Below are positions 1 to 64,000 of a stretch of DNA of 64,000 bases, piece after piece; the first letter of the stretch is position 1, and each line of letters starts with the position of its first letter. Source of the stretch: Polyporus tsugae (lineage: Eukaryota; Basidiomycota; Agaricomycetes; Polyporales; Polyporaceae); NCBI GenBank assembly GCA_024305745.1, contig JAHRBS010000003.1, positions 2,356,001 to 2,420,000 of the forward strand, read 5' to 3'. The notes beneath the pieces are model-generated. The model did not search any database and was not told the DNA's origin. It saw nothing but the letters and a program-made list of their open reading frames with translations. The position numbers and the translations under genes are program-made.

Positions 1-2538
1 CCACGACGACGACAGAGATACACAGCTGGAGACAGACCGCGAGCTTCGACGCGCCGTGCGCGTGGAAGAGCGCAGGGAGCGAGCTGTCGCTCATGGCGTG
101 CGAAATGACCATCCAACCGATGAAGGTGAGGATCGAGAGCGAGATGACCGCCGGCACAAAGTAGCCCGCGACCTTGTCCGTGAACGCCTGGATCGGCGCC
201 TTGGATGTCTGCGCCTCCTCGACGAGCTTCACAATCTGCGCGAGTGCCGTGTCCTTCCCGGCGCGCGTAACCGTCATATCGAACGTGCCCAGTCCGTTGA
301 GCGTGCCGCCGATGACAGAGTCTCCGACCTGCTTCAGCACCGGCACAGGTTCGCCCGTGACCGCGCTCTCGTCGATGGAGGACGTGCCGCGCAGGACCGT
401 GCCATCGGCCGGGATCTTCTCGCCAGGGACGAGCTTGACAATGTCGCTGACCTGTAGAAGCTCCGTGGGGATCTTCTTCTCCTGCGTGCACGCCGGCGGG
501 TCGGTGTAGATGGTGGCCATGGACGGCGCAAGAGCCATGAGATCCGTGAGTGCAGCGCTCGTCTTCCCCTTCGCCCGATTCTCGAGATACCGGCCGAGCG
601 AGACGAACATGATCAGCATCGTGCTCGTGTCAAAGAAGACCATAGGGTGGTACCCGAGGTCTTTGCTGAGACCCATGAAACACATCGCGCCCACCGAGTA
701 GAAGTACGCCGCGGCCGAACCGATCGAGATGAGGACATCCATCGTCGCGCTGCCGTGCTTGAGTGCCTTGTACGCGTTCCTGAAGAACCGCTGCCCGACC
801 CAGAATATCGCCGGTGTGGCGAGTGCGAGTGCGATCGTGTCGCCGACGTAGATGCCTCGACACAGCTGGTGCTCGACGATGGGTTCCAGGAACGAAATCT
901 TCGGGGCGACCATCGCGACGAAGAAGACGGGGATAGCAAAGATGAGACTCCACTTGAACCGCATCCACCATTCCTGAATCTCCTTTGTGCGAGCGAGCGA
1001 CTGCATCTGTGTTGAGTCTTCCTGGTCCGAGACCATAGCGTCGAAGCCCATATCCTCTATTCGCTGCACCAGTTCTCGCGGTCCGACCATTGTCCTGTCA
1101 AAAGTGACCTGGCATAGTTCTGTGGCCAATGCGACGGAAACGCTTGAGACGCCAGGCACCGCGCCTAGCTCCTTCTCTACGGTGGATGTGCACGACGAGC
1201 ATGTCATGCCATATATGCGAAGTTGGATGGTATCCGCGCTCGACGGGGGAATGAGGGTTGCGTCGAAACCGATGTCGGATATTTCCTAGAACTTCGTCAG
1301 TTGCCTGATTCAACAAGCGATTTTCATGTGAACCCTCCGACAGAATACAGTCGAAACCCTCTTAACCCATACCCCTCGGAAAGGTATGGGTTATGAGGGT
1401 TTATGGGATAGTAGAGGTTTGGCGCCCTATAAGCGCTCTCGCAAGGACGCGGTCCGCGGGCGTCGAATGAGCGCTCTTCAAGGGTATGGTCAGCACACGC
1501 AACCTGAAATGGGTCACCAACGCTTTGCTGTTCGCTCGAACAGCATTTATATCACATCTATGCTCAGAATGACCACCTTGGTTAGAGCCAAAAACATATT
1601 TTACCCCCCGGCGCTATGGGATTTGGGCCCCCAAAAGGGTAATGGGTATGGGATATCAGGGGATCATGGGTTTTCCCCGCTTTCCCGACTCGGGAAAGGC
1701 CTTGGGCCATGGGGTATGAGGGGTTATGGGTTATGAGAGGGATGGGATAAGAGGGTTTCGACTGTACTGAGCGTGGGTTAACTGTGGCCCTCATTCTAGT
1801 GAATGTCTGTTTAACTAATCGATGGTCCCCGTCGCAGCGGTTGTCAAGGTCGAAAACGACACGTTAAGCAGGGTAAACGACCGTTCCGACAGAAGGTTCC
1901 GGAGAGGCGAGGCAATATCGCGGGCACAATTGCCTCTGAGACGTGGCAGACGAGGACCCGCACAACTGGCTGTAGGGACACCAGATCGCCACCCAGGAGC
2001 GGAACACTCAGACGCTGCACCGCACACCCGGGCATGGTGACTAATGCCACCCAATGCGCGGAAGTGCGGTGCACGTACTGAGACCACAGCGTAGATCCGA
2101 GATAGCCAGAGGATTCCAATGCGAAGCGGGAAAGCAAAAAAAAAAAAGTAGAGACTCACGCTAACGATCTTGTCTGCATCCCAGACATTAGGGTCGTACT
2201 CGACGACGCCCCGTTCTGCAAGCAGAGCAACCTTGATCGAATGGATGCCGGCTTGGGATCGGAGCATTCCTTCTATTGACTGTCGGGCACTCGTCTGAGG
2301 AGAGACATTGTGGTAGGATATGAATGTTACGCACTTCAACACAGGCTCCACAGGTCATCCCTTCTATCCTGAGCTCGCACTTCTCCGACACCAACCCATC
2401 CCCTCCAACGAGCGGTTCGTCCTCTCCTTGTGGTAGCTCTACTCCACCCGATACCGAGGTCCGAGGAGTGCTCCGGAACATGTTGAGGGTGGCGTTGAGG
2501 CCGGCCATGATGGGGGTTCCTGGTGTCCTCGAGGGCAT
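1..2538 (-). CDS. CCC2: Cu+-transporting P1B-type ATPase, N-terminal part (runs off left edge)
   Basis: Family role: pumps cytosolic Cu+ into the late Golgi so that secreted or membrane cuproenzymes (laccases, Fet3-type ferroxidase) can be loaded. Exons read 2538-2335, 2279-2160 and 1285-1; introns are 55 bp and 874 bp. Seen: two heavy-metal-associated domains, the first with GMTCGAC at the end of exon 1 (continuing SIEGML in exon 2), the second with YGMTCSSC early in exon 3; hydrophobic segments (FAIPVFFVAMVAP, then the region around AAAYFYSVGAMCFMG); and the actuator-loop motif TGEPVPV. The copper-site CPC, the DKTGT phosphorylation site and the nucleotide domain must lie left of position 1. 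The start is the first Met of the open frame; Met at 2508 is an alternative. No frame damage is seen despite the inserted element in intron 2. Confidence 0.93.
1346..1766. mobile_element. Non-autonomous Tc1/mariner (pogo/Fot)-like MITE inside the CCC2 intron
   Basis: The two ends are inverted copies of TACAGTCGAAACCCTCTTA (19 nt, perfect), followed by related imperfect sequence. Taking the outer TA as target duplication, the element begins CAGT and ends ACTG, as in Tc1/mariner/pogo elements. It is ~0.42 kb with no coding capacity. Subterminal tracts repeat ATGGGTTATGAG-like words. It lies wholly within CCC2 intron 2 (1286-2159) and accounts for about half of its unusual length. The class is inferred from the TA target and the CAGT end only. 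Confidence 0.75.
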
Positions 2539-3546
2539 CGAGAAGAGCAGTATTAAATAAAGGAACGAAAGGTGAGGAGCGCCTGCGCTGGACTGGAATG
2601 GGATGGGTCAGAGGTCTTGTCGGCGAAATGGAAATGATGACCGAGTGAAGCTGGGCCTGCGGCTTGTCTACCCTAGCGCCAACCTCAACTCGCGCGATCC
2701 GCCGGCCACGGAGGCTTTTCATGCCTATATATGGTTCCTAATTCACACGCTGGGTCCGCAGCCCCCGCACAACGCTCGTCTTCGTCCTCGTCCCTGACGC
2801 TTTCCTTCGCCATACAGGCGCACCGCAGCATCCGGCAGCCGTCTGAGAACGACATTCCAGTCAGTCGCAGTAGTGCGATTGATCGTGCGAGGCGTTTTCG
2901 CCTTCAAGGCTCTGTTTACCCCCACGTAGAAACATTCGCATCTTCCACGGACTCCCATACGTTCTGATGAGCGACTGGCCGGCGCATCCAGAGAGGCCTT
3001 CGAAGTTTGTGCGCAGGAGGGCACAGAATCAACCACATCTGCTCAGCTAGCCTGGGTTCAGCAGTGTTGAACTTGTGAGTCATCATGCATCATGGACAGC
3101 TTCTCAAAGTCACTTACGAATCTTAATCATGTCATGACGGAACGTAGCCTATTTTAATAATAACAGTCCCTCACACGTGGCTACGGGACCATTCACCGAC
3201 GGCATCGTCTTACATGTGCCCGAATGCCGAACTCGAGTCGGGTTCGGTAGGCGCGGTGTTATCCACTGGCAACAAGCCCATCCGTTTTGTTCCGTTACCA
3301 AGGTGGGTCGACTCTCCTGCTCTACTTACCAAGGAACTTTCGCGCAGTTTCGCGCCCAATTGCAAGCAGGCTAGTATTCGACCTGAGTCCGTGATGCGGA
3401 TGCAATGGTTCGGATCCCTCATGGCCCGGTGTAAACGGCTCACGGCGATCAGGACATTCGAGGCAGGTATTCTGCCGACAAGGATGACGCAGGATAGGAA
3501 TAATTAGGTATACACCTCAGAAGTCCCCCCTCCCAAATCTTCACGT
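2539..3546. other. CCC2 5' flank and intergenic space
   Basis: No convincing gene on either strand. A CTATATATGG box at 2724-2733, about 190 bp before the CCC2 start codon, is a possible TATA element. Short open frames here have no recognisable domain and no splice support. Confidence 0.5.
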
Positions 3547-4553
3547 TCAATCCACGACGACCGGCCAGCCCGACGAGAAGTCGACGTAGTTGATGCCAAG
3601 GTACGACGGCCCCCCAAACGCGTCGTTCGCCACGTAGTGGTACACCATCACGTCCCGCCCGCTCACGGGGTCCCGGAACAGGCCCTAGCCGCCCGGTGCG
3701 TAGGCATTATCGTGCGAGCCGAGGACGAGCGAGCCCGTCGGCGGGTCAAGGTCGAGCGTGATGTCGTTGCCGAGCTGGCCGACGAACGGGCCCGACGGGT
3801 TGGACCCGCGCCCGACGAGCACCTTGTACTCGTCACCCGCGGCCGGGCGCGTGGTCGCCTGCGCGAAGGGATCAGCATTCATTGCCGAGAGGGGGGAGTG
3901 GAGGGGAAGAAGTGGAGAGGGCATACGCCGCCTTGTAGGTGAAGCTGCTCGGCGCGCCGCCTGTTGTAGCCTGCGAGGTGTCCGCCGGGGGGAGCCTCGG
4001 CCGGACTGGTGATGTTGTTCAGCGGGACCTGGAATATGCAGTCCCAGTACGAGCCGAAGCCAAGTTTCAGCTGGCCGTCCTCGACGAAAGGTAGTACACG
4101 TCAGGTTTTACAGTTCACGGGGTGGGGGAGTGTGGCTGGCGACGTACTGGCATTGTATATGCCCCCGCTGGTGGAGGTGATGACGGTACCGTGGTCGATC
4201 AAGGTACCAGACTCCATGGAAGGGCTCGTCGCGACACCGATGGCAGAGTTCTGGCTGCCCACTGTTGAGACGGAGTAGTATAAGGCGTATTCCCCATTGA
4301 CGAAGTTGATATCGGGCGCCCAGAGGGCCCATTTTCCCGAGAGGTCGATAACGGAGCAGTTGGTAAGTACGGAGCCGACTTGCGTCCATGGGCCGAGCAG
4401 GGAGGTTGACGTGAAGATCTTGATGTTGTCATCGGTGGAGAAGACGAAATAGTTCTTGCTCTGGGAGTTGTACCAGATGGCTGGGTCGCGCACGACGACA
4501 TCGCCTGCGCAGACATGGGGTACGAGCGTTGGGGTACGCACTACTTCCGGCAA
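3547..4553 (-). pseudogene. GH43 endo-1,5-alpha-L-arabinosidase-like pseudogene
   Basis: Active relatives are secreted arabinan-degrading enzymes. Recognisable GH43 segments in order: VRDPAIWYNSQSKNYFVFS (catalytic Asp region), KWALWAPDINFVNGEYALYYS, IGVATSPSMESGTLIDHG, QLKLGFGSYWDCIFQV, RPAAGDEYKVLVGRGSNPSGPF, then GLFRDPVSGRDVMVYHY and a stop at 3547. Damage: no signal peptide or first exon is found; after SGGIYNA (~4150) the usual continuation is missing; a one-base shift lies in a C-run near 3990; the block normally preceding RPAAGDEY (with the acid/base Glu region) is missing; and TAG at ~3686 interrupts APGG-GLFRDP where the family has Gln. Several independent lesions argue for true decay rather than a sequencing slip. 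Confidence 0.85.
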
Positions 4554-4766
4554 GCCGTAAAGGGTCCGACATGCCGTCGAAGTACGTCGCTATACCATAT
4601 GCCAATCCAGCCCCAGCGGCGTCTGAATCCTGCATGTTCACGCGGCCGCAAACAGAGAGCTCGAAGTTTGATACGATTATGCTCTACATCCTTCGCTGCA
4701 CGATATGCCAGAAATCAAGTGTACCATATCTATCGTCCGATCGAATCCCATCCAACACGGCTGGAT

Positions 4767-5542
4767 TTAAGGGCAGAAGGTGTGGGTGAAGGTCTGGCCG
4801 AGCGGGGAGTTGCGGTTGGCAGCGGAGTCGCTGGGGCTGTCGAACGCCTGATCGGCGGGGCAGTTCGACGCCCTGCAGAGGACGCTCTGGCCATCGGACG
4901 AGGAGAGCTGCGTGTCGAGGTTGATAGCTGCAAAGCATCACACGTTCATGACGTCAGCACTCATGCAACCACAGGCACGGTGAGAGGCGAGGGATTGCGA
5001 GTAACGTAACACTCACAGGCATCAACGTGGGACAAGTCCCAGGCCGTGCGTTGGCCGCCGAACTGGCCAAAGTCGGCGAAGCCGTATTCCGAGAGGATCA
5101 CCCCGGAGGTGATGCCAGCATCGTTACAGACAATGCCGCCGTTGCAGGCACCAGTCTGGCAGTTCGCGCCGTTCGCGTCGCAGCCGGTACGGCCCCACGC
5201 GCGGATTCCCTGAAGAAGCGTCAGCGAATTGCACGGAATGCGCCGACGATGAAGACAGGACTGACGAGGGCCTGGTCATCGACACCAAAGCCTGCGCTTT
5301 GGCCGGAGTTCAGCGTTGTGCCGAAAGCGACAGAGGGGTCAGGCTGGCCGTTGGGAGCCTTGCCGACAGCAGGCCAGACAGCTGTTCGTCGGGGAGGAGG
5401 GTGATAGTGATGTCAGAACGTTTGTGCATCTGGATGCAAGAGAAATCGACGTACTGAATGAGCACCTGTTCACGAAGTTGATCGTGAAGGCAGATGCGGA
5501 CGCGGCGCAGCCAACAAGAGCGAGGAGAGTGAGGGTCTTCAT
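4767..5542 (-). CDS. Secreted thaumatin-like protein (TLP1)
   Basis: Thaumatin-like/PR-5 fold. Fungal members are secreted and have been linked to beta-glucan binding or cleavage; the role of this one is not shown. Exons (5' to 3') 5542-5455, 5381-5266, 5209-5017, 4927-4767; introns 73, 56 and 89 bp; 185 residues. Seen: signal peptide MKTLTLLALVGCAASASA, mature start FTINFVNRCSF-TVWPAVGKA as in the family, eight Cys after the signal, and the end HTFCP. It is shorter than typical plant members (small type). All four exon lengths (88/116/193/161 nt) are identical in TLP2 and TLP3, so the three are recent paralogues with intact frames. A TATA box lies ~120 bp upstream. Confidence 0.93.
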
Positions 5543-5660
5543 GACTAGACTCGAAGTGTAAGGAATTCGAAAGGGAGATAGTAGGACGTGGTGAAGGGAG
5601 CAGTGTTGAAGAGGGTGGTGAGGCCTTGAGGCTTGAGAATCTAAAGCATCGCACTCGTCC

Positions 5661-5670
5661 CTCTTATACC
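5661..5670 (-). promoter_or_regulatory. TATA box of TLP1
   Basis: GGTATAAGAG on the minus strand, ~120 bp before the ATG. The same TATAAGAGGGACG context precedes TLP2 and TLP3 at 105-106 bp. Confidence 0.6.
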
Positions 5671-6524
5671 GTTCGTTGAACGCTACGCCGAGAGGCCGCG
5701 ATGGGGGGCCGCGGTATGATCTGGTCGTCAAAGTTCTGGGGACCGTCACAATTAGGCTGGGCTGGGCTGTGGTAGGCCGGCCTGAAAGACGAATAGGTAC
5801 CTATGTCACCCTCCGCGATATGTCGGCCTAGAACTCATGACTGCACGACCAGTGGAGTAATTCGAGTCTGCAACCTTCGGTGCCCAATATATCCACACGG
5901 CGTCCGAGAATTGACAGATGTGATGTTGCAGGCGGCAATCCCTGTGTTCCTGTCGATGCATTCCGGTGTTAATCGGCAGCAAGAGAACAGACGACGAGCT
6001 GAGCGCTCAACCTCTCGAATGGGCTCTTCGAGCCGCGGCATTGGGGGGCATGGCTGGCAAATACTAGCTTAGTCAAAATGCCTTTCTCTTGCAAGTCTCG
6101 GTCTGTTCTCACTTATTTTCGGGCCCACGCACCCTGGTACCACCACACATAAGGATGGGATTGATATCCCTCCTTGTGGCGCACGCTGCATCCAGGCTGC
6201 TGTAGATACATGATCAGAGCCTTTCTTTGCTTCGGATCGGATGTATTCATCCCTCGCGGGAAATAGAGCACTTACTAAGGAGGGGCAGAACCTCGGTTCT
6301 GGAGATGTATGAACCGGACATTTGAGACACGGCGTCCGATTGAATATGGAGAGGCGCCGATGTTGATGCGCCGGGTGGAGTAGGATGGAGTACTTACAGT
6401 AGGAACGCGTTTAAGTAGCTTATTATGAGTTAGTAAAACATAGCATCTCACCTCGCGCTGGATCTTGCATGCGGCAGTGTTGTGCATTCCGGGCCTACCC
6501 CCTTGCAATCTGAGTTCAAGTTGT

Positions 6525-6677
6525 TCAATCGTCAGTCGCGAACACCAGTCTGCGGTTCACTGGATGTGTCGTCCTACCTGGAGTGGTGGGCACGGTAGCA
6601 GCATTACGTGGCTCTTCTGGCCCGTGCTTACAACTGAGTTCTGTAGTCGGATCGGCTCCCTTGACCACTAAAGACAT
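6525..6677 (-). other. Short conserved open frame in block alpha (left)
   Basis: Begins MSLVVKGADPTTELSC and runs 50 codons. The right copy (24,625-24,957, plus) begins with the same 16 residues and stays open for 110 codons, but the two then diverge through indels. No domain recognised. Probably relic or non-coding; listed because the start is conserved. Confidence 0.25.
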
Positions 6678-7245
6678 CGTTGCACAGCGCACTTGAAGCT
6701 GGAACGTGCGTCACAGAGCGGAGGTTCTAGGGCAAGCAGCACGATCGTCACATCCTGGTGAGGATCTGGACCGGAGTGGTGGTCAAATTGGAGGCGTGCG
6801 ATTGAAAAGGTAGCGAAGGAGGAAGCTCCAAACCTACGAATGGCCCTGCTCGGATTCGTTGCGCGTGGAGAGTGGTAGGAATGCGTTCCGGCCAGATGCT
6901 GGGATGCGACATCTTCTGCCAGACTGACACGCCAGCGCCTGATTTCCCGCGTATTGTCACAATATTCCGGTGCGCAGGATGAGTCGGGGAGCTTGGGATA
7001 GGGTTGATTTGATGAATGTCGGGAGGAGTGGCGTAGATTGCAAAACGTGGCGACCATATCAACTCAGCCTGTGAGCGTTGACATGAGGACCAAGTGAATA
7101 AGATGGTGCTTGCATACCTTGCCATTCAGTATGAGGCACAGATGAGGAGGCGGGATTGTGGATGATGGCGAAAATGACGACGACATGATCACGAAAATGA
7201 CATTGACAGCGGTGCTGGCGGCGGCGGCCCGGCGGGCCTCGGCGA

Positions 7246-7283
7246 CATAACGAGTAATCGAGACGCCCAGAACCGAAACGTCA
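7246..7283. repeat. Shared motif M1 (ATAACGAGTAATCGAGACGCC...)
   Basis: Near-identical copies at 24,093-24,114 (opposite strand), 48,761-48,820, 54,079-54,112, 58,060-58,120 and 63,377-63,420. In family loci it lies ~130-300 bp beyond the hairpin on the 3' side of the gene. Function unknown; it marks module edges. Confidence 0.7.
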
Positions 7284-7415
7284 CCGATCCTTTTCAAACG
7301 TCTCCCGAGTCGTCGACTAGTCGACTCTTGCCCTCTATGTACTTGGTCTTCTCTCGTCTTTCTGGCACCCTAGTCTCGCTGATATCTCAAGAGAGACTCT
7401 GACATGCGGCGAACG

Positions 7416-7461
7416 TGCTATGGGTTGAATAATTCGTTTCCGAACTGTTCTGCCCATAGCA
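7416..7461 (-). repeat. Imperfect hairpin H1
   Basis: 46 bp. Arms TGCTATGGGCAGAACAGTTC and its near-complement, loop of ~4 nt. The distal arm repeats the relic C-terminal codons at 7531-7558 (22 of 24 aligned bases). Belongs to relic E. Confidence 0.85.
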
Positions 7462-7483
7462 TATTGTTACTGTCCGAGAAGTT

Positions 7484-7573
7484 CTACGCAACGGGGCCGT
7501 GACCATAGTAGATCGCAGGCCACTGGCCGTCAATATGGGTTAGATAATTCGTTTCCGCCATCGTCTTCGAGGA
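7484..7573 (-). pseudogene. Relic E: C-terminal codons of an A-type family member
   Basis: An open stretch reads SSKTMAETNYLTHIDGQ...YYGHGPVA and then TAG at 7484. It matches the A1 and A2 C-termini (ASKTMAESSSLTHID; SSKMVETSHSTHID). The rest of the gene is missing, so only the 3' end and hairpin H1 remain. Confidence 0.75.
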
Positions 7574-8000
7574 AGAGAGGTTGGCTTACATATGGAGCGT
7601 CGTGGTAGGAGTCTCGCCGAGAGTGAGGGCTCGCAGACTCCTTTACCGTGTCCTGGTTTGGCGACCAGTCCCGTTGTAAGTTACTTTTGAGTTGGAGAGC
7701 GATGGTCAGGCTGGTATGCGCAAAGAAGGGAGACCATGAGCGTACTAGAGGCCGCAACCAGGTTCCGAGTCGCCGAGGTCAAGCGTAGTATGATGTAAGC
7801 CCTTGTATGTAACACGAGTCCGGCACGCGCTAGAATCCCTACCATCAGATCTGCCATCTCTCAATCTGCAGCGTCTTCAACGGCGACCGTCGTTCTGGCT
7901 TCCACACATCGAGTCTTCTGGGCTATATCTCTTGTCTTCTTGGCTGTCAATTCTTGCGTCTTGCAGTGGCTTGTAGAGAGACTTCACCATGCGGTGAACG

Positions 8001-8046
8001 TGCTATGGGTCAAACTGCTTGACTCCAAACAGTTCGGCCCATAGCA
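8001..8046 (-). repeat. Imperfect hairpin H2 (A1 locus)
   Basis: 46 bp, TGCTATGGG ... CCCATAGCA. The distal arm shares about 20 of 22 bases with the A1 coding end at 8291-8315 (read on minus: GGAGTC-AG-AGTTTGACCCATA). Confidence 0.85.
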
Positions 8047-8243
8047 TATTGTTCGTGTGCTGCGTCTCAAAACTTGAATGTCGGACTGACCGAACGTTAC
8101 TCTTGGAACCTTGGAGAAGCCGAAACGAGTGCTTGACACGCAATGCAACAAGTGAAACGATGTGATTCATGACTATGCCGAGGACAGGAAGAATCTGGGA
8201 ATCGTTGGAAGAAAGTACACATGCCGTCTGGAGAGCCCCGAGT

Positions 8244-10454
8244 CTACACTGGGGCATGGTAACTGTAGCAAATCTCAAAGCATCCGCTATCAATATGGGT
8301 CAAACTACTCGACTCCGCCATCGTCTTCGAGGCGGGGATAGTGGAGGTGTCGGGCTGGGCGTCGTAGGTATACTGACGCGGAGCATACGCACTCGGAGAC
8401 CAGAGGTGAGTGCTCATACCTGGCTGAGCGTGGTTCATGGTGAGGTCCTGTGCGTACGTCTGAGCGGGGAGAAGTGGGACTGCAGACCCAGCGCTGAAAC
8501 CGCCGCTGGACCAGTGCGCGTAGAAGCCAGTGTCGGCCGAGGGTGGAGGAACAATGTACCACGGACTTGTAGCAAGGTTCTCCATACTCGATGGCGCGCA
8601 CTCATCCATCAACGTATGGGCAGGATAATGAAGGGCCTGCGACAGCTCGGAGTATGAGCTCGGCGGATATGCGTCGCACGTTGACGGTGGTGCGGCAGGC
8701 TGGTACTGGACTGGGACATCCTGGTTGTAAGCGTACGTGTCGTCCACCATCCTCTCAATATCGTATGATCGCTGACGATCGATATACGGGGCGACGGCAG
8801 ACGGCGCTGACCAGACGACGCAATGCCCGCCCGGAGGCGGGGTCGTCGCCTGCGCCATCTCCTGCACGACTTGAGGGTCTTGCTCCCCGGTGCCATGACA
8901 CGCGATCACGCCGAAGCGGTTGTCGATCATCGTCGGAGGATGGGCCTGAGGTACGTATCCACCATCCACCTGCGTCGTGTTGCGATAGTACTCTACCAGC
9001 TCTGGGGCCAATGCTGGCACGATGTTCGACAAAGGACTGCTCGGGAGATGGCGATCAGCTGGGGAGAAGCCCTGGTAGGCGGCGCTGACGTAGTCGGTGC
9101 CTCCTACGGAATTATGCGCGGCCGTCAGGCCAGGATTGGGCTGGGGCGCTGTGTGATGGAGCGGCGGCGTTGCATCCCAACCTGGGTTCTCCGCCCAAGT
9201 GCCCGGCGGCGACGGCGACGGGCCCGTCCAAGGGCTTTCAAAGCCGGCCTCCAAATACAACGGTGCGGCAGGCCGCACGTTGGTGTACGCGTTGTCTGCC
9301 ACGTACGTCGGCTCTGAGCCCGAGCTCGGCATGTGGGTAGTGGTGTACGAGCCCTGCGATGCGACATGACTGTGGGAGTAGCGCACGCCCGCGGAGTACC
9401 GCCCGAGCTCATCGCTGGGGCCGTGCAACAGATGGTAGGTGCCAGGGCCGGTGTACCCAGGTGCTGTCAAAGCGTTGTGATCGGGGGTCAGCGAATTGGA
9501 GAAGATGGTACTGGCTTGGTCGGCCACCTGGCGGGTGTAGGCCATTGAAGGCGCGTACGAGTTGCTAGGCATCGTATACTTGGCGATTAAGCCCTCGCGT
9601 GCGGGCAACACGGCGGTCCCAGAGTGGACCGTAGTCGCATCGAAGAGGGCAGACGGAGGCGTGTCGCCCAAAGTCTCTTCCTCAGAGCCCGGGCCGAGGG
9701 TCGTCGTGTATGCGTCTTGCGAAGTGTCAGAGTACGACACCCACACGGTGTGCTCTTGAGGCGCATCGATGGGAGCGTGCAGGGGATGGTAAGAGTAATC
9801 GGGGATGGAGGAGGTTGGTCCTGGGGGGAGGTGTGGGTCCAACGCCGTCTGCGGTGCCAGGTTGGGAGGGGCGGAGTGAGCTTGAGCCACGGCCTGGGGA
9901 GGAGACGTCGAGGACGTGCGCCCGTCGCTATGCATCGCCCATTGTGTGGTTGGAGGCTCAGGTGCGGGCGACACAGTGACCGGAGCATAGACGGCGGGGG
10001 CGTCGGGTTGGACAATGGGCGGGTCGCCACCGGATAACAGACGTGGACGCTATTGTGATGTCGTCCCGACCGTGTTAGTGGGATTCTGCAGGCAACAAGA
10101 ATGCGATTCACCTTCTTCCTACTCTCCCTCTTTTTCTTCAACACAGCTCCCTTTGCCTCTGCCACCTTCCGCTCCCTCTCGCGCTCTTTCCGACGCTGGT
10201 AATTCTGCCTCGTCTTTTCTGAGAGTGGTTCAGATTGCACGCCCCACGGCTGCCCGTATATAGGACAATGTTCCATTGTCTGCCAAACGGCGTCATATAT
10301 ATATGGTTGTCCAAATCTAAGGATGCATGCTCACCTTCTGGTCGTCGCCGACTAATTCGGCGAATGCCAAGTGAGGTTTATTCTTCTGGCGGAAGTCGCG
10401 GAGGGCCGCATCCGGGTCGCCGTACATGGGCTTCCGGGGGTTGTCGTCCGCCAT
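8244..10454 (-). CDS. Family member A1: basic N-terminus plus long disordered tail, unknown function
   Basis: Exons 10454-10335, 10279-10112, 10049-8244; introns 55 and 62 bp; 697 residues. Exon 1 (40 aa) has ALRDFRQKNKPHLAFAELVG; exon 2 (56 aa) has CPIYGQPW, SEPLSEKTRQNYQRRKER and a Lys/Arg-rich end; exon 3 is a Pro/Ser/Thr/Tyr-rich tail. Near the end are blocks shared across the family: WSAPSAVAPYIDRQRSYDIE and SSYSELSQALHYPAHTLMDE. The exon 1-2 pattern (FRQ-H-P ... YGQ-W ... LSxxxxxxYxxRKxRE) faintly recalls an HMG box; this is a guess, and no DNA-binding domain is proven. The frame matches A2 throughout with indels in multiples of three, so it is kept as protein. The C-terminal codons form the half-site matched by hairpin H2. 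Confidence 0.75.
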
Positions 10455-10715
10455 TATCGATTGTGCTATGTGGAATACAGGAAAGGACTAGGGTGAGGAA
10501 ATGGGAAGCGGCGAAGAGGTTTGTGTGTTGAAGGCTGAGTGGCGACGGAGGTGGTTGGAGTTGAGGGTAGCGACTGAGATTCTGGCTGCTCGTATTTGAC
10601 CGACACGGGTGCCTCTGGATCGGGTTTGGCCGCCCTAATTTGCTTCTTCACACGGGGAACGCGTGGATCACGAAACCGAGGAGAGAGCCAGGCGGCACTG
10701 AACAAAGCAAGGAGC

Positions 10716-10754
10716 GGTGTCACGGTGCTTTCCGGAATCGAACTCCGCAGGCAC
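10716..10754 (-). promoter_or_regulatory. Conserved upstream element of A/C family genes
   Basis: A ~39-bp element reading GGTGTCACGGTGCTT, then a CCGGAA core and ACTCCGCAG (plus-strand sense), 262-300 bp before the A1 start codon. The same element lies ~250-290 bp before A2 (28,222-28,261) and ~284-322 bp before C (57,019-57,057) although the sequence around it has diverged. Confidence 0.45.
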
Positions 10755-13210
10755 CAGACCACTTCCTGCTGCGAATAGCGGCACCGGGAGGAGGTGATGA
10801 CCCTAGTATCCTAGTCCCTCGTCCTACTTATTCTTTGTTAGTCTAGGCAAGTCAGGGAGAGGGAATACTGTGGTTGGGTGGCGTTGATGAGCGTACAGGT
10901 TCCGAGCCACCGCAACGTCCTGTTCCACGGAATCCGATCCTCTGCTAATCTGGGTATGTCATAGGTTCCCTCAAGATCGCAACCGAGGGTCGCAAACATC
11001 CTGTGTGAACAACGCATCAGACGGGAGTGCTGTGGAGATACGAACCTTTGGTGAGTGGGACAAGGTATCCTATCACCTGCGGCGCCATCGCCCGGGCTGT
11101 AAACTCAGACGTTCTAGAATGCACGGCCATGTAATGTTTCTCCGCTAACGTTTACTCTTAGCCTCCTCCATTCCTTGACATCGGGTTCTGCACGCCGCCT
11201 TGAACATCACAGACCAATTCTCGATTGGTGAGTTTGCGGTCCCATTGTGCCAGTGAGTCAGTGGCTGAACAGGTTCCGCATCAAGTTGTACCCTGCCTCT
11301 CAGGTATCTACCAAATATGTGGAAGTCAGAGTCGTCCGAAATATCGGGATTGGGGCTGGCTGGGTCTTACTTCCACTCCTACTATTGCTCGGTCGCCAGT
11401 TGTGTGACCAAGGGAGCTGCACCATGCATGATGCGCCGCCGCCCCCGGGCGTTGTACCACACACAGCGGTCATTCGTGAATCTCCCACCCTATTCAAACG
11501 AACCCTGGCATACATGCAAGGTGATTCTCCAGTGTAGCGACCAATACTGTAGAAGTGGTTAGACTTCAACAGCGGACCACCAAAGTAATGACTCATGCTC
11601 CGGGACGATGTTCCTTCCACCGGTCCCATGGGCATGGACCCTATTTAGCTGACAATAATAATTTCATCACCAGAATATTAATGCTGATGCGACGGCGGTC
11701 GGCGGTCGTCGACAAGGGGCCAGGCGCTCGGCTGGCAGAACTACAAAGGCTTCCTAATCTGGAATCAGGTTCGCGTTCGGCACTGGAACCTGTCCCCCAC
11801 GTGGTGGTTCAACTGGCACCCACTGCCATTAATGCGGCCATGGGCCAACGGCTTCGAATGATCGTTTCCTGCCTGTTTTGAGACAACTGGACCTCGAAAG
11901 CTTCGATGCAAGTGCCGGTTGATCATGATGGATTGTCGATAGAAGTCGGATATAACGTTGTTTTGCGAACTTGCCATGCCATGGCCCGGCCATTATTCCA
12001 AAGGTTGAAAGCGTCGGCGGTCTACGGTATTTTCTAACACTAACACTATTAATAGCATGCCTGGGACGTCCCACGAAGGGACGATGACTCGACATTAACT
12101 ACCGGTCCTGGATTAAGCTGAAGGGCAATGGTGGAGGGATCGCGCGGATCAAAGGGAGGAAATTGACTTGGGGAGGCCGTTAACGTTCACTCAGTGCACC
12201 GTGCATCAAACTTACCTGCTCTGGGATGCGATCGCGCGCGAAAGCCTCATGGGCCGACTTCTTTGAGGAACTCCAGTCCCGCAGACGGGAGCACGGCAAA
12301 ACCGGACATCCCTCTCTCGGGGCTCGCGCGCCGGCCGCCATCGTCTGAGCGAAGCTCAGGCTGCAGGGCCAGGACCAGTCACGACTCAACGAATGGGTCG
12401 GTAATAATCTACGGTTGCGCACTAACTCAAACCCTTCCCCCGTGGGGTCTACACTATTGAGGAGAGTAGACGATGAGCAAATTGCAACCCGAGGCTTGGA
12501 AAATCATTGGACATGTCAATAGACCTGAGCCTAATAGCCAGACTGGTCGACCCGAATAGAGTCTCAATACGGTACGTTCGCGCATCTGCAACCAAAGAGC
12601 CGGAATAGCTCGCACTTTTGTACAATTACGGCCGGGTATCCTTCTCTGCACGAGATGTCACAGATCAAACGCACTATCGTATCGTAACGAGCAAGAGATC
12701 GCATGCGCACTGATCATCAGGAGCCCCCCCCCGGGCCCTTTCCCCCTCCTGTACCCCATATCGACAGATGGACCACCAAATCCCAGGTGTCAAACACCAT
12801 CCCCAAGCATAGCCGAACCTCCCTCCGTTCCAACAAAAAACAGAAACTAGTGGCGCTGTCTGTCTCGTGCCGTATGACGAAAGCAGAATACGATGCGCAG
12901 GGGCAAGTTAGGCGCAAGCGAGTATTAGGCGAAGACGAACAAACGCAACAGAGCGCAGTACGTACGCAGGGGCCGGAACGCAAAACGTGGAGAAAAACGA
13001 AAGCGAGGATGTGGAAAGGAGCGCGTGGATATGTGAGAGGAAGAGGGAGTCGTGAGAGCATACGTAGATCGAAAAGAGAGACATGTAGCTACCTAACATC
13101 AAAGCAAATCATGAACGAGCGACGAACGACTGGTCGGCAAAATGAGGACGGACGAGGATGGGAGCAGGTGTGACGCGGATGGGTCAGAGAGAGACCGAAC
13201 CGGAGGAAGC
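10755..13210. other. Intergenic space between A1 and the clathrin adaptor gene
   Basis: 10.8-12.05 kb belongs to block beta; 12.05-13.2 kb is unique. Apart from the open-frame relic at 11,590-11,840 no gene is supported. A C-run (GGAGCCCCCCCCCGGGCCC) lies at 12,720-12,738. Confidence 0.5.
11590..11840 (+). pseudogene. Relic open frame with NYKGFLIW and NLSPTWWFNWHPL
   Basis: On plus, one frame reads HGPYLADNNNFITRIL and, after a frame change, QNYKGFLIW ... NLSPTWWFNWHPL. The right copy (27,221-27,538, minus) holds both parts in one 105-codon frame (EPYLAHQGNFITGILIL ... NYKGFLIW ... NLSPTWWFNWHPL). It points away from A1. Family not recognised. Confidence 0.4.
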
Positions 13211-16200
13211 CTAGATGAGAGATGGCTGCTGTTGCGGTTGCTGCTGCTTCGAGGGATCGCTCATCCCATTCATCCCACCCAACCCGCCGAACCCATTGCC
13301 CAGGCCAAACGACCCCGAGCCAAACGCCGGGGGCACCCCAGTCGGGCTTGCGCCGAAGCCACCGCCAAGGTTAAACGGCGAAGTTGACGATGCACTTGTA
13401 GCGCTGCCGAAGGGCGTCGTGGTCGTGGTCGCTGAGCTCAAGAACGATGGTGTTGGGCCGAACCCAGCACCAGCGCCGGTGCCCGGGTCCGTCGAGAACA
13501 TCGAAGCGCGGAAGGGGTTCGCCCCGCCAAGCATCCCAGTCGCCTGCGGTCGGAGCCCACCCACAAGCCCTGTCGGCTGAGATCCCAGCCCCGGGAAGCT
13601 CGTTGACTGTGGAGCGATCGCCGAGCCGGGGTTCGACGCGGGTGGCGAGCCCACAGGCGTCGACGGCTGCGAGGGAATGGGCGGCAGCGACTCGAGGAGC
13701 GCAGCACCGAACGACGACGACGGCTTGAACGCCTTGATACCCCCAAAGCCCGTTTGCTGCCGCTGCAGCGGTGCACCCGCCCCCCCGGCGGACGATATCG
13801 AGATGGACGGCGCGCCGGTGGAACTCGTCAGCGCGGTCGCACCCGTCGGCTGCGACGAAAGCGAGGAGAAGAGCGAGTCGGAGAACGTCGAGCCGGTGGT
13901 CGTGCTTGATGTCGGCTGCGACGCGAGCGACGAAAAGCTTCCCAAACTCGGGTTCTGCGTCGTCCCGCTCGGCTTGGAAGAATTGAACGCAAACGATGTT
14001 GCCACGCTAGCCATGATCGAGGACCCGTTCGCGTTCGCGCCGTTCGCAGGCGGGCTTGATGTCCCGTTCTGTTGATGCGTTGCGAGAGACGGTCCGAACC
14101 CTCCGAAGCTCGGGAATGCGCCCGTCTGCATTGGCTGCTGCTGCTGCTGCTGTGGCTGCTGTTGCTGAGCCTGGTTGTTGACGCCCATTGCGAGCTCCAT
14201 CAGGGTCGGCGGTTTAGGGACAGGAGGCGGGGTGGTCACGGGTTGCCCGAATGGGTTGCGGGAGCCTGTCTGATGCGTCTTGACAGGCTGTGCTGGTGGG
14301 GGGGACGCTGAGGGTCCGGGACCGGTCAGCGGCGCGGTCGCGGAACGTGGAGGGACGGATTGAGCGGGCACGCCGCTCGATGCAGACTGGGCGAACGGTT
14401 GGGCAAACGTAGGGCCGGCAGACGCAGGCGGTTGGGAAGGGTTTGCGAAGGAGTTGCTGAAGGGGAATAGAGGCTGGGCGGTGGGTTGCGGCTGAATCGC
14501 TGTCGGCGGCTGTGATGGCTGAGGGTAGAACGGACTGGAGGTCTGCATGGGGTTCTGCGGTGACGAGGAAGACTGTTGGGGGAAGGGGTTCGTGGCCTGT
14601 AGGGCACCGGCGTTCTGTCCACCAAACGCCATACCTGTCGTCTGGGGGAAGAGAGTGCTCTGACGAAACGGGTTTGCACCCGTCATCTGGGGTTGCAAGA
14701 AGCCCGTCTGTTGGGGCGCAAGGAAGGGTTGAAATTGCTGTTGTGGCTGTTGCTGAGGCTGAGGCTGGGGCTGCAGACCAAACGGATTCGTTCCACCCAT
14801 GGGCATCGCAGTCTGTTGTGGCATAAGGAAGCCGGTAGGCTGTAACTGCACCTGTGGTTGGCCAAACGCTTGAGCGCCAAGCATGGCACCAGTCATCATC
14901 TGCTGCTGGTAGAACGGGTTCTGCTCCGCCTGATTCTGGAAATAAGACGTTGTTGGACTGGTGAAGTATTAGCGTGTGTAAGGCATGGACATTGTACACC
15001 TGACTCACCTGTTCGTTTGAGGGTTGAACATCGTATGTTGTTCCGTCTCGATGGCACTGAAAAAGTCCATCATGGCCTTTTGCCCCTGCGTCTTCGGCGC
15101 TGAGTCGGGCGATTTTGACGAACTTGCCTCGGCCGGGTTCGGTGACGGGGCTGCGAGGGTGCAGCGTGAGTACGGAAAAGAGGTCTGCTATGCTGATAGG
15201 CGCACGCTTCTCAGCAGGCTTCGGCGAGGGCTTGATGCCGAGTTTAGCATTCCGCTCAGCCGCTTCCTTCTGGGTCTTGTACTCGATCCTATTCTGCTCG
15301 AAGTTCGGGTCGTTCAGATACTCCTCCAACGAGCTCGCAAGGCTGACAGGAGCCTATGTAGGGAAACAAAGTCAGTTTGTTGAGTGCGCGAGATCAAGAA
15401 GCAGAAAGGGAACGTACATGTCGTAGATTCGGTACTGGTAAGTTGAGGAGATTCTGTAACTTCTTCGCGACACCGAGATACTCGACCACACGCTCCGTCT
15501 GTTTGCAGAAGTGTTTATAGATGGCAAGCGCTTCCTTTGCGTCAATCTGGGACATCTCGAAATAATGTTCGAGAACATTGATGACACCCTCGTTGCACGC
15601 CTGGAATATGATCAAAAGATCCTTCACCAGCATTCTTAGCGCGGTGATATTGAGCTCGTCCTCGAGGTCATCCAGGTAAAACTGAACACGGTAGTGGGGA
15701 ATATGGACAGAGGTCACAAACAATTACCTAGTCAGGAATTAAGTCAAACGACGGGGAACATGACAACGTACCCGGCATTCAACCAGGGAGTCCACCATCT
15801 TCTGCACAATCTTGGTCTCTCGCAACAGACCCTTCTCGACCGTCATGATGCGAAGTTTCCGACCGGCTATAGTCTTGCTTCGTTGGATACCTCCGGATGA
15901 AGGCTGGGGCGCGCTGTTCTTGCCGCGCTTGTTGCGACTGCTTCGGCTCTCCTCCTGCTCGTCGTCGATCGCAGCCGAGTTGCGCATGTCGCGATTGGTT
16001 TCGGACTGGACGCGTATGGCATCGTGCTTGAGCTCGCGGTATGCGCGTATGCGGGCGTCAAGATACTTTGAGTAGTTCTGCAGGTTCTGGGGTGCCTGGT
16101 AGCCTGGAGCTCCGTGGTGAGATCATGAGCCTCAGAAGGGGATGTCAGGGGGGTTTCACCTTCCCACTGGCCAGAGGATACGTTGCGCAGCTTGAGAACG

Positions 16201-16575
16201 TCTGAGGAAGAAAGGTATTGGAGAATGTTATCCGTCGCGCCATTGCGGATCATAGTGTGGAGGACGATGAGAGCCTTGAACACGACCTGGGGAACGATTA
16301 GGCGGGATGAGGGAGGACAAACGGGGCAGACGCACGATGACATTTGGCTCTCGGAACCTTGGGGACAGTGCCTTACAAACATCGTGGACTGCACCATCGT
16401 CTGACCACGTAGCGGCGATGATTGGGTCGAGGTACTATGGGAGGCATGTAGGAGAGGGGGTTGGTGACCGTCAGCATGAGTTAGAGGACGATGGAGAGAG
16501 TGAACGGACCTTGGCCTTGGGAGGGGCGGCCTTGGGCTTGCAGGCAAGCTTGACGGTCTTCTCGAAGCTCGTCAT
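13211..16575 (-). CDS. YAP1801/YAP1802-like: AP180/CALM-type clathrin adaptor (ANTH domain, NPF motifs)
   Basis: Endocytic adaptor: the ANTH domain binds PI(4,5)P2 and the tail recruits EH-domain proteins and clathrin at the plasma membrane. Exons 16575-16510, 16434-16336, 16286-16160, 16103-15772, 15681-15418, 15353-15174, 15127-15009, 14957-13211; introns 46-90 bp, all in phase; 977 residues. ANTH features: VKLACKPKAAPPKAKYLDPI (lipid-binding Lys cluster), VVFKALIVLHTMIRNGA, QNYSKYLDARIRAYRELKHD, FYLDDLEDELNITALRMLVKD and IYKHFCKQTERVVEYL. The tail is Gln/Pro/Ser-rich with repeated NPF (GTNPFG, GANPFR, ATNPFP, SRNPFG, GANPFR) and PTGF-type repeats; NPF is the EH-domain ligand. Transcribed divergently from the GH47 gene with 595 bp between start codons. 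Confidence 0.92.
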
Positions 16576-17170
16576 GAGCGCAGGGGAAGGCGAGAACGTT
16601 GGCGGGAGTAATGTACAAGGCGAGAAAGACGACGAGCTCGTCCTGTCTCGTCCGATTGCACACCCTCGGCTGCTACTCGGCGCCCCGGCCGGGTATCCCC
16701 GCGCTTCCGCAAGCACGCTGGTGCCCGGCCGGTGGATGCTCGAAACGGGCTCGAGGTTGCGGGCGGCTAACGGAACCTTTAGCGTGTGTGCCTGGTGCGA
16801 CGATGCCGGCCCGCGGCACGGAGCCCGGAGCTGTGAAGAGAGGCTAAAGACAAGGTTGGATGCCTTCCTCACGTTCCCGAGGCCAATCATGTCCTCGCCC
16901 GATGCCAAGCTTGCTGTCTTTACCTCCAACTCATTTAAGTAACACTGTTTCGTGCGCATCCGACCACCTTTCCCCGCCTCCCCTCCCCCTCACCGTCGTC
17001 CCACCGAGGTCCCATCGCATCCGACCCTCGCCCACCGCAGTACTCCTTCTCTACGCTCCACGCCGCAGCACGGAGCGGTGAGTGGACGATGGCCTTCATG
17101 CAGCAGATCTCTCCGTATGTTGCTTTATCTTCTCTCCCTCATCTCCTCTCTCTCACACTGATCGCACACG
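16576..17170. promoter_or_regulatory. Divergent promoter region, clathrin adaptor / GH47
   Basis: 595 bp between two divergent start codons. CT-rich stretches (16,960-17,160) precede the GH47 ATG, as is common in basidiomycete promoters. No separate gene is supported. Confidence 0.45.
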
Positions 17171-19811
<2,641 letters not shown>

Positions 19812-21277
19812 CCAGAAGTTAACACAGACTACTTACCTTGACGGTGCTGTCGTGCGTCACCATTCCAGCTCCGTCTTATCGGTTTCAGTCATGCTGAGTC
19901 CGCTAATTTCTAGGTGCACATTGTACATCTTACCCCTACGACATCCTACACATACATACTTATATCCAAGGATAGAAATCATACTCACACGGTCTTAATG
20001 GGACTCTACTGTCTATAGACCGCGTCACCAGCTACCAAACGCGCGAGGTTGAAGGTAGACGGCAGATTCCCGTTCCTGCGCCCCGGGACCAAGCCCGTAC
20101 CCAAGCTCAGGGTCTCAAGATCGAAATCATGCACGTCCGCGAAGAGGTGCAGCAGTACAAAAAGCTTTACGGTCTGCAGACTGAAGTGCCTGGCTCCTGG
20201 GATGGTTTTTATATACTTACATCCCAAGCCTTCCGTCGCTGTACATGGTATTGGCAGGGCTCGGCTCAGTGCTTAATTTGGATTGAATTTCATCGCGAGG
20301 TCGAATGCAATACATACCGAAGCCGTGGTTCAAGCTTCAAGAGGGACGGCATCGGATACTTCCTGCTGGATTGGATTGATGTTTGCGCAAGGGTTGGAGG
20401 ATCAGGCAAGTGCCGCAAGGGTACAGCCGCTGTAGGATGCTCAGCACTAATCTTCCAGAGTTGGTAGTCGGTCGAGTCTGTGCTCTCTCGTATTGAATAT
20501 TGAATATTGAACCCCGCCAGTACTACTTAGTTGTTTCCCCGGTCTATCTTCGGGTGCGAAATCGACGAGAGAAGCTTGGTGGAGCAGATGCTGGCCATGT
20601 GGACGAGACTAGCAAATGCCTGAAAGCTTGAAGCTTGTATGCTGGTCCCTGGAAGGTGTGCTTTTATATATGATCTTCGCGATGTTTCGGAGGGGCGGCG
20701 CGCACGGTTTGTATGAGGAAGATGCTGAATGATCGATCGGGAGGACGGAAGCGGCGGAATCTCACAGGAATCTCGGGCGAAGTGCACATGATACTGAACG
20801 CTCTTGATCTCTTGATGGAATCTCTTCTCGTCTGACGTCGCTCCCCCGCCCGGAGCAGGGCAAGTCATATGTCTGTTCGCCCGCCCGCTTCGCAATGGTG
20901 TTTCCGATCGACCCTGTTCATTAGCTTCACATATGAGCTTCATTCCGAACACAGTGGGCTCATCTTGGACACTACGCGAGCCGTGTTGGCTCCGAAGGAC
21001 ATCGGGCGAGCAGAGTTGGGTACTCAGTAGTACTAAGTACTTCCTTGGAGAGGATGTGCCTGGCAATGCTGGCATGTTCGCCGAGCATTGTCAGCTGACG
21101 GACGGCCCGGACTGCGGCCGGTGGTCAGTGCAGGTGGGAGAGCGCCGTGGACTATCACGGAGGTGATGCCAGAAGACCGACTTGTCCCTCAACTGCCAAT
21201 AAGTATGCCCTCGAATAATCCTCCTCGCGCAGCCTCTCGCCCTCCTTCCCGTGCTCTGCTAACAATTGTCTTCCGCC
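19812..21277. other. Intergenic, GH47 to glycerol kinase
   Basis: No convincing gene. Two good minus-strand TATA boxes (TATATAAAAA at 20,206-20,216 and ATATAAAAG near 20,661-20,672) precede only tiny open frames (the second reaches MASICSTKLLSSIS and a stop). A short tandem of TATTGAA lies at ~20,493-20,511. Confidence 0.4.
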
Positions 21278-23360
21278 ATGTCCGATCTTAAGCAGGGCGA
21301 ATTCGTCGGTTCTCTCGACTGCGGCACGACGTCCGTATATCTTTCCTCATGCGTTTAGATCGAGGACAATTCGTTAACGCGTCCCCCCCACACAGATCCA
21401 CTCGTTTCCTCATCTTCGACAAGCATGCGGACATCGTCGCCCAGCACCAGATTGAGTATCCCCAGTACTACCCCGAGCCAGGGTTCGTCTCCGATCCTGG
21501 TTCTTTCATGGCAATCACCTTTGAGCTAACCTGATGCATCAGTTGGCATGAACAGGACGCAGACGAACTGGTGAACAGTTGTGAAGTCTGCATTGACGAG
21601 GCCTCCAAGGCTCTCGAGGCCGCAGGCTGGGCGAAGGAGAGTGTGAAAGCTATCGGTGCGTGACCCACGTTCTTCCCATGCGAGGCACCGATATCTGGTA
21701 TCTAACAACGAAGCACCACTTCCTTTGATGTGGATGTGGGTTTGGACTTCGCGCTCCCACAGGTATCACTAACCAGCGCGAGAGCGCCGTCGCGTGGTCT
21801 CGCAAGACTGGCAAGCCGCTCTGTCGGCTGATCGTCTGGGACGACGCGCGGACGAAGAACACTGTCGCGCACTTCGAGGCGAAGCTCCAGAATGTCGGTG
21901 TCGAGGTCAAGCCTGGAGAGTTCAAGAAGGGAAAGGAGGGCGTCGAAGCTATCCGCCAAGCGTACGTCTTCGCGCCAGTTGAACCGTAACTTACTGTTGA
22001 CGTGTTGGCGGATGCGGTAGCTCTGGGCTCTCTATCTCGACGTACTTCTCGGCCATTAAGCTACGATGGATGATTGACCACCACGAGGTTGTGCGGAAGG
22101 CTCATGAGGAAGATGACCTCCTCTTTGGCACCGTCGAATCCTGGATTGTCTACGTACATATCTTGCCGTCGGTTTGATGAATACGCGCTGATAAGTGTTT
22201 CACAGCGTCTCACAGGTGGCGCAGAGAAGAAGCTCCACATAACGGACGTTACCAATGCATCGCGCACGCTTCTCATGAACCTCGAGACACTCCAGTGGGA
22301 CGATCGCCTCCTCCATTTCTTCGAGCTCAAGCCCTCTGTCCTCCCGAAGATCGTCTCCTCATCCGAAGTTTACGGCGAGCTTGCAGGTGGTGCTCTCAAG
22401 GGCGTCAGGATCACAGGTATCGCTGGTGACCAACAGGCCGCGCTTATCGGCAACAAGTGCTTGAAGCAGGGCGAGGCGAAGTGCACATATGGCACCGGTG
22501 CTTTCCTCCTGTTCTGTACGGGCGACGAGATCGTTTTGAGCCATCATGGCCTGCTGTCTACGGTATGCACTGACCGGCGTCATTTTCAACGACCTCCGCT
22601 AACAGAAGATGATCCGCCAGGTCGCGTACCAGGACGGCAAGGAAGGCAAGCCCGTGTACGCTCTCGAGGGTTCGATAGCTGTCGCTGGCAGCGCGATCAA
22701 GTGGCTACGCGACTCGATGTCCCTTGTCCCGAGCGCGCAGGAAGTCAACACGCTTGCCGGGTCTGTCCCCAACACCGGAGGCGTGTACTTCGTGACCGCG
22801 TTCTCTGGCCTCCTCGCGCCCTACTGGGATCCCGGCGCAGCCGGTCTAATCATCGGTACGCGCATCGAGCCTGCCCATTTTCTAACGTCACAAACCCGAG
22901 TTGATTTTTGCAATTTGCCGTCCACCTCGCAGGCCTGACGTCATACACGACCCCTGCACACATCGCGCTCGCGACACTCGAGGCGAACGCCTTCCAGACG
23001 CGCGCGATCCTCGAGTCGATGGCGCTCGACTCCAACGCCGAGCTCAAGCACCTCAAGGTTGACGGCGGGATGACTAACGGCGACATGGTCATGAAGGTCC
23101 TCGCCGACGTCGGCGGCTTCGAGGTCATCCGCCCCGAGATGCGCGAGTCGACCGCGCTCGGGTCTGCGCTCCTCGCGGGGTCCGCGATCCGCCTCTTTGG
23201 CTGGAACATTTCCGCGCCTGAGACGCTCGCGGAGGTGAACACCAAAGGGAGCACGAGCTTCTTGCCGAACATGCCCGAGGGCGAGCGTGACAAACGGTGG
23301 GCGGGATGGAAGCGCGCGGTGGAGCGTGCGCGCGCGTGGGAGGAGGGCAAGGACGAGTGA
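21278..23360 (+). CDS. GUT1: Glycerol kinase
   Basis: Phosphorylates glycerol to glycerol-3-phosphate with ATP (cytosolic, glycerol use and lipid metabolism); FGGY carbohydrate kinase family. Exons 21278-21330, 21396-21482, 21543-21655, 21763-21961, 22021-22153, 22206-22562, 22621-22855, 22933-23360, all in phase; 534 residues, near family length. Motifs: [16 protein letters not shown] (phosphate loop), [54 protein letters not shown]-type segment (seen as [12 protein letters not shown]), [30 protein letters not shown] and [19 protein letters not shown]. For exon 7 the acceptor at 22620 gives the family-like STVAYQDG; the nearer AG at 22608 would insert KMIRQ. Confidence 0.95.
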
Positions 23361-23504
23361 GTTGGGGAGTATTCTTATTAAGTCTTGATTTGCGTTGAAA
23401 GAAAGAAAGAGAAGAATGCGTAGAGTGAAAGTTTGTACTGATACCGGGCCATCTTGCTATGCTCGTCCTGTGCATACATTATATATATCCACCTTCAGAG
23501 CCAT

Positions 23505-23582
23505 GGCGCTATAGTGTAGTGGTTATCACTTGGGATTCTGATGAGTGTTCCCAAGACCCAGGTTCGATCCCTGGTAGCGCCT
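23505..23582 (+). tRNA. tRNA-Gln(CUG) with a 6-nt intron
   Basis: Acceptor stem GGCGCTA/TAGCGCC with discriminator T582; D-arm GTG/CAC; anticodon stem TGGGA/TCCCA; anticodon CTG at 23538-23540; T-arm CCAGG-TTCGATC-CCTGG. Between A37 (23541) and T38 (23548) sits TGAGTG, a 6-nt intron at the canonical position. A-box TAGTGTAGTGG and B-box GGTTCGATCCC are intact. The body closely resembles fungal tRNA-Gln. An AT-rich TATATATA stretch lies 15-25 bp upstream. Confidence 0.9.
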
Positions 23583-24059
23583 TGCCTGCAAACCATTTTG
23601 GTTATTTTCATTGGATTAATAGCATGAGCATGCGTCTCAAATACATGCTCATTTTTTCGTCAGTTTACAATTACATATCGGTGACTCATCGCGGCTATGT
23701 CTGCAATCGATTTGCTAACCCTACGCTTAGGTTCATAATGGGATATTTTGGGGCTCTCAAAATCGGGACTTGAGGACGCATCTTTGTCTCGACTCATTAC
23801 ATAGCTAGAGTGAACAGGACATAGGCGATTTAATGGGTACTGGCTGTTGGGACTCAGAGTTGACGCAAAGTTGACGTCGTCGAATCACTGCCCACTGGTG
23901 TAAGCCCAGTGATGGCCACGTTCTCGGTCGTCGGTGCCAGTGTTCCCAGTTTGACCCTAACATTCACAAAAGACGAGAGAGGTACAACACAGAAGAGCGA
24001 GTAGACAGAGGCCGAGAGTGCTCGGACGACAAGTTCAAAGCAATCGGAGTCTGGAAAGG
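23583..24059. other. Unique spacer between tRNA-Gln and block alpha
   Basis: Nothing recognisable. The duplicated sequence begins at ~24,060, close to motif M1. Confidence 0.5.
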
Positions 24060-24092
24060 TATTGACGGTGCTCGTGACGCTTCGCCGGTCGT

Positions 24093-24114
24093 GGGCGTCT
24101 CGATTACTCGTTAT
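24093..24114. repeat. Shared motif M1 (right block alpha)
   Basis: GGGCGTCTCGATTACTCGTT on plus; the reverse complement matches 7,246-7,267. Confidence 0.7.
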
Positions 24115-24624
24115 GACTAGCCGAAGTGCCCCGGGCCGCCACACTGCCGAAGACTTAGAAACGGCGGGTTGTCGTCAACAGTCCGCTGACGCCATCCTCG
24201 ACTCCCGACTCCCGCTTCTTGATCCGTACCTCCTAGTTTTCATGGCAAGGGATGCACCCACCACTGTCTCGTTCACTTTGTCCGTCCGAGAACTTGTCAA
24301 CACTCATAGGCTGAGTTGATACGGTAGGCACAGTTTGCAGCCTATGCCACTTCTCCTACTAATCCCGGTCCCCGACTCATCGCAGGCCTCGAAATACCGT
24401 GACGATATGCAGGGTGTCCATGCGCAACGAATCGAAGCAGGGCCGAATCGAAGCAGGGCCATTCGTAGGTTTGGAGCTTCCTTGTTCGTTCCATTTTCAA
24501 TCGCACGGCTCTAATCTTACGACCACTTCGGCACAGATCCTCACCAGGATGTGACCAGAGTCGTGCCGCTTGCCCTACAGCCGCTTGGTAACGCACGTTC
24601 CTGCTTCAAGTTCGCTGTGCAAGG

Positions 24625-24957
24625 ATGTCTTTGGTGGTCAAGGGAGCCGACCCGACTACAGAACTCAGTTGCAGGCACGGGCCATTGGACGAAGAGCCAC
24701 CGTACGTAATGCTGCTACCGTGTCCACCACTCCACATAGGACGATATTCGCCCAGGCCACAGTCGCCAGATGTCACGGGCGCTCCGAGTCGACGCATCGG
24801 GGTGGGGATAGTACGCGCGAAGTCTACCTGGCGTCCTGCACCACCCAGCGGACCCACCCAGCGCGTCAACACCGGCGCCTCCCCATGTTCAACCGGACGC
24901 CGTAGCTCAAATGTCCGGTTCGTACATCTCCAGAACCGAGGTTCTACATCTCCTTAG
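24625..24957 (+). other. Short conserved open frame in block alpha (right)
   Basis: 110 codons starting MSLVVKGADPTTELSC and ending SNVRFVHLQNRGSTSP. Counterparts of both ends exist on the left (6,677 and ~6,290), but in different frames there. No domain recognised; coding status doubtful. Confidence 0.25.
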
Positions 24958-25554
24958 TAAGGGCTGAATTTCCCGTAAAGGATGGATGCATCAGAATCCG
25001 AGGCAAAGAAACGCTCTGATCATGCATCCCCAACGCCCAGACTGGATGTGGCGTGCGCCGCGAGACGTCGACGAGATATCCATCGCATCCTTATGCGTGG
25101 CGGTACCATGGTGCGTGGCTCTGGAACTAGGTGTGTTTGGCGCAGTTTAACAGGCCGAGACTTGCAGGAGAAGGGCATTGCAGCCAAGCTAGTACTTTCG
25201 GCTATGGATGCCGATGCGGCTTGAAGAACCCGTTCGAGAGGCCGAGCGCTCAGCCCATCGCATGTCCTTTTGCTGCCGAATAACACCGGATTCCATCGAC
25301 GAGAATACAGGGATTGCCGCCTGCACTGTCATTTCACGGAGACCGTATGGCCATATTGGGCATCGACGATTGCAGACTTGAATTACTCCACCGGTCGTGC
25401 AGTCATGCGGTCTCGGACTGACGCATCGTGGAGGTGCCTCTTCGTCTCCGATCAAGCCGGTCTACTACCGCCAGCCCAGCCCAGTTGTGACGCTCCCTAG
25501 AATTTTAACGACCAGATCATACCGCGAACCTCCGGTATAGCGTTCAACGAACAG

Positions 25555-25562
25555 TATAAGAG
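25555..25562 (+). promoter_or_regulatory. TATA box of TLP2
   Basis: TATAAGAG, 105 bp before the ATG, in the same context as at TLP1 and TLP3. Confidence 0.6.
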
Positions 25563-25659
25563 GGACGTGTGCGAGGCTTTGGACTCCCAAGCCTCAAGGC
25601 CTCGCCATTCCACCACCTTTCATCACCCTCTTCCAACGCTTCACCCTTTTAGACCAGCC

Positions 25660-26435
25660 ATGAAGACCCTCGCTCTCGTTGCTCTCGTGGGCTACGCCGT
25701 TTCCACCTCCGCCTTTACGATCAACTTCGTGAACAGGTGCTCATTCAGTACGTTGCTTTCACTTCTCGCCCATGTACAGGCATGCTCACATCATCATCAC
25801 CTCCCCGACAAACAGCCGTCTGGCCCGCCGTCGGCAAAGCTCCCAACGGCCAGCCTGACCCCTCTGTCGCTTTCGGCACAAGGCTGAACCCCGGCCAAAC
25901 CGCAAGCTTCGGTGTCGATGACCATGCCCTGGTCAGTCCTGTTTCCGTCATCGACGCATTCCGTACGACTTGCTAACGCTTATTCAGGGAATCCGTGCGT
26001 GGGGCCGTACCGGTTGCGACGCGAACGGCGCGAACTGCAAGACCGGTGCCTGCAACGGCGGCATTGTCTGCAATGACGCTGGCATCACCTCCGACGTGAT
26101 CCTTTCGGAGTACGGCTTCGGCGACTTTGGCCAGTTTGGTGGGCAGCGCACCGCCTGGGACTTGTCCCACGTTGATGCCTGTGAGTGTTACGTTACTCGC
26201 GTTCCCTCGCCTCTCAAGGTGCCTGTGGTTGCATGAGTACAGTACTGACGTTTTGAATGCGTGATGCTTTGCAGCGATCAACATCGACACGCAGCTCTCG
26301 TCGTCCGATGGCCAGAGCGTCCTCTGCAGGGCGTCGAACTGCCCCGCCAATCAGGCGTACAATAGCCCGACCGACTTCGCTGCCGACCGCAACTCGGCGC
26401 TCGGCCAGACCTTCACCCACACCTTCTGCCCTTAA
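25660..26435 (+). CDS. Secreted thaumatin-like protein (TLP2)
   Basis: Exons 25660-25747, 25816-25931, 25988-26180, 26275-26435; 185 residues. Signal peptide MKTLALVALVGYAVSTSA, then FTINFVNRCSF-TVWPAVGKA, GIRAWGRTGCDANGANCKTG, FGQFGGQRTAWDLSHVDA and the end HTFCP. Exon lengths equal those of TLP1 and TLP3; introns are 68, 56 and 94 bp. The frame is intact. It lies between motif M1 and A2. Confidence 0.93.
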
Positions 26436-27220
26436 ATCCAGACGTGTTGGACGGGATTCGATCCCACGATAGATATGGTACACTTGATTTCTGGCATATC
26501 GTGCGGTAGCGAATGATGTATCAAACCTCGAGTTCTCTCAGGTTAACTTCGAGCTCTCTGTTGGCAGCCGCGTGAACATGCAGGATTCGGACAACGCTCG
26601 GGCTGTATTGGCACGTGTAGCCACCTCCTTCGGCAGCATGGATCGTTAACGGCTTGCTGAAAGAAAAGAAATTCGCCCTTGTTACGAGGAGTACTTCTCA
26701 GGAATCAGGGTCCTCAAGGGTACGGCGGAACTCGGGTTCGGGTTTATGCCGAGCCACACATTATTCGATGAGCTCGCTCGGACATGCGTAGCGCGCGAGC
26801 CTGCAGAATGGATGTCCGGATCGCCGAATTCTCGACCGCGGGGGCAGAGCTCCTCAGGGTCCACCCGTGCCTTCGTACGCGATCGTATTCTGTCTCGAGT
26901 AGGCAAATCTGGTGTCGAGACATCGCTTTGATCTGCAGACATCACACGGCGATCCTAGCCACCATCCCAGGTCTTCGTCCAAGACTCCCAGTGACTCAAG
27001 TTACTGCCGAGTCACCGTCCCTCTCCCAGGGCCCAGGCATGCCATCGAGGGTGCTGCCGATGCTTTTCGCTAGACATTGAAGCCGGCCCATGGCAAGACG
27101 ACTTCAAGCCCAGAACAACTAACGTTATATCCGTGTTCTATCGACAATCCATCACGATCCGCTGGCACTTAGATTGAAAATTTTATCTGTGAAGCCCGAG
27201 AGTGTCAAATCTCCCCCTCT

Positions 27221-27538
27221 TCATATCGACCGAAGCCGGCAGGACACCGTGACGATCATTCGGAAGTCGTTGTGCCATGACAGTGGGTGCCAGTTGAACC
27301 ACCACGTGGGGGACAGGTTCTTAGTCTTAGTCCCGTCACACCAAATTAGGAAGCCTTTGTAGTTCCTCCGCCGAGCGCCCGGACCATTGTCATGCGCCGT
27401 CGCACACGACCCATCGTCTCTGTCGAACATCAGTATTAATATTCCGGTGATGAAATTACCCTGGTGCGCCAGATAGGGTTCATGCCCAGAAGGATGGAAG
27501 GGAACTCGTCCAGGAGCACCGGCAAACTGAAGATTCAT
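27221..27538 (-). other. Open frame with NYKGFLIW and NLSPTWWFNWHPL
   Basis: 105 codons from MNLQFAGAPGRVPFHPSG. The more complete counterpart of the frame at 11,590-11,840. No signal peptide and no known family; may be a small gene or a fragment of a larger lost one. Confidence 0.35.
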
Positions 27539-28221
27539 TTCAAGTTTGACAGTCGTAGGTGGTCAACACTGGCATGCGATAGGAGCGGAACTGTAGCCAG
27601 CCCGCCCCAATTCAGTGAAACTCCAGTATTCCGGACGACTTCTATTTGCATATGTTCGGTATATACTATTCTCGAGACAGGCTACAGATGAAGCGGCAAA
27701 GTAGAAGCCGTTCAGCCACTGACTCAGAAGTTGGGACCGCAAACTCACCATCAGACAATTGAGAATTGGTCTGTGTTGGAGGCAGCGTGCAGAACTCCAA
27801 TGTCAAGGACTGGAGGAGGCCGAGAGTAAGCGTTGGCGGAGAAAGGGGACATGGCCGTGCATTCTAGAACGTCTGAGCTCACAGCCCGGGCGACGGGACC
27901 GCAGGTGATCGGATACCTTGACTGACTCACCAAGGATTCGGGTTTCCACAACCCTCCCGTCTGTTCATACAGGATTTTTGGGACCCTCAGTTGCTACCTC
28001 GAGAGAACCTATGGCATACGTCCGTAGCAGATTAGTAGAGGATCGGATTCCGTGGAACAGATCGTTACGGTCAAGCAGCTGTACGCTCATCAGCGCCACC
28101 CAACCACAGTATTCCCTCGCCCTGACTTGCCTAGACTAACAAAGAATAAGTAAGACGACGGACTGGGATATTAGGGTCCTCACCTCCTCCCGGTGCCGCT
28201 ATTCGCGGCAGAATGTTGTCT

Positions 28222-28261
28222 GGTGCCTGCGGAGTTCGATTCCGGGAAGCACCGTGACACC
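28222..28261 (+). promoter_or_regulatory. Conserved upstream element of A2
   Basis: Reverse complement of the element at 10,716-10,754, ~250-290 bp before the A2 start codon. Confidence 0.45.
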
Positions 28262-28510
28262 GCTCCTTGCTTTGTTCAGTGCCGCCTGGTTCTCTCCTCG
28301 GTTTCGTGATCCACGCGTTCCCCGTGTGAGTTTAAATTAGGGCGGCCAAACCCGATCCAGAGGCACCCGTGTCGGTCAAATACGAGCGGCCAGAACATGA
28401 GTCTCAAGACTGAACTCCAACCACAACCATCGCCACTCTGCGCATACAAACTTTGTCGCCGCGTCCCACCTCCTCATCCTTTCCCCTTATTGACATAGCA
28501 AAATCGAAAC

Positions 28511-30701
28511 ATGGCGGCCAACGATCCCCGGAAGCCTGTGTACGGTGACCCGGATGTGGCCCTCCGCGACTTCCGCCAGAAGCACAAACCTCACTTGGCA
28601 TTCGCCGAATTAGTCGGCGACGACCAGAAGGTGAGCATGCATCTTTACATGGGTACAACCATATGTATGACGCCGTTTGGCAGACAATGGAATATTGTCC
28701 TATATATGGGCAGCAGTGGAACGTGAAGTCTGAGCCACTCCCGGAAAAAACACTACAGAATTACCGGCGTCGGAAGGAGCGCGAGAAGGAGCGAAAGGAG
28801 GCAGCGGCAAAGGGTGTTGGGAAGAAGAAGAAAACTAAGAAAGTAAGTTGCATTTTGGATACTTGCGGAAGCCCACTGACAAGGCCTGGACGACGTCGCA
28901 ATAGCGTTCATCATCCAGTGGCGACCCTCCGATGTTCCAACCCGACGTCGCCGCTGTTTATGCTCCGGACACTACGTTCCCCGCCCTCGAGCCCCCAACC
29001 ACGGAATCGACTATGCCTAGCGATGGGCGCATGCCGTCGGCATCTCCTCCCCAGACCGTAGCTCAAGCCCACTCCGCCCCTCCCAACTTGGCACCGCAGA
29101 CGGCGTTGGACCCACACCTCCCTTCGGGGCCGACCTCCTCCATCCCCGATTACTCTTACCATCCTATGCACGCTCCCATCGATGCGCCTCAGGAGCACAT
29201 CATGTGGGTGTCGTACTCTGACACCTCGCAAGTCGCATACACGACGACCCTCGGCCCGGGCTCTGGGGAAGAGACTTTGGGCGACACGCCTCCGTCTGCC
29301 CTCTTCGATGCGACCACGGTCCACTCTGGGACCGCCGTGTTGCCCGCATGCGAGGGCTCAATCGCCGAGTATACGATGCCAAGTAACTCATACGCGCCTT
29401 CAGCATACACCCGCTGGGTGGCCGACCAAGCCAGTACCACCTTCTCCAATTCGCTGCCGCCCGATCACAACCCTCTGGCAGCACCTGGGTACACCTTCCC
29501 TGGCCTCTACCATCCGTCGCATGGCCCCAGCGATGAGCTCGGGCAGTACGCCGCGGGCATACCCTACTCCCATATTCACGTCGCATCGCAGGGCTCGTAC
29601 ACCACCACCCACATGTGGAGCTCTGACCCAGACTCGACGTATGCGGTGGACGACCCTTACACCGCACAGCCCCCCGTACCGGCGTATTCGGAGGCAGGCG
29701 GTGAAAGCTCATGGATGGGCTCGTCGCCGTCGCCACCGGCGACAAGTTGGGCGGAGAGCCCAGGTTGGGATGCGACGCCGCCACTCCCTCACACCGCGCC
29801 CCAGCCCAATCCTGGCCTGACGGCCGCGCATAATTCCGTAGGAGGCACCGACTACGTCAGTGCTGCCTACCAGGGCCTCTCCCCAGCTGATCGCCATCTC
29901 CCGGGCAGTCCTTTGTCAAACATCATACCAGCATTGACCCCAGAGCTGGTAGAGTACTATCTCAACACGACGCAGGTGAATGGTGGATACGTCTCTCAGG
30001 CCCATCCTCCGACGATGATCGACAACCGCTTCGGCGTGATCGCGTGTCAAGGCACCGGGGAACAAGACCCTCAAGTCGTGCAGGAGATGGCACAGGCGAC
30101 GCCCTCGCCTCAGGGCGGGCATTGCGTCGTCTGGTCAGCGCCGTCTGCCGTCGCCCCGAATATTGATAGTGAGCGATCATACGATATCGAGACGGCGGCG
30201 GACGACACGTACGCTTACAACCAGGACGTCCCAGTCCAGTACCAGCCTGCCGCACCACCGTCGACGCACGACGCATATCCGCCGAAGCAGAGCTCGTACT
30301 CCGAGCTGTCGCAGGCCCTCCATCACCCTGCCCATACGTTGATGGATGAGTGCGCGCCATGGAGCATGGATGACTTCGCTATAAGTCCGTGGTACATTGT
30401 TCCTCCAGAGGCCGACGCTGGCTTCTCCGCGCACTCGTCCAGCAGCGGTTTCTGCGCTGGTTCTGCGGCCCCGCTTCCCTCCGCTCCGACGTATGCACAG
30501 GGCGTCATCGTCAACCACACGCAGTCCGGGATGAGCACTCACATCTGGTCTCAGAGTCAGTATGCTGTACCCGAGTACCCATACAACACCCATCTCCCCA
30601 CATCCACCGTATCTTCTTCGAAGATGGTGGAAACAAGTCATTCGACCCATATTGATAACCAGCACTCCGCGATTCGCTATGGTCACGGTGCCACAGCGTA
30701 G
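28511..30701 (+). CDS. Family member A2: basic N-terminus plus long disordered tail, unknown function
   Basis: Exons 28511-28630, 28684-28842, 28905-30701; introns 53 and 62 bp; 691 residues. Exon 1 has ALRDFRQKHKPHLAFAELVG; exon 2 has CPIYGQQWNVKSEPLPEKTL and ends in a Lys run. The tail carries the shared blocks WSAPSAVAPNIDSERSYDIE and SSYSELSQALHHPAHTLMDE. Compared with A1 the changes are scattered, with in-frame indels only, so both copies look maintained. The codons for SSKMVETSHSTHID (30,615-30,656) contain the half-site repeated in hairpin H3. It reads toward TLP3. Confidence 0.75.
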
Positions 30702-30882
30702 ATCCGAGTCTCTGTATAGACGTACCTCCCTTCCAAGCCCCAAAGTTCCGTTTTGTCCTAGTCATCTTCTACTTGGTATAGCGAAATTTGTCATGTTCCG
30801 CGTTTTCGCCCAGATAAGTTTCCACAAGAGTGATTACGACAAGTCCAAGCTTCCTGTTGTGAGACGCAGCACAGCAGCAATA

Positions 30883-30928
30883 TGCTATGGGCAGAGCGAT
30901 TTGGAAACAAATCATTCGACCCATAGCA
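30883..30928 (+). repeat. Imperfect hairpin H3 (A2 locus)
   Basis: 46 bp. The distal arm shares 22 of 23 bases with A2 codons at 30,629-30,652 (TGGAAACAA-TCATTCGACCCATA), 182 bp after the A2 stop. Confidence 0.87.
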
Positions 30929-32688
30929 CGTTCGCCACATGCTACAGTCTCCACAGGTTTGGGCGAGAATCGAAAGCCAGAAAGATGAGAGGCACCGTAA
31001 GACTCGATGGACAGTGGTCAGCTGGACGACGTTAACGGTGGAGATTGTGGAGAAGGTCATATCTGATGGCAAGTTTAAGACGCGTGCCGGACTCCTCGTG
31101 TCATGTATGTAGCATCTGAGAGGCTTACATACTCATACTCCAAGCTCGACAACTTGGTTGCGGTCTCGACCACGATCACCATATCGTCTCTTCTTTGCAT
31201 ATGCCATCGCTCTCGAACTGAGGAGTAATTCGCAACGGAGGCCTTCCCGCTTGCCGGGTGTCTGTGAGCCTCTATGGAGACTGACCGTGACGCTGACGTG
31301 AAACTTCATTCTTGCTTCCTCTCAACCATCTCCAGGTTACATAGGTTAACTCCTTCCGTCACCCATCATATTCGTCTTCTGCCGCCCACCGTCATGCAAC
31401 TTTCTCCCTCACTGCAATCTTTGCATCCACCGCTGGCCTGAGGCTCAAGCTTCATTGATTCGTAATTCGCTGGGGTTCTCTCACGTTGGATCGACAACCT
31501 CCTGCTGACCCACGTCGCATGGAGTCTCCGAAGCATGGACCTACGTGGAATCTGTGCGTCCAACGAGGATCCGGCTGGGGGTCATCATCAATGCATGTGG
31601 GAGATCACCGCGAGAGCTCCGTGAACGAAGCACAGCACCCGATATGTCTCGCCGCTCGGCCTCTTCATCATCGTATCATACCTTGCATGGGTCAATGCCT
31701 ATCACGCCATGCGGATCAGAATGTTTGTTCGCATGAAGGAACGTGTCTGCCACCATCCGCCGCGACGGGACGGTCAAGCGAAATTAGCCAAAATCTCCCA
31801 ACTTGCGAGCAGCCGCGGCTGGCAGGGAATCCGCCATACCACGATATGCAAGATCCACTCTACGTGCGGGGCACCATGCCTTATCATCCTGATTCTGGGT
31901 GAGTTGCTCGAATTGACTCGCGCTTCATCCTTTTCCACCCTATCCCACCCAACGCATGAATTCAGGTGCTCTGTCTGCTAATCGAACCGGGTGCTGGGGC
32001 TCCAGTATCCAGTGTCCAATCGAACAGGATCGTTCCTCAAGAACCAGGGTTGAACCACACCTTGGTAAGTCTATTATGAGGGATGTGGTTTGAGAATCCG
32101 AAGCAAAGAAAGGTTGATCATGTATCCACAGTGACATGCGCTACAAGAGAAGACGTCGATCCTATTGTTGTGTATGGCAGTACAATGGTGCGTGGCCCCA
32201 AAAATAAGTGCGATTGGTGCAGCTTAAGAGACTTGAAACCTGTAGGAGAAAGGCGTTTTGACTAAGCTAATACTTGCCAGCTATTCCCGCCCATGCGGCT
32301 TGAAGAGCCCGTTCGTGAGGCTGAGCGCGAAGCCTGTCGTCTGCTCTTTTGCTGCCGAATAATATCTTATACCATCGGACCTCGGGCCTCGGGCCTCATG
32401 CACATGATGAGAACGATTGCCGCCTACAACATCACATCTGTCAATTCTCGGACGCCGTGGGGCTATATTGGGCACCGAAGGTTGCAAACTCGAATTAATT
32501 CCTGCGGTCGTGCAATCATGAGGTCTCGGGCCGAGGCATGGCGAACGCCGAACGGTGACATAGGTACATAGGTACCTCTTCGTTTCAACTCGGCCTACCG
32601 CTGCCCAGCCCAGCCTAATTATGATGCCCGCTAGAACTTTGACGACCAGATCAGACCGCAGACCTCCGGCGTAGCGTCCAACGAGCGG
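30929..32688. other. Spacer between H3 and TLP3
   Basis: 30.9-31.98 kb holds nothing recognisable. 31.98-32.69 kb matches the TLP1/TLP2 upstream region (block alpha, third copy). No motif M1 found here. Confidence 0.45.
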
Positions 32689-32696
32689 TATAAGAG
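32689..32696 (+). promoter_or_regulatory. TATA box of TLP3
   Basis: TATAAGAG, 106 bp before the ATG, in the shared TATAAGAGGGACG context. Confidence 0.6.
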
Positions 32697-32794
32697 GGAC
32701 GGATGTGATGCTTTGGATTGTCAAGCCTCAAGGCCTCACCACCCCCTTCACCTTCTATCTCCCTTTTCCAATTCTTCAACCTTTCATACTGGCT

Positions 32795-33573
32795 ATGAAG
32801 ACCACCTTTTTCCTCGCTATCCTCGGCTGCGCTGCGTCCTCCTCTGCCTTCACGATCAACTTCGTGAACAAGTGCACGTTCAGTACGTCATTCTTCGCAC
32901 TCAAGTGTACAAGTGTTCTCACATCACCATCACCTCCCCGACGAACAGCCGTCTGGCCCGCCGTCGGCAAGGCTCCCAACGGCCAGCCTGACCCCTCTGT
33001 TTCTTTCGGCAAAGTGCTGAACCCCGGCCAAAGCGCAAGCTTCGGTGTCGATGACCATGCCCTCGTCAGTGCTGTCTCCATCATCAGCGCCTTCCGTAGA
33101 ATCCGCTGACGTTTCAAATTTCATCAGGGCATCCGCGCGTGGGGCCGTACGGGCTGTGACGCGAGCGGCGCCAACTGCAAGACCGGTGCTTGCAATGGCG
33201 GCCTCGTCTGCAATGACGCTGGCATCACCTCTGGCGTGATCCTCTCGGAGTACGGCTTCGGCGACTTTGGCCAGTTTGGTGGGCAGCGCACCGCCTGGGA
33301 CCTGTCCCACGTTGATGCCTGTGAGCGTTACGTTACTTTCTCGCGTCCTCTCGCCTCTCGCTGGTGTTGCCTGACTGCCATGCTGACTTTTGGAATCTGT
33401 GATGCTTTGCAGCGATCAACATCGACACGCAGCTCTCCTCGTCTGATGGCCAAACCGTCGTCTGCAGGGCGTCAAACTGCGCTGCCGATCAGGCGTACAA
33501 CAACCCCACGGACTTCGCTGCCGACCGCAACTCCGCGCTCGGCCAGACCTTCCAGCACATCTTCTGCCCTTAA
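32795..33573 (+). CDS. Secreted thaumatin-like protein (TLP3)
   Basis: Exons 32795-32882, 32949-33064, 33128-33320, 33413-33573; 185 residues. Signal peptide MKTTFFLAILGCAASSSA, then FTINFVNKCTF-TVWPAVGKA, GIRAWGRTGCDASGANCKTG, FGQFGGQRTAWDLSHVDA and the end HIFCP. Same exon lengths as TLP1/TLP2; introns 66, 63 and 92 bp. It has more replacements (for example NCAADQAYNNPTDFAADRN), suggesting it is the older or faster-diverging copy. Confidence 0.92.
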
Positions 33574-34454
33574 ATTCAGCCGTGCTGGATGGGCACTCGA
33601 TATCACGACAGCTAACGCCATTAAGCCTTGGAACTGGACTCTGGGATGGATATACACAGTAGGAACTTTCGTAATGCTATGCATTTTTTCGGTGGTCATC
33701 GGAGATGGTGATCAGCGTTCCGTTGATCTACCGGAGCATCAGAGAAGCACAGCCATTGACTGCGCCTTCAGGCAAACACTCGGAGTGATCGGGTGTTTCG
33801 AAGCCTGAGCGTCCATCCTAAGTAACTTCCTGAACATTGAAGGGCACATCGACTCGATAGACGAAAGGTATAAAGACTCGGAAAATCTGAAACACTGAAT
33901 GAATGGGGCTCGGGCGAGAAGAGGCGACAAAAAATGGCGTATCAAACTGCGGCCGATCTAATTAGGACTCGACAAGCGCTAGCGGTTGGATTCGAACTGG
34001 AACATTTCGAGCCTCTTGAAAGTCGATGCGGCTGCTCTAGAAGACGTAGACCAACGTAGACCCAACTCTCACATGGCAATGGTTAACTGATAGAACAGCC
34101 GTCAATAGACCTGATTCAATCAACGAGGCTGACGATCATCGATCATGATGGACTTCCCCCTCACCAGGCCTCCGGTTCTCGGCGACTGGTATGGGGTGAC
34201 CGACATAGTATGGACAACTGTATGCACCAGGTGTCCACTCACTTCAGGCTGAAAAGTGCCCTCAAAACGCAATGTTGTGGATGTGGATAGCGGAGCAGTT
34301 GAAGAACGAAGCGACCCTCATGGTGCACTGGCAGGAAAGCTTGGAAAGGTGGCCGTGCTGCGGAATCGTGCGACAAGCGCCAAGGCAAAGTCTCAGTCAA
34401 TCTCCCATCTCCTCGAAACCACTCTCGCGACGAACTGACATTAAGCATAGAAAA
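33574..34454. other. Intergenic, TLP3 to PRO2
   Basis: No gene supported. The open frame upstream of PRO2 (from 34,272) runs into the PRO2 start but is probably 5' leader. Confidence 0.45.
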
Positions 34455-36239
34455 ATGTCAATATTGCCAACGATGACCGACGCCACGTCCATCGCAAAGG
34501 CAGCCAAGGCGGCATTCGAGGCCTCGCAGCTTATCCCATCCTCGGAACGAGTTCAGGCGCTCCGCGAGATCCGAAAGGAGCTCCAAGTGGCCAAGGACAC
34601 CATTCTCGCTGCAAACAAGCTAGATCTGGAGGCAAGCATCAAAACACACTACCATGTACCACCCAGGATGATTGACCCACGTTTCTCAAATGTAGGCAGC
34701 CCAAAAGGAGGTGGACGCCGGACGCATGTCCGGCTCCCTGCTAAAGAGACTGGATCTCAACAAAGGAGACAAGTGGGACTCCATGCTCCAAGGAATCACT
34801 GATGTTGCGGAACTGCCCGACCCAAACGGCATCGTGTCCTATGCATCCGAACTGGATGACGACTTGGAGCTGTATAGGGTCTCATGTCCCATCGGCGTAC
34901 TCCTCGTAATTTTCGAAGCGCGTCCAGAAGTAGTGGTCAACATCGCCTCACTCGCTATAAAATCCGGTAACACGTTGGCTAGACAGATATGCAGATGATG
35001 TCTTGTTATACTCATGGTTTGTTATCTCGATTACAGGGAACGCCGCGATCCTGAAAGGCGGCAAGGAGTCCAACGAGACCACACAGCTCCTCTCCAAGGC
35101 GATCCAGAGCGCGCTCGCTAAAACTTCTATCCCGTCCACCTACATCCAAGCGATCCAGACACGAGCAGAGGTGTCCGCACTGCTCGAGCTCGACCAGTAC
35201 ATCGATCTCGTAATCCCGCGCGGAGGCAACAGCCTCGTCCGCAATATCCAGAACAGCACTCGCATCCCCGTCATGGGGCACGCGGACGGCCTGTGCTCCG
35301 TCTACATCGACGCCTCCGCTGACCTCAAGAAGGCAACTCGCGTCGCAGTCGACTCCAAGGTATTCGTCTACATTAAATCTCCTTCGTCCTCGTATAGAAC
35401 CTCCCGATAATACCTGTAGACGAGACGCCTGGTCCACAGCTAAGGGTGTTTGGTCTGGATGGAGATTGGCAGTCGGACGGCATTCACCTATGAATTGCCT
35501 GCCCAGGTCGCCAATTTGGGCCGGACGAATACCTCTAGATTGGGATTATGGATACATACGTCCTATGGGGGGTTCCTCCTCACACACCCACGATGACGAA
35601 CGGAGCATAACTCAATTCTGACACGACTCCATACAGGTCGACTACCCTGCCGCGTGCAACGCAGCAGAAACGCTCATCCTCCATTCATCCGTCCTCCCCA
35701 CCATATGGCCAGACGTCGCCAAGGCCCTCCTCGAAGCGGACGTCACGCTCCTCTGCGATGGCCCCTCCCTCACTGCCCTCCAGAGGCTCTCCCCGGTGTC
35801 CCCGAAAATCCAGCCCGCGCCGCCTGACGCGTACACGACGGAGCACCTGAGCCTGACGCTCTCCGTCCTGACCGTGCCCTCGCTCGCGGCGGCGATCGCG
35901 CACATCAACGCGCACTCGTCGCACCACACAGACTGCATCGTCTCCGAGGACGCGCACGCGGCGTCCATATTCTGCCGCGGGGTGGACTCGGCGGGGACGT
36001 TCGTGAACGCGTCGACGCGCTTCGCGGACGGGTTCAGGTATGGGTTCGGGACGGAGGTCGGGATCGGCACCGGGCGCATCCACGCGCGGGGCCCGGTCGG
36101 GCTGGAGGGCCTGGTGACGTACAAGTACATGTTGAGGAGCACGGGTGGGGAGGGCCATGTGGTGGGGGATTTCGGGGCTGAGGAGGGGAAGAAGAGGTAC
36201 AAGCATAAGCGGATGGAGGCGTCTGCGGTGCCGTTCTGA
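34455..36239 (+). CDS. PRO2: Gamma-glutamyl phosphate reductase
   Basis: Second step of proline synthesis: NADPH-dependent reduction of gamma-glutamyl phosphate to glutamate-5-semialdehyde; aldehyde dehydrogenase superfamily. Exons 34455-34631, 34696-34966, 35037-35359, 35637-36239; 457 residues, family length. Motifs: IGVLLVIFEARPEVVVNIAS, AILKGGKESNETTQLLSKAI, LDQYIDLVIPRGGNSLVRNI, MGHADGLCSVYIDA, DYPAACNAAETLILH (catalytic Cys), TDCIVSEDAHAASIF and STRFADGFRYGFGTEVGIGT. Intron 1 begins GC rather than GT (GAG|gcaagc ... tag), and the phase fits only this reading. The third intron is 277 bp. Met at 34473 (MTDATSIAKAAK) is an alternative start. Confidence 0.95.
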
Positions 36240-36428
36240 ATGGAGAAGTCGCCGCGATAGGTCGTCCCTGTCGAGATGAGAGGTTGAAGGCATAGGAAAT
36301 CGAAAGCAGTGTATTGACAATTATAACGATGAGAGATAGGGATACAGATGCCGCAGCTGGATGAAATTGGTACGGCGGAGAGGGATTAGGAACGTCGGGT
36401 GGGGTGGCTTTCCGGCATATGACAGGTG

Positions 36429-38566
36429 TCACGAGGCTGTCTCGTCAAGCTTCGCCTTCTTCTCTGACTGAGTTTCCTCTGCCTCGTCTTCAGCTTTCCG
36501 CTTTACCGTGCCGTTCGACGTAGTGGCAGGTGGGTCCTCGTTCGCTTCCGGATTCTTCTTTTTCTTCTTGACAAGTCCCGTCAAGTCATGGACCTCAGAC
36601 TGCTTGGCAACGTCTGCTGCTGACGGCACGTTGAGCTCCTGGTCTAGCGCCTTGGCTACTAATGCTGGCGCGGACTCTACCGGCTCGTTCGGCGACGTTT
36701 TGAGCTCTTCAACCTATGCCGTAAAATAACGCCCGTTTAGCGGAGAAGCCGCAGGAAGCGGCGAGAAGCAGCCGGATCTGGACTGCGCTCACCTTGAGTG
36801 CAAGGTCTTCGCGAAGTCCCTGCAGCTCCTTCTCTTCTGCTTCCATTTGCCCCTTGGTCATGTGTACGATTGCGTCGTCTCCGAGGAGAGCCGGGCCAGT
36901 CGCTTTGCCCTTGCCCTTACCCTTGGCGTCCTCCTTCTGTGCTGATGGATCGGGCTTGACAAGACCCTGCCCGCTGAGCGCCGCTCGAAGTTCTGCAAGC
37001 CGTGCCTCCACGCTGTCCAGCGCACGCTCCGCGTGGCCGATTGAGTCACCCAGGCGACCGGACGTCAGGTCGAGGACGATACTGAGCTTGTAATGCGCTT
37101 CCGCGATTTGCCGCGAAGAGATCGGGAGAAGATCGGTCTTCAACGCGAGGCCAGCGGTGTAGTCGGTGATGGCTTGGTCGAACTTCTCTGTGCAGGGGCA
37201 CACTCAACTCACTTTCCGACACCGGCTCAGTGAAATCACAAGACGCACCTGTCTCCAGCGACACATCACCGAGCGTGACAAACACTTCTGCCAGCTTGAG
37301 TTTGACCTCATCGGACTGGTCTTGCTTCTCATAGATCGCACGCGCGAGGTCGAGCACCTCCCACGCGGCGTTGAAGTCGTCTTCCGGCTCCGCCTCGTCG
37401 TCGTCTTCTTCCTCATCTTCTTGTTGGGCCGCAGATTCCATCTCGTCAACCGCCTTCTGTGCTTCCGCGAAGAGGTCTACTGCCTCATCCTCGGCATCTC
37501 CGGAGAAGGAGAGGAATGCACCGCTGTTGGCTGCATCGTCTATAAGGTGAATATAGTTTAGTCAGTACTTGCATGAAAACACCAAATACGAGGGCGCAGT
37601 AACAGCAGCACGAAGAGGGGCTGATTGAGTTTGTTGAATACGCCGGACGCGGAAGGGCACATCAGCGAAGCATACCGCATGCACCTATTGTAACGTTTGT
37701 GTGGAGCATATGACACGGCACCGTGTAGCATCTTACTACTTTCCATATGTACCACTTTCACATGATTGTGTCGTGGACAACAGAAAAACCTAGGTCTAAA
37801 TTTGCTGCGAAAGCGGTGTGTCACCCTGGAATACGGTGTGGAGATTATCGCTGTGAAGCAATATTCTCGTCATTGTGCCGCATAGGCGCGGTGTTGAAAC
37901 ACAGACACGTACCACATCGCATGCGCTGGGTGGGGGAGGAGGAGGGGGAGATACGGACGCCATTACTCGTGCAGAAAGAAGCGTATCCATGACGGTGACA
38001 GCTGAATCCCAACGGCAACCGTGCCAGCTGGAGGTGGTGGCGCAGCAGCCTATGATCCATGGGCTTTCCAACCACCTCAGCGACGACCGGTTTGTGTGGT
38101 CTTTCCAAACCGAGGCTCATGGGGACAAAGCCACAACTGTGAGGTTGACGTACCATTGTCATCCGATGCATCATCGGTGTCCCGCTTCCCTAACACGCCA
38201 CTCTGCAAGATAGCGTTCTCCAGTAGTGCCTTGCCATACGCGAAGTACAGGTCCGCTGTCTCGGGGGCTTCTTCTCCATGCTTCTTCGTGCTGCGAATGT
38301 CGCGTCGGACGCGGTCAGCTGCGTTGAGAACGCGTCGAAGAACGCGCCGCAGGCGTGCCACTCACGTTAATTCGAGCGCACTGGCGTAATGCTCCACTGC
38401 CTGCTCGTACTTCCTCAGCGCGAAGGCGCGTTTGGCGTGTTCGATAGTCTCCTCCAATGTCATCTGAGGTTCGGACGTGGCTGTGGGTTTCGGTGTTTCC
38501 CTGCGGGATGTCAGCATACATTCAGCGTCGGCTACACTTGCACAGGCCGTGATTCACGTACGACAT
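36429..38566 (-). CDS. NASP/Sim3/Hif1-type TPR histone chaperone
   Basis: Family role: nuclear chaperone for H3-H4 (NASP, S. pombe Sim3, yeast Hif1). Exons 38566-38562 (only ATGTC), 38500-38366, 38290-38154, 37539-37249, 37187-36793, 36713-36429, all in phase; 415 residues. Seen: MTLEETIEHAKRAFALRKYE and YEQAVEHYASALEL (first TPR), GEEAPETADLYFAYGKALLE, a long acidic insert (QQEDEEEDDDEAEPEDDF) inside the repeats, AWEVLDLARAIYEKQ, KFDQAITDYTAGLALKTDLL, IAEAHYKLSIVLDLTSGR, and a Lys-rich C-terminus that looks like a nuclear signal (LVKKKKKNPE; KRKAEDEAEE). Intron 3 is 614 bp, far above the local norm. Divergent from the 38,825 gene with 258 bp between starts. Confidence 0.9.
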
Positions 38567-38824
38567 GATGAGCGGCGGGGAGGGCGGGGGGCGTGGTGGT
38601 GGAAGGAGAGAAAGGTGAGCGCGGGTGGCGGAACGCGTCAATGACCGACAGAGGAACACGAGACGCCCATGCCACACCCGCGCCCGACAGCGGACAGCCC
38701 ACCCGTTCCTTCTCACCGCCATCGTTCCTCCCCGCCCAGTGCCCACGCTCGGCTCCTCACCCCCACTCGCTCCTACTCTGTCACCGACGGCCGCTGTCCT
38801 CTCTATCCTGCTCCCCGCTACGTA

Positions 38825-40107
38825 ATGTCGCATATCGGGAGCGTGTTCCTAGGCGACGTCCAGCGCCATCGCCATCTATCGACGTCCACCCCGCCATCGT
38901 CACCGCCCCCGAACGCGACCGTCGGCCCTGGCGCAACATACAGCTTCAGCGACGTCGATGTGGACGACGCTGATCACGAGAAGGCTCCCAGTACGCAGTC
39001 GACACTGCCGTCAATATCGCCCGAGCTGTCACTGGAGTTGCGCCTTCGATGGCTGGAGACGCTGCTGTTCGGTGCGAAACATGATCTGCAGGAGCAGTCG
39101 GGCAAGGGCGGGGCCAAGGCAGAGAAGTTGAAGGACGGGGAGACCCTGACACGTCGCGCGGAGGATCTCCAGCGCAGGTTGGATAGCGTCGCGCAGAGCA
39201 ATGACGCACTGAAACGTTTCATGGACCGATGTGAGTATGCTAACTCTGACTTGATCCTGGTGCCTTGCATCGCCTATGTCTCAACACACATGAGTGGACG
39301 AATCATTCCCGCTCTTGATTCATCAAGGGGAACCTCGACGCTGTCAGATTCAAAGGCATCCTGTCGATTGTTCACAGCTGTAAAGAACATTAATGCGGTT
39401 TGAGCGGTTTGAGCGATTCTGCTCGTGACATCAGGATATGATTCAATGTGGCCCCTCAAAGGTCTGTTTCGGCGAGAGGGTAAAGGGCGCGATTCTTGGC
39501 CTGCAGAGTTTTTCGAAGCTACGTTCGCGTGCTAGAAGACACCCTGAATCCTTCGATCGCGTCTTCTGACCGTCATACATTTTGACTAACTGACTCCCGT
39601 CTACAGACGAACAATACGCGCACATGCTCACCCCCGCCTTTGCGTTGTCTGGAATCCTCCCCATCAACCAGCCCACATACGAGAACATGTCTCCCAACGA
39701 ACTTGACGCATTCCTAGCCGAGATGGAGTCGGACATCCGCGGAGCCGAGCGAGATTTACACGAAATCAGCACTCTGGAAAGCAAGGGCGTCACCGGGGCG
39801 GGTAAGCTGGGCGATTATGAGGCCCTACAGCCTCGTCTGGAAGCGTTGCTGCAGGCGCATGATGAAGACTTGCGTATGGCCGCAGATTTGGAGAAGCGAA
39901 TCGCGCTTCTTATGGACCATTATGCAACGAATGTACGTGTCCGACCACCCAGGGTATCTTGCTTTCGCTTCCATTTGACGCCCCATCTAGGTTGACACCC
40001 TGTCCGAACTCTTCGTATCTTGGGACGAAACAATACGGGACACCGAAGAAGAGGTTGATAAATTGGAGAAGGACCGGGATGAGCGGCGCAAGCTGGGGTA
40101 CGAGTAG
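38825..40107 (+). CDS. Coiled-coil protein, possibly dynactin p24/RO-10-like
   Basis: Exons 38825-39230, 39607-39932, 39991-40107; 282 residues; introns 376 and 58 bp. Seen: LSLELRLRWLETLLFGAKHD near residue 65-85, a helical AEDLQRRLDSVAQSNDALKR, YEQYAHMLTPAFALSG, ELDAFLAEMESDIRGAERDL, and a C-terminal helix TEEEVDKLEKDRDERRKLGY. The LRWLETLLFG start followed by coiled coil recalls the small dynactin subunit (DCTN3/p24, Neurospora RO-10), which would help the dynein cargo adaptor; this is an inference from pattern only. An in-frame Met at 38,669 exists, but 38,825 gives a better spacing from the divergent NASP start. Confidence 0.7.
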
Positions 40108-41563
40108 AGCTGCGGCAAGGGTCCTGCTTGATTCATTTCGTAAGTCTCCCGGTGTTCATCTTGATTGCCATATGCTATAACGCGCCCAGACGACTCGTGG
40201 GACGCAGACTCGCTTGCAAGGGGGAGAATTTTCACACAAGCGATGACTAGTCGATGAAGGGACTGCTGACCCGCCGGGCTACACAGGCTATCGGACGGGG
40301 GGTGGGGCGTTCCGATGTTGCGGACCTAGTGACTGACTTCGTTCTTTCCCCGCGCATCTCAGCGATTGGGCAGCGATTGCGTGCAATCTGCAATCTGACG
40401 AGAGCGTCACCAGACGATCGTCGTCAGCCCACGAGTTAGGTCCGCTCGAGGGCCCCGACCCCACCCATCCTAGTCAGATAGTCAAGACCTCGCTGTGTTC
40501 TATCCCGCATCTGATATCGCGCATGCATCGAGTTCGCCTGTTCTGGGACCTACCCCCTATCTTTTGCCTTGGATATGACAATATTCACGACGACAACAAA
40601 CTTTGTTTGTGCCAGCCGCCATTCGGAACCCTGAACAGCACTTCTTGCTGATCTCCGCTGGCACCAGCCAAGCGGCCGGCCATTCATTTGGAATGCACAG
40701 CGAACATGACCTGCGAGGCGCGTCTTCGAAGCGGCTTCCATTCCTCCAAGTCGGTCGCTGCCGTAATGCCATGCCACTTCGGACAGTTTTTTTTTCATCA
40801 TCCACCCAACCTGCCTTCCAGGCACCCAATAAGTTTAGATGGGAAGGCGGTGGTTCTTTGCCCGCGCGCCTCCGGTGTCCATGAATAAGTCAAGCGGCCC
40901 TATACTTGGCAAACCTAGTTGCCTCTTTGCCCAAATGGCTCCCGCCGCGCCATGTGTTCGATAAATATCTGTTCCCTCGGACGGGGCTAGTTGGGATGCT
41001 TGGGGCCGCCCGGGATATCCGATGATTCCAATATCCAATGTATTCTCTGCGCCGAATACCTCCGAGTACTTGGGCGCATATGCTTGCCATGTGCAAACTG
41101 CAAAGCTGTGCTGGTAACCATCGGCGCGCCCCTTCGCCAAATGCAGCCGCAATCTTCCCGGTTCCCGTCATCTTGCCCGCCAAGTTCCGCTAAGCCGACT
41201 GACGCTGTACTGTACAGGTCCAGAACGGCTATTTACACGTCCCGTTCAAAAATCAACACGCCCGTTCCGAGAGCGTAGACAATGCAGTGCGTGGCAAACC
41301 TGTCAGACCACAGCGGTTATCTCAGATTCGCCTCCCCCGGCCAGGACAATACTGGAGAAGAAGCCGCTCAATGACTGCACGGCCCATGTCCCATGTCCAG
41401 GCATCCGCGTACACGGCTTTTTGCGGTGCGCACTTAAGGACGTGCACCACGTCCGTCCTTCCTCCAAATCCCCCTCACTGCGCTGTCTCTTACCACATTC
41501 GATCACGCGGCCCCAAGTAGCGTCAGACGAACACACGACAAGTAAACACCAAGCCCGCTCCCC
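40108..41563. other. Intergenic
   Basis: No gene supported; short frames lack splice or family evidence. Confidence 0.5.
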
Positions 41564-43297
41564 ATGCGTCCAAGACGAGAGGTGCGTTCCACCGGTGTAC
41601 GTCGTTGTGTGGCGCCGCGGGACGCTCACTACGTCTTATCATCACAGAGCCGTCGGCCGTTTGGCAGACCCACAGAGGCGCCCGGCCCCGTAGAAACATT
41701 CGAGAGCTCATTTCAAATCCCTCCCGCAGAGGTGCCGCAGCCTGACAGCTCGCATCAAGTGCTCCGACTCTCCCAAACTGGCGAGCTCTTGTCCTCGTCC
41801 ACACAGCGTAGGCTAAGGCAGCGACGGCGGTCTGAGCGCGGACAAGTCGCCAGTCGAGATCCCAGCACAGGATCATCGCTGCATGGTGGGCGCCTCCCGA
41901 GTGTCGGCTCACAGGATGCGGCTGCGGCCGCACCTGGAGGAGCGTTGGAGACCCACACGCGCCAGGCAAACGACGTTCCCTCCGAGGCTGGGCCATTCAG
42001 ACCGCGGCGCCCGTCGCATGGGGCTGCGGTTGACGGCTCGGGGCACCGACAGACGCAAAGCACGCCGACGGTGTCCGTGTCCACCACCCGTCCTTCTGGG
42101 AGCAACTTTCACCGAAGCAGCTCGAGCACCATTCTTCCGTCGGAGTTGCCTCCAGACGGCGGCGGACCGCTCGCTGGGCCCCGTTCATGGCCGCGGGCTC
42201 TCGCCCACTCACCCACTGGTCCTCACGCTCAACCTAACATGCTCTCACCCATCTCCCCCACGTCCCCACTTGCCTATCGTGGAGGGAATCATCAGACGCC
42301 GAGCACCTCGGGCTCAAGCGGGCGAGGAGAGTTCTCCCCTCAAGGCCTGCCCTCGTCCAATTGGGATGAAATGCCGTCCACGGGCACGCTGCGCCTGACG
42401 TCGCCACGCATCCTCCGCCCTAGAGCTGGTTCATACGATGTCCCGGACTTGTCCCCCATACAAGGCACCACTTGGCAATACCCGACGTCGCCTCCTCGAA
42501 CGCCTGGCTCAGGTTCGCTTCGCGCACCAAGCCTCCCGCCCAATTCTGCGTCGCCGTCCCCAAACCTCGGCATGGTCGGCGACTTCGACTTCGACCTACA
42601 GCTCGGTTTGGCATCTTCGTACGAGCACCTATCTGGTGTGCGCGCTGGGCTTGATCATCACCATCATCTTCAAGACGCATCTGGCCTCGCACCTCTTCCC
42701 CCGGATCAGTTCCCAGCCAACATGATGTTGACTCAGAACCCCGTATATGCCCACCCTCCGGGAACGGCCGCAGCTGCAAGCAGATATCCACAAGCAGCCT
42801 TTTACGGTCAGCAGTACCCACAGGGAAGCATCTCCGGTACGCCCCCACCACCCCACCCCCTCATGAATCGCCACGGCTTACCGGGTGGGGTCGCAGCGCC
42901 AGACCTGGCCGAGTTTATGGAATGGCCGTCGAGCATCTTCGGCGAGGAGCACCTGGTCGCTTACTCCCACGGAGCGCAAGAGGGCAACGTCCAATCCACG
43001 CAGGGCTACATCCCCATGCCCACCCCCCACACTGCTCCTAGCCCCTCTGGTTCTGATTACTACGCGCTCCCTGCTCCTCCGAGTCATGCCTACGCAGCTC
43101 AAGCTGGTCCCTCATACTCGCAGCCTCCCACTGGCCCTTCGTACTCGCCGCCAGCTGGGCATCCGTACTCGTCTCAAGGCAGACCTGCTTTGTACGCGTC
43201 TCAAGCTGGGCCTTCTTATGTGCCTCAAGCGGGGCCTTCGTACCCATCTGAAGCCGGACCCTCGTACTCGTCTCAAAGGCGTTCCTCTGCGCACTGA
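41564..43297 (+). CDS. Low-complexity Pro/Ser/Tyr-rich protein, unknown
   Basis: One open frame of 577 codons. The sequence at 41,582-41,647 has a good donor (GAG|gtgcgt), branch-like CTCAC and acceptor (ATCACAG|AGC); it is 66 bp and in frame, so the mature protein is probably 555 residues. Features: a basic patch STQRRLRQRRRSERG, Ser/Pro-rich middle, HHHHLQDASG, AEFMEWPSSIFGEEHLVAYS, and a C-terminal array of QAGPSY-type repeats (43,088-43,285). No folded domain recognised. It might be a transcription regulator tail, with any DNA-binding exon missing or never present. The following ~380 bp look like 3' UTR ending in AT-rich sequence. Confidence 0.6.
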   Translation: MRPRREVRSTGVRRCVAPRDAHYVLSSQSRRPFGRPTEAPGPVETFESSFQIPPAEVPQPDSSHQVLRLSQTGELLSSSTQRRLRQRRRSERGQVASRDPSTGSSLHGGRLPSVGSQDAAAAAPGGALETHTRQANDVPSEAGPFRPRRPSHGAAVDGSGHRQTQSTPTVSVSTTRPSGSNFHRSSSSTILPSELPPDGGGPLAGPRSWPRALAHSPTGPHAQPNMLSPISPTSPLAYRGGNHQTPSTSGSSGRGEFSPQGLPSSNWDEMPSTGTLRLTSPRILRPRAGSYDVPDLSPIQGTTWQYPTSPPRTPGSGSLRAPSLPPNSASPSPNLGMVGDFDFDLQLGLASSYEHLSGVRAGLDHHHHLQDASGLAPLPPDQFPANMMLTQNPVYAHPPGTAAAASRYPQAAFYGQQYPQGSISGTPPPPHPLMNRHGLPGGVAAPDLAEFMEWPSSIFGEEHLVAYSHGAQEGNVQSTQGYIPMPTPHTAPSPSGSDYYALPAPPSHAYAAQAGPSYSQPPTGPSYSPPAGHPYSSQGRPALYASQAGPSYVPQAGPSYPSEAGPSYSSQRRSSAH

Positions 43298-44739
43298 TAC
43301 AAGACACACGAACCCTGCCCTTGTCTCGCTTGCGGCTCATGACTTACGACTCACGACTCATCGCCTATACCCCTTGTTCCTTGGTTCCGTTTTAACGTAA
43401 AACACGGACCATTCGCAGTCTGTACCTGTTGACCGGCGCTTTCTTTGCTGTGGCTGATTCTTAGCGCTCCTCGCTATTCGCTATTCGCTTCCCGCTTCCC
43501 TTGTCTTTGTCCTTGTCCCTGTCGCTTTGGTGCTCGTGGTCTTGATTTGTTCTCGCATTAGATTTCGCGGATGGTCTTTGTTTTTCTTTCAGGGTCTTCG
43601 TAACCTATTCGCGAGATGCACATATTATATCCCCTTCATTGTATATACCTATCCTTATCCACTTGTTATTATTATATATAGTAAAGCTGTTTAAAGTCTG
43701 TGGGCGCCGGTCCTTGGTTTACGCTGAGGACAGCCGTACTTATGTACATCATTCCGCTCAAAACGCGCTCGGGGCGCCCTAATAACAACGGCACCGGAAG
43801 GATCGGTCTCAGGCTCCCCGCTCGTGCTCCTTCCACAAGTCCGCTTCGGGATACTGTAGTGTGAATGGCATGAGGACAGGCACCCCATTCCATATGACCA
43901 TAACCGGGATACTCGGATGTCTCATGAATGCGCCTGGCATTCCGAAGGAAGTATTAGAAGGTGTTGCACCGGAAATCGCGGGTGCTCGACATACTTATGA
44001 TTTTGACTGCGGCGCTCGATAGGCGTCTCTGGCTTCAATACAGCCTAAGGGCGACACGGGATGGCTGTCCTCAATCTGCGTCTGGAGTGCCGTGCGGGGA
44101 AAGCGGTAAGTGAGACGATTATGTTGAGCTTTCTGGGAACATCGAGGAAACGGGCGGTGCGCTCGAGCTGAAGTCAGAGTCGACATGAAGTTTATTAAAG
44201 TCGATGGCCAGAAAGATAGGAATGGCATATATGCGCATGCATAAGGGCTGTAAAGGTACGTCGACGTCCTGATAGTCGACACACGGTCCCATCCAACCAA
44301 CTATCCGCGTGTGGAAATATGGGTTCAATATCAGGGCGATCCTTGAACCAGTGCTAACTGTCACTGGGAAGACGTAGCTTACGTAGCTTGTCGAATGCCG
44401 GGGAATAAGGACGGGGGTTTTGTGCATCAACCACTTGTTGCCTAAGGATGAGTAAGTAGATGCGCATGGTGGAAGTATAACCGCTGACGTACCATTGTCC
44501 TAAAGGCAACATCCCAGTACCAAGACACGATACCAGTATGAATCACCTCATGCACCCCATTTCCGAAGCTTCCGTCTTCGCCTGTTGTTTTGTTAGGTTT
44601 CGCAAATAGCCCACGCGTCCCGAAGTGCACCACCGCAGTCCTCAGCTACTTCGCGAATAAGTCCGTGTGCACATCACGTTCTTGGGGAAGTTTAGTCTCA
44701 CTAACCTTGTCCCGTATACCAGAAAGTGCTCCCTCAACT
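43298..44739. other. Intergenic
   Basis: No gene supported. AT-rich TTATTATTATATATAG at 43,664-43,681. Confidence 0.5.
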
Positions 44740-45136
44740 GCCGAGCGGGTTCAGATATATTGACCTCCACATGGAGAAATGGGTATGCTCACCTTTGCGT
44801 CGTTGCCCACCTGTTTTCGGAGGGCAGGTGGCAGTCGGTGTTTCTGCCGGAGGTCATCCTCGCCGCTTGCCATGTTGTCACAGCCCTTGTGTGCTTTTGG
44901 TGACTTGTTAAACCACGGTTCGGGGGCTTGTTTGGATGATGAAAAATGGGACAAAGCGATGAGGTTCGTATACGGGTGGCCGAGGGGTGATGCTTGTAGT
45001 CGTGGTTGGACACCGACCGTTGAAATAGAGATTCTACGCAAGCGGTCCGTGTCCGCCTGGCGTTTACCAAACAGGGCCCAGTGAGAGGCGCGTTTCCGGC
45101 GAACTGTCCGACGTCTTGAGCGGTAGTTCCGGTCAT
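44740..45136 (-). pseudogene. Relic D: exon 1 fragments of A/C-type and B-type family members
   Basis: Exon 44873-44793 reads MASGEDDLRQKHRLPPALRK and QVGNDAK, then a donor GTGAGC and, after ~53 bp, an acceptor and LREHFLVYGT, matching C (EFRQKHQPPVALKRAVGNDE ... LMALCPSYGQ). After ~15 codons similarity ends. Further 5', 45136-45074 reads DVGQFAGNAPLTGP, matching B exon 1 (MVGQFTGNTPLIG). Two subfamily 5' ends thus lie side by side without any body. Confidence 0.65.
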
Positions 45137-46493
45137 TGTCGAAGTGATACTGTGCCATTTCCTGGCCGGGACGTTCAGCATGAGATTGGCACCAAGAGCA
45201 AGCGAGTAACCTCACGAGTTTAACATCGGGAGTAGGCGGTACTTGGAAGCAGCCTTGTACTGAATGTGGTGGAATGCCCAGTTGAGTCCGAGGGGAGAAG
45301 ACTGCACTGCGGCCGTTAGGGTAAGAGTGTTGAACGTGGACGACAGTAGGCAAGATCGCAGGAGATGCAGGCGAGCGGAATGTATGTCCCAAGTGAGTTC
45401 GCATGTCGCCCGGATGGGCCGACATGAAACAACGATGCTCCTATGTCGAAGGGATGCAGGGAGGGGACGGAGTGGCGTGCTCAGAGGACGTAGCGAAGGG
45501 GAACGAAATGTTCTGGGACGTTGCTGATGCTCTGTGTCATATATATACCTATGCGTCAGCTCGCGAGAGAGGTCAATGGGGTGCAAGCTAGATGCTCAGG
45601 AAACCGAGGTCTTTGTCTGATCCGAGTCAAAGACAATGCAAAGCCTCTTGGTCGATTCTGATTTCATTACCTTTATCACACTTACAAATGTGTCGCTTTC
45701 AGCTGAATGTCACATTGACGAGAACGAGAAAGCACAATAATCGACCTGGAAGCCCAATCAAGTTGCAATCTCGGCATATCGAATGCCCGCTGTCATGATC
45801 AGCTGCAGGGTGTTGTCAATCATAGCCTTGGGGAAGCCTGAGTGCTGAGTCCTATGGGGAGGCATCGAAACTGGCGGGCCCTCCATGGAGTTCCAAACAG
45901 CTAGTTCGAGTTTTGCTGGCGACAACTTATCCGCCATGACAGTGACACCAGCTGCAGTGGTCGAACAGCGTCCGAGTCGATGAAGGAAAGTGACCGGTCG
46001 GAGGAAGCGCCGGCAAGGATCTAAAGGCGCCCCGCTCTGCAAGCGGAGGGCGGCCGACCAGGTCCGACTCGGAGTCCTCCCGGCATCCCCCGAATTGTAC
46101 GTGGCACTGGCATGCACACCCAATGCACACCGTCTTTGCAACTTTGCATCACCATACTTCGTGTCAAAGACTAAGAACTGTTTCATTCTCTTTCTCGGAT
46201 ATGCAGAGACAACTACCCCAGTTACTGGTATCTAAGTAGTGTCCATCCTCCGGTGCAAGGCACAGTCTCGTAATTTCGATTGTGCTACAGTCCACCCTAA
46301 GTCCACTGGCAGGTAAATCGACCGCAATCAACCATTGAAAGGTACGAGGGCCATCCCAAAAGAGTGACGATGACATTGATCAATATACAAACAGGTACAA
46401 TTCTTACATAGCAGGGCGCAACGGTCCGAGAAACGAGGCGCGAAACAGGGCACCGAAACGTCAACTAGCAGACTCATTTCCGCACCTAGATCG
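45137..46493. other. Intergenic
   Basis: No gene supported. Confidence 0.45.
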
Positions 46494-48073
46494 TCACGCG
46501 AGCGCCGCGAATCCGACCGTTTGATCCACCACAGAAAAAACTGTGTAGACATTCTTCATGAAGCTGATATACCATCGACGAGTCAGCTTGAGCGTTTGAT
46601 ACACAGCATACGGCGACCCACCTATCTCCGAGCAACCAGACGTTGGATCCAAGACCTACGTCCTGGCCCGCAAGCGCGCCGACACACTGACCGGAGCCTT
46701 CTTCCGTCTCGCCGAGGTTGAAGCTACGACACCCGGTAAGCCGCCTCACATACACCCAAAGATCGTCAAAACGCCCACTTGTCTGGTGTGATCGCCCACG
46801 CGGTGCCGCCCCAGCTGAACGTCACCGTGGGCGGGGAGTCGCACGGGTACGAATAGAACCCGTTTTCTGCGTCGAAGACCTGCGCGCCGGGGATCGCACC
46901 GTACAGCGTGCCGACCTGGTCGGGGTCCCCGTACATGATTGTCGTGCCGGTGTCGATGACCGCCTCGAAGCCCGAGCCCGAGACCACGCCGTTCGCCGCC
47001 GCACTCCCGCCGCCGATCTGCCAGTACGCGGCCTCGGACACGCTATGGAACTCGGGCGTCCCGGTGTAGAGCAAGGAGTTCATGCCCCCGAGGAAGAGCT
47101 CCGAGCCCTCGGACGCGAGTTTGAAGCTGAAGACTCCCGACGAGACCTGGCCTTGGGACATCGCGGATTGGAAGAACGGCGGCTAGGGGCGATAGTGAGT
47201 ACCATTTTGAAGTATTGAACGCACTATGAATGGAAATGAGACGAACCTGCCCCAGGTTGGAAATGTCCGGGAAGGCGAGGCCGAGGATGCCGTCGATTGG
47301 GTCGTCAGCGAACTCGGCAGATTCCGTCGTCACCGCGGAGAAGAACTGGTTCGTCGCCACGACGCCGGCGACAGTCACTGCAGAACAGATAGGTGAGCAC
47401 AATTTCGCGAGGCTTATGGGATTGGATGAGTGGAGCGAGGGAGCGAGCATACGCTCGTACTCACCGGCGTCAGTGTGGATCGAGCCGGATGCTGTCGAAC
47501 CGTCCCCGTACTCAATTTCGAAAGTGCCACTCTGTGCCTGGCTCGTCGACGATGACGTGGGGTTGTACAAGTTATGCGGCGCACAACTGCTGCACGACGA
47601 CGCGGGCACCCAGAGATCGGAAGAGCCGGTGTCGAAGTTGATGGTGAAGGTCTGCGGGGGCGTTCCGATGGCGATAGTGCCAGCCCACTCCGTGTCATCC
47701 TCGATGTCGGAGAGCGGTTCGCTCTGGCGCGGAGTGAGGTGGCGGAAGAACTTCTTGAGAGGAGGAGCGTCGGTCCGGTTGTTGACGAAGCGGCCCGTAT
47801 TCTTGTGAAAGTTTTTCTGGGTCTGAAGGTACTTGCTGGTAACGATATGAACGAGGTCATGAAGATGAACAGGAAGGGAGGTGACGGCGGGACGTACTTG
47901 GCGACTTTGGCAGTGTTCTTGACCGCAGCAGTGCGGTCGAAGGTTCCATTCGCCGTGGTAAACGTGTTGCGCTTGTGCAGCGGGATGGTGACTCCATCGG
48001 GCTGGTGCGCAGCCGGGGCCGCAGCAGAGACTAGGGTAAGCGCGAGCGCGACTGAGGTAGCCGGGAGGATCAT
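46494..48073 (-). CDS. Secreted pepsin-like aspartic protease (A1, polyporopepsin type)
   Basis: Extracellular acid endopeptidase. Exons 48073-47898, 47835-47465, 47377-47247, 47182-46779, 46723-46622, 46563-46494, all in phase; 417 residues. Seen: signal peptide (MILPATSVALALTLVSAAAP), a propeptide ending near FRHLTPRQSEPLSD, the core opening EWAGTIAIGTPPQTFTINF, first active site FDTGSSDLWVP, flap-type YGDGSTASG, DGILGLAFPDISN, GGMNSLLYTGTPEF, second active site AVIDTGTTIMYG, VWLLGDSFMKNVYTVF and an end GFAALA. All key residues are present. Exon 5 starts after a GTGGGC donor. Upstream, the minus-strand box TATATAAGATCC at ~48,159-48,170 lies ~90 bp before the ATG. Confidence 0.95.
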
Positions 48074-49038
48074 GGCTGGAGGCTTGGCAAAGGAGTGTGG
48101 CCAGGTTGCTGAAGGCGGAGGACGACACGGGGGCCTGCATGGATGGATGGTCGCCTTGGATCTTATATAGGCTACCCCATCCAAGGATCCTAGGGCGATG
48201 AACAGGCTTCCGTGTTGTCGTCGGCAACATTGACAGACTGCAACATGCTATTGCCAAGTGGGCAGATGGGGCCCAGGATTCTCCATCTAACTCCACCATT
48301 TCGTGAGCTTCCATACCCGTCTGTCAAGAGACGAACTGATGACGTTTGTTCGAGGAGATTAGGAACCTTTAAAGCTCGGATCTTGTATGATGAACTCAAT
48401 CAAGCTGGGAACGCAGTCTACTTGAAACACATTCAAGACTCGATCCGTGGTTCAAGGGCTGCGATGTGAAAATCCCCGTTTTACGGATAAAAACGCAATG
48501 GCTGTGTAGAATGCGACTAGCAGTGGTGTCAGTGGCTATCATATGGAACGGTTCTGTCCTGTTCTGTCTCCCGAACTTTAGAACATACCTCCGAAATCAT
48601 GACTTCCACACGGCTGCGCAATGCTCGTACCTGTATCTTCTGCCTGGAAGTAGCAACGGATGATCACGAACCCTCGTCCTCAACTGCTCGTGAACGGTGT
48701 GACATCCAGGCCGCACGGTCAGTGGCCCCCAGCCGCCGCGTAGGACCCGTGGGAGCCACCGTAAGGAGTAAGAGAGACGCCCAAGCAGAAACGTGGCCAC
48801 AACTGCCTGGAAGATTGATCGATGCTCGCTTTCAGTGTCACCATCGTCGCTCTTCACTGGCTTGTCACTGGCTCTCATGAGCTCTCCTGATATTTCTGGG
48901 CTATTCAGACATTAAACTTGCAATTCTATGGCTTGCTGGAACATACGGTTTCCCGACGACGGCTCCACAGCACAGATCTTCCCAGCAACCCTCGCTTGCA
49001 CGGATTTATCACAGCCGTAAGGCTCACCCGGAATGGTT
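48074..49038. other. Spacer between protease and the tandem array
   Basis: 48.07-48.7 kb is unique and holds no gene; the tandem-duplicated sequence begins near motif M1 at 48,761. Confidence 0.5.
48761..48820. repeat. Shared motif M1 (B1 locus)
   Basis: GGAGTAAGAGAGACGCCCAA then AACGTGGCCACAA; ~220 bp beyond H4 on the gene's 3' side. Confidence 0.7.
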
Positions 49039-49086
49039 TGCTATGGGTGATATAGTCTGAGATATCAAACTATATTGCCCATAGCA
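49039..49086 (-). repeat. Imperfect hairpin H4 (B1 locus)
   Basis: 48 bp, with two central mismatches after the GGG/CCC pairs. The distal arm GACTATATCACCCATA is identical to the sequence at the B1 stop codon (49,350-49,365). Confidence 0.87.
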
Positions 49087-49363
49087 GTTCATTCATGCTC
49101 GACACCCCAGACCCAGAAGCTACCACTGGCACCCAGCGCGATTGCTAGTATTCATTGGACGCAGGAAGCCGAGACCTTTACATTGGGTTAATGGAGCGGA
49201 GGACACAGGTGAGTATATACAAGCAGCGTATCTATGGGAGATATGGAACAGAAAAAGACATTTGTGGTCCTGCGTGAGGTGTACATCTCGCCTAATCTGC
49301 ATGGCTGCAGTTCGATGAGTGTATACCAGCGGTAAACACAGGGGGTTGGTATGGGTGATATAG

Positions 49364-51516
49364 TCAAAGACAGACTTCTTGCCACGTCGAAGTGGCCAGA
49401 AGCTGCTGGTTGGCATCGCGTGCCTGCTCCGTCGCGAAGTCCATGTCGAGGAGTAGCGACGAGATTTTAGACAACAAGCGCTCGTTTTCATCGAAACATT
49501 CCTGGATGATGCGAACGCAAAGTTCGTCTTCGCTAATAGTGATGTCCTCTGGATGTGACGGAGCGAGGGGGACTGGGCCCGAGGCGTCGATGCCCAAAGC
49601 GCCGCTAAAGAGAGACGCGTAAAAGGCGGTGCCGGGCACTGCAGAGACCATGGTATGGGGAGTTATCGCCATTTCGTCCATGGTTGACGGTGCGGAATCG
49701 TCGGCGAAATCGTGGGGATGGTACTGCAGGGCCTGCGCCAGTTCCGAGTACGAGCTCTGCGGAGTGGGCAGAGACGGGGGCATGGTATAGGTCGCCTCCG
49801 TCGCTGCGGAAGGAGGTGGGACTTGCACGGCCTGCATATATGCGTATGCGTCGTTCATAGTGTTCTCGATGTGGTCCGATCGCTCACGATCGGCATGCGC
49901 GGTGACAGCGGGCGGGGCGGACCAGGCGATGGAGTCGCCCCCCTCAGGTCGAGCCGCATACGATGGGCCTGACTCGTGGGACATGTCGTGAGGATACCGC
50001 TCCGCGGTGACATCGATCGTACGCGTGTTGTCCAGGAACGTGGACGTCGTCGAGTAGGCTTGAGGTGCGGGTTTGCTATTCACCTGCTGCGGCGTGTCGG
50101 GGTAGTACTCGATAAGTCCCGGAGCGGGTGCGGGACTACCCGGGTCGCGACTGTCGAAGGAATGGTGGACAAGAAAGTCCTGATAGGTGGCGTTGAAGGA
50201 GTCTGTGCTCCTTCCGCTCTCCTGCGCGGTCGACAAGTCCGGACTGAACCCGGACGTGGTGTGGGCGGACAGTTGCAGCGCGTTCACTTCTGGGTTCTCA
50301 GACCAGACTGTCGGCGGTGGCGGCGACGAGCTCGTCGAGCGGCCCCAGTGGACCGTCTCCAGACCTGGTGTGGTTGTGTGAAAGTGTTTTGTGGAGTTGT
50401 CCGCCCCATAGCTCGCCTCCGGACGAGAGTTTAGCGCGCCAGGATTGGCATACGGGGACGGCGGTTGGGCACGGGCACAGGAATAGCGCATGTCATGCAT
50501 ACCCATGTGGTACTGGTCGAAGTCGGTGACGAACGCCGTAGAGGTATGATATGCGATGGGAGGGAAACCGATGAAGTTTTCGCATCCATGCCTGGGAGAG
50601 TTCCCTGCCATCCACGTTGCGTACTCATTGTAGGTCGGACGCGCAGTGTGGCCCTGATCTACAATCGCATCATATTGTGAAGAGTTGAGGCCGTCGGAGC
50701 GGGATGCGGCGGCGGCGGCGTAGACGTCTGTGCCAGGGCAGGGATACCCCCCTCCTGGCCCAGTTACGTGAGCGGGACAAGAGGGCTCGTTGTGGCGGCC
50801 GAGTCCAGGGGTCACAGACGTCGCGGGTACATGGTTGAGCGTTGGAGCGCCACTCGGGGCATCGGGGAGCGAGTACGGACCCGGGGTACGCTCACGAAGC
50901 AGCTGACCTTGTGTAAGAGGCGTATTCGCACTGGGAGTGGTGTTCTCTTGCGAGGAGGGAGAGCTTGTGATGCTGGGAGAAGGGACAGATTCAAGGACGA
51001 GCGGACTGGGAGGGGGAGATCCATGGAGAAGAGGAGGATGGAGATCAGATATCCCCTGCCAGTGGCCGGACGTATGCCCGGGTTCGTGACCATTGGAGGG
51101 TAGTGTCGAGGCTTCCCTGGCTTCGCCGACCTGTATAAGAGTAGGTAAGTAACTCACCGCTGTGCGTGTTATTGCGGCTTGGCTTACACTTCCCCCAGAG
51201 ACCCCCTCAAACTGAGCCTTCTTGTTCAGCTTTACCTTCCGCTTCAATGACTGCGTCACCCTCCACTTCCGCCTACGCTCGTTGTCCCGGTCATGTTTGA
51301 CCGTCCTTTGCGTCGGCTCTCCAAACAGTCCTTGTGTTCCGTAGTGGGTGACTGAGGTCGATAACTGTGTTGCAAATCAGTTATTGTATATGCTTTGTAG
51401 GACAAATGGAGTCTCACCACTTCCTCGGGCACGTCTCTGACAAGGATCGCGCTCACCGAGTGGCCTTGGATATTATGGCCGATGAGGGGCGTGTTCCCAG
51501 TGAACTGTCCGACCAT
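49364..51516 (-). CDS. Family member B1: basic N-terminus plus long disordered tail, unknown function
   Basis: Exons 51516-51418, 51364-51188, 51130-49364; introns 53 and 57 bp; 680 residues. Exon 1 MVGQFTGNTPLIGHNIQ ... VRDVPEEV; exon 2 has HYGTQGLFGEPT, HDRDNERRRKWR and LKRKVKLNKKAQFEG, aligned with the YGQ ... basic region of A and C. The 57-bp second intron is a multiple of three and lacks a stop, so retention would only add 19 residues. The tail has WSAPPAVTAHADRERSDHIE, SSYSELAQALQYHPHDFADD, a helical end RIIQECFDENERLLSKISSL, and the terminal LLATSTWQE. The half-site for H4 overlaps the stop codon. Confidence 0.75.
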
Positions 51517-52814
51517 TGTGAACTGAGGTATGGGGCGAAGGGGATGATAACGATAGTACACGGATGGAGTAAGAGCTGAAGGGTAGATGCTTTGGCTGGC
51601 GACGTACTCGACCTTGATGTATATATCGAACACGGGGCTGGACTGCAAACAGCGACAGGTTGAGAAGCTGAACATTGGACCCTGGAACACGTGCATCACT
51701 GCCAACCACGCCGGGAAATCGGGTGGCGCGGCGATGTTTCAGAGAAGAAGCGGAAGCCGATCTCGCGGCGGAGTAAAGATTTTTGTGTAACCAAAGGTGT
51801 GGATCCAGATACCCCAGCCCGAGATCGGGACCGGACATACCAGGGAAGAAATATTCTCCACATGCCATATGCTGTCGGACTCCAGTCTGCGAGTCATCCC
51901 CCGACTCGGGGTGTAAGAAAATCCAGCCCGCCCTGCACTGGTCATGCCTCGAGAACACAGGTAGGCGGTACAGCTAGGGAGCGTAGTCGGATCCCTCAAA
52001 ACCGTGGAGGGGATAGATCGTGCTTCTCGCCAAGGGTGGAAGGACGCTCCTGCTGCACTGGCGCGCGCAAGTGCCGTAGTACCGTTACGGGAAGCTGGGC
52101 AGTGGGCACAACCGACAGTGCGGACCAATCACGCCACACCGATCCCAATATGAACACCAGGAAATGATCCACCTCAAGGCCTTGTTCCAAGTACGGCCGT
52201 TTGCTATGCGTGAGAATGCGTTGTCTGTCCTTGCTTTGTCCCAACACGCGGACCGTGTTGCGAGGTCACGGTTGCGGCGATGCGAGACCTGTGGTGAGTG
52301 GATGTAGTAGCGGGTCGAATACTCTCCGAATCCACGTACTCCCCCGCCCCTATCATTGCTGTCTATAGGCCAGGTTAATTGTTGGCACAAAACTTCGCAA
52401 CCCAAGGATAGTGGGCATGTCGATGATAGTGGTATTAGGCGTGCGGCGGACGAACAATAACGGTTGCTAAAGGTGGGCAGCTCTCTTGCTGCGCGGGCCG
52501 CAACTTACAGCGAATATGGGTCTTCATGATTCATCCCACTGAGCGCGACCTTGTTGGGTCAACGGTCAGTATGGGCAGGTCATCCGCGATGTGGAACCAG
52601 CGGGGCGTCCAAGTAGTGATTGTTCAGGCGCGACACAATCTTCAGGCCCGTCTTCACAGATAACCAAGGCGCCGCGTAGTGTCGTGCCTACTTGCTACAA
52701 ATCTCAGCAAAGCTAGATATCTTATGCCCCTAAACGTCTATATCAATAAGCACGATCGCCAGCACAAATCTCCCGTCCTCACTTCTTCAAGCGTCGACTC
52801 TGAATCCCCCACAA
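51517..52814. other. B1 5' flank, duplicated upstream of B2
   Basis: 51.26-52.48 kb is nearly identical to 60.55-61.79 kb. A minus-strand TATATATCGA (51,620-51,631) lies ~105-115 bp before the ATG and is conserved at B2. No gene supported. Confidence 0.5.
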
Positions 52815-53430
52815 TCATGCTCGACACCCGTCCGCCGGACACCCTTCCACGATCGCGATGTCGCCCATGAGTCGCTTGTATCTCCGCTCCCTTTGATCCA
52901 GATATTCGTATGAGAACGCGCTAGTATCCCTCTTCAGAGACATATTCATAGAGCTCTTGTCCGACTCTTACGACGCCCGTTCGGACCCTACGACCGAGGG
53001 CGAAACCGAACATCTTGCGTCTTCTCCAGAGCGTGAACAGCTCTGTCCGCTGCGCAAGAAGTACGAGCCGGTAGGTGTCTGGCTTCGCCGCGCGAGCATG
53101 GACATCGCGGATCCCGGCCGTGGCGGGACGTCCGAGTCCAGGTCCGAACTGAGCTCCTGCACAATGATAGGTACCCTGCGTCAACCGCGGCATGCTCCCG
53201 CTCGGCCCACCTGTCATAGCGCCTATACCAATGCCGGATATTCTCGACGATGTCGACAAGATCGGCACTCCGAGGATGCTCTCCGAGTGCGAGTGCTGTG
53301 ACGCCTGCTCTACGCGGAAGGAGATCCTGCCATAGCCTGCATCGGCGAGGGAGCTGCTGAAGCGGAACCCTTTGAGCGATCCCGAGCTGTCCGCGCTCGA
53401 GACTCGGAGCAGGATGCGCACCTGCTTCAT
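52815..53430 (-). pseudogene. X1: unrecognised gene, probably decaying
   Basis: Paralogue of X2. A 169-codon frame includes GYGRISFRVEQASQHSHSES and FALGRRVRTG and stops at 52,921. The sequence beyond, in another frame, reads NMSLKRDTSAFSYEYLDQRE and matches X2, where the FALGRRVRAG part and the YLDQMERRY part lie in one frame; a 2-nt difference near 52,970 explains this. Further upstream (to ~53,650) TIYSSSYHNWNAGSF in X1 matches TIHSSARYNWNAISF at X2. No domain recognised; exon structure unclear. Confidence 0.4.
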
Positions 53431-54384
53431 TGCTTTACATTAGATGCCGCGCGCCGCTGAGAGGTCAGCCGGACTGACTGGCTGAAAGATGTGTGGGGCG
53501 CGATCAGTAGGAGAGTGCCAGAATGCACAAACAAGATGCTGACCCCCAGGACAGGACATCTGTCGCGATTGGGGAAGGATCCCGCGTTCCAATTGTGGTA
53601 GGAACTGCTGTAAATGGTGGGAGTCACGAAGGGGTTGCAAATCAAGCGATAATAACGTACGTCACGCGTCTCCAACGCAAGCTTCTGATCAACTTGTGGA
53701 CATAGATGCAGACGTCCAGTCTGCATACCGTGGCAAGGAATACGCAGCACGAGGATAGAAGGACTTACCACGCTGGTTTGATTGTACCCCTGGAGAATCG
53801 TATCGACGGTATCGTACGCCTAGCGGCTACCAGGCAGTGCCAGCAGTGCCAGCGAGCTCTTGCATACCACCGCGGCGACGTCACGGTTGGCACGGTGCTC
53901 GCTACAATGGCCACGGCAGCTGAGAAGCGGAACAGCGATGACAGAGACGAAATAAGCATAGACAGGTCCCTACTGGTCGTGGTTCGTTGACAACGACGGA
54001 CGTGCCATCAGCCGCCTTGACTTGAAGAAGTTGGCGTTCCGATCAGGCTCGGCGTCTCCCGGTACTGTCAGGGCTTACCATAACGAGTAAGCGAGACGCC
54101 CAGGCTCGAAACAAAGTTTTTGGCGATCGACTCCTGATCTGTGTTTCGAGAACTTCATGCTCCAGCCGCTCATCTAGGCTTTCCCTCTGCTTTTCTCATA
54201 CAAGCTACTTTTTGGCCTGCTCTTGCACGAAAATGCCAGTGACCAATGGATTCCAGTATGTGCGTCACTGGAAGTGGACACAGAGTCCGACTCGCAACCT
54301 GGCCTCAACGTCGGCACCCCAACAAAGACATTCCCGACATTCCTCGGCTGAATCACATCCCCCTCAATCCTGCTAAGAATGGTT
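53431..54384. other. Spacer between X1 and the C hairpin
   Basis: 53.43-53.7 kb is likely upstream X sequence. Motif M1 at 54,079-54,112. No other gene supported. Confidence 0.45.
54079..54112. repeat. Shared motif M1 (C locus)
   Basis: ATAACGAGTAAGCGAGACGC then CCAGG; identical over 20 nt to 63,379-63,398. Confidence 0.75.
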
Positions 54385-54432
54385 GGCTATGGGTAGCACA
54401 GTTTAGATCACTAAACTCTGCTGCCCATAGCA
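54385..54432 (-). repeat. Imperfect hairpin H5 (C locus)
   Basis: 48 bp. The distal arm AAACTGTGCTACCCATA matches the C coding end (54,687-54,705: GAACTGTGCTTACCCATA) with one substitution and a 1-nt indel. Confidence 0.83.
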
Positions 54433-54704
54433 GTTCATTCACGCAAAGCGCCTCCTCGTCACCCAGTAATTACGACTCAGGCCGATCGCTGTTGGACGGA
54501 GTGAACCGGGCATATAAATTGGGTTGAGACAGACAACGGGAGCAAAGGTGAGTACATTGCAAGCATATCTATAGGAGAAACAGAGAAGTGTCGGTATTTC
54601 GGTCTTGCCCGAGGTCCTCCTTCAGCTTGATCCCTCCATGGGTGCAATTTGCTGAGGGTGTACCCCGGGATGGAGATACGACTGTTGATATGGGTAAGCA
54701 CAGT

Positions 54705-56735
54705 TCAGATTGAAGCTTCTGCCCACGTCGAAGTGGGCCAGAGCTGCTGACTGGGTTCGCTGAGGAGTAGCGACACGATATCCAATGACAAGGGTTCGCT
54801 GTCACCGTCGAAGCATCCCTCGAAGATGCGCGCGTATTCGTCGTCCGTGGAGTCCACCTGAAAGGCGATGGGCCCAGGGACGTTCGTAGATGGATTTCTG
54901 ATCGCGCCACCTCCGATTTGGGGACTGGATGGAACTTGTGTGTGGTTGGTCTTTGGTGCAGCGATGGCCTGCGTGGCGGATGGAGTCCCGGCGTAGTGAT
55001 CAACGAGGGCGTGCGCGAGCTCACTATACGCACTGATGGCGAGGTCCGTTGACTGAACGCGTTGTTGCGCATTAGCCATGGTCGATGCGCCCGGAAAATG
55101 CTGGTTGGACGCATTGATACAGGAAGTGGAGGTCGTGTACGTGATCGGAGTCGAACCGACGTGGCCGGCGTTTGTATACGACATTGTCGAGACGTGGTGC
55201 CCGTTGTGCGGGGTATGAGCCTGCATGGCGGATACGTTATGCTGCCAGACTTGGTGCGATGCGGGGGCTACGATTGGCGGCGCGGCCACCTCACGAGCGT
55301 ATCTGGCAACAGCGGAGACCTCTACAGTCGCGGGAGACTGGTTGAGGCTGGAATGGCCCTCACTGGACCCATTGAAGCGGCTGGGATAAGGTCCCTGGGC
55401 ACGCTGATGGTTGAAGCCCGTGGATGTCGCGCGATCCACTCCAGGAGTACCAGTTGTACTCGTTGGGCCCTTACTGGCAGGCTCACGCCGCTGGTACCAC
55501 CAGTGGTGCCCCTCGTCCGTCGAGGTCCAGACGGTCGTCCCCGTTGAATCATGCATGGAGATCGGGAGAGCTTATGACCGTGGGAGGGGAATGGAGAGGA
55601 TGGAGGAGATCGGGCATGCTCGCCACAGCATTCCACTGGGACCCGTGAGCAGTGTGGGGGACGACGGGTGGGACGTTCGTGTTTTCCTCCCCTAGCGCCG
55701 GAATGGGCGATTCTTGACCGCCCGAGGAACGACGAATGAACGAACTGTAATAAACAGCATGAAAGCGGTCCCCGCGTGAACCACTTTGTGCTGCTGAGAG
55801 CTGGGCGGGCATGTAAGAGGACGGTTCTGGGCTCTCTGCCCATGGCCTCGGTGGCGGTGGCGGCGGCGACTGATACGTTGAAGGGCTGGCGCGATGTGAC
55901 TCCAGGGACCTCGTGGTTACGGGAGAATTTTTGGTACAAACGTTGTCCACCACGTATGCGCCATGGCTTAGCGTGAGGGCTGTAGTATGTAAAGCCGGGG
56001 GTGGAGCATGGAAGCCGGAGTACGCTGCGTTGTGGGTGTATTGCTCACAGACTTTCATCACGGTCGGTGGCGCTTGGTAGATGGGGTCGAGGACCGTGGA
56101 TGCTGGGATCGTAGAGGGGTGCGAGTCCAACGACCCCGGCGGCATCGAGTAGGAGATAGCGGGCCAGGGAAGAGATGGACCGCGCGCGCGCGCGTCGTGA
56201 CGCAACGCGTCCCGGGTGGTTGAGGGCTGGAGAACTGGCGGCGGAGGGGTCACGGAGAACACAGTCATGATTGGACCGGGGAGATCAGGTGGAAGCGTGC
56301 GATTCCCGGTCGAGCAGTGCTGTCGCAACATTCAGTATGTTGGCAGGATCCCGGGACCAACGAGCATGAAACGCACCTTCCTCTTTACCGTCTTCTTGCT
56401 CGGGCCCCTGGCCTGATTTTGCTTAGACCGAATGGCCTGCGCCTTGGCCTCTTTCTCGCGTGCTTTCCGACGCACGTAGTCGTCCTTCGATTCGGGTGAG
56501 AGAGGCTCGGCCTGATCCCCAAGGTTCTCCTGCCCGTATGAGGGACACAGCGCCATCAACTGCCAAACAGGTTCATACATGTCGAGAGCGAGAGACAAAC
56601 GTGTATGCTCACTTCCTCATCGTTCCCCACTGCTCTCTTGAGTGCAACGGGGGGCTGATGTTTCTGCCGGAACTCCTTGAGACGGGCATCCTTCTCGCCG
56701 TACTTCTTTGCCTTTCGAGACTGCGTGACTGCCAT
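54705..56735 (-). pseudogene. Family member C, frame broken once in exon 3
   Basis: Exons 56735-56613 (41 aa, ARLKEFRQKHQPPVALKRAV), 56559-56377 (61 aa, LMALCPSYGQ, EPLSPESKDDYVRRKARE, Lys/Arg-rich end), then exon 3 from 56319; introns 53 and 57 bp. Exon 3 stays open to TGA at 55549 (... SSPDLHA); the family reading resumes one base shifted (MHDSTGTTVWTSTDEG from 55556) and continues to 54705 with SAYSELAHALVDHY, YARIFEGCFDGDSE and LWPTSTWAEASI. A stop in the second frame near 55,570 confines the lesion to ~55,549-55,570. No good intron spans it, so this is a single frameshift: either a recent pseudogene, a sequencing slip or two separate proteins. Confidence 0.7.
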
Positions 56736-57018
56736 GGTGCGGCAGTTATGGGTGTCAAGTTGGGACAGTTGAGGAGACCGGACGCAGCGATGATCTTCAA
56801 AGGGGGAGTGCCGAGTGGGGATGGTTGTGGTTGTGGTTGGAGTCAGATATTGCGACTCGAGTTCTACCCAGGGCTGTCCCTGTGGGACCCAAAGCGGAGT
56901 TGGTGGATTGAGGTCGAGACGCGACCGCCCCGGTTTCCTTCTTCGCACAACTAACGCGTGGATCAGACAGCTTCAAAGGGACCCTGGCTACTGGCGGCAC
57001 CTGGACAAAGCAATCGGC

Positions 57019-57057
57019 GGTGTCACGGTGCTTCCCGGATATGGACTCCGCAGACAC
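57019..57057 (-). promoter_or_regulatory. Conserved upstream element of C
   Basis: GGTGTCACGGTGCTTCCCGG ... ACTCCGCAGACAC, as at A1 and A2; 284-322 bp before the C start codon. Confidence 0.45.
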
Positions 57058-58059
57058 TAAGTGCCTTTCGACATCAACAGCGGTCCCACAAAGACGCCCA
57101 GATCCTAGTGTCAAATTGCACCCTTTTCCACACAATTTGTGAGTGTCGCGCTGTGATATCCCGCCCAAGGCAGGATTATGTTTGTGCAGGTTCATCGCAC
57201 TGCCCACCAAATCCATCCGTCCATTTGCTTCACAGACACGGCCTAGGATATTCTACCTTCTGTAATCGCCACCGGCGGATCAAGCGAACAGCCTGCTTTC
57301 CACTGTCCAGGATAGTCCACTCACGAAAGTGCGAGCAACGCAGGCTCGATCCCCGCCGAGCGACACAACGCGGCGGCTGTTCCACGGGGAAAACGCTCAC
57401 CCGTTTCCAAGAGAAGCCCTCCTCGTTGAAGGCCCTCGGTGATTCTTTTAGGCATGCCTTGTTTTTCTTGCGTAGTCACGACGAGTCGACGCCACCTTCC
57501 ACCGCACGCGCGCCACAGCCACGAATCCGAAACCTGCGAAGAGGCTGATCCCGAGGGCCGACAATGCGGACGAGTAGCACCGCGCAAATTGCAGAGCTGC
57601 GTATTCTGGCTTCTTGATGTGCTGTATCCGCTATGCATGAGAATCCTCTTACTTCGGCACGAGATGCGGACGTTGGCCACCGGGGTGGCAACGTGCTTAG
57701 AGCCCGAAGCGTCAGCGAATGATAGCGGAAGGACGCCGTTCGGAAGGTACGTATCACGTTGGCACATCTCATCGCAGCCCATTTACCACCAGCCAACCTA
57801 CTGGGAAAGGGCGTCATAATCCTAGGATAGACTCGGAAGTATGTGAGCGGGAGCGGCAGATGGAGGGATTAGGCGCAGATTATTGGAGATCTAATGGCAG
57901 GCCGTTACTACTATCACGTTACTTTACCTGGTTGGCGAAGTCAATCCACGTACGCGTTGTCTGAGAGTCGACCAAGGGTCCTAAGTACACGATCGTAGCA
58001 GTGACAGAGACTCCGAGATCGGACTCGGAGCGACTCGGAGTCGCCACGTGGGGCTCACC

Positions 58060-58120
58060 GAAAGGAGTAAGCGAGACGCTCAAGCGGAAACGTGGCCACA
58101 ACTTCCTGAAAGATTGATCG
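58060..58120. repeat. Shared motif M1 (B2 locus)
   Basis: AAGGAGTAAGCGAGACGCTC then AACGTGGCCACAA, ~230 bp beyond H6. Confidence 0.7.
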
Positions 58121-58352
58121 ATTGAAGATTCTCGCCGCACTCACTCTGCTTTCACCATCATCGTTCTTCACGAGCTTGCACCCAGGCTGGCTATCTTGGT
58201 TCTTCTGATCTTTCCGGTCCATGCAGATTTTGGACTTGCATTCTATGTCTTGCTGGAGCCTAACATATCTCGACGAGGGCTCAACGGCGCAGACCTTCCT
58301 GAAAACCGTCCCTTACACGACTCCATCACAGCCGTACTCACCCGGAATGGAT

Positions 58353-58400
58353 TGTTATGGGTGACATAGTTTGAAGGATTAAACTATATTGCCCATAGCA
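58353..58400 (-). repeat. Imperfect hairpin H6 (B2 locus)
   Basis: 48 bp. The distal arm AACTATGTCACCCATA matches AACTATGACACCCATA at the B2 3' end (58,634-58,649). Both differ from H4/B1 (ACTATATCACCCATA) at the same place. Confidence 0.85.
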
Positions 58401-58691
58401 GGTCATTCATGATCGACACCTCGAGATCTAGAAGCAATCATTAACACCAGGAAACCGAGACTTTTACATTGAGTCAATGGAGCGGGAGACAGAGGTGAGT
58501 ATATATACAGGCACCGTATTTATGAGAAATGGAATAGCACGAGTCATTTGTGATCCTGCCCGAGGTATACATCTAGTCTGATCTGCATGGATGCAGTTCG
58601 CTGGGGTATACCTAACAGTGAACACAGGGGGTTGGTATGGGTGTCATAGTTAAAAGGGAGGTTCTTGCCACGTCGGAGTGGCCAGAAGCTA

Positions 58692-60814
58692 CTAGTTGGC
58701 GTCGCGTGCCTGTCCCGTCGCGACTTCCGCCCTCAGGCTGAGGAGCAGCAATGAGATTTTCGACAGCAAGCGCTCGTTTGCGTCGAAGCATTCCTGGATG
58801 ATGCGCGCGCATTCGTCTTCGGTGATAGCGACGTTTTGTGGGGATGATGGAGCGAGGGGAACCTGGCCCGGGGCGTCGATGCTCCAACCATTATGAGAGG
58901 TGTTCGCGTGGAGAGCCGTGTCAGACTTTGCAGAGACCGTGGTTCGCGGAGTTGTTGCAAAACTGTACGTGCTGGACGGGGCGTCGTCATCGGTGAAAGC
59001 GCGGGGGGCGTACTGCAAGGCCTGCATGAGCTCCGAGTACGAGCTCTGCCGAGTAGGCGGGGACAGGTGCATGTCGCAGGTTGCAGACGGCGGCACGACG
59101 GGATGCTGGACTTCAACATCATGAGCATAGGTGTTGGTGTTTGCGGCTCTCTCGATGTCCCCCGATCGCTCATGGTCGATATGCGCGACGACCGCAGGCG
59201 GGGCGGACCAGATGATGGACTCGCCGTCCTGAGGCTCGGCCGCATACACTGCGTCTGAGGCTTGGGACACGTCACGAGGATACCACTCCGCGGTGCCGTG
59301 TGGCGTGGTTGTATTGGCGGTGTTGTCTATGAACGCGGACGCAGTCGTGTAAGCTTGAGGCGCGGGTCCGCCATCCGCCTGCTGCTGCGTGTCGGCGTGG
59401 TACCCGCTCACTACCGGCGCCAGTGGTTGGCTGGCCGACTCGAAACTGTCGAGGAAATGATGGACAAAAAAGTCCTGATAGGTAGCGTTGAAGGAATCTG
59501 CGTTCCTTCCGCTGTCCTGCACGGTCGACAAGTCCGGACCGAACCCAGACGTTGTGTGGGCGGACAGTTGCAGCGCGTTCACCTCTGGGCTCTCAGACCA
59601 GAACGTCGGCGGTTGCTGCGACGAGCCCGTCGAGGGGCTCCCGTGGTCTGTCTCCAGACCCGGTGTGGTTGCGGGAAAGTGTGCGGTATAGTTGTCCGCC
59701 ACATACGTCGCCTCTGGGCGAGGGTTCTGCGCGATGGTAGCCTGAGTGGCATACGAGGACGGCGGTTGGACATGGCCACCAGAGTAGTGCGCGCTTCCGG
59801 CATGCTGCTCATGCGTACCCAAGCGGTACTGGTCGAAGTCGGCGACGAGCGCCGTAGAGGTGCGATATGCGATGGGAGGGAAACCGACAAAGTTTTCCCA
59901 TCCATTCCTGGGAGAGTTCCCTGCCGTCCACGTTGCGTATTCGTTGTAGGTCGGACGCATGTGGCCCTGATCTATAGGCCCGTCGTACTGCGAAGAGTTG
60001 GGGCCGTCGGTGCGGGGTGCGGCGGCGTAGACAAGGCAGGGATACCCCCCTCCTGGCCCAGTTACATGAGCGGGACAAGAGCGGTCAGTGTGGCGGCCGA
60101 GTCCAGGGGTCGCAGACGTCGCGGGTACATGGTTGAGCGTTGGAGCGCCACTCGGGGCATCGGGGAACGAGTACGGACCCGGGGTACGCTCACGAAGCAG
60201 CTGACCTTGTGTAAGAGGCGTATTCGCACTGGGAGTGATGCTCTCTTGCGAAGAAGGAGAGCTTGCGATGCTGGGAGAAGGGACAGATCCAAGGGGGAGC
60301 GGACTGGGAGGGGGAGATCCATGGAGAAGAGGAGGATGGGGATCAGATGTGTCCTGCCAGTGGCCGGACGTATGCCCGGGTTCGTGACCATTGGAGGCTA
60401 ATGTCGGGGCTTCCCTGGCTTCGCCGACCTGCATCAGAGTAGGTAAGTAACTCACCACTGTGCGTGTTATTGCGGCTTGGCTTACACTTCCCCCAGAGAC
60501 CCCCTCAAACTGAGCCTTCTTGTTCAGCTTTGCCTTCCGCTTCAATGACTGCGTCGCCCTCCACTTCCGCCTACGCTCGTTGTCCCGGTCATGTTTGACC
60601 GTCCTTTGCGTTGGCTCTCCAAACAGTCCTTGTGTTCCGTAGTGGGTGACTGAGGTCGATAACTGTGTTGCAAATCAGTTATTGTATATGCTTTGTAGGA
60701 CAAATGGAGTCTCACCACTTCCTCGGGCACGTCTCTGACAAGGATCGCGCTCACCGAGTGGCCTTGGATATTATGGCCGATGAGGGGCGTGTTCCCAGTG
60801 AACTGCCCGACCAT
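58692..60814 (-). CDS. Family member B2: as B1, truncated by two adjacent stop codons
   Basis: Exons 60814-60716, 60662-60486, 60428-58692; introns 53 and 57 bp; 670 residues. Exons 1-2 are nearly identical to B1. The tail carries WSAPPAVVAHIDHERSGDIE, SSYSELMQALQYAPRAFTDD and ARIIQECFDANERLLSKISL. After GQARDAN two TAG codons (58,694-58,689) stand where B1 has CAG CAG; the sequence beyond still reads LLATPTWQEPPF and then TAA. So B2 lacks the last ~14 residues, including the conserved TWQE end, through two C-to-T changes. The rest of the frame is intact. Confidence 0.72.
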
Positions 60815-62086
60815 TGTGGAATGAGGTGTGGGGCGAGGGGGATGATAAAGACAGTGCACGGATGGAGTAAGAGTCGAAGTGTGGATGCCTTGGCTGGCGA
60901 CGTACTCGACCTCGATGTATATATCGAACACAGGGCTAGGCTGCAAACGGCGACAGGTTCAGAAGAAGCTGAACATTGGACCCTGGAACACGTGCATCAC
61001 TGACCACGCCGGGACGTCGGGTGGCGTGGCGATGTTCCAGAGAAGAAGCGGAAGCGGATCTCGCGGAGGAGTAAAGATTTTTGTGTAACCAAAGGTGTGG
61101 ATCCAGATGCCCCAGCCTGAGATCGGAACCCAAACACCGGGCATACTAGGGGAGAAATATTCCCCACATGCCATATGCTCTCAGATAGCTTGCGAGTCAC
61201 TGCGTGTCACCACGGCGGGCGAAGCTCAATATGTACGTCCTCCGAGTCCAAGGCCCGCCGTGCAGGTCATGCCTCGAGGACACAGCTAGGCGGTACTGCT
61301 AGGTGGAGTGGTTGGGACCTTCCGAACCGTCGAGGGCGTAGAGCGTGCTTCTCGCCAAGTGTGGAAGGACGCTCCTGCTGCGGGGGCGCGCAAGTGCCAT
61401 CGTTGAGCGCAACCGACAGCACGGACCAATCACGCTGTGCCAACCCCAATACGAACACCCAGATGTGCAGCACCTCGAGACCTTATTCCCAGTACGGCCG
61501 TTTGCTATGCGTGAGAACGTGTTATTAGATCTTGCTTTATCCCAACACGTTGCGAGGTCACGGTTCAAGTTGCGGCGATGTGAGATCTGTATTGAGTGAG
61601 TCTGATGTAGTAGCGGGTCGAATCCTCTCCGAATCCACGTACCCCCTCGGCCCCTATCATGTCTGTCGATAGGCCAGGTTAATTGTTGGCCCAAAGCTTC
61701 GCAACCCAAGGACAGCGGGCATGTCGATGGTGGTGGTATTAGGCGCGGCGGACGAACAATAACGCCTGCTAAAAGTGGGCAGCTTTCTGGCTCCGCAGCC
61801 CGGGCTGCAACTTACAGCGAATATGGTATTTATCCCACTGAACGGGACTTTGTTGCGTCGGCGATCAGCATTGGCAGATAATCCGCGAGATTGAACCGGC
61901 CGGGAGCCCTAGCGATCCTTCAGCTGTGGCGCGATCCGATGCGTTGGCAGTCGTCTTTACAGATAGCCGAGACACAGCATCGTTTTCGCTACAAATATCA
62001 GTACAACTATATCACATATAGCTTTAAACGTCTAGCTAAACAGGCGCAATAGTCAGCATAAGTCACTCGGATGTTCTCGCCCTTAA
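60815..62086. other. B2 5' flank (duplicate of the B1 flank)
   Basis: Nearly identical to 51.5-52.48 kb up to ~61.79 kb, then more diverged. No gene supported. Confidence 0.5.
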
Positions 62087-62810
62087 CTATTCAAGCACCA
62101 CTCGACTGAGTCCGGGGCCCACAATCATGCCTGACACCTTGCCCGGATGCCGCGTATACCGCCGTTCCATCTGGTCCAGATATTCGTGCGAGAACGCGCT
62201 TTCCGCGTTCAGAGATATATTCACACAGCTCTTGTCCTCGTACGGCGCCCCCGCTCTGACTCTACGACCGAGGGCGAAACCGAGTGTTTGCATTTTCCCC
62301 GGAGCGGGAATCGCTCTGCCCGCTGCGCAAGAAGTACGAGCCGGTCGGCGCCTCCCATGAACTTCGCCTCGAGAGCAGGGACATCGCGGATCCCGGTCGT
62401 GGCGTAGAGCTTGGACCTGGCGGGACGTGCGAGTTCGAACTGAGATGCTCTATGAGAATGTAGTGCGTCAGCCCCTTTGCTCCTGCTCGCGCCACCGTAC
62501 TCACCTTCATACCTATGCCCGATGTCCAAGACGACATCGACAAGATCGATACCCCGAGCACGCTCTCCGAATGCGAGTGCTGCGACGCCTGCTCCACGCG
62601 GAACTTGATCCTACCGTCGCCCACAACAGCGACAGAGCGGAGTTCGAGGTGCGGAAGCTCGAGGCCGAGGCCGACAGCAGGATCCTCGGCTTGCGTCTGC
62701 AGCACCTCCTTACGCGCGCTCACCCCGAAGTCGACGAGTTGCTTCAGCGCCTCGTGGTTGTATACTGCGCGCTGCTGGATGGTTCGTCCGATCGTGCTTG
62801 CATGGACCAA
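62087..62810 (-). pseudogene. X2: unrecognised gene, probably decaying
   Basis: Paralogue of X1. The upstream frame (from 62,810) includes NHEALKQLVDFGVSARKEVL, SVAVVGDGRIKFRVEQASQH and SESVLGVSIL; the downstream frame (62,293-62,087) reads FALGRRVRAG ... AFSHEYLDQMERRYTRHPGK and stops at 62,087. The two frames are not joined by an obvious intron. Protein family not recognised. Confidence 0.4.
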
Positions 62811-63726
62811 CGTCTGGAAAGGGGTGGCGAGGTTCAGGCGGAATGGTGTCGTGGGTGGTGACGAGGCCCGACGGGGTGCGTCTGAGTTAAATGTCGTTCA
62901 TGAGTGACTAGATTTGTAGGGACCGCGATGTGTACGAGACTGACTCGGAGGAGATATAGACTCCACTGAGAGTCCGCCTATCTGTCTTGGAGAAGGATAT
63001 CGCATTCCAATTGTAGCGAGCACTGCTGTGAATGGTCAGAGTCAGGAAGGTGTTTCAATCAAGCGATATCATCTTCATAGCATCCCCGTTCTCGACTCAC
63101 GGATATATAGGCGTCCATTCTGGAGGCGACGACGCCGGTCTGCAGTACATATCCGCGTCATCATGTTTTGCATACTCTGTCAAGGAAACATCTCTGGCAC
63201 TGCAAGCGTGCACAAGTTCTCGACTTGCGGGCATAGAGGTCTCCGTCCGTTCTGCAGGTGACGACGTCAATATGGAGAACAAAACTGGCAACCAGTGAAA
63301 AGTAGAGATGAGGACCAGAGATGAAACAACAAAGAGGGCCGCGTCGGCTGGCGTTCTCGGCGTCTCCCGGCATCACCATAACGAGTAAGCGAGACGCCCA
63401 GAACCAAAACGTGGCCACAAATATGTACTATCGATGGACTCGTCTGTAGAATCCTACAGCTTCCTGCTCCCACAGCTTCAGCTCATCGATGTTCACTGGC
63501 TTGTCACACGCTTTCAATACCTCACTGGGATTATCTGGGACAATTAACTCCTCAACCCGCTCCTAACACGAGCATCGGTGACGATGACAAGATCCTGCGC
63601 ACACGCTGGCTACTACTAGTACTGGACAACCATATGCTGACTAGAACACTGCAGGCTGGCAACCTGCTCGTCTTATCTACCTGGCGCGCCTGACTGGAGG
63701 CAACCATATTCACACTCAGATTGGGT
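62811..63726. other. Spacer between X2 and hairpin H7
   Basis: Includes X-related upstream sequence (~62.98-63.1 kb) and motif M1 at 63,377-63,420. No gene supported. Confidence 0.45.
63377..63420. repeat. Shared motif M1 (right-edge C-like locus)
   Basis: ATAACGAGTAAGCGAGACGC, then CCAGAACC and AACGTGGCCACAA. Confidence 0.75.
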
Positions 63727-63774
63727 TGCTATGGGTAATGCATTTCGAATTGTCGAACTGCGTTGCCCATAGCG
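63727..63774 (-). repeat. Imperfect hairpin H7 (right-edge C-like locus)
   Basis: 48 bp, CGCTATGGG ... CCCATAGCA on minus. Its gene lies beyond the right edge. Confidence 0.85.
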
Positions 63775-64000
63775 TTTCATTCATACGGGGTGCCTCTTCG
63801 TACCTGCCACCACGACCAAAACCATTGGAGGGAGTAGTTGGGACATATGCGTCATTGGGGAACAGAGGTGAGTACATCATAATTACATCTCTAGGAGGGG
63901 TAGAGAAGTGTTAGTCTTTTGGTCCTGTCCGAGGTTCTCTTGCAGCGTGGTCCCTGCATGGGCGCAATTTGCTGAGGTTGTACCGAGGGGACCTACTATG
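63775..64000 (-). other. 3' flank of a further C-like family member
   Basis: 63,860-63,985 matches 54,540-54,675 (for example GGGCGCAATTTGCTGAGG against GGGTGCAATTTGCTGAGG). In unit 1 this lies just before the C coding end, so a C-like gene should start to appear within tens of bases right of the window. Confidence 0.65.

Follow-up and report, generated by a model that had tools for sequence, protein, structure and literature searches.

The gene array

The window (the whole stretch of 64,000 nucleotides that was analysed, whose numbering is also used below for features beyond its end) is part of a ~105-kb array of family genes in a genome of 43.2 Mb, and both duplication and inversion are visible in the array. 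The closest proteins to the family, among ~8000 candidates sharing most words with it, are those of Ganoderma leucocontextum; among the ~8000 candidates scored, gene A2 has its homolog in P0005 of that fungus (77%) and gene B1 in P0003 (71%). Pfam assigned no family to the family frames among ten frames searched, the long exon of A2 included, and none rose above the cut-off for the three homologs (BH3 appeared at E 0.008, with 16.4 bits vs 25). An Rfam scan of the window alone returned one tRNA above the gathering score and no other family.

The features of the window are listed in Table 1. At sixteen gene ends of the array, and at one dispersed, decayed copy of the gene (C16:2019885/2020139, a copy that has a stop), a segment of the gene end, referred to here as the half-site, is accompanied by a hairpin at a distance of 115-350 nt, start to start. 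The preliminary description had reported seven hairpins and six half-sites in the window; all of these are present, with departures at the edges of three hairpins (54385 starts GGC, 58353 starts TGT and 63727 ends GCG), and a seventh half-site was found just outside the window. Past the window the array hairpins continue at 67805, 71571, 74744, 92644, 96146, 96588, 100337, 104312, 108214 and 112637. Translation covers the half-site in the full genes at 8001 (LTHID) and 30883 (STHID), and in the frame at 63727 as well. With the A subgroup and 92644 set aside, 12 array genes are left, and 7 of them have a family-type frame that stops at a TGA within the half-site.

Table 1. Family genes, half-sites, hairpins and conserved blocks in the window
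Feature	Position	Strand	Remarks
Conserved block GAGTAATCGAGACGCCCA	7252..7269	+	Upstream of hairpin 1, antisense direction; candidate promoter element
Hairpin 1	7416..7461	+	Antisense to gene-tail fragment on - strand
Half-site, hairpin 1	7531..7554	-	In truncated copy of gene end
Hairpin 2	8001..8046	+	Antisense to gene A2; sole one of 15 folding better sense
Family gene A2	8244..10454	-	Exons 10454-10335, 10279-10112, 10049-8244; predicted, 697 aa
Half-site, gene A2	8291..8314	-	In last coding exon; codes for part of ESSSLTHID
Family gene A3	28511..30701	+	Exon 1 from about 28511; large exon 28932-30701
Half-site, gene A3	30631..30654	+	Coding
Hairpin 3	30883..30928	-	Antisense to gene A3, end at 30701
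Conserved block	48766..48783	+	Upstream of hairpin 4, antisense direction
Hairpin 4	49039..49086	+	Antisense to gene B1
Half-site, gene B1	49347..49370	-	Overlaps TGA stop codon
Family gene B1	49364..51516	-	Exons 51516-51418, 51364-49364; predicted, 699 aa; boundaries assigned by eye
Conserved block	54085..54102	+	Upstream of hairpin 5, antisense direction
Hairpin 5	54385..54432	+	Antisense to gene B2
Half-site, gene B2	54686..54709	-	At TGA stop; 1-nt indel vs arm
Family gene B2	54705..56702	-	Approximate extent; N-terminal exons within 56702-56407
Conserved block	58065..58082	+	Upstream of hairpin 6, antisense direction
Hairpin 6	58353..58400	+	Antisense to gene B3
Half-site, gene B3	58633..58656	-	~35 nt past long-frame stop; TAA where other copies have TGA
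Family gene B3	58692..60814	-	Approximate extent; exon 1 starts at 60814, large exon ends at 58692
Conserved block	63383..63400	+	Upstream of hairpin 7, antisense direction
Hairpin 7	63727..63774	+	Half-site 64003-64026, just beyond window

Confinement of the hairpins to the gene family

Each hairpin is an inverted repeat whose outer 9 bp are conserved. Hairpins scattered over the genome away from the family, which the preliminary description had named as fatal to its reading, were looked for: the exact pattern TGCTATGGG-N-CCCATAGCA has 5 matches in the 43.2-Mb genome, each of them in the array, and 4 of the 7 window hairpins are among these. The pattern CTATGGG-N(20-50)-CCCATAG has 13 matches, 12 of them in or adjoining the array (1 for a control pattern), and GCTATGG-N(20-50)-CCATAGC has 15, 13 of them in or adjoining it (control, 4). 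A de novo scan of 154 kb for a hairpin plus a third copy of its arm (the third copy listed for 7416 and for 8001 being the other's arm) returned 14 family loci and one other, while missing 54385 and 112637, which carry 1-nt indels; the same scan of 70 kb elsewhere gave two loci, the C16 family copy and a GC-rich one, and three Markov controls gave 0. The fifteenth locus of the 154-kb scan, an inverted repeat at 1354, was rejected as a family member, being of low complexity and having no family gene end. A covariance model trained on 11 hairpins recovered seven more, lying in the array or its left flank, with no hit in 60 kb of background; it missed those at C16 and C17:2354029. Termini of Helitrons or MITEs were considered and, judging by the sequence, appear not to fit, as the hairpins accompany gene ends.

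A conserved block lies 164-344 nt upstream, in the antisense direction, of 13 hairpins. A further block was seen at 24092, with no hairpin found beside it.

Hairpin arms match their own gene ends

When one arm of each hairpin was compared with the half-sites of 15 loci, its own half-site was the unique best match in 15 of 15, and the sum of the own-locus matches was reached by 0 of 100,000 permutations, with the same result within the 12 non-A loci, which bears out the earlier claim that the match is closest within a locus. The locus at 92644 and the C16 copy stand outside these counts, as well as outside the arm-target departures and the fold-energy and sister comparisons given below, and were checked alone. 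When two of the arms were searched for genome-wide (up to 3 mismatches), the matches to each were its own hairpin and half-site, plus the hairpin arm of one paralog.

The extent of the match was profiled by position in 13 loci, the loci with 1-nt indels (54385 and 112637) being left out here and from the covariation of the arm:mRNA duplex, and gapped by hand in the wobble collapse, fold-energy and sister comparisons. Arm and half-site are identical in 0 of 13 loci at position 3, in 10-13 at positions 4-19, in 5 at 20-21, in 10-12 at 22-24, in 8 at 25, in 6 at 26, in 3 at 27 and in 1-2 at 28-31; on the left the edge is ragged, with 7-9 at positions 0-2, 10 at position -2 and otherwise 2-6. The matched stretch is thus 22 nt long and begins with U. 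It runs into the loop, whose letters equal the target in 39 of 61 cases, against 23 of 120 for the following 8 nt.

The duplex that this arm would form with the mRNA of its own gene consists of standard pairs at 90.1% in the 13 aligned loci of the 15, a figure that falls to 31-44% in slid registers. Double changes that keep the pairing occur at 15 of 24 pairs, in 57 cells vs 13.8 in shuffled data (0 of 500 shuffles), and column 11 displays all four Watson-Crick pair types. Nine sister comparisons over positions 4-22, in which some loci were used more than once, gave 34 concordant changes of arm and target, 8 changes of the arm only and 11 of the target only. The stem partner, or star, follows in 9 of the 34, so that the arm tracks the target far more than it tracks its partner. 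In some cases the joint change may reflect the exchange of an entire module of half-site and hairpin, as possibly at 96146, beside 96588.

These results bear on two interpretations in which the hairpins would have no guide function. A palindrome in the DNA, serving as a protein site or in recombination and kept similar to the gene end by gene conversion, was the second reading offered by the preliminary description, and it would suit the inverted repeats, their conserved outer 9 bp and an array that has been duplicated and inverted. The arms are not equivalent, however: the partner lags while arm and half-site change together, pairing differs between the strands (see below), and the duplex retains its pairing at column 11 through all four pair types. 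Conversion tracts, moreover, would tend to erase both the mismatch at position 3, present in 13 of 13 loci, and the loss of the match after about position 26. We regard this reading as very improbable. Still less credible is the view that the hairpins and the gene ends they match are relics, passed on as duplicates and now without function; the members are indeed paralogs and some have decayed (the tail fragment at 7416, the C16 copy with its stop), but private matched changes at separate places, with 90% pairing over 13 loci, are hard to obtain neutrally.

As to the origin of the hairpins, the half-site is gene sequence in the A genes, and the birth event is not visible. Because the half-site is itself gene sequence, the birth by fresh inverted duplication of the target's 3' end that had been suggested earlier may not be needed. 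The similarity of arm to target past the mature sequence that marks inverted-duplication MIRNA genes is absent here, with identity at 0-6 of 13 loci to the right of position 26.

Stem covariation and strand asymmetry

In an alignment of 11 hairpins (without the three A hairpins, 71571, 92644, 96588 and the C16 copy) the stem holds 90.6% standard pairs, with double changes at 13 of 30 pairs (0 of 500 shuffles). Read antisense to the genes, the stems of 16 hairpins, among which 96588 is counted though it is without a half-site, contain 73 G:U against 17 A.C in 477 cells, and standard pairs amount to 420 of 477 antisense vs 364 of 477 sense. The asymmetry weakens when related loci are collapsed, to 42 vs 13 by subgroup and to 18 vs 10 by column. 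Departures between arm and target lean in the same direction (18 wobble-compatible vs 4 A.C; collapsed, 13 vs 4, p 0.025, or 6 vs 4). Directional mutation of the deamination or RIP-like kind was rejected as their source, the wobble departures being 10 G/A and 8 T/C, unlike a one-way C-to-T change. Of the 10 G/A departures, 8 are at position 21 and may represent one inherited change.

Computed folding is consistent with an antisense precursor, and it does not favor that strand throughout. All 15 hairpins form stable stem-loops in the antisense direction (z -4.6 to -11.7). With 8-nt flanks, fold energy is lower antisense in 14 of 15, by a mean of 6.7 kcal/mol, and with longer stretches in 13 of 15, 8001 and 96146 folding better sense; the decayed C16 copy also folds better sense.

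The sense strand might be the relevant one if the hairpin resided in the 3' UTR of its gene, to be cut by Dicer or to act as a switch with the half-site, in the manner of Fgmil-2 and FgbioH1. The position past the gene end would suit a 3' UTR, sense hairpins fold well too (z from -5.2 to -9.0; against same-composition shuffles the sense value is the more negative one in 6 of 15, namely 7416, 8001, 30883, 49039, 96146 and 100337), and the Fusarium case supplies a precedent (PMC6804420). The stem departures, which are G:U antisense, would be A.C in a sense transcript (73 vs 17). Furthermore, it is not pairing in the sense transcript that has been conserved: complementarity to the half-site reaches 6.9 of 12 for the sense 5' arm and 9.9 of 12 for the antisense arm, and the own half-site is the unique best match for the former in 2 of 15 loci, for the latter in 15 of 15. 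We therefore think a sense hairpin unlikely. The same results go against the earlier assignment of the guide to the proximal arm of a sense transcript; the arm that is near-perfectly complementary to the mRNA is instead the distal one, on the opposite strand.

A long antisense RNA could also work as a switch outside of RNAi, its 3' arm switching between two partners, the 5' arm and the complement of the half-site. The strand would agree with the G:U asymmetry, and the three elements would share one transcript; yet the 3' arm, at 6.9 of 12, is less well conserved against the anti-half-site (its own site is the best match in 9 of 15 loci if ties are counted and in 2 of 15 without them), and the match is confined to ~22 nt, with loop letters included. 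We judge such a switch to be improbable.

A probable private antisense guide for each gene

Taken together, the covariation, the ~22-nt match and the G:U asymmetry back the microRNA-like precursor directed against its own gene that the preliminary description had put forward, and we consider it probable that each hairpin is an antisense precursor whose 5' arm, together with the loop edge, directs the silencing of the gene it belongs to, and that guide and target have diverged in concert. The choice of strand is the weaker part of this reading. Antisense transcription, processing, the exact ends of the guide, silencing and expression are steps that we infer from the sequence. Each family gene would be paired with a convergent non-coding unit, whose transcript would start a few hundred bases past the gene end, near the conserved block GAGTAAGCGAGACGCC, run antisense and fold into a hairpin of ~30 bp with a loop of ~4 nt. 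The guide would be the 5' arm, a stretch of ~22 nt that starts at position 4 (UAUGGGU...) and reaches into the loop; loaded into Argonaute, it would pair with the 3' end of the mRNA of the same gene, across the stop codon in many copies, and bring about silencing. After a duplication, guide and target would change in step, so that each paralog would retain a private address. Every family gene thus seems to have its own private off-switch.

The complementary target with conserved pairing that is asked of a milRNA is present (13 of 15 loci aligned), and the genome encodes the relevant domains, with Piwi matches at 7 places and the Dicer dimerisation domain at 3. Several observations tell against an antisense precursor: for a typical substrate of Dicer a loop of ~4 nt would be short, position 3 is unpaired in 13 of 13 loci, and three hairpins are without a good half-site (96588 and C17:2354029, and C17:2342181, which has a partial one only).

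It is possible, if more speculative, that the array carries orthogonal antisense small-RNA addresses, one per paralog, co-diversified so that close copies share no switch. The guides, which would include apical-loop letters as in loop-spanning precursors sliced by Argonaute, would then not be ordinary Dicer products, and each might be a private brake or antidote for its protein.

Comparison with known systems

Text searches of the literature with six arm words gave no match, and a literature search by listings and the opening lines of abstracts recognised no self-targeting fungal hairpin arrays. For G. lucidum, milRNAs have reportedly been described by Shao et al. 2020. The targets of fungal milRNAs are mostly predicted singly; here ~seventeen paralogous guide-target pairs belong to one family, and targeting can be read from evolution because these pairs carry compensatory changes. 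Rules of pairing become measurable (position 3, positions 4-19, the weak positions 20-21 beside the stop codon, the loop letters), and the array offers a testable model for how duplicated genes gain separate RNA switches.

The hairpins resemble the milRNA loci of fungi (milR-1 to milR-4 of Neurospora, and those of Ganoderma sinense and Coprinopsis) in the short stem-loop, the expected 5' U, the length of ~22 nt and the presence of Dicer and Argonaute domains. They differ in the predicted target, which is the neighboring gene on the other strand in each of ~17 cases, and in the coevolution of guide and target. In G. sinense, milRNAs are of 18-25 nt and mostly begin with U (PMC4457147), and a re-analysis in eLife 2022 mentions three tier 1/2 loci with strong targeting evidence (PMC9757828). 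Fgmil-2 of Fusarium graminearum is a hairpin shortly past the stop codon of FgbioH1, the gene that it regulates (PMC6804420), a position much like that of the hairpins here. It is a sense hairpin, its precursor is cut from the mRNA, and one gene is concerned, whereas the asymmetry here points antisense, the target site is separate and the genes form an array of paralogs.

In plants, miRNAs born by inverted duplication act in trans on members of the target family. The relation of an arm to its target family is shared with such MIRNA genes, as in the Allen model (PMC3237417) and miR163 (PMC5388894), but in the array every copy is linked to a hairpin of its own, which has been retained and has diversified with it through the duplications. 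The hpRNAs of Drosophila (Nmy and Tmy vs Dox) are likewise tied to a fast-evolving gene family, in a pursuit between driver and suppressor (PMC10292708). They are of the siRNA class and autosomal, with X-linked targets, whereas each gene of the present array has one short antisense hairpin linked to it.

The gene array and its hairpins

The genome comprises 43.2 Mb in 18 contigs, and the family array lies on one of them, C17 (JAHRBS010000003.1), where the window spans 2356001-2420000. The array extends past the window to window coordinate ~113000. Its genes run in one direction up to ~77 kb and in the opposite direction from ~90 kb, the exception being A3, the gene of hairpin 30883 (hairpins and their loci are named by the hairpin start in window coordinates). 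Predicted models built for two family genes (697 and 699 aa) consist of a long exon preceded at the N-terminal end by one or two short ones, which include a basic stretch. No Pfam family was found in the family long exons scanned, and nothing above cut-off in three homologs of the family proteins; the closest protein matches found, with 71% identity to B1 (the gene of hairpin 49039) and 77% to A2 (that of hairpin 8001), are annotated as hypothetical in Ganoderma leucocontextum, and the host is therefore probably a member of Ganoderma or a closely related polypore.

Features of the array region (window coordinates unless a contig is given)
Feature	Position	Observation
Inverted repeat of TATGGGTTATGAGGG type	1354-1410 and 1690-1760	further copy ~350 nt away; low-complexity, rejected as a family hairpin (outside this family)
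Long open frame	13211-14899	no Pfam family; tblastn, self-matches only (154-kb region)
Glycosyl hydrolase 47 frame (PF01532)	18451-19539	between family members
tRNA gene (Rfam RF00005)	23505-23582	anticodon unsettled by ARAGORN
Conserved-block copy GAGTAATCGAGACGCCCA	24092-24109, - strand	no hairpin found beside it
Gene A3	28511-30701	orientation exception
Long open frame	41564-43297	no Pfam family; tblastn, self-matches only (154-kb region)
Family-gene fragment	~44.6-45.1 kb (44583-45112)	N-terminal remnants; no hairpin found
Aspartic protease frame (PF00026)	47043-48314	between family members
Family-gene fragment	81.7-82.1 kb	no hairpin found
Hairpin 96588	behind gene at 94-96 kb	no half-site of its own; like hairpin of sister gene 71571
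Hairpin	C17:2342173-2342245	same covariance family, behind proline/serine-rich frame; no family gene by tblastn with family proteins

The seven hairpins and six half-sites (stretches at the 3' end of a family gene that match one arm of the nearby hairpin) claimed for the window are all present in the sequence, and the seventh half-site, that of hairpin 63727, sits just beyond the window edge. Across the array, half-site and hairpin occur together at 16 gene ends (15 genes and one gene-tail fragment), separated from start to start by 115-349 nt. A dispersed, decayed copy on contig C16 (2019885/2020139) has a stop in its reading frame, yet its half-site and hairpin still match one another. Three hairpins have no good half-site (96588, C17:2354029 and C17:2342181); the last has a partial match of 11 nt, 458 nt away, which was attained in 2 of 2000 random stretches. 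In a whole-genome search the exact hairpin motif was confined to the array, and two looser forms added one and two matches away from the array and its flanking DNA, where control patterns gave one and four.

The putative target site and its match to the hairpin arm

The putative target is old gene sequence, since the half-site is coding in A2 and A3, both of them full genes (translated as LTHID and STHID), and a TGA within it ends the family-type frame in seven of the 12 other array genes (49039, 54385, 67805, 74744, 104312, 108214 and 112637; 92644 set aside, frames read by eye). At 58353 a TAA in the half-site lies behind earlier stops, at 63727 the frame reads through, and at 71571, 96146 and 100337 it stops ahead of the half-site. 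The remainder of the half-site past the frame end is untranslated and still conserved.

The arm read antisense to the gene, the candidate guide, finds its best match in its own half-site at 15 of 15 loci, with a sum that no permutation attains, as would follow from the claim of the preliminary description that the match is closest within a locus. Counted along the match in 13 loci, identity is 10-13 of 13 at positions 4-19, falls at 20-21 (at or adjoining the TGA stop codon), recovers at 22-25 and is low past 26. Arm and half-site are unlike at position 3 in all 13, and to the left identity is not at chance throughout, with 10 of the 13 loci agreeing at -2 and 7-9 at positions 0-2. Searched genome-wide at up to three mismatches, two arms each recover the hairpin and the half-site of their own locus plus the arm of one paralogous hairpin (control patterns, 0 and 2 matches).

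Nine sister comparisons, into which some loci enter more than once, contain 34 changes shared by arm and half-site, 8 in the arm alone and 11 in the half-site alone; the other stem arm follows in 9 of the 34, and the constraint is therefore arm-to-target first and stem second. Such co-changes would be expected of a guide strand with its passenger, unlike a two-armed protein site. We set aside the alternative of a DNA palindrome.

Pairing and strand

The stem and the arm:mRNA duplex each show many double changes, unmatched in 500 shuffles in which relatedness among loci persists. Slid registers of the duplex pair at 31-44%, and its column 11 contains all four Watson-Crick pairs and no unpaired locus. 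This covariation is stronger evidence that base pairing matters than the strand counts. Read antisense to the gene, the stems of 16 hairpins depart from Watson-Crick pairing by 73 G:U against 17 A.C, counts that reverse by construction on the sense strand and are not independent, because related loci have changes in common. Collapsing leaves 42 against 13 by subgroup and 18 against 10 by column, and for arm-versus-target wobble against A.C, 13 to 4 and 6 to 4, respectively; the asymmetry is consistent in direction and moderate in strength once related loci are collapsed. Fold energy is lower for the antisense RNA in 14 of 15 hairpins (13 of 15 with longer flanks). Scored against shuffles that keep each strand's composition, however, six of the 15 have their more negative z in the sense direction, which is also the better-folding direction for hairpin 8001 and the C16 copy. 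The main idea of a microRNA-like precursor directed against its own gene survives, with the strand and guide arm first proposed for it corrected to the antisense arm.

Flanks and a possible exchange

Paralog homology beyond the hairpin drops to background ~300-350 nt out in five of nine comparisons, continues to ~750 nt for 67805/108214, is weak throughout in two, and is uninformative for 7416/8001 because the stretches overlap. Near the homology edge a block, GAGTAAGCGAGACGCCCA, occurs at 14 array places with at most two mismatches and at two more places in the genome. In the antisense direction, 13 of the array copies precede a hairpin by 164-344 nt; at the two-mismatch threshold none was found upstream of 8001, 30883 or 92644. 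We infer that the block is part of a candidate convergent promoter.

The proteins of genes 71571 and 96146 are similar, but the addresses of the two genes differ; here a half-site and its hairpin may have been exchanged together, as one module. Gene 96146 bears hairpin 96588 as its second, the arm of which resembles, by eye, that of 71571; it is possibly a retired address beside a new one.

Comparison with known precursors

The hairpins look and evolve like a microRNA-like switch set; their transcription, processing and silencing are putative, and they are at most candidate members of the fungal microRNA-like (milRNA) class. The match enters the loop: the target is matched by 39 of 61 loop letters and, over the eight letters that follow, by 23 of 120. 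The 3' end of the candidate guide would then fall in the loop, which suggests a cut there or an Argonaute-sliced precursor. The hairpins may be likened to miR-451, an example of a loop-spanning animal precursor. Among fungi, the account of Neurospora includes a Dicer-independent class, milR-2, for which the catalytic activity of QDE-2 is required (PMC3759863).
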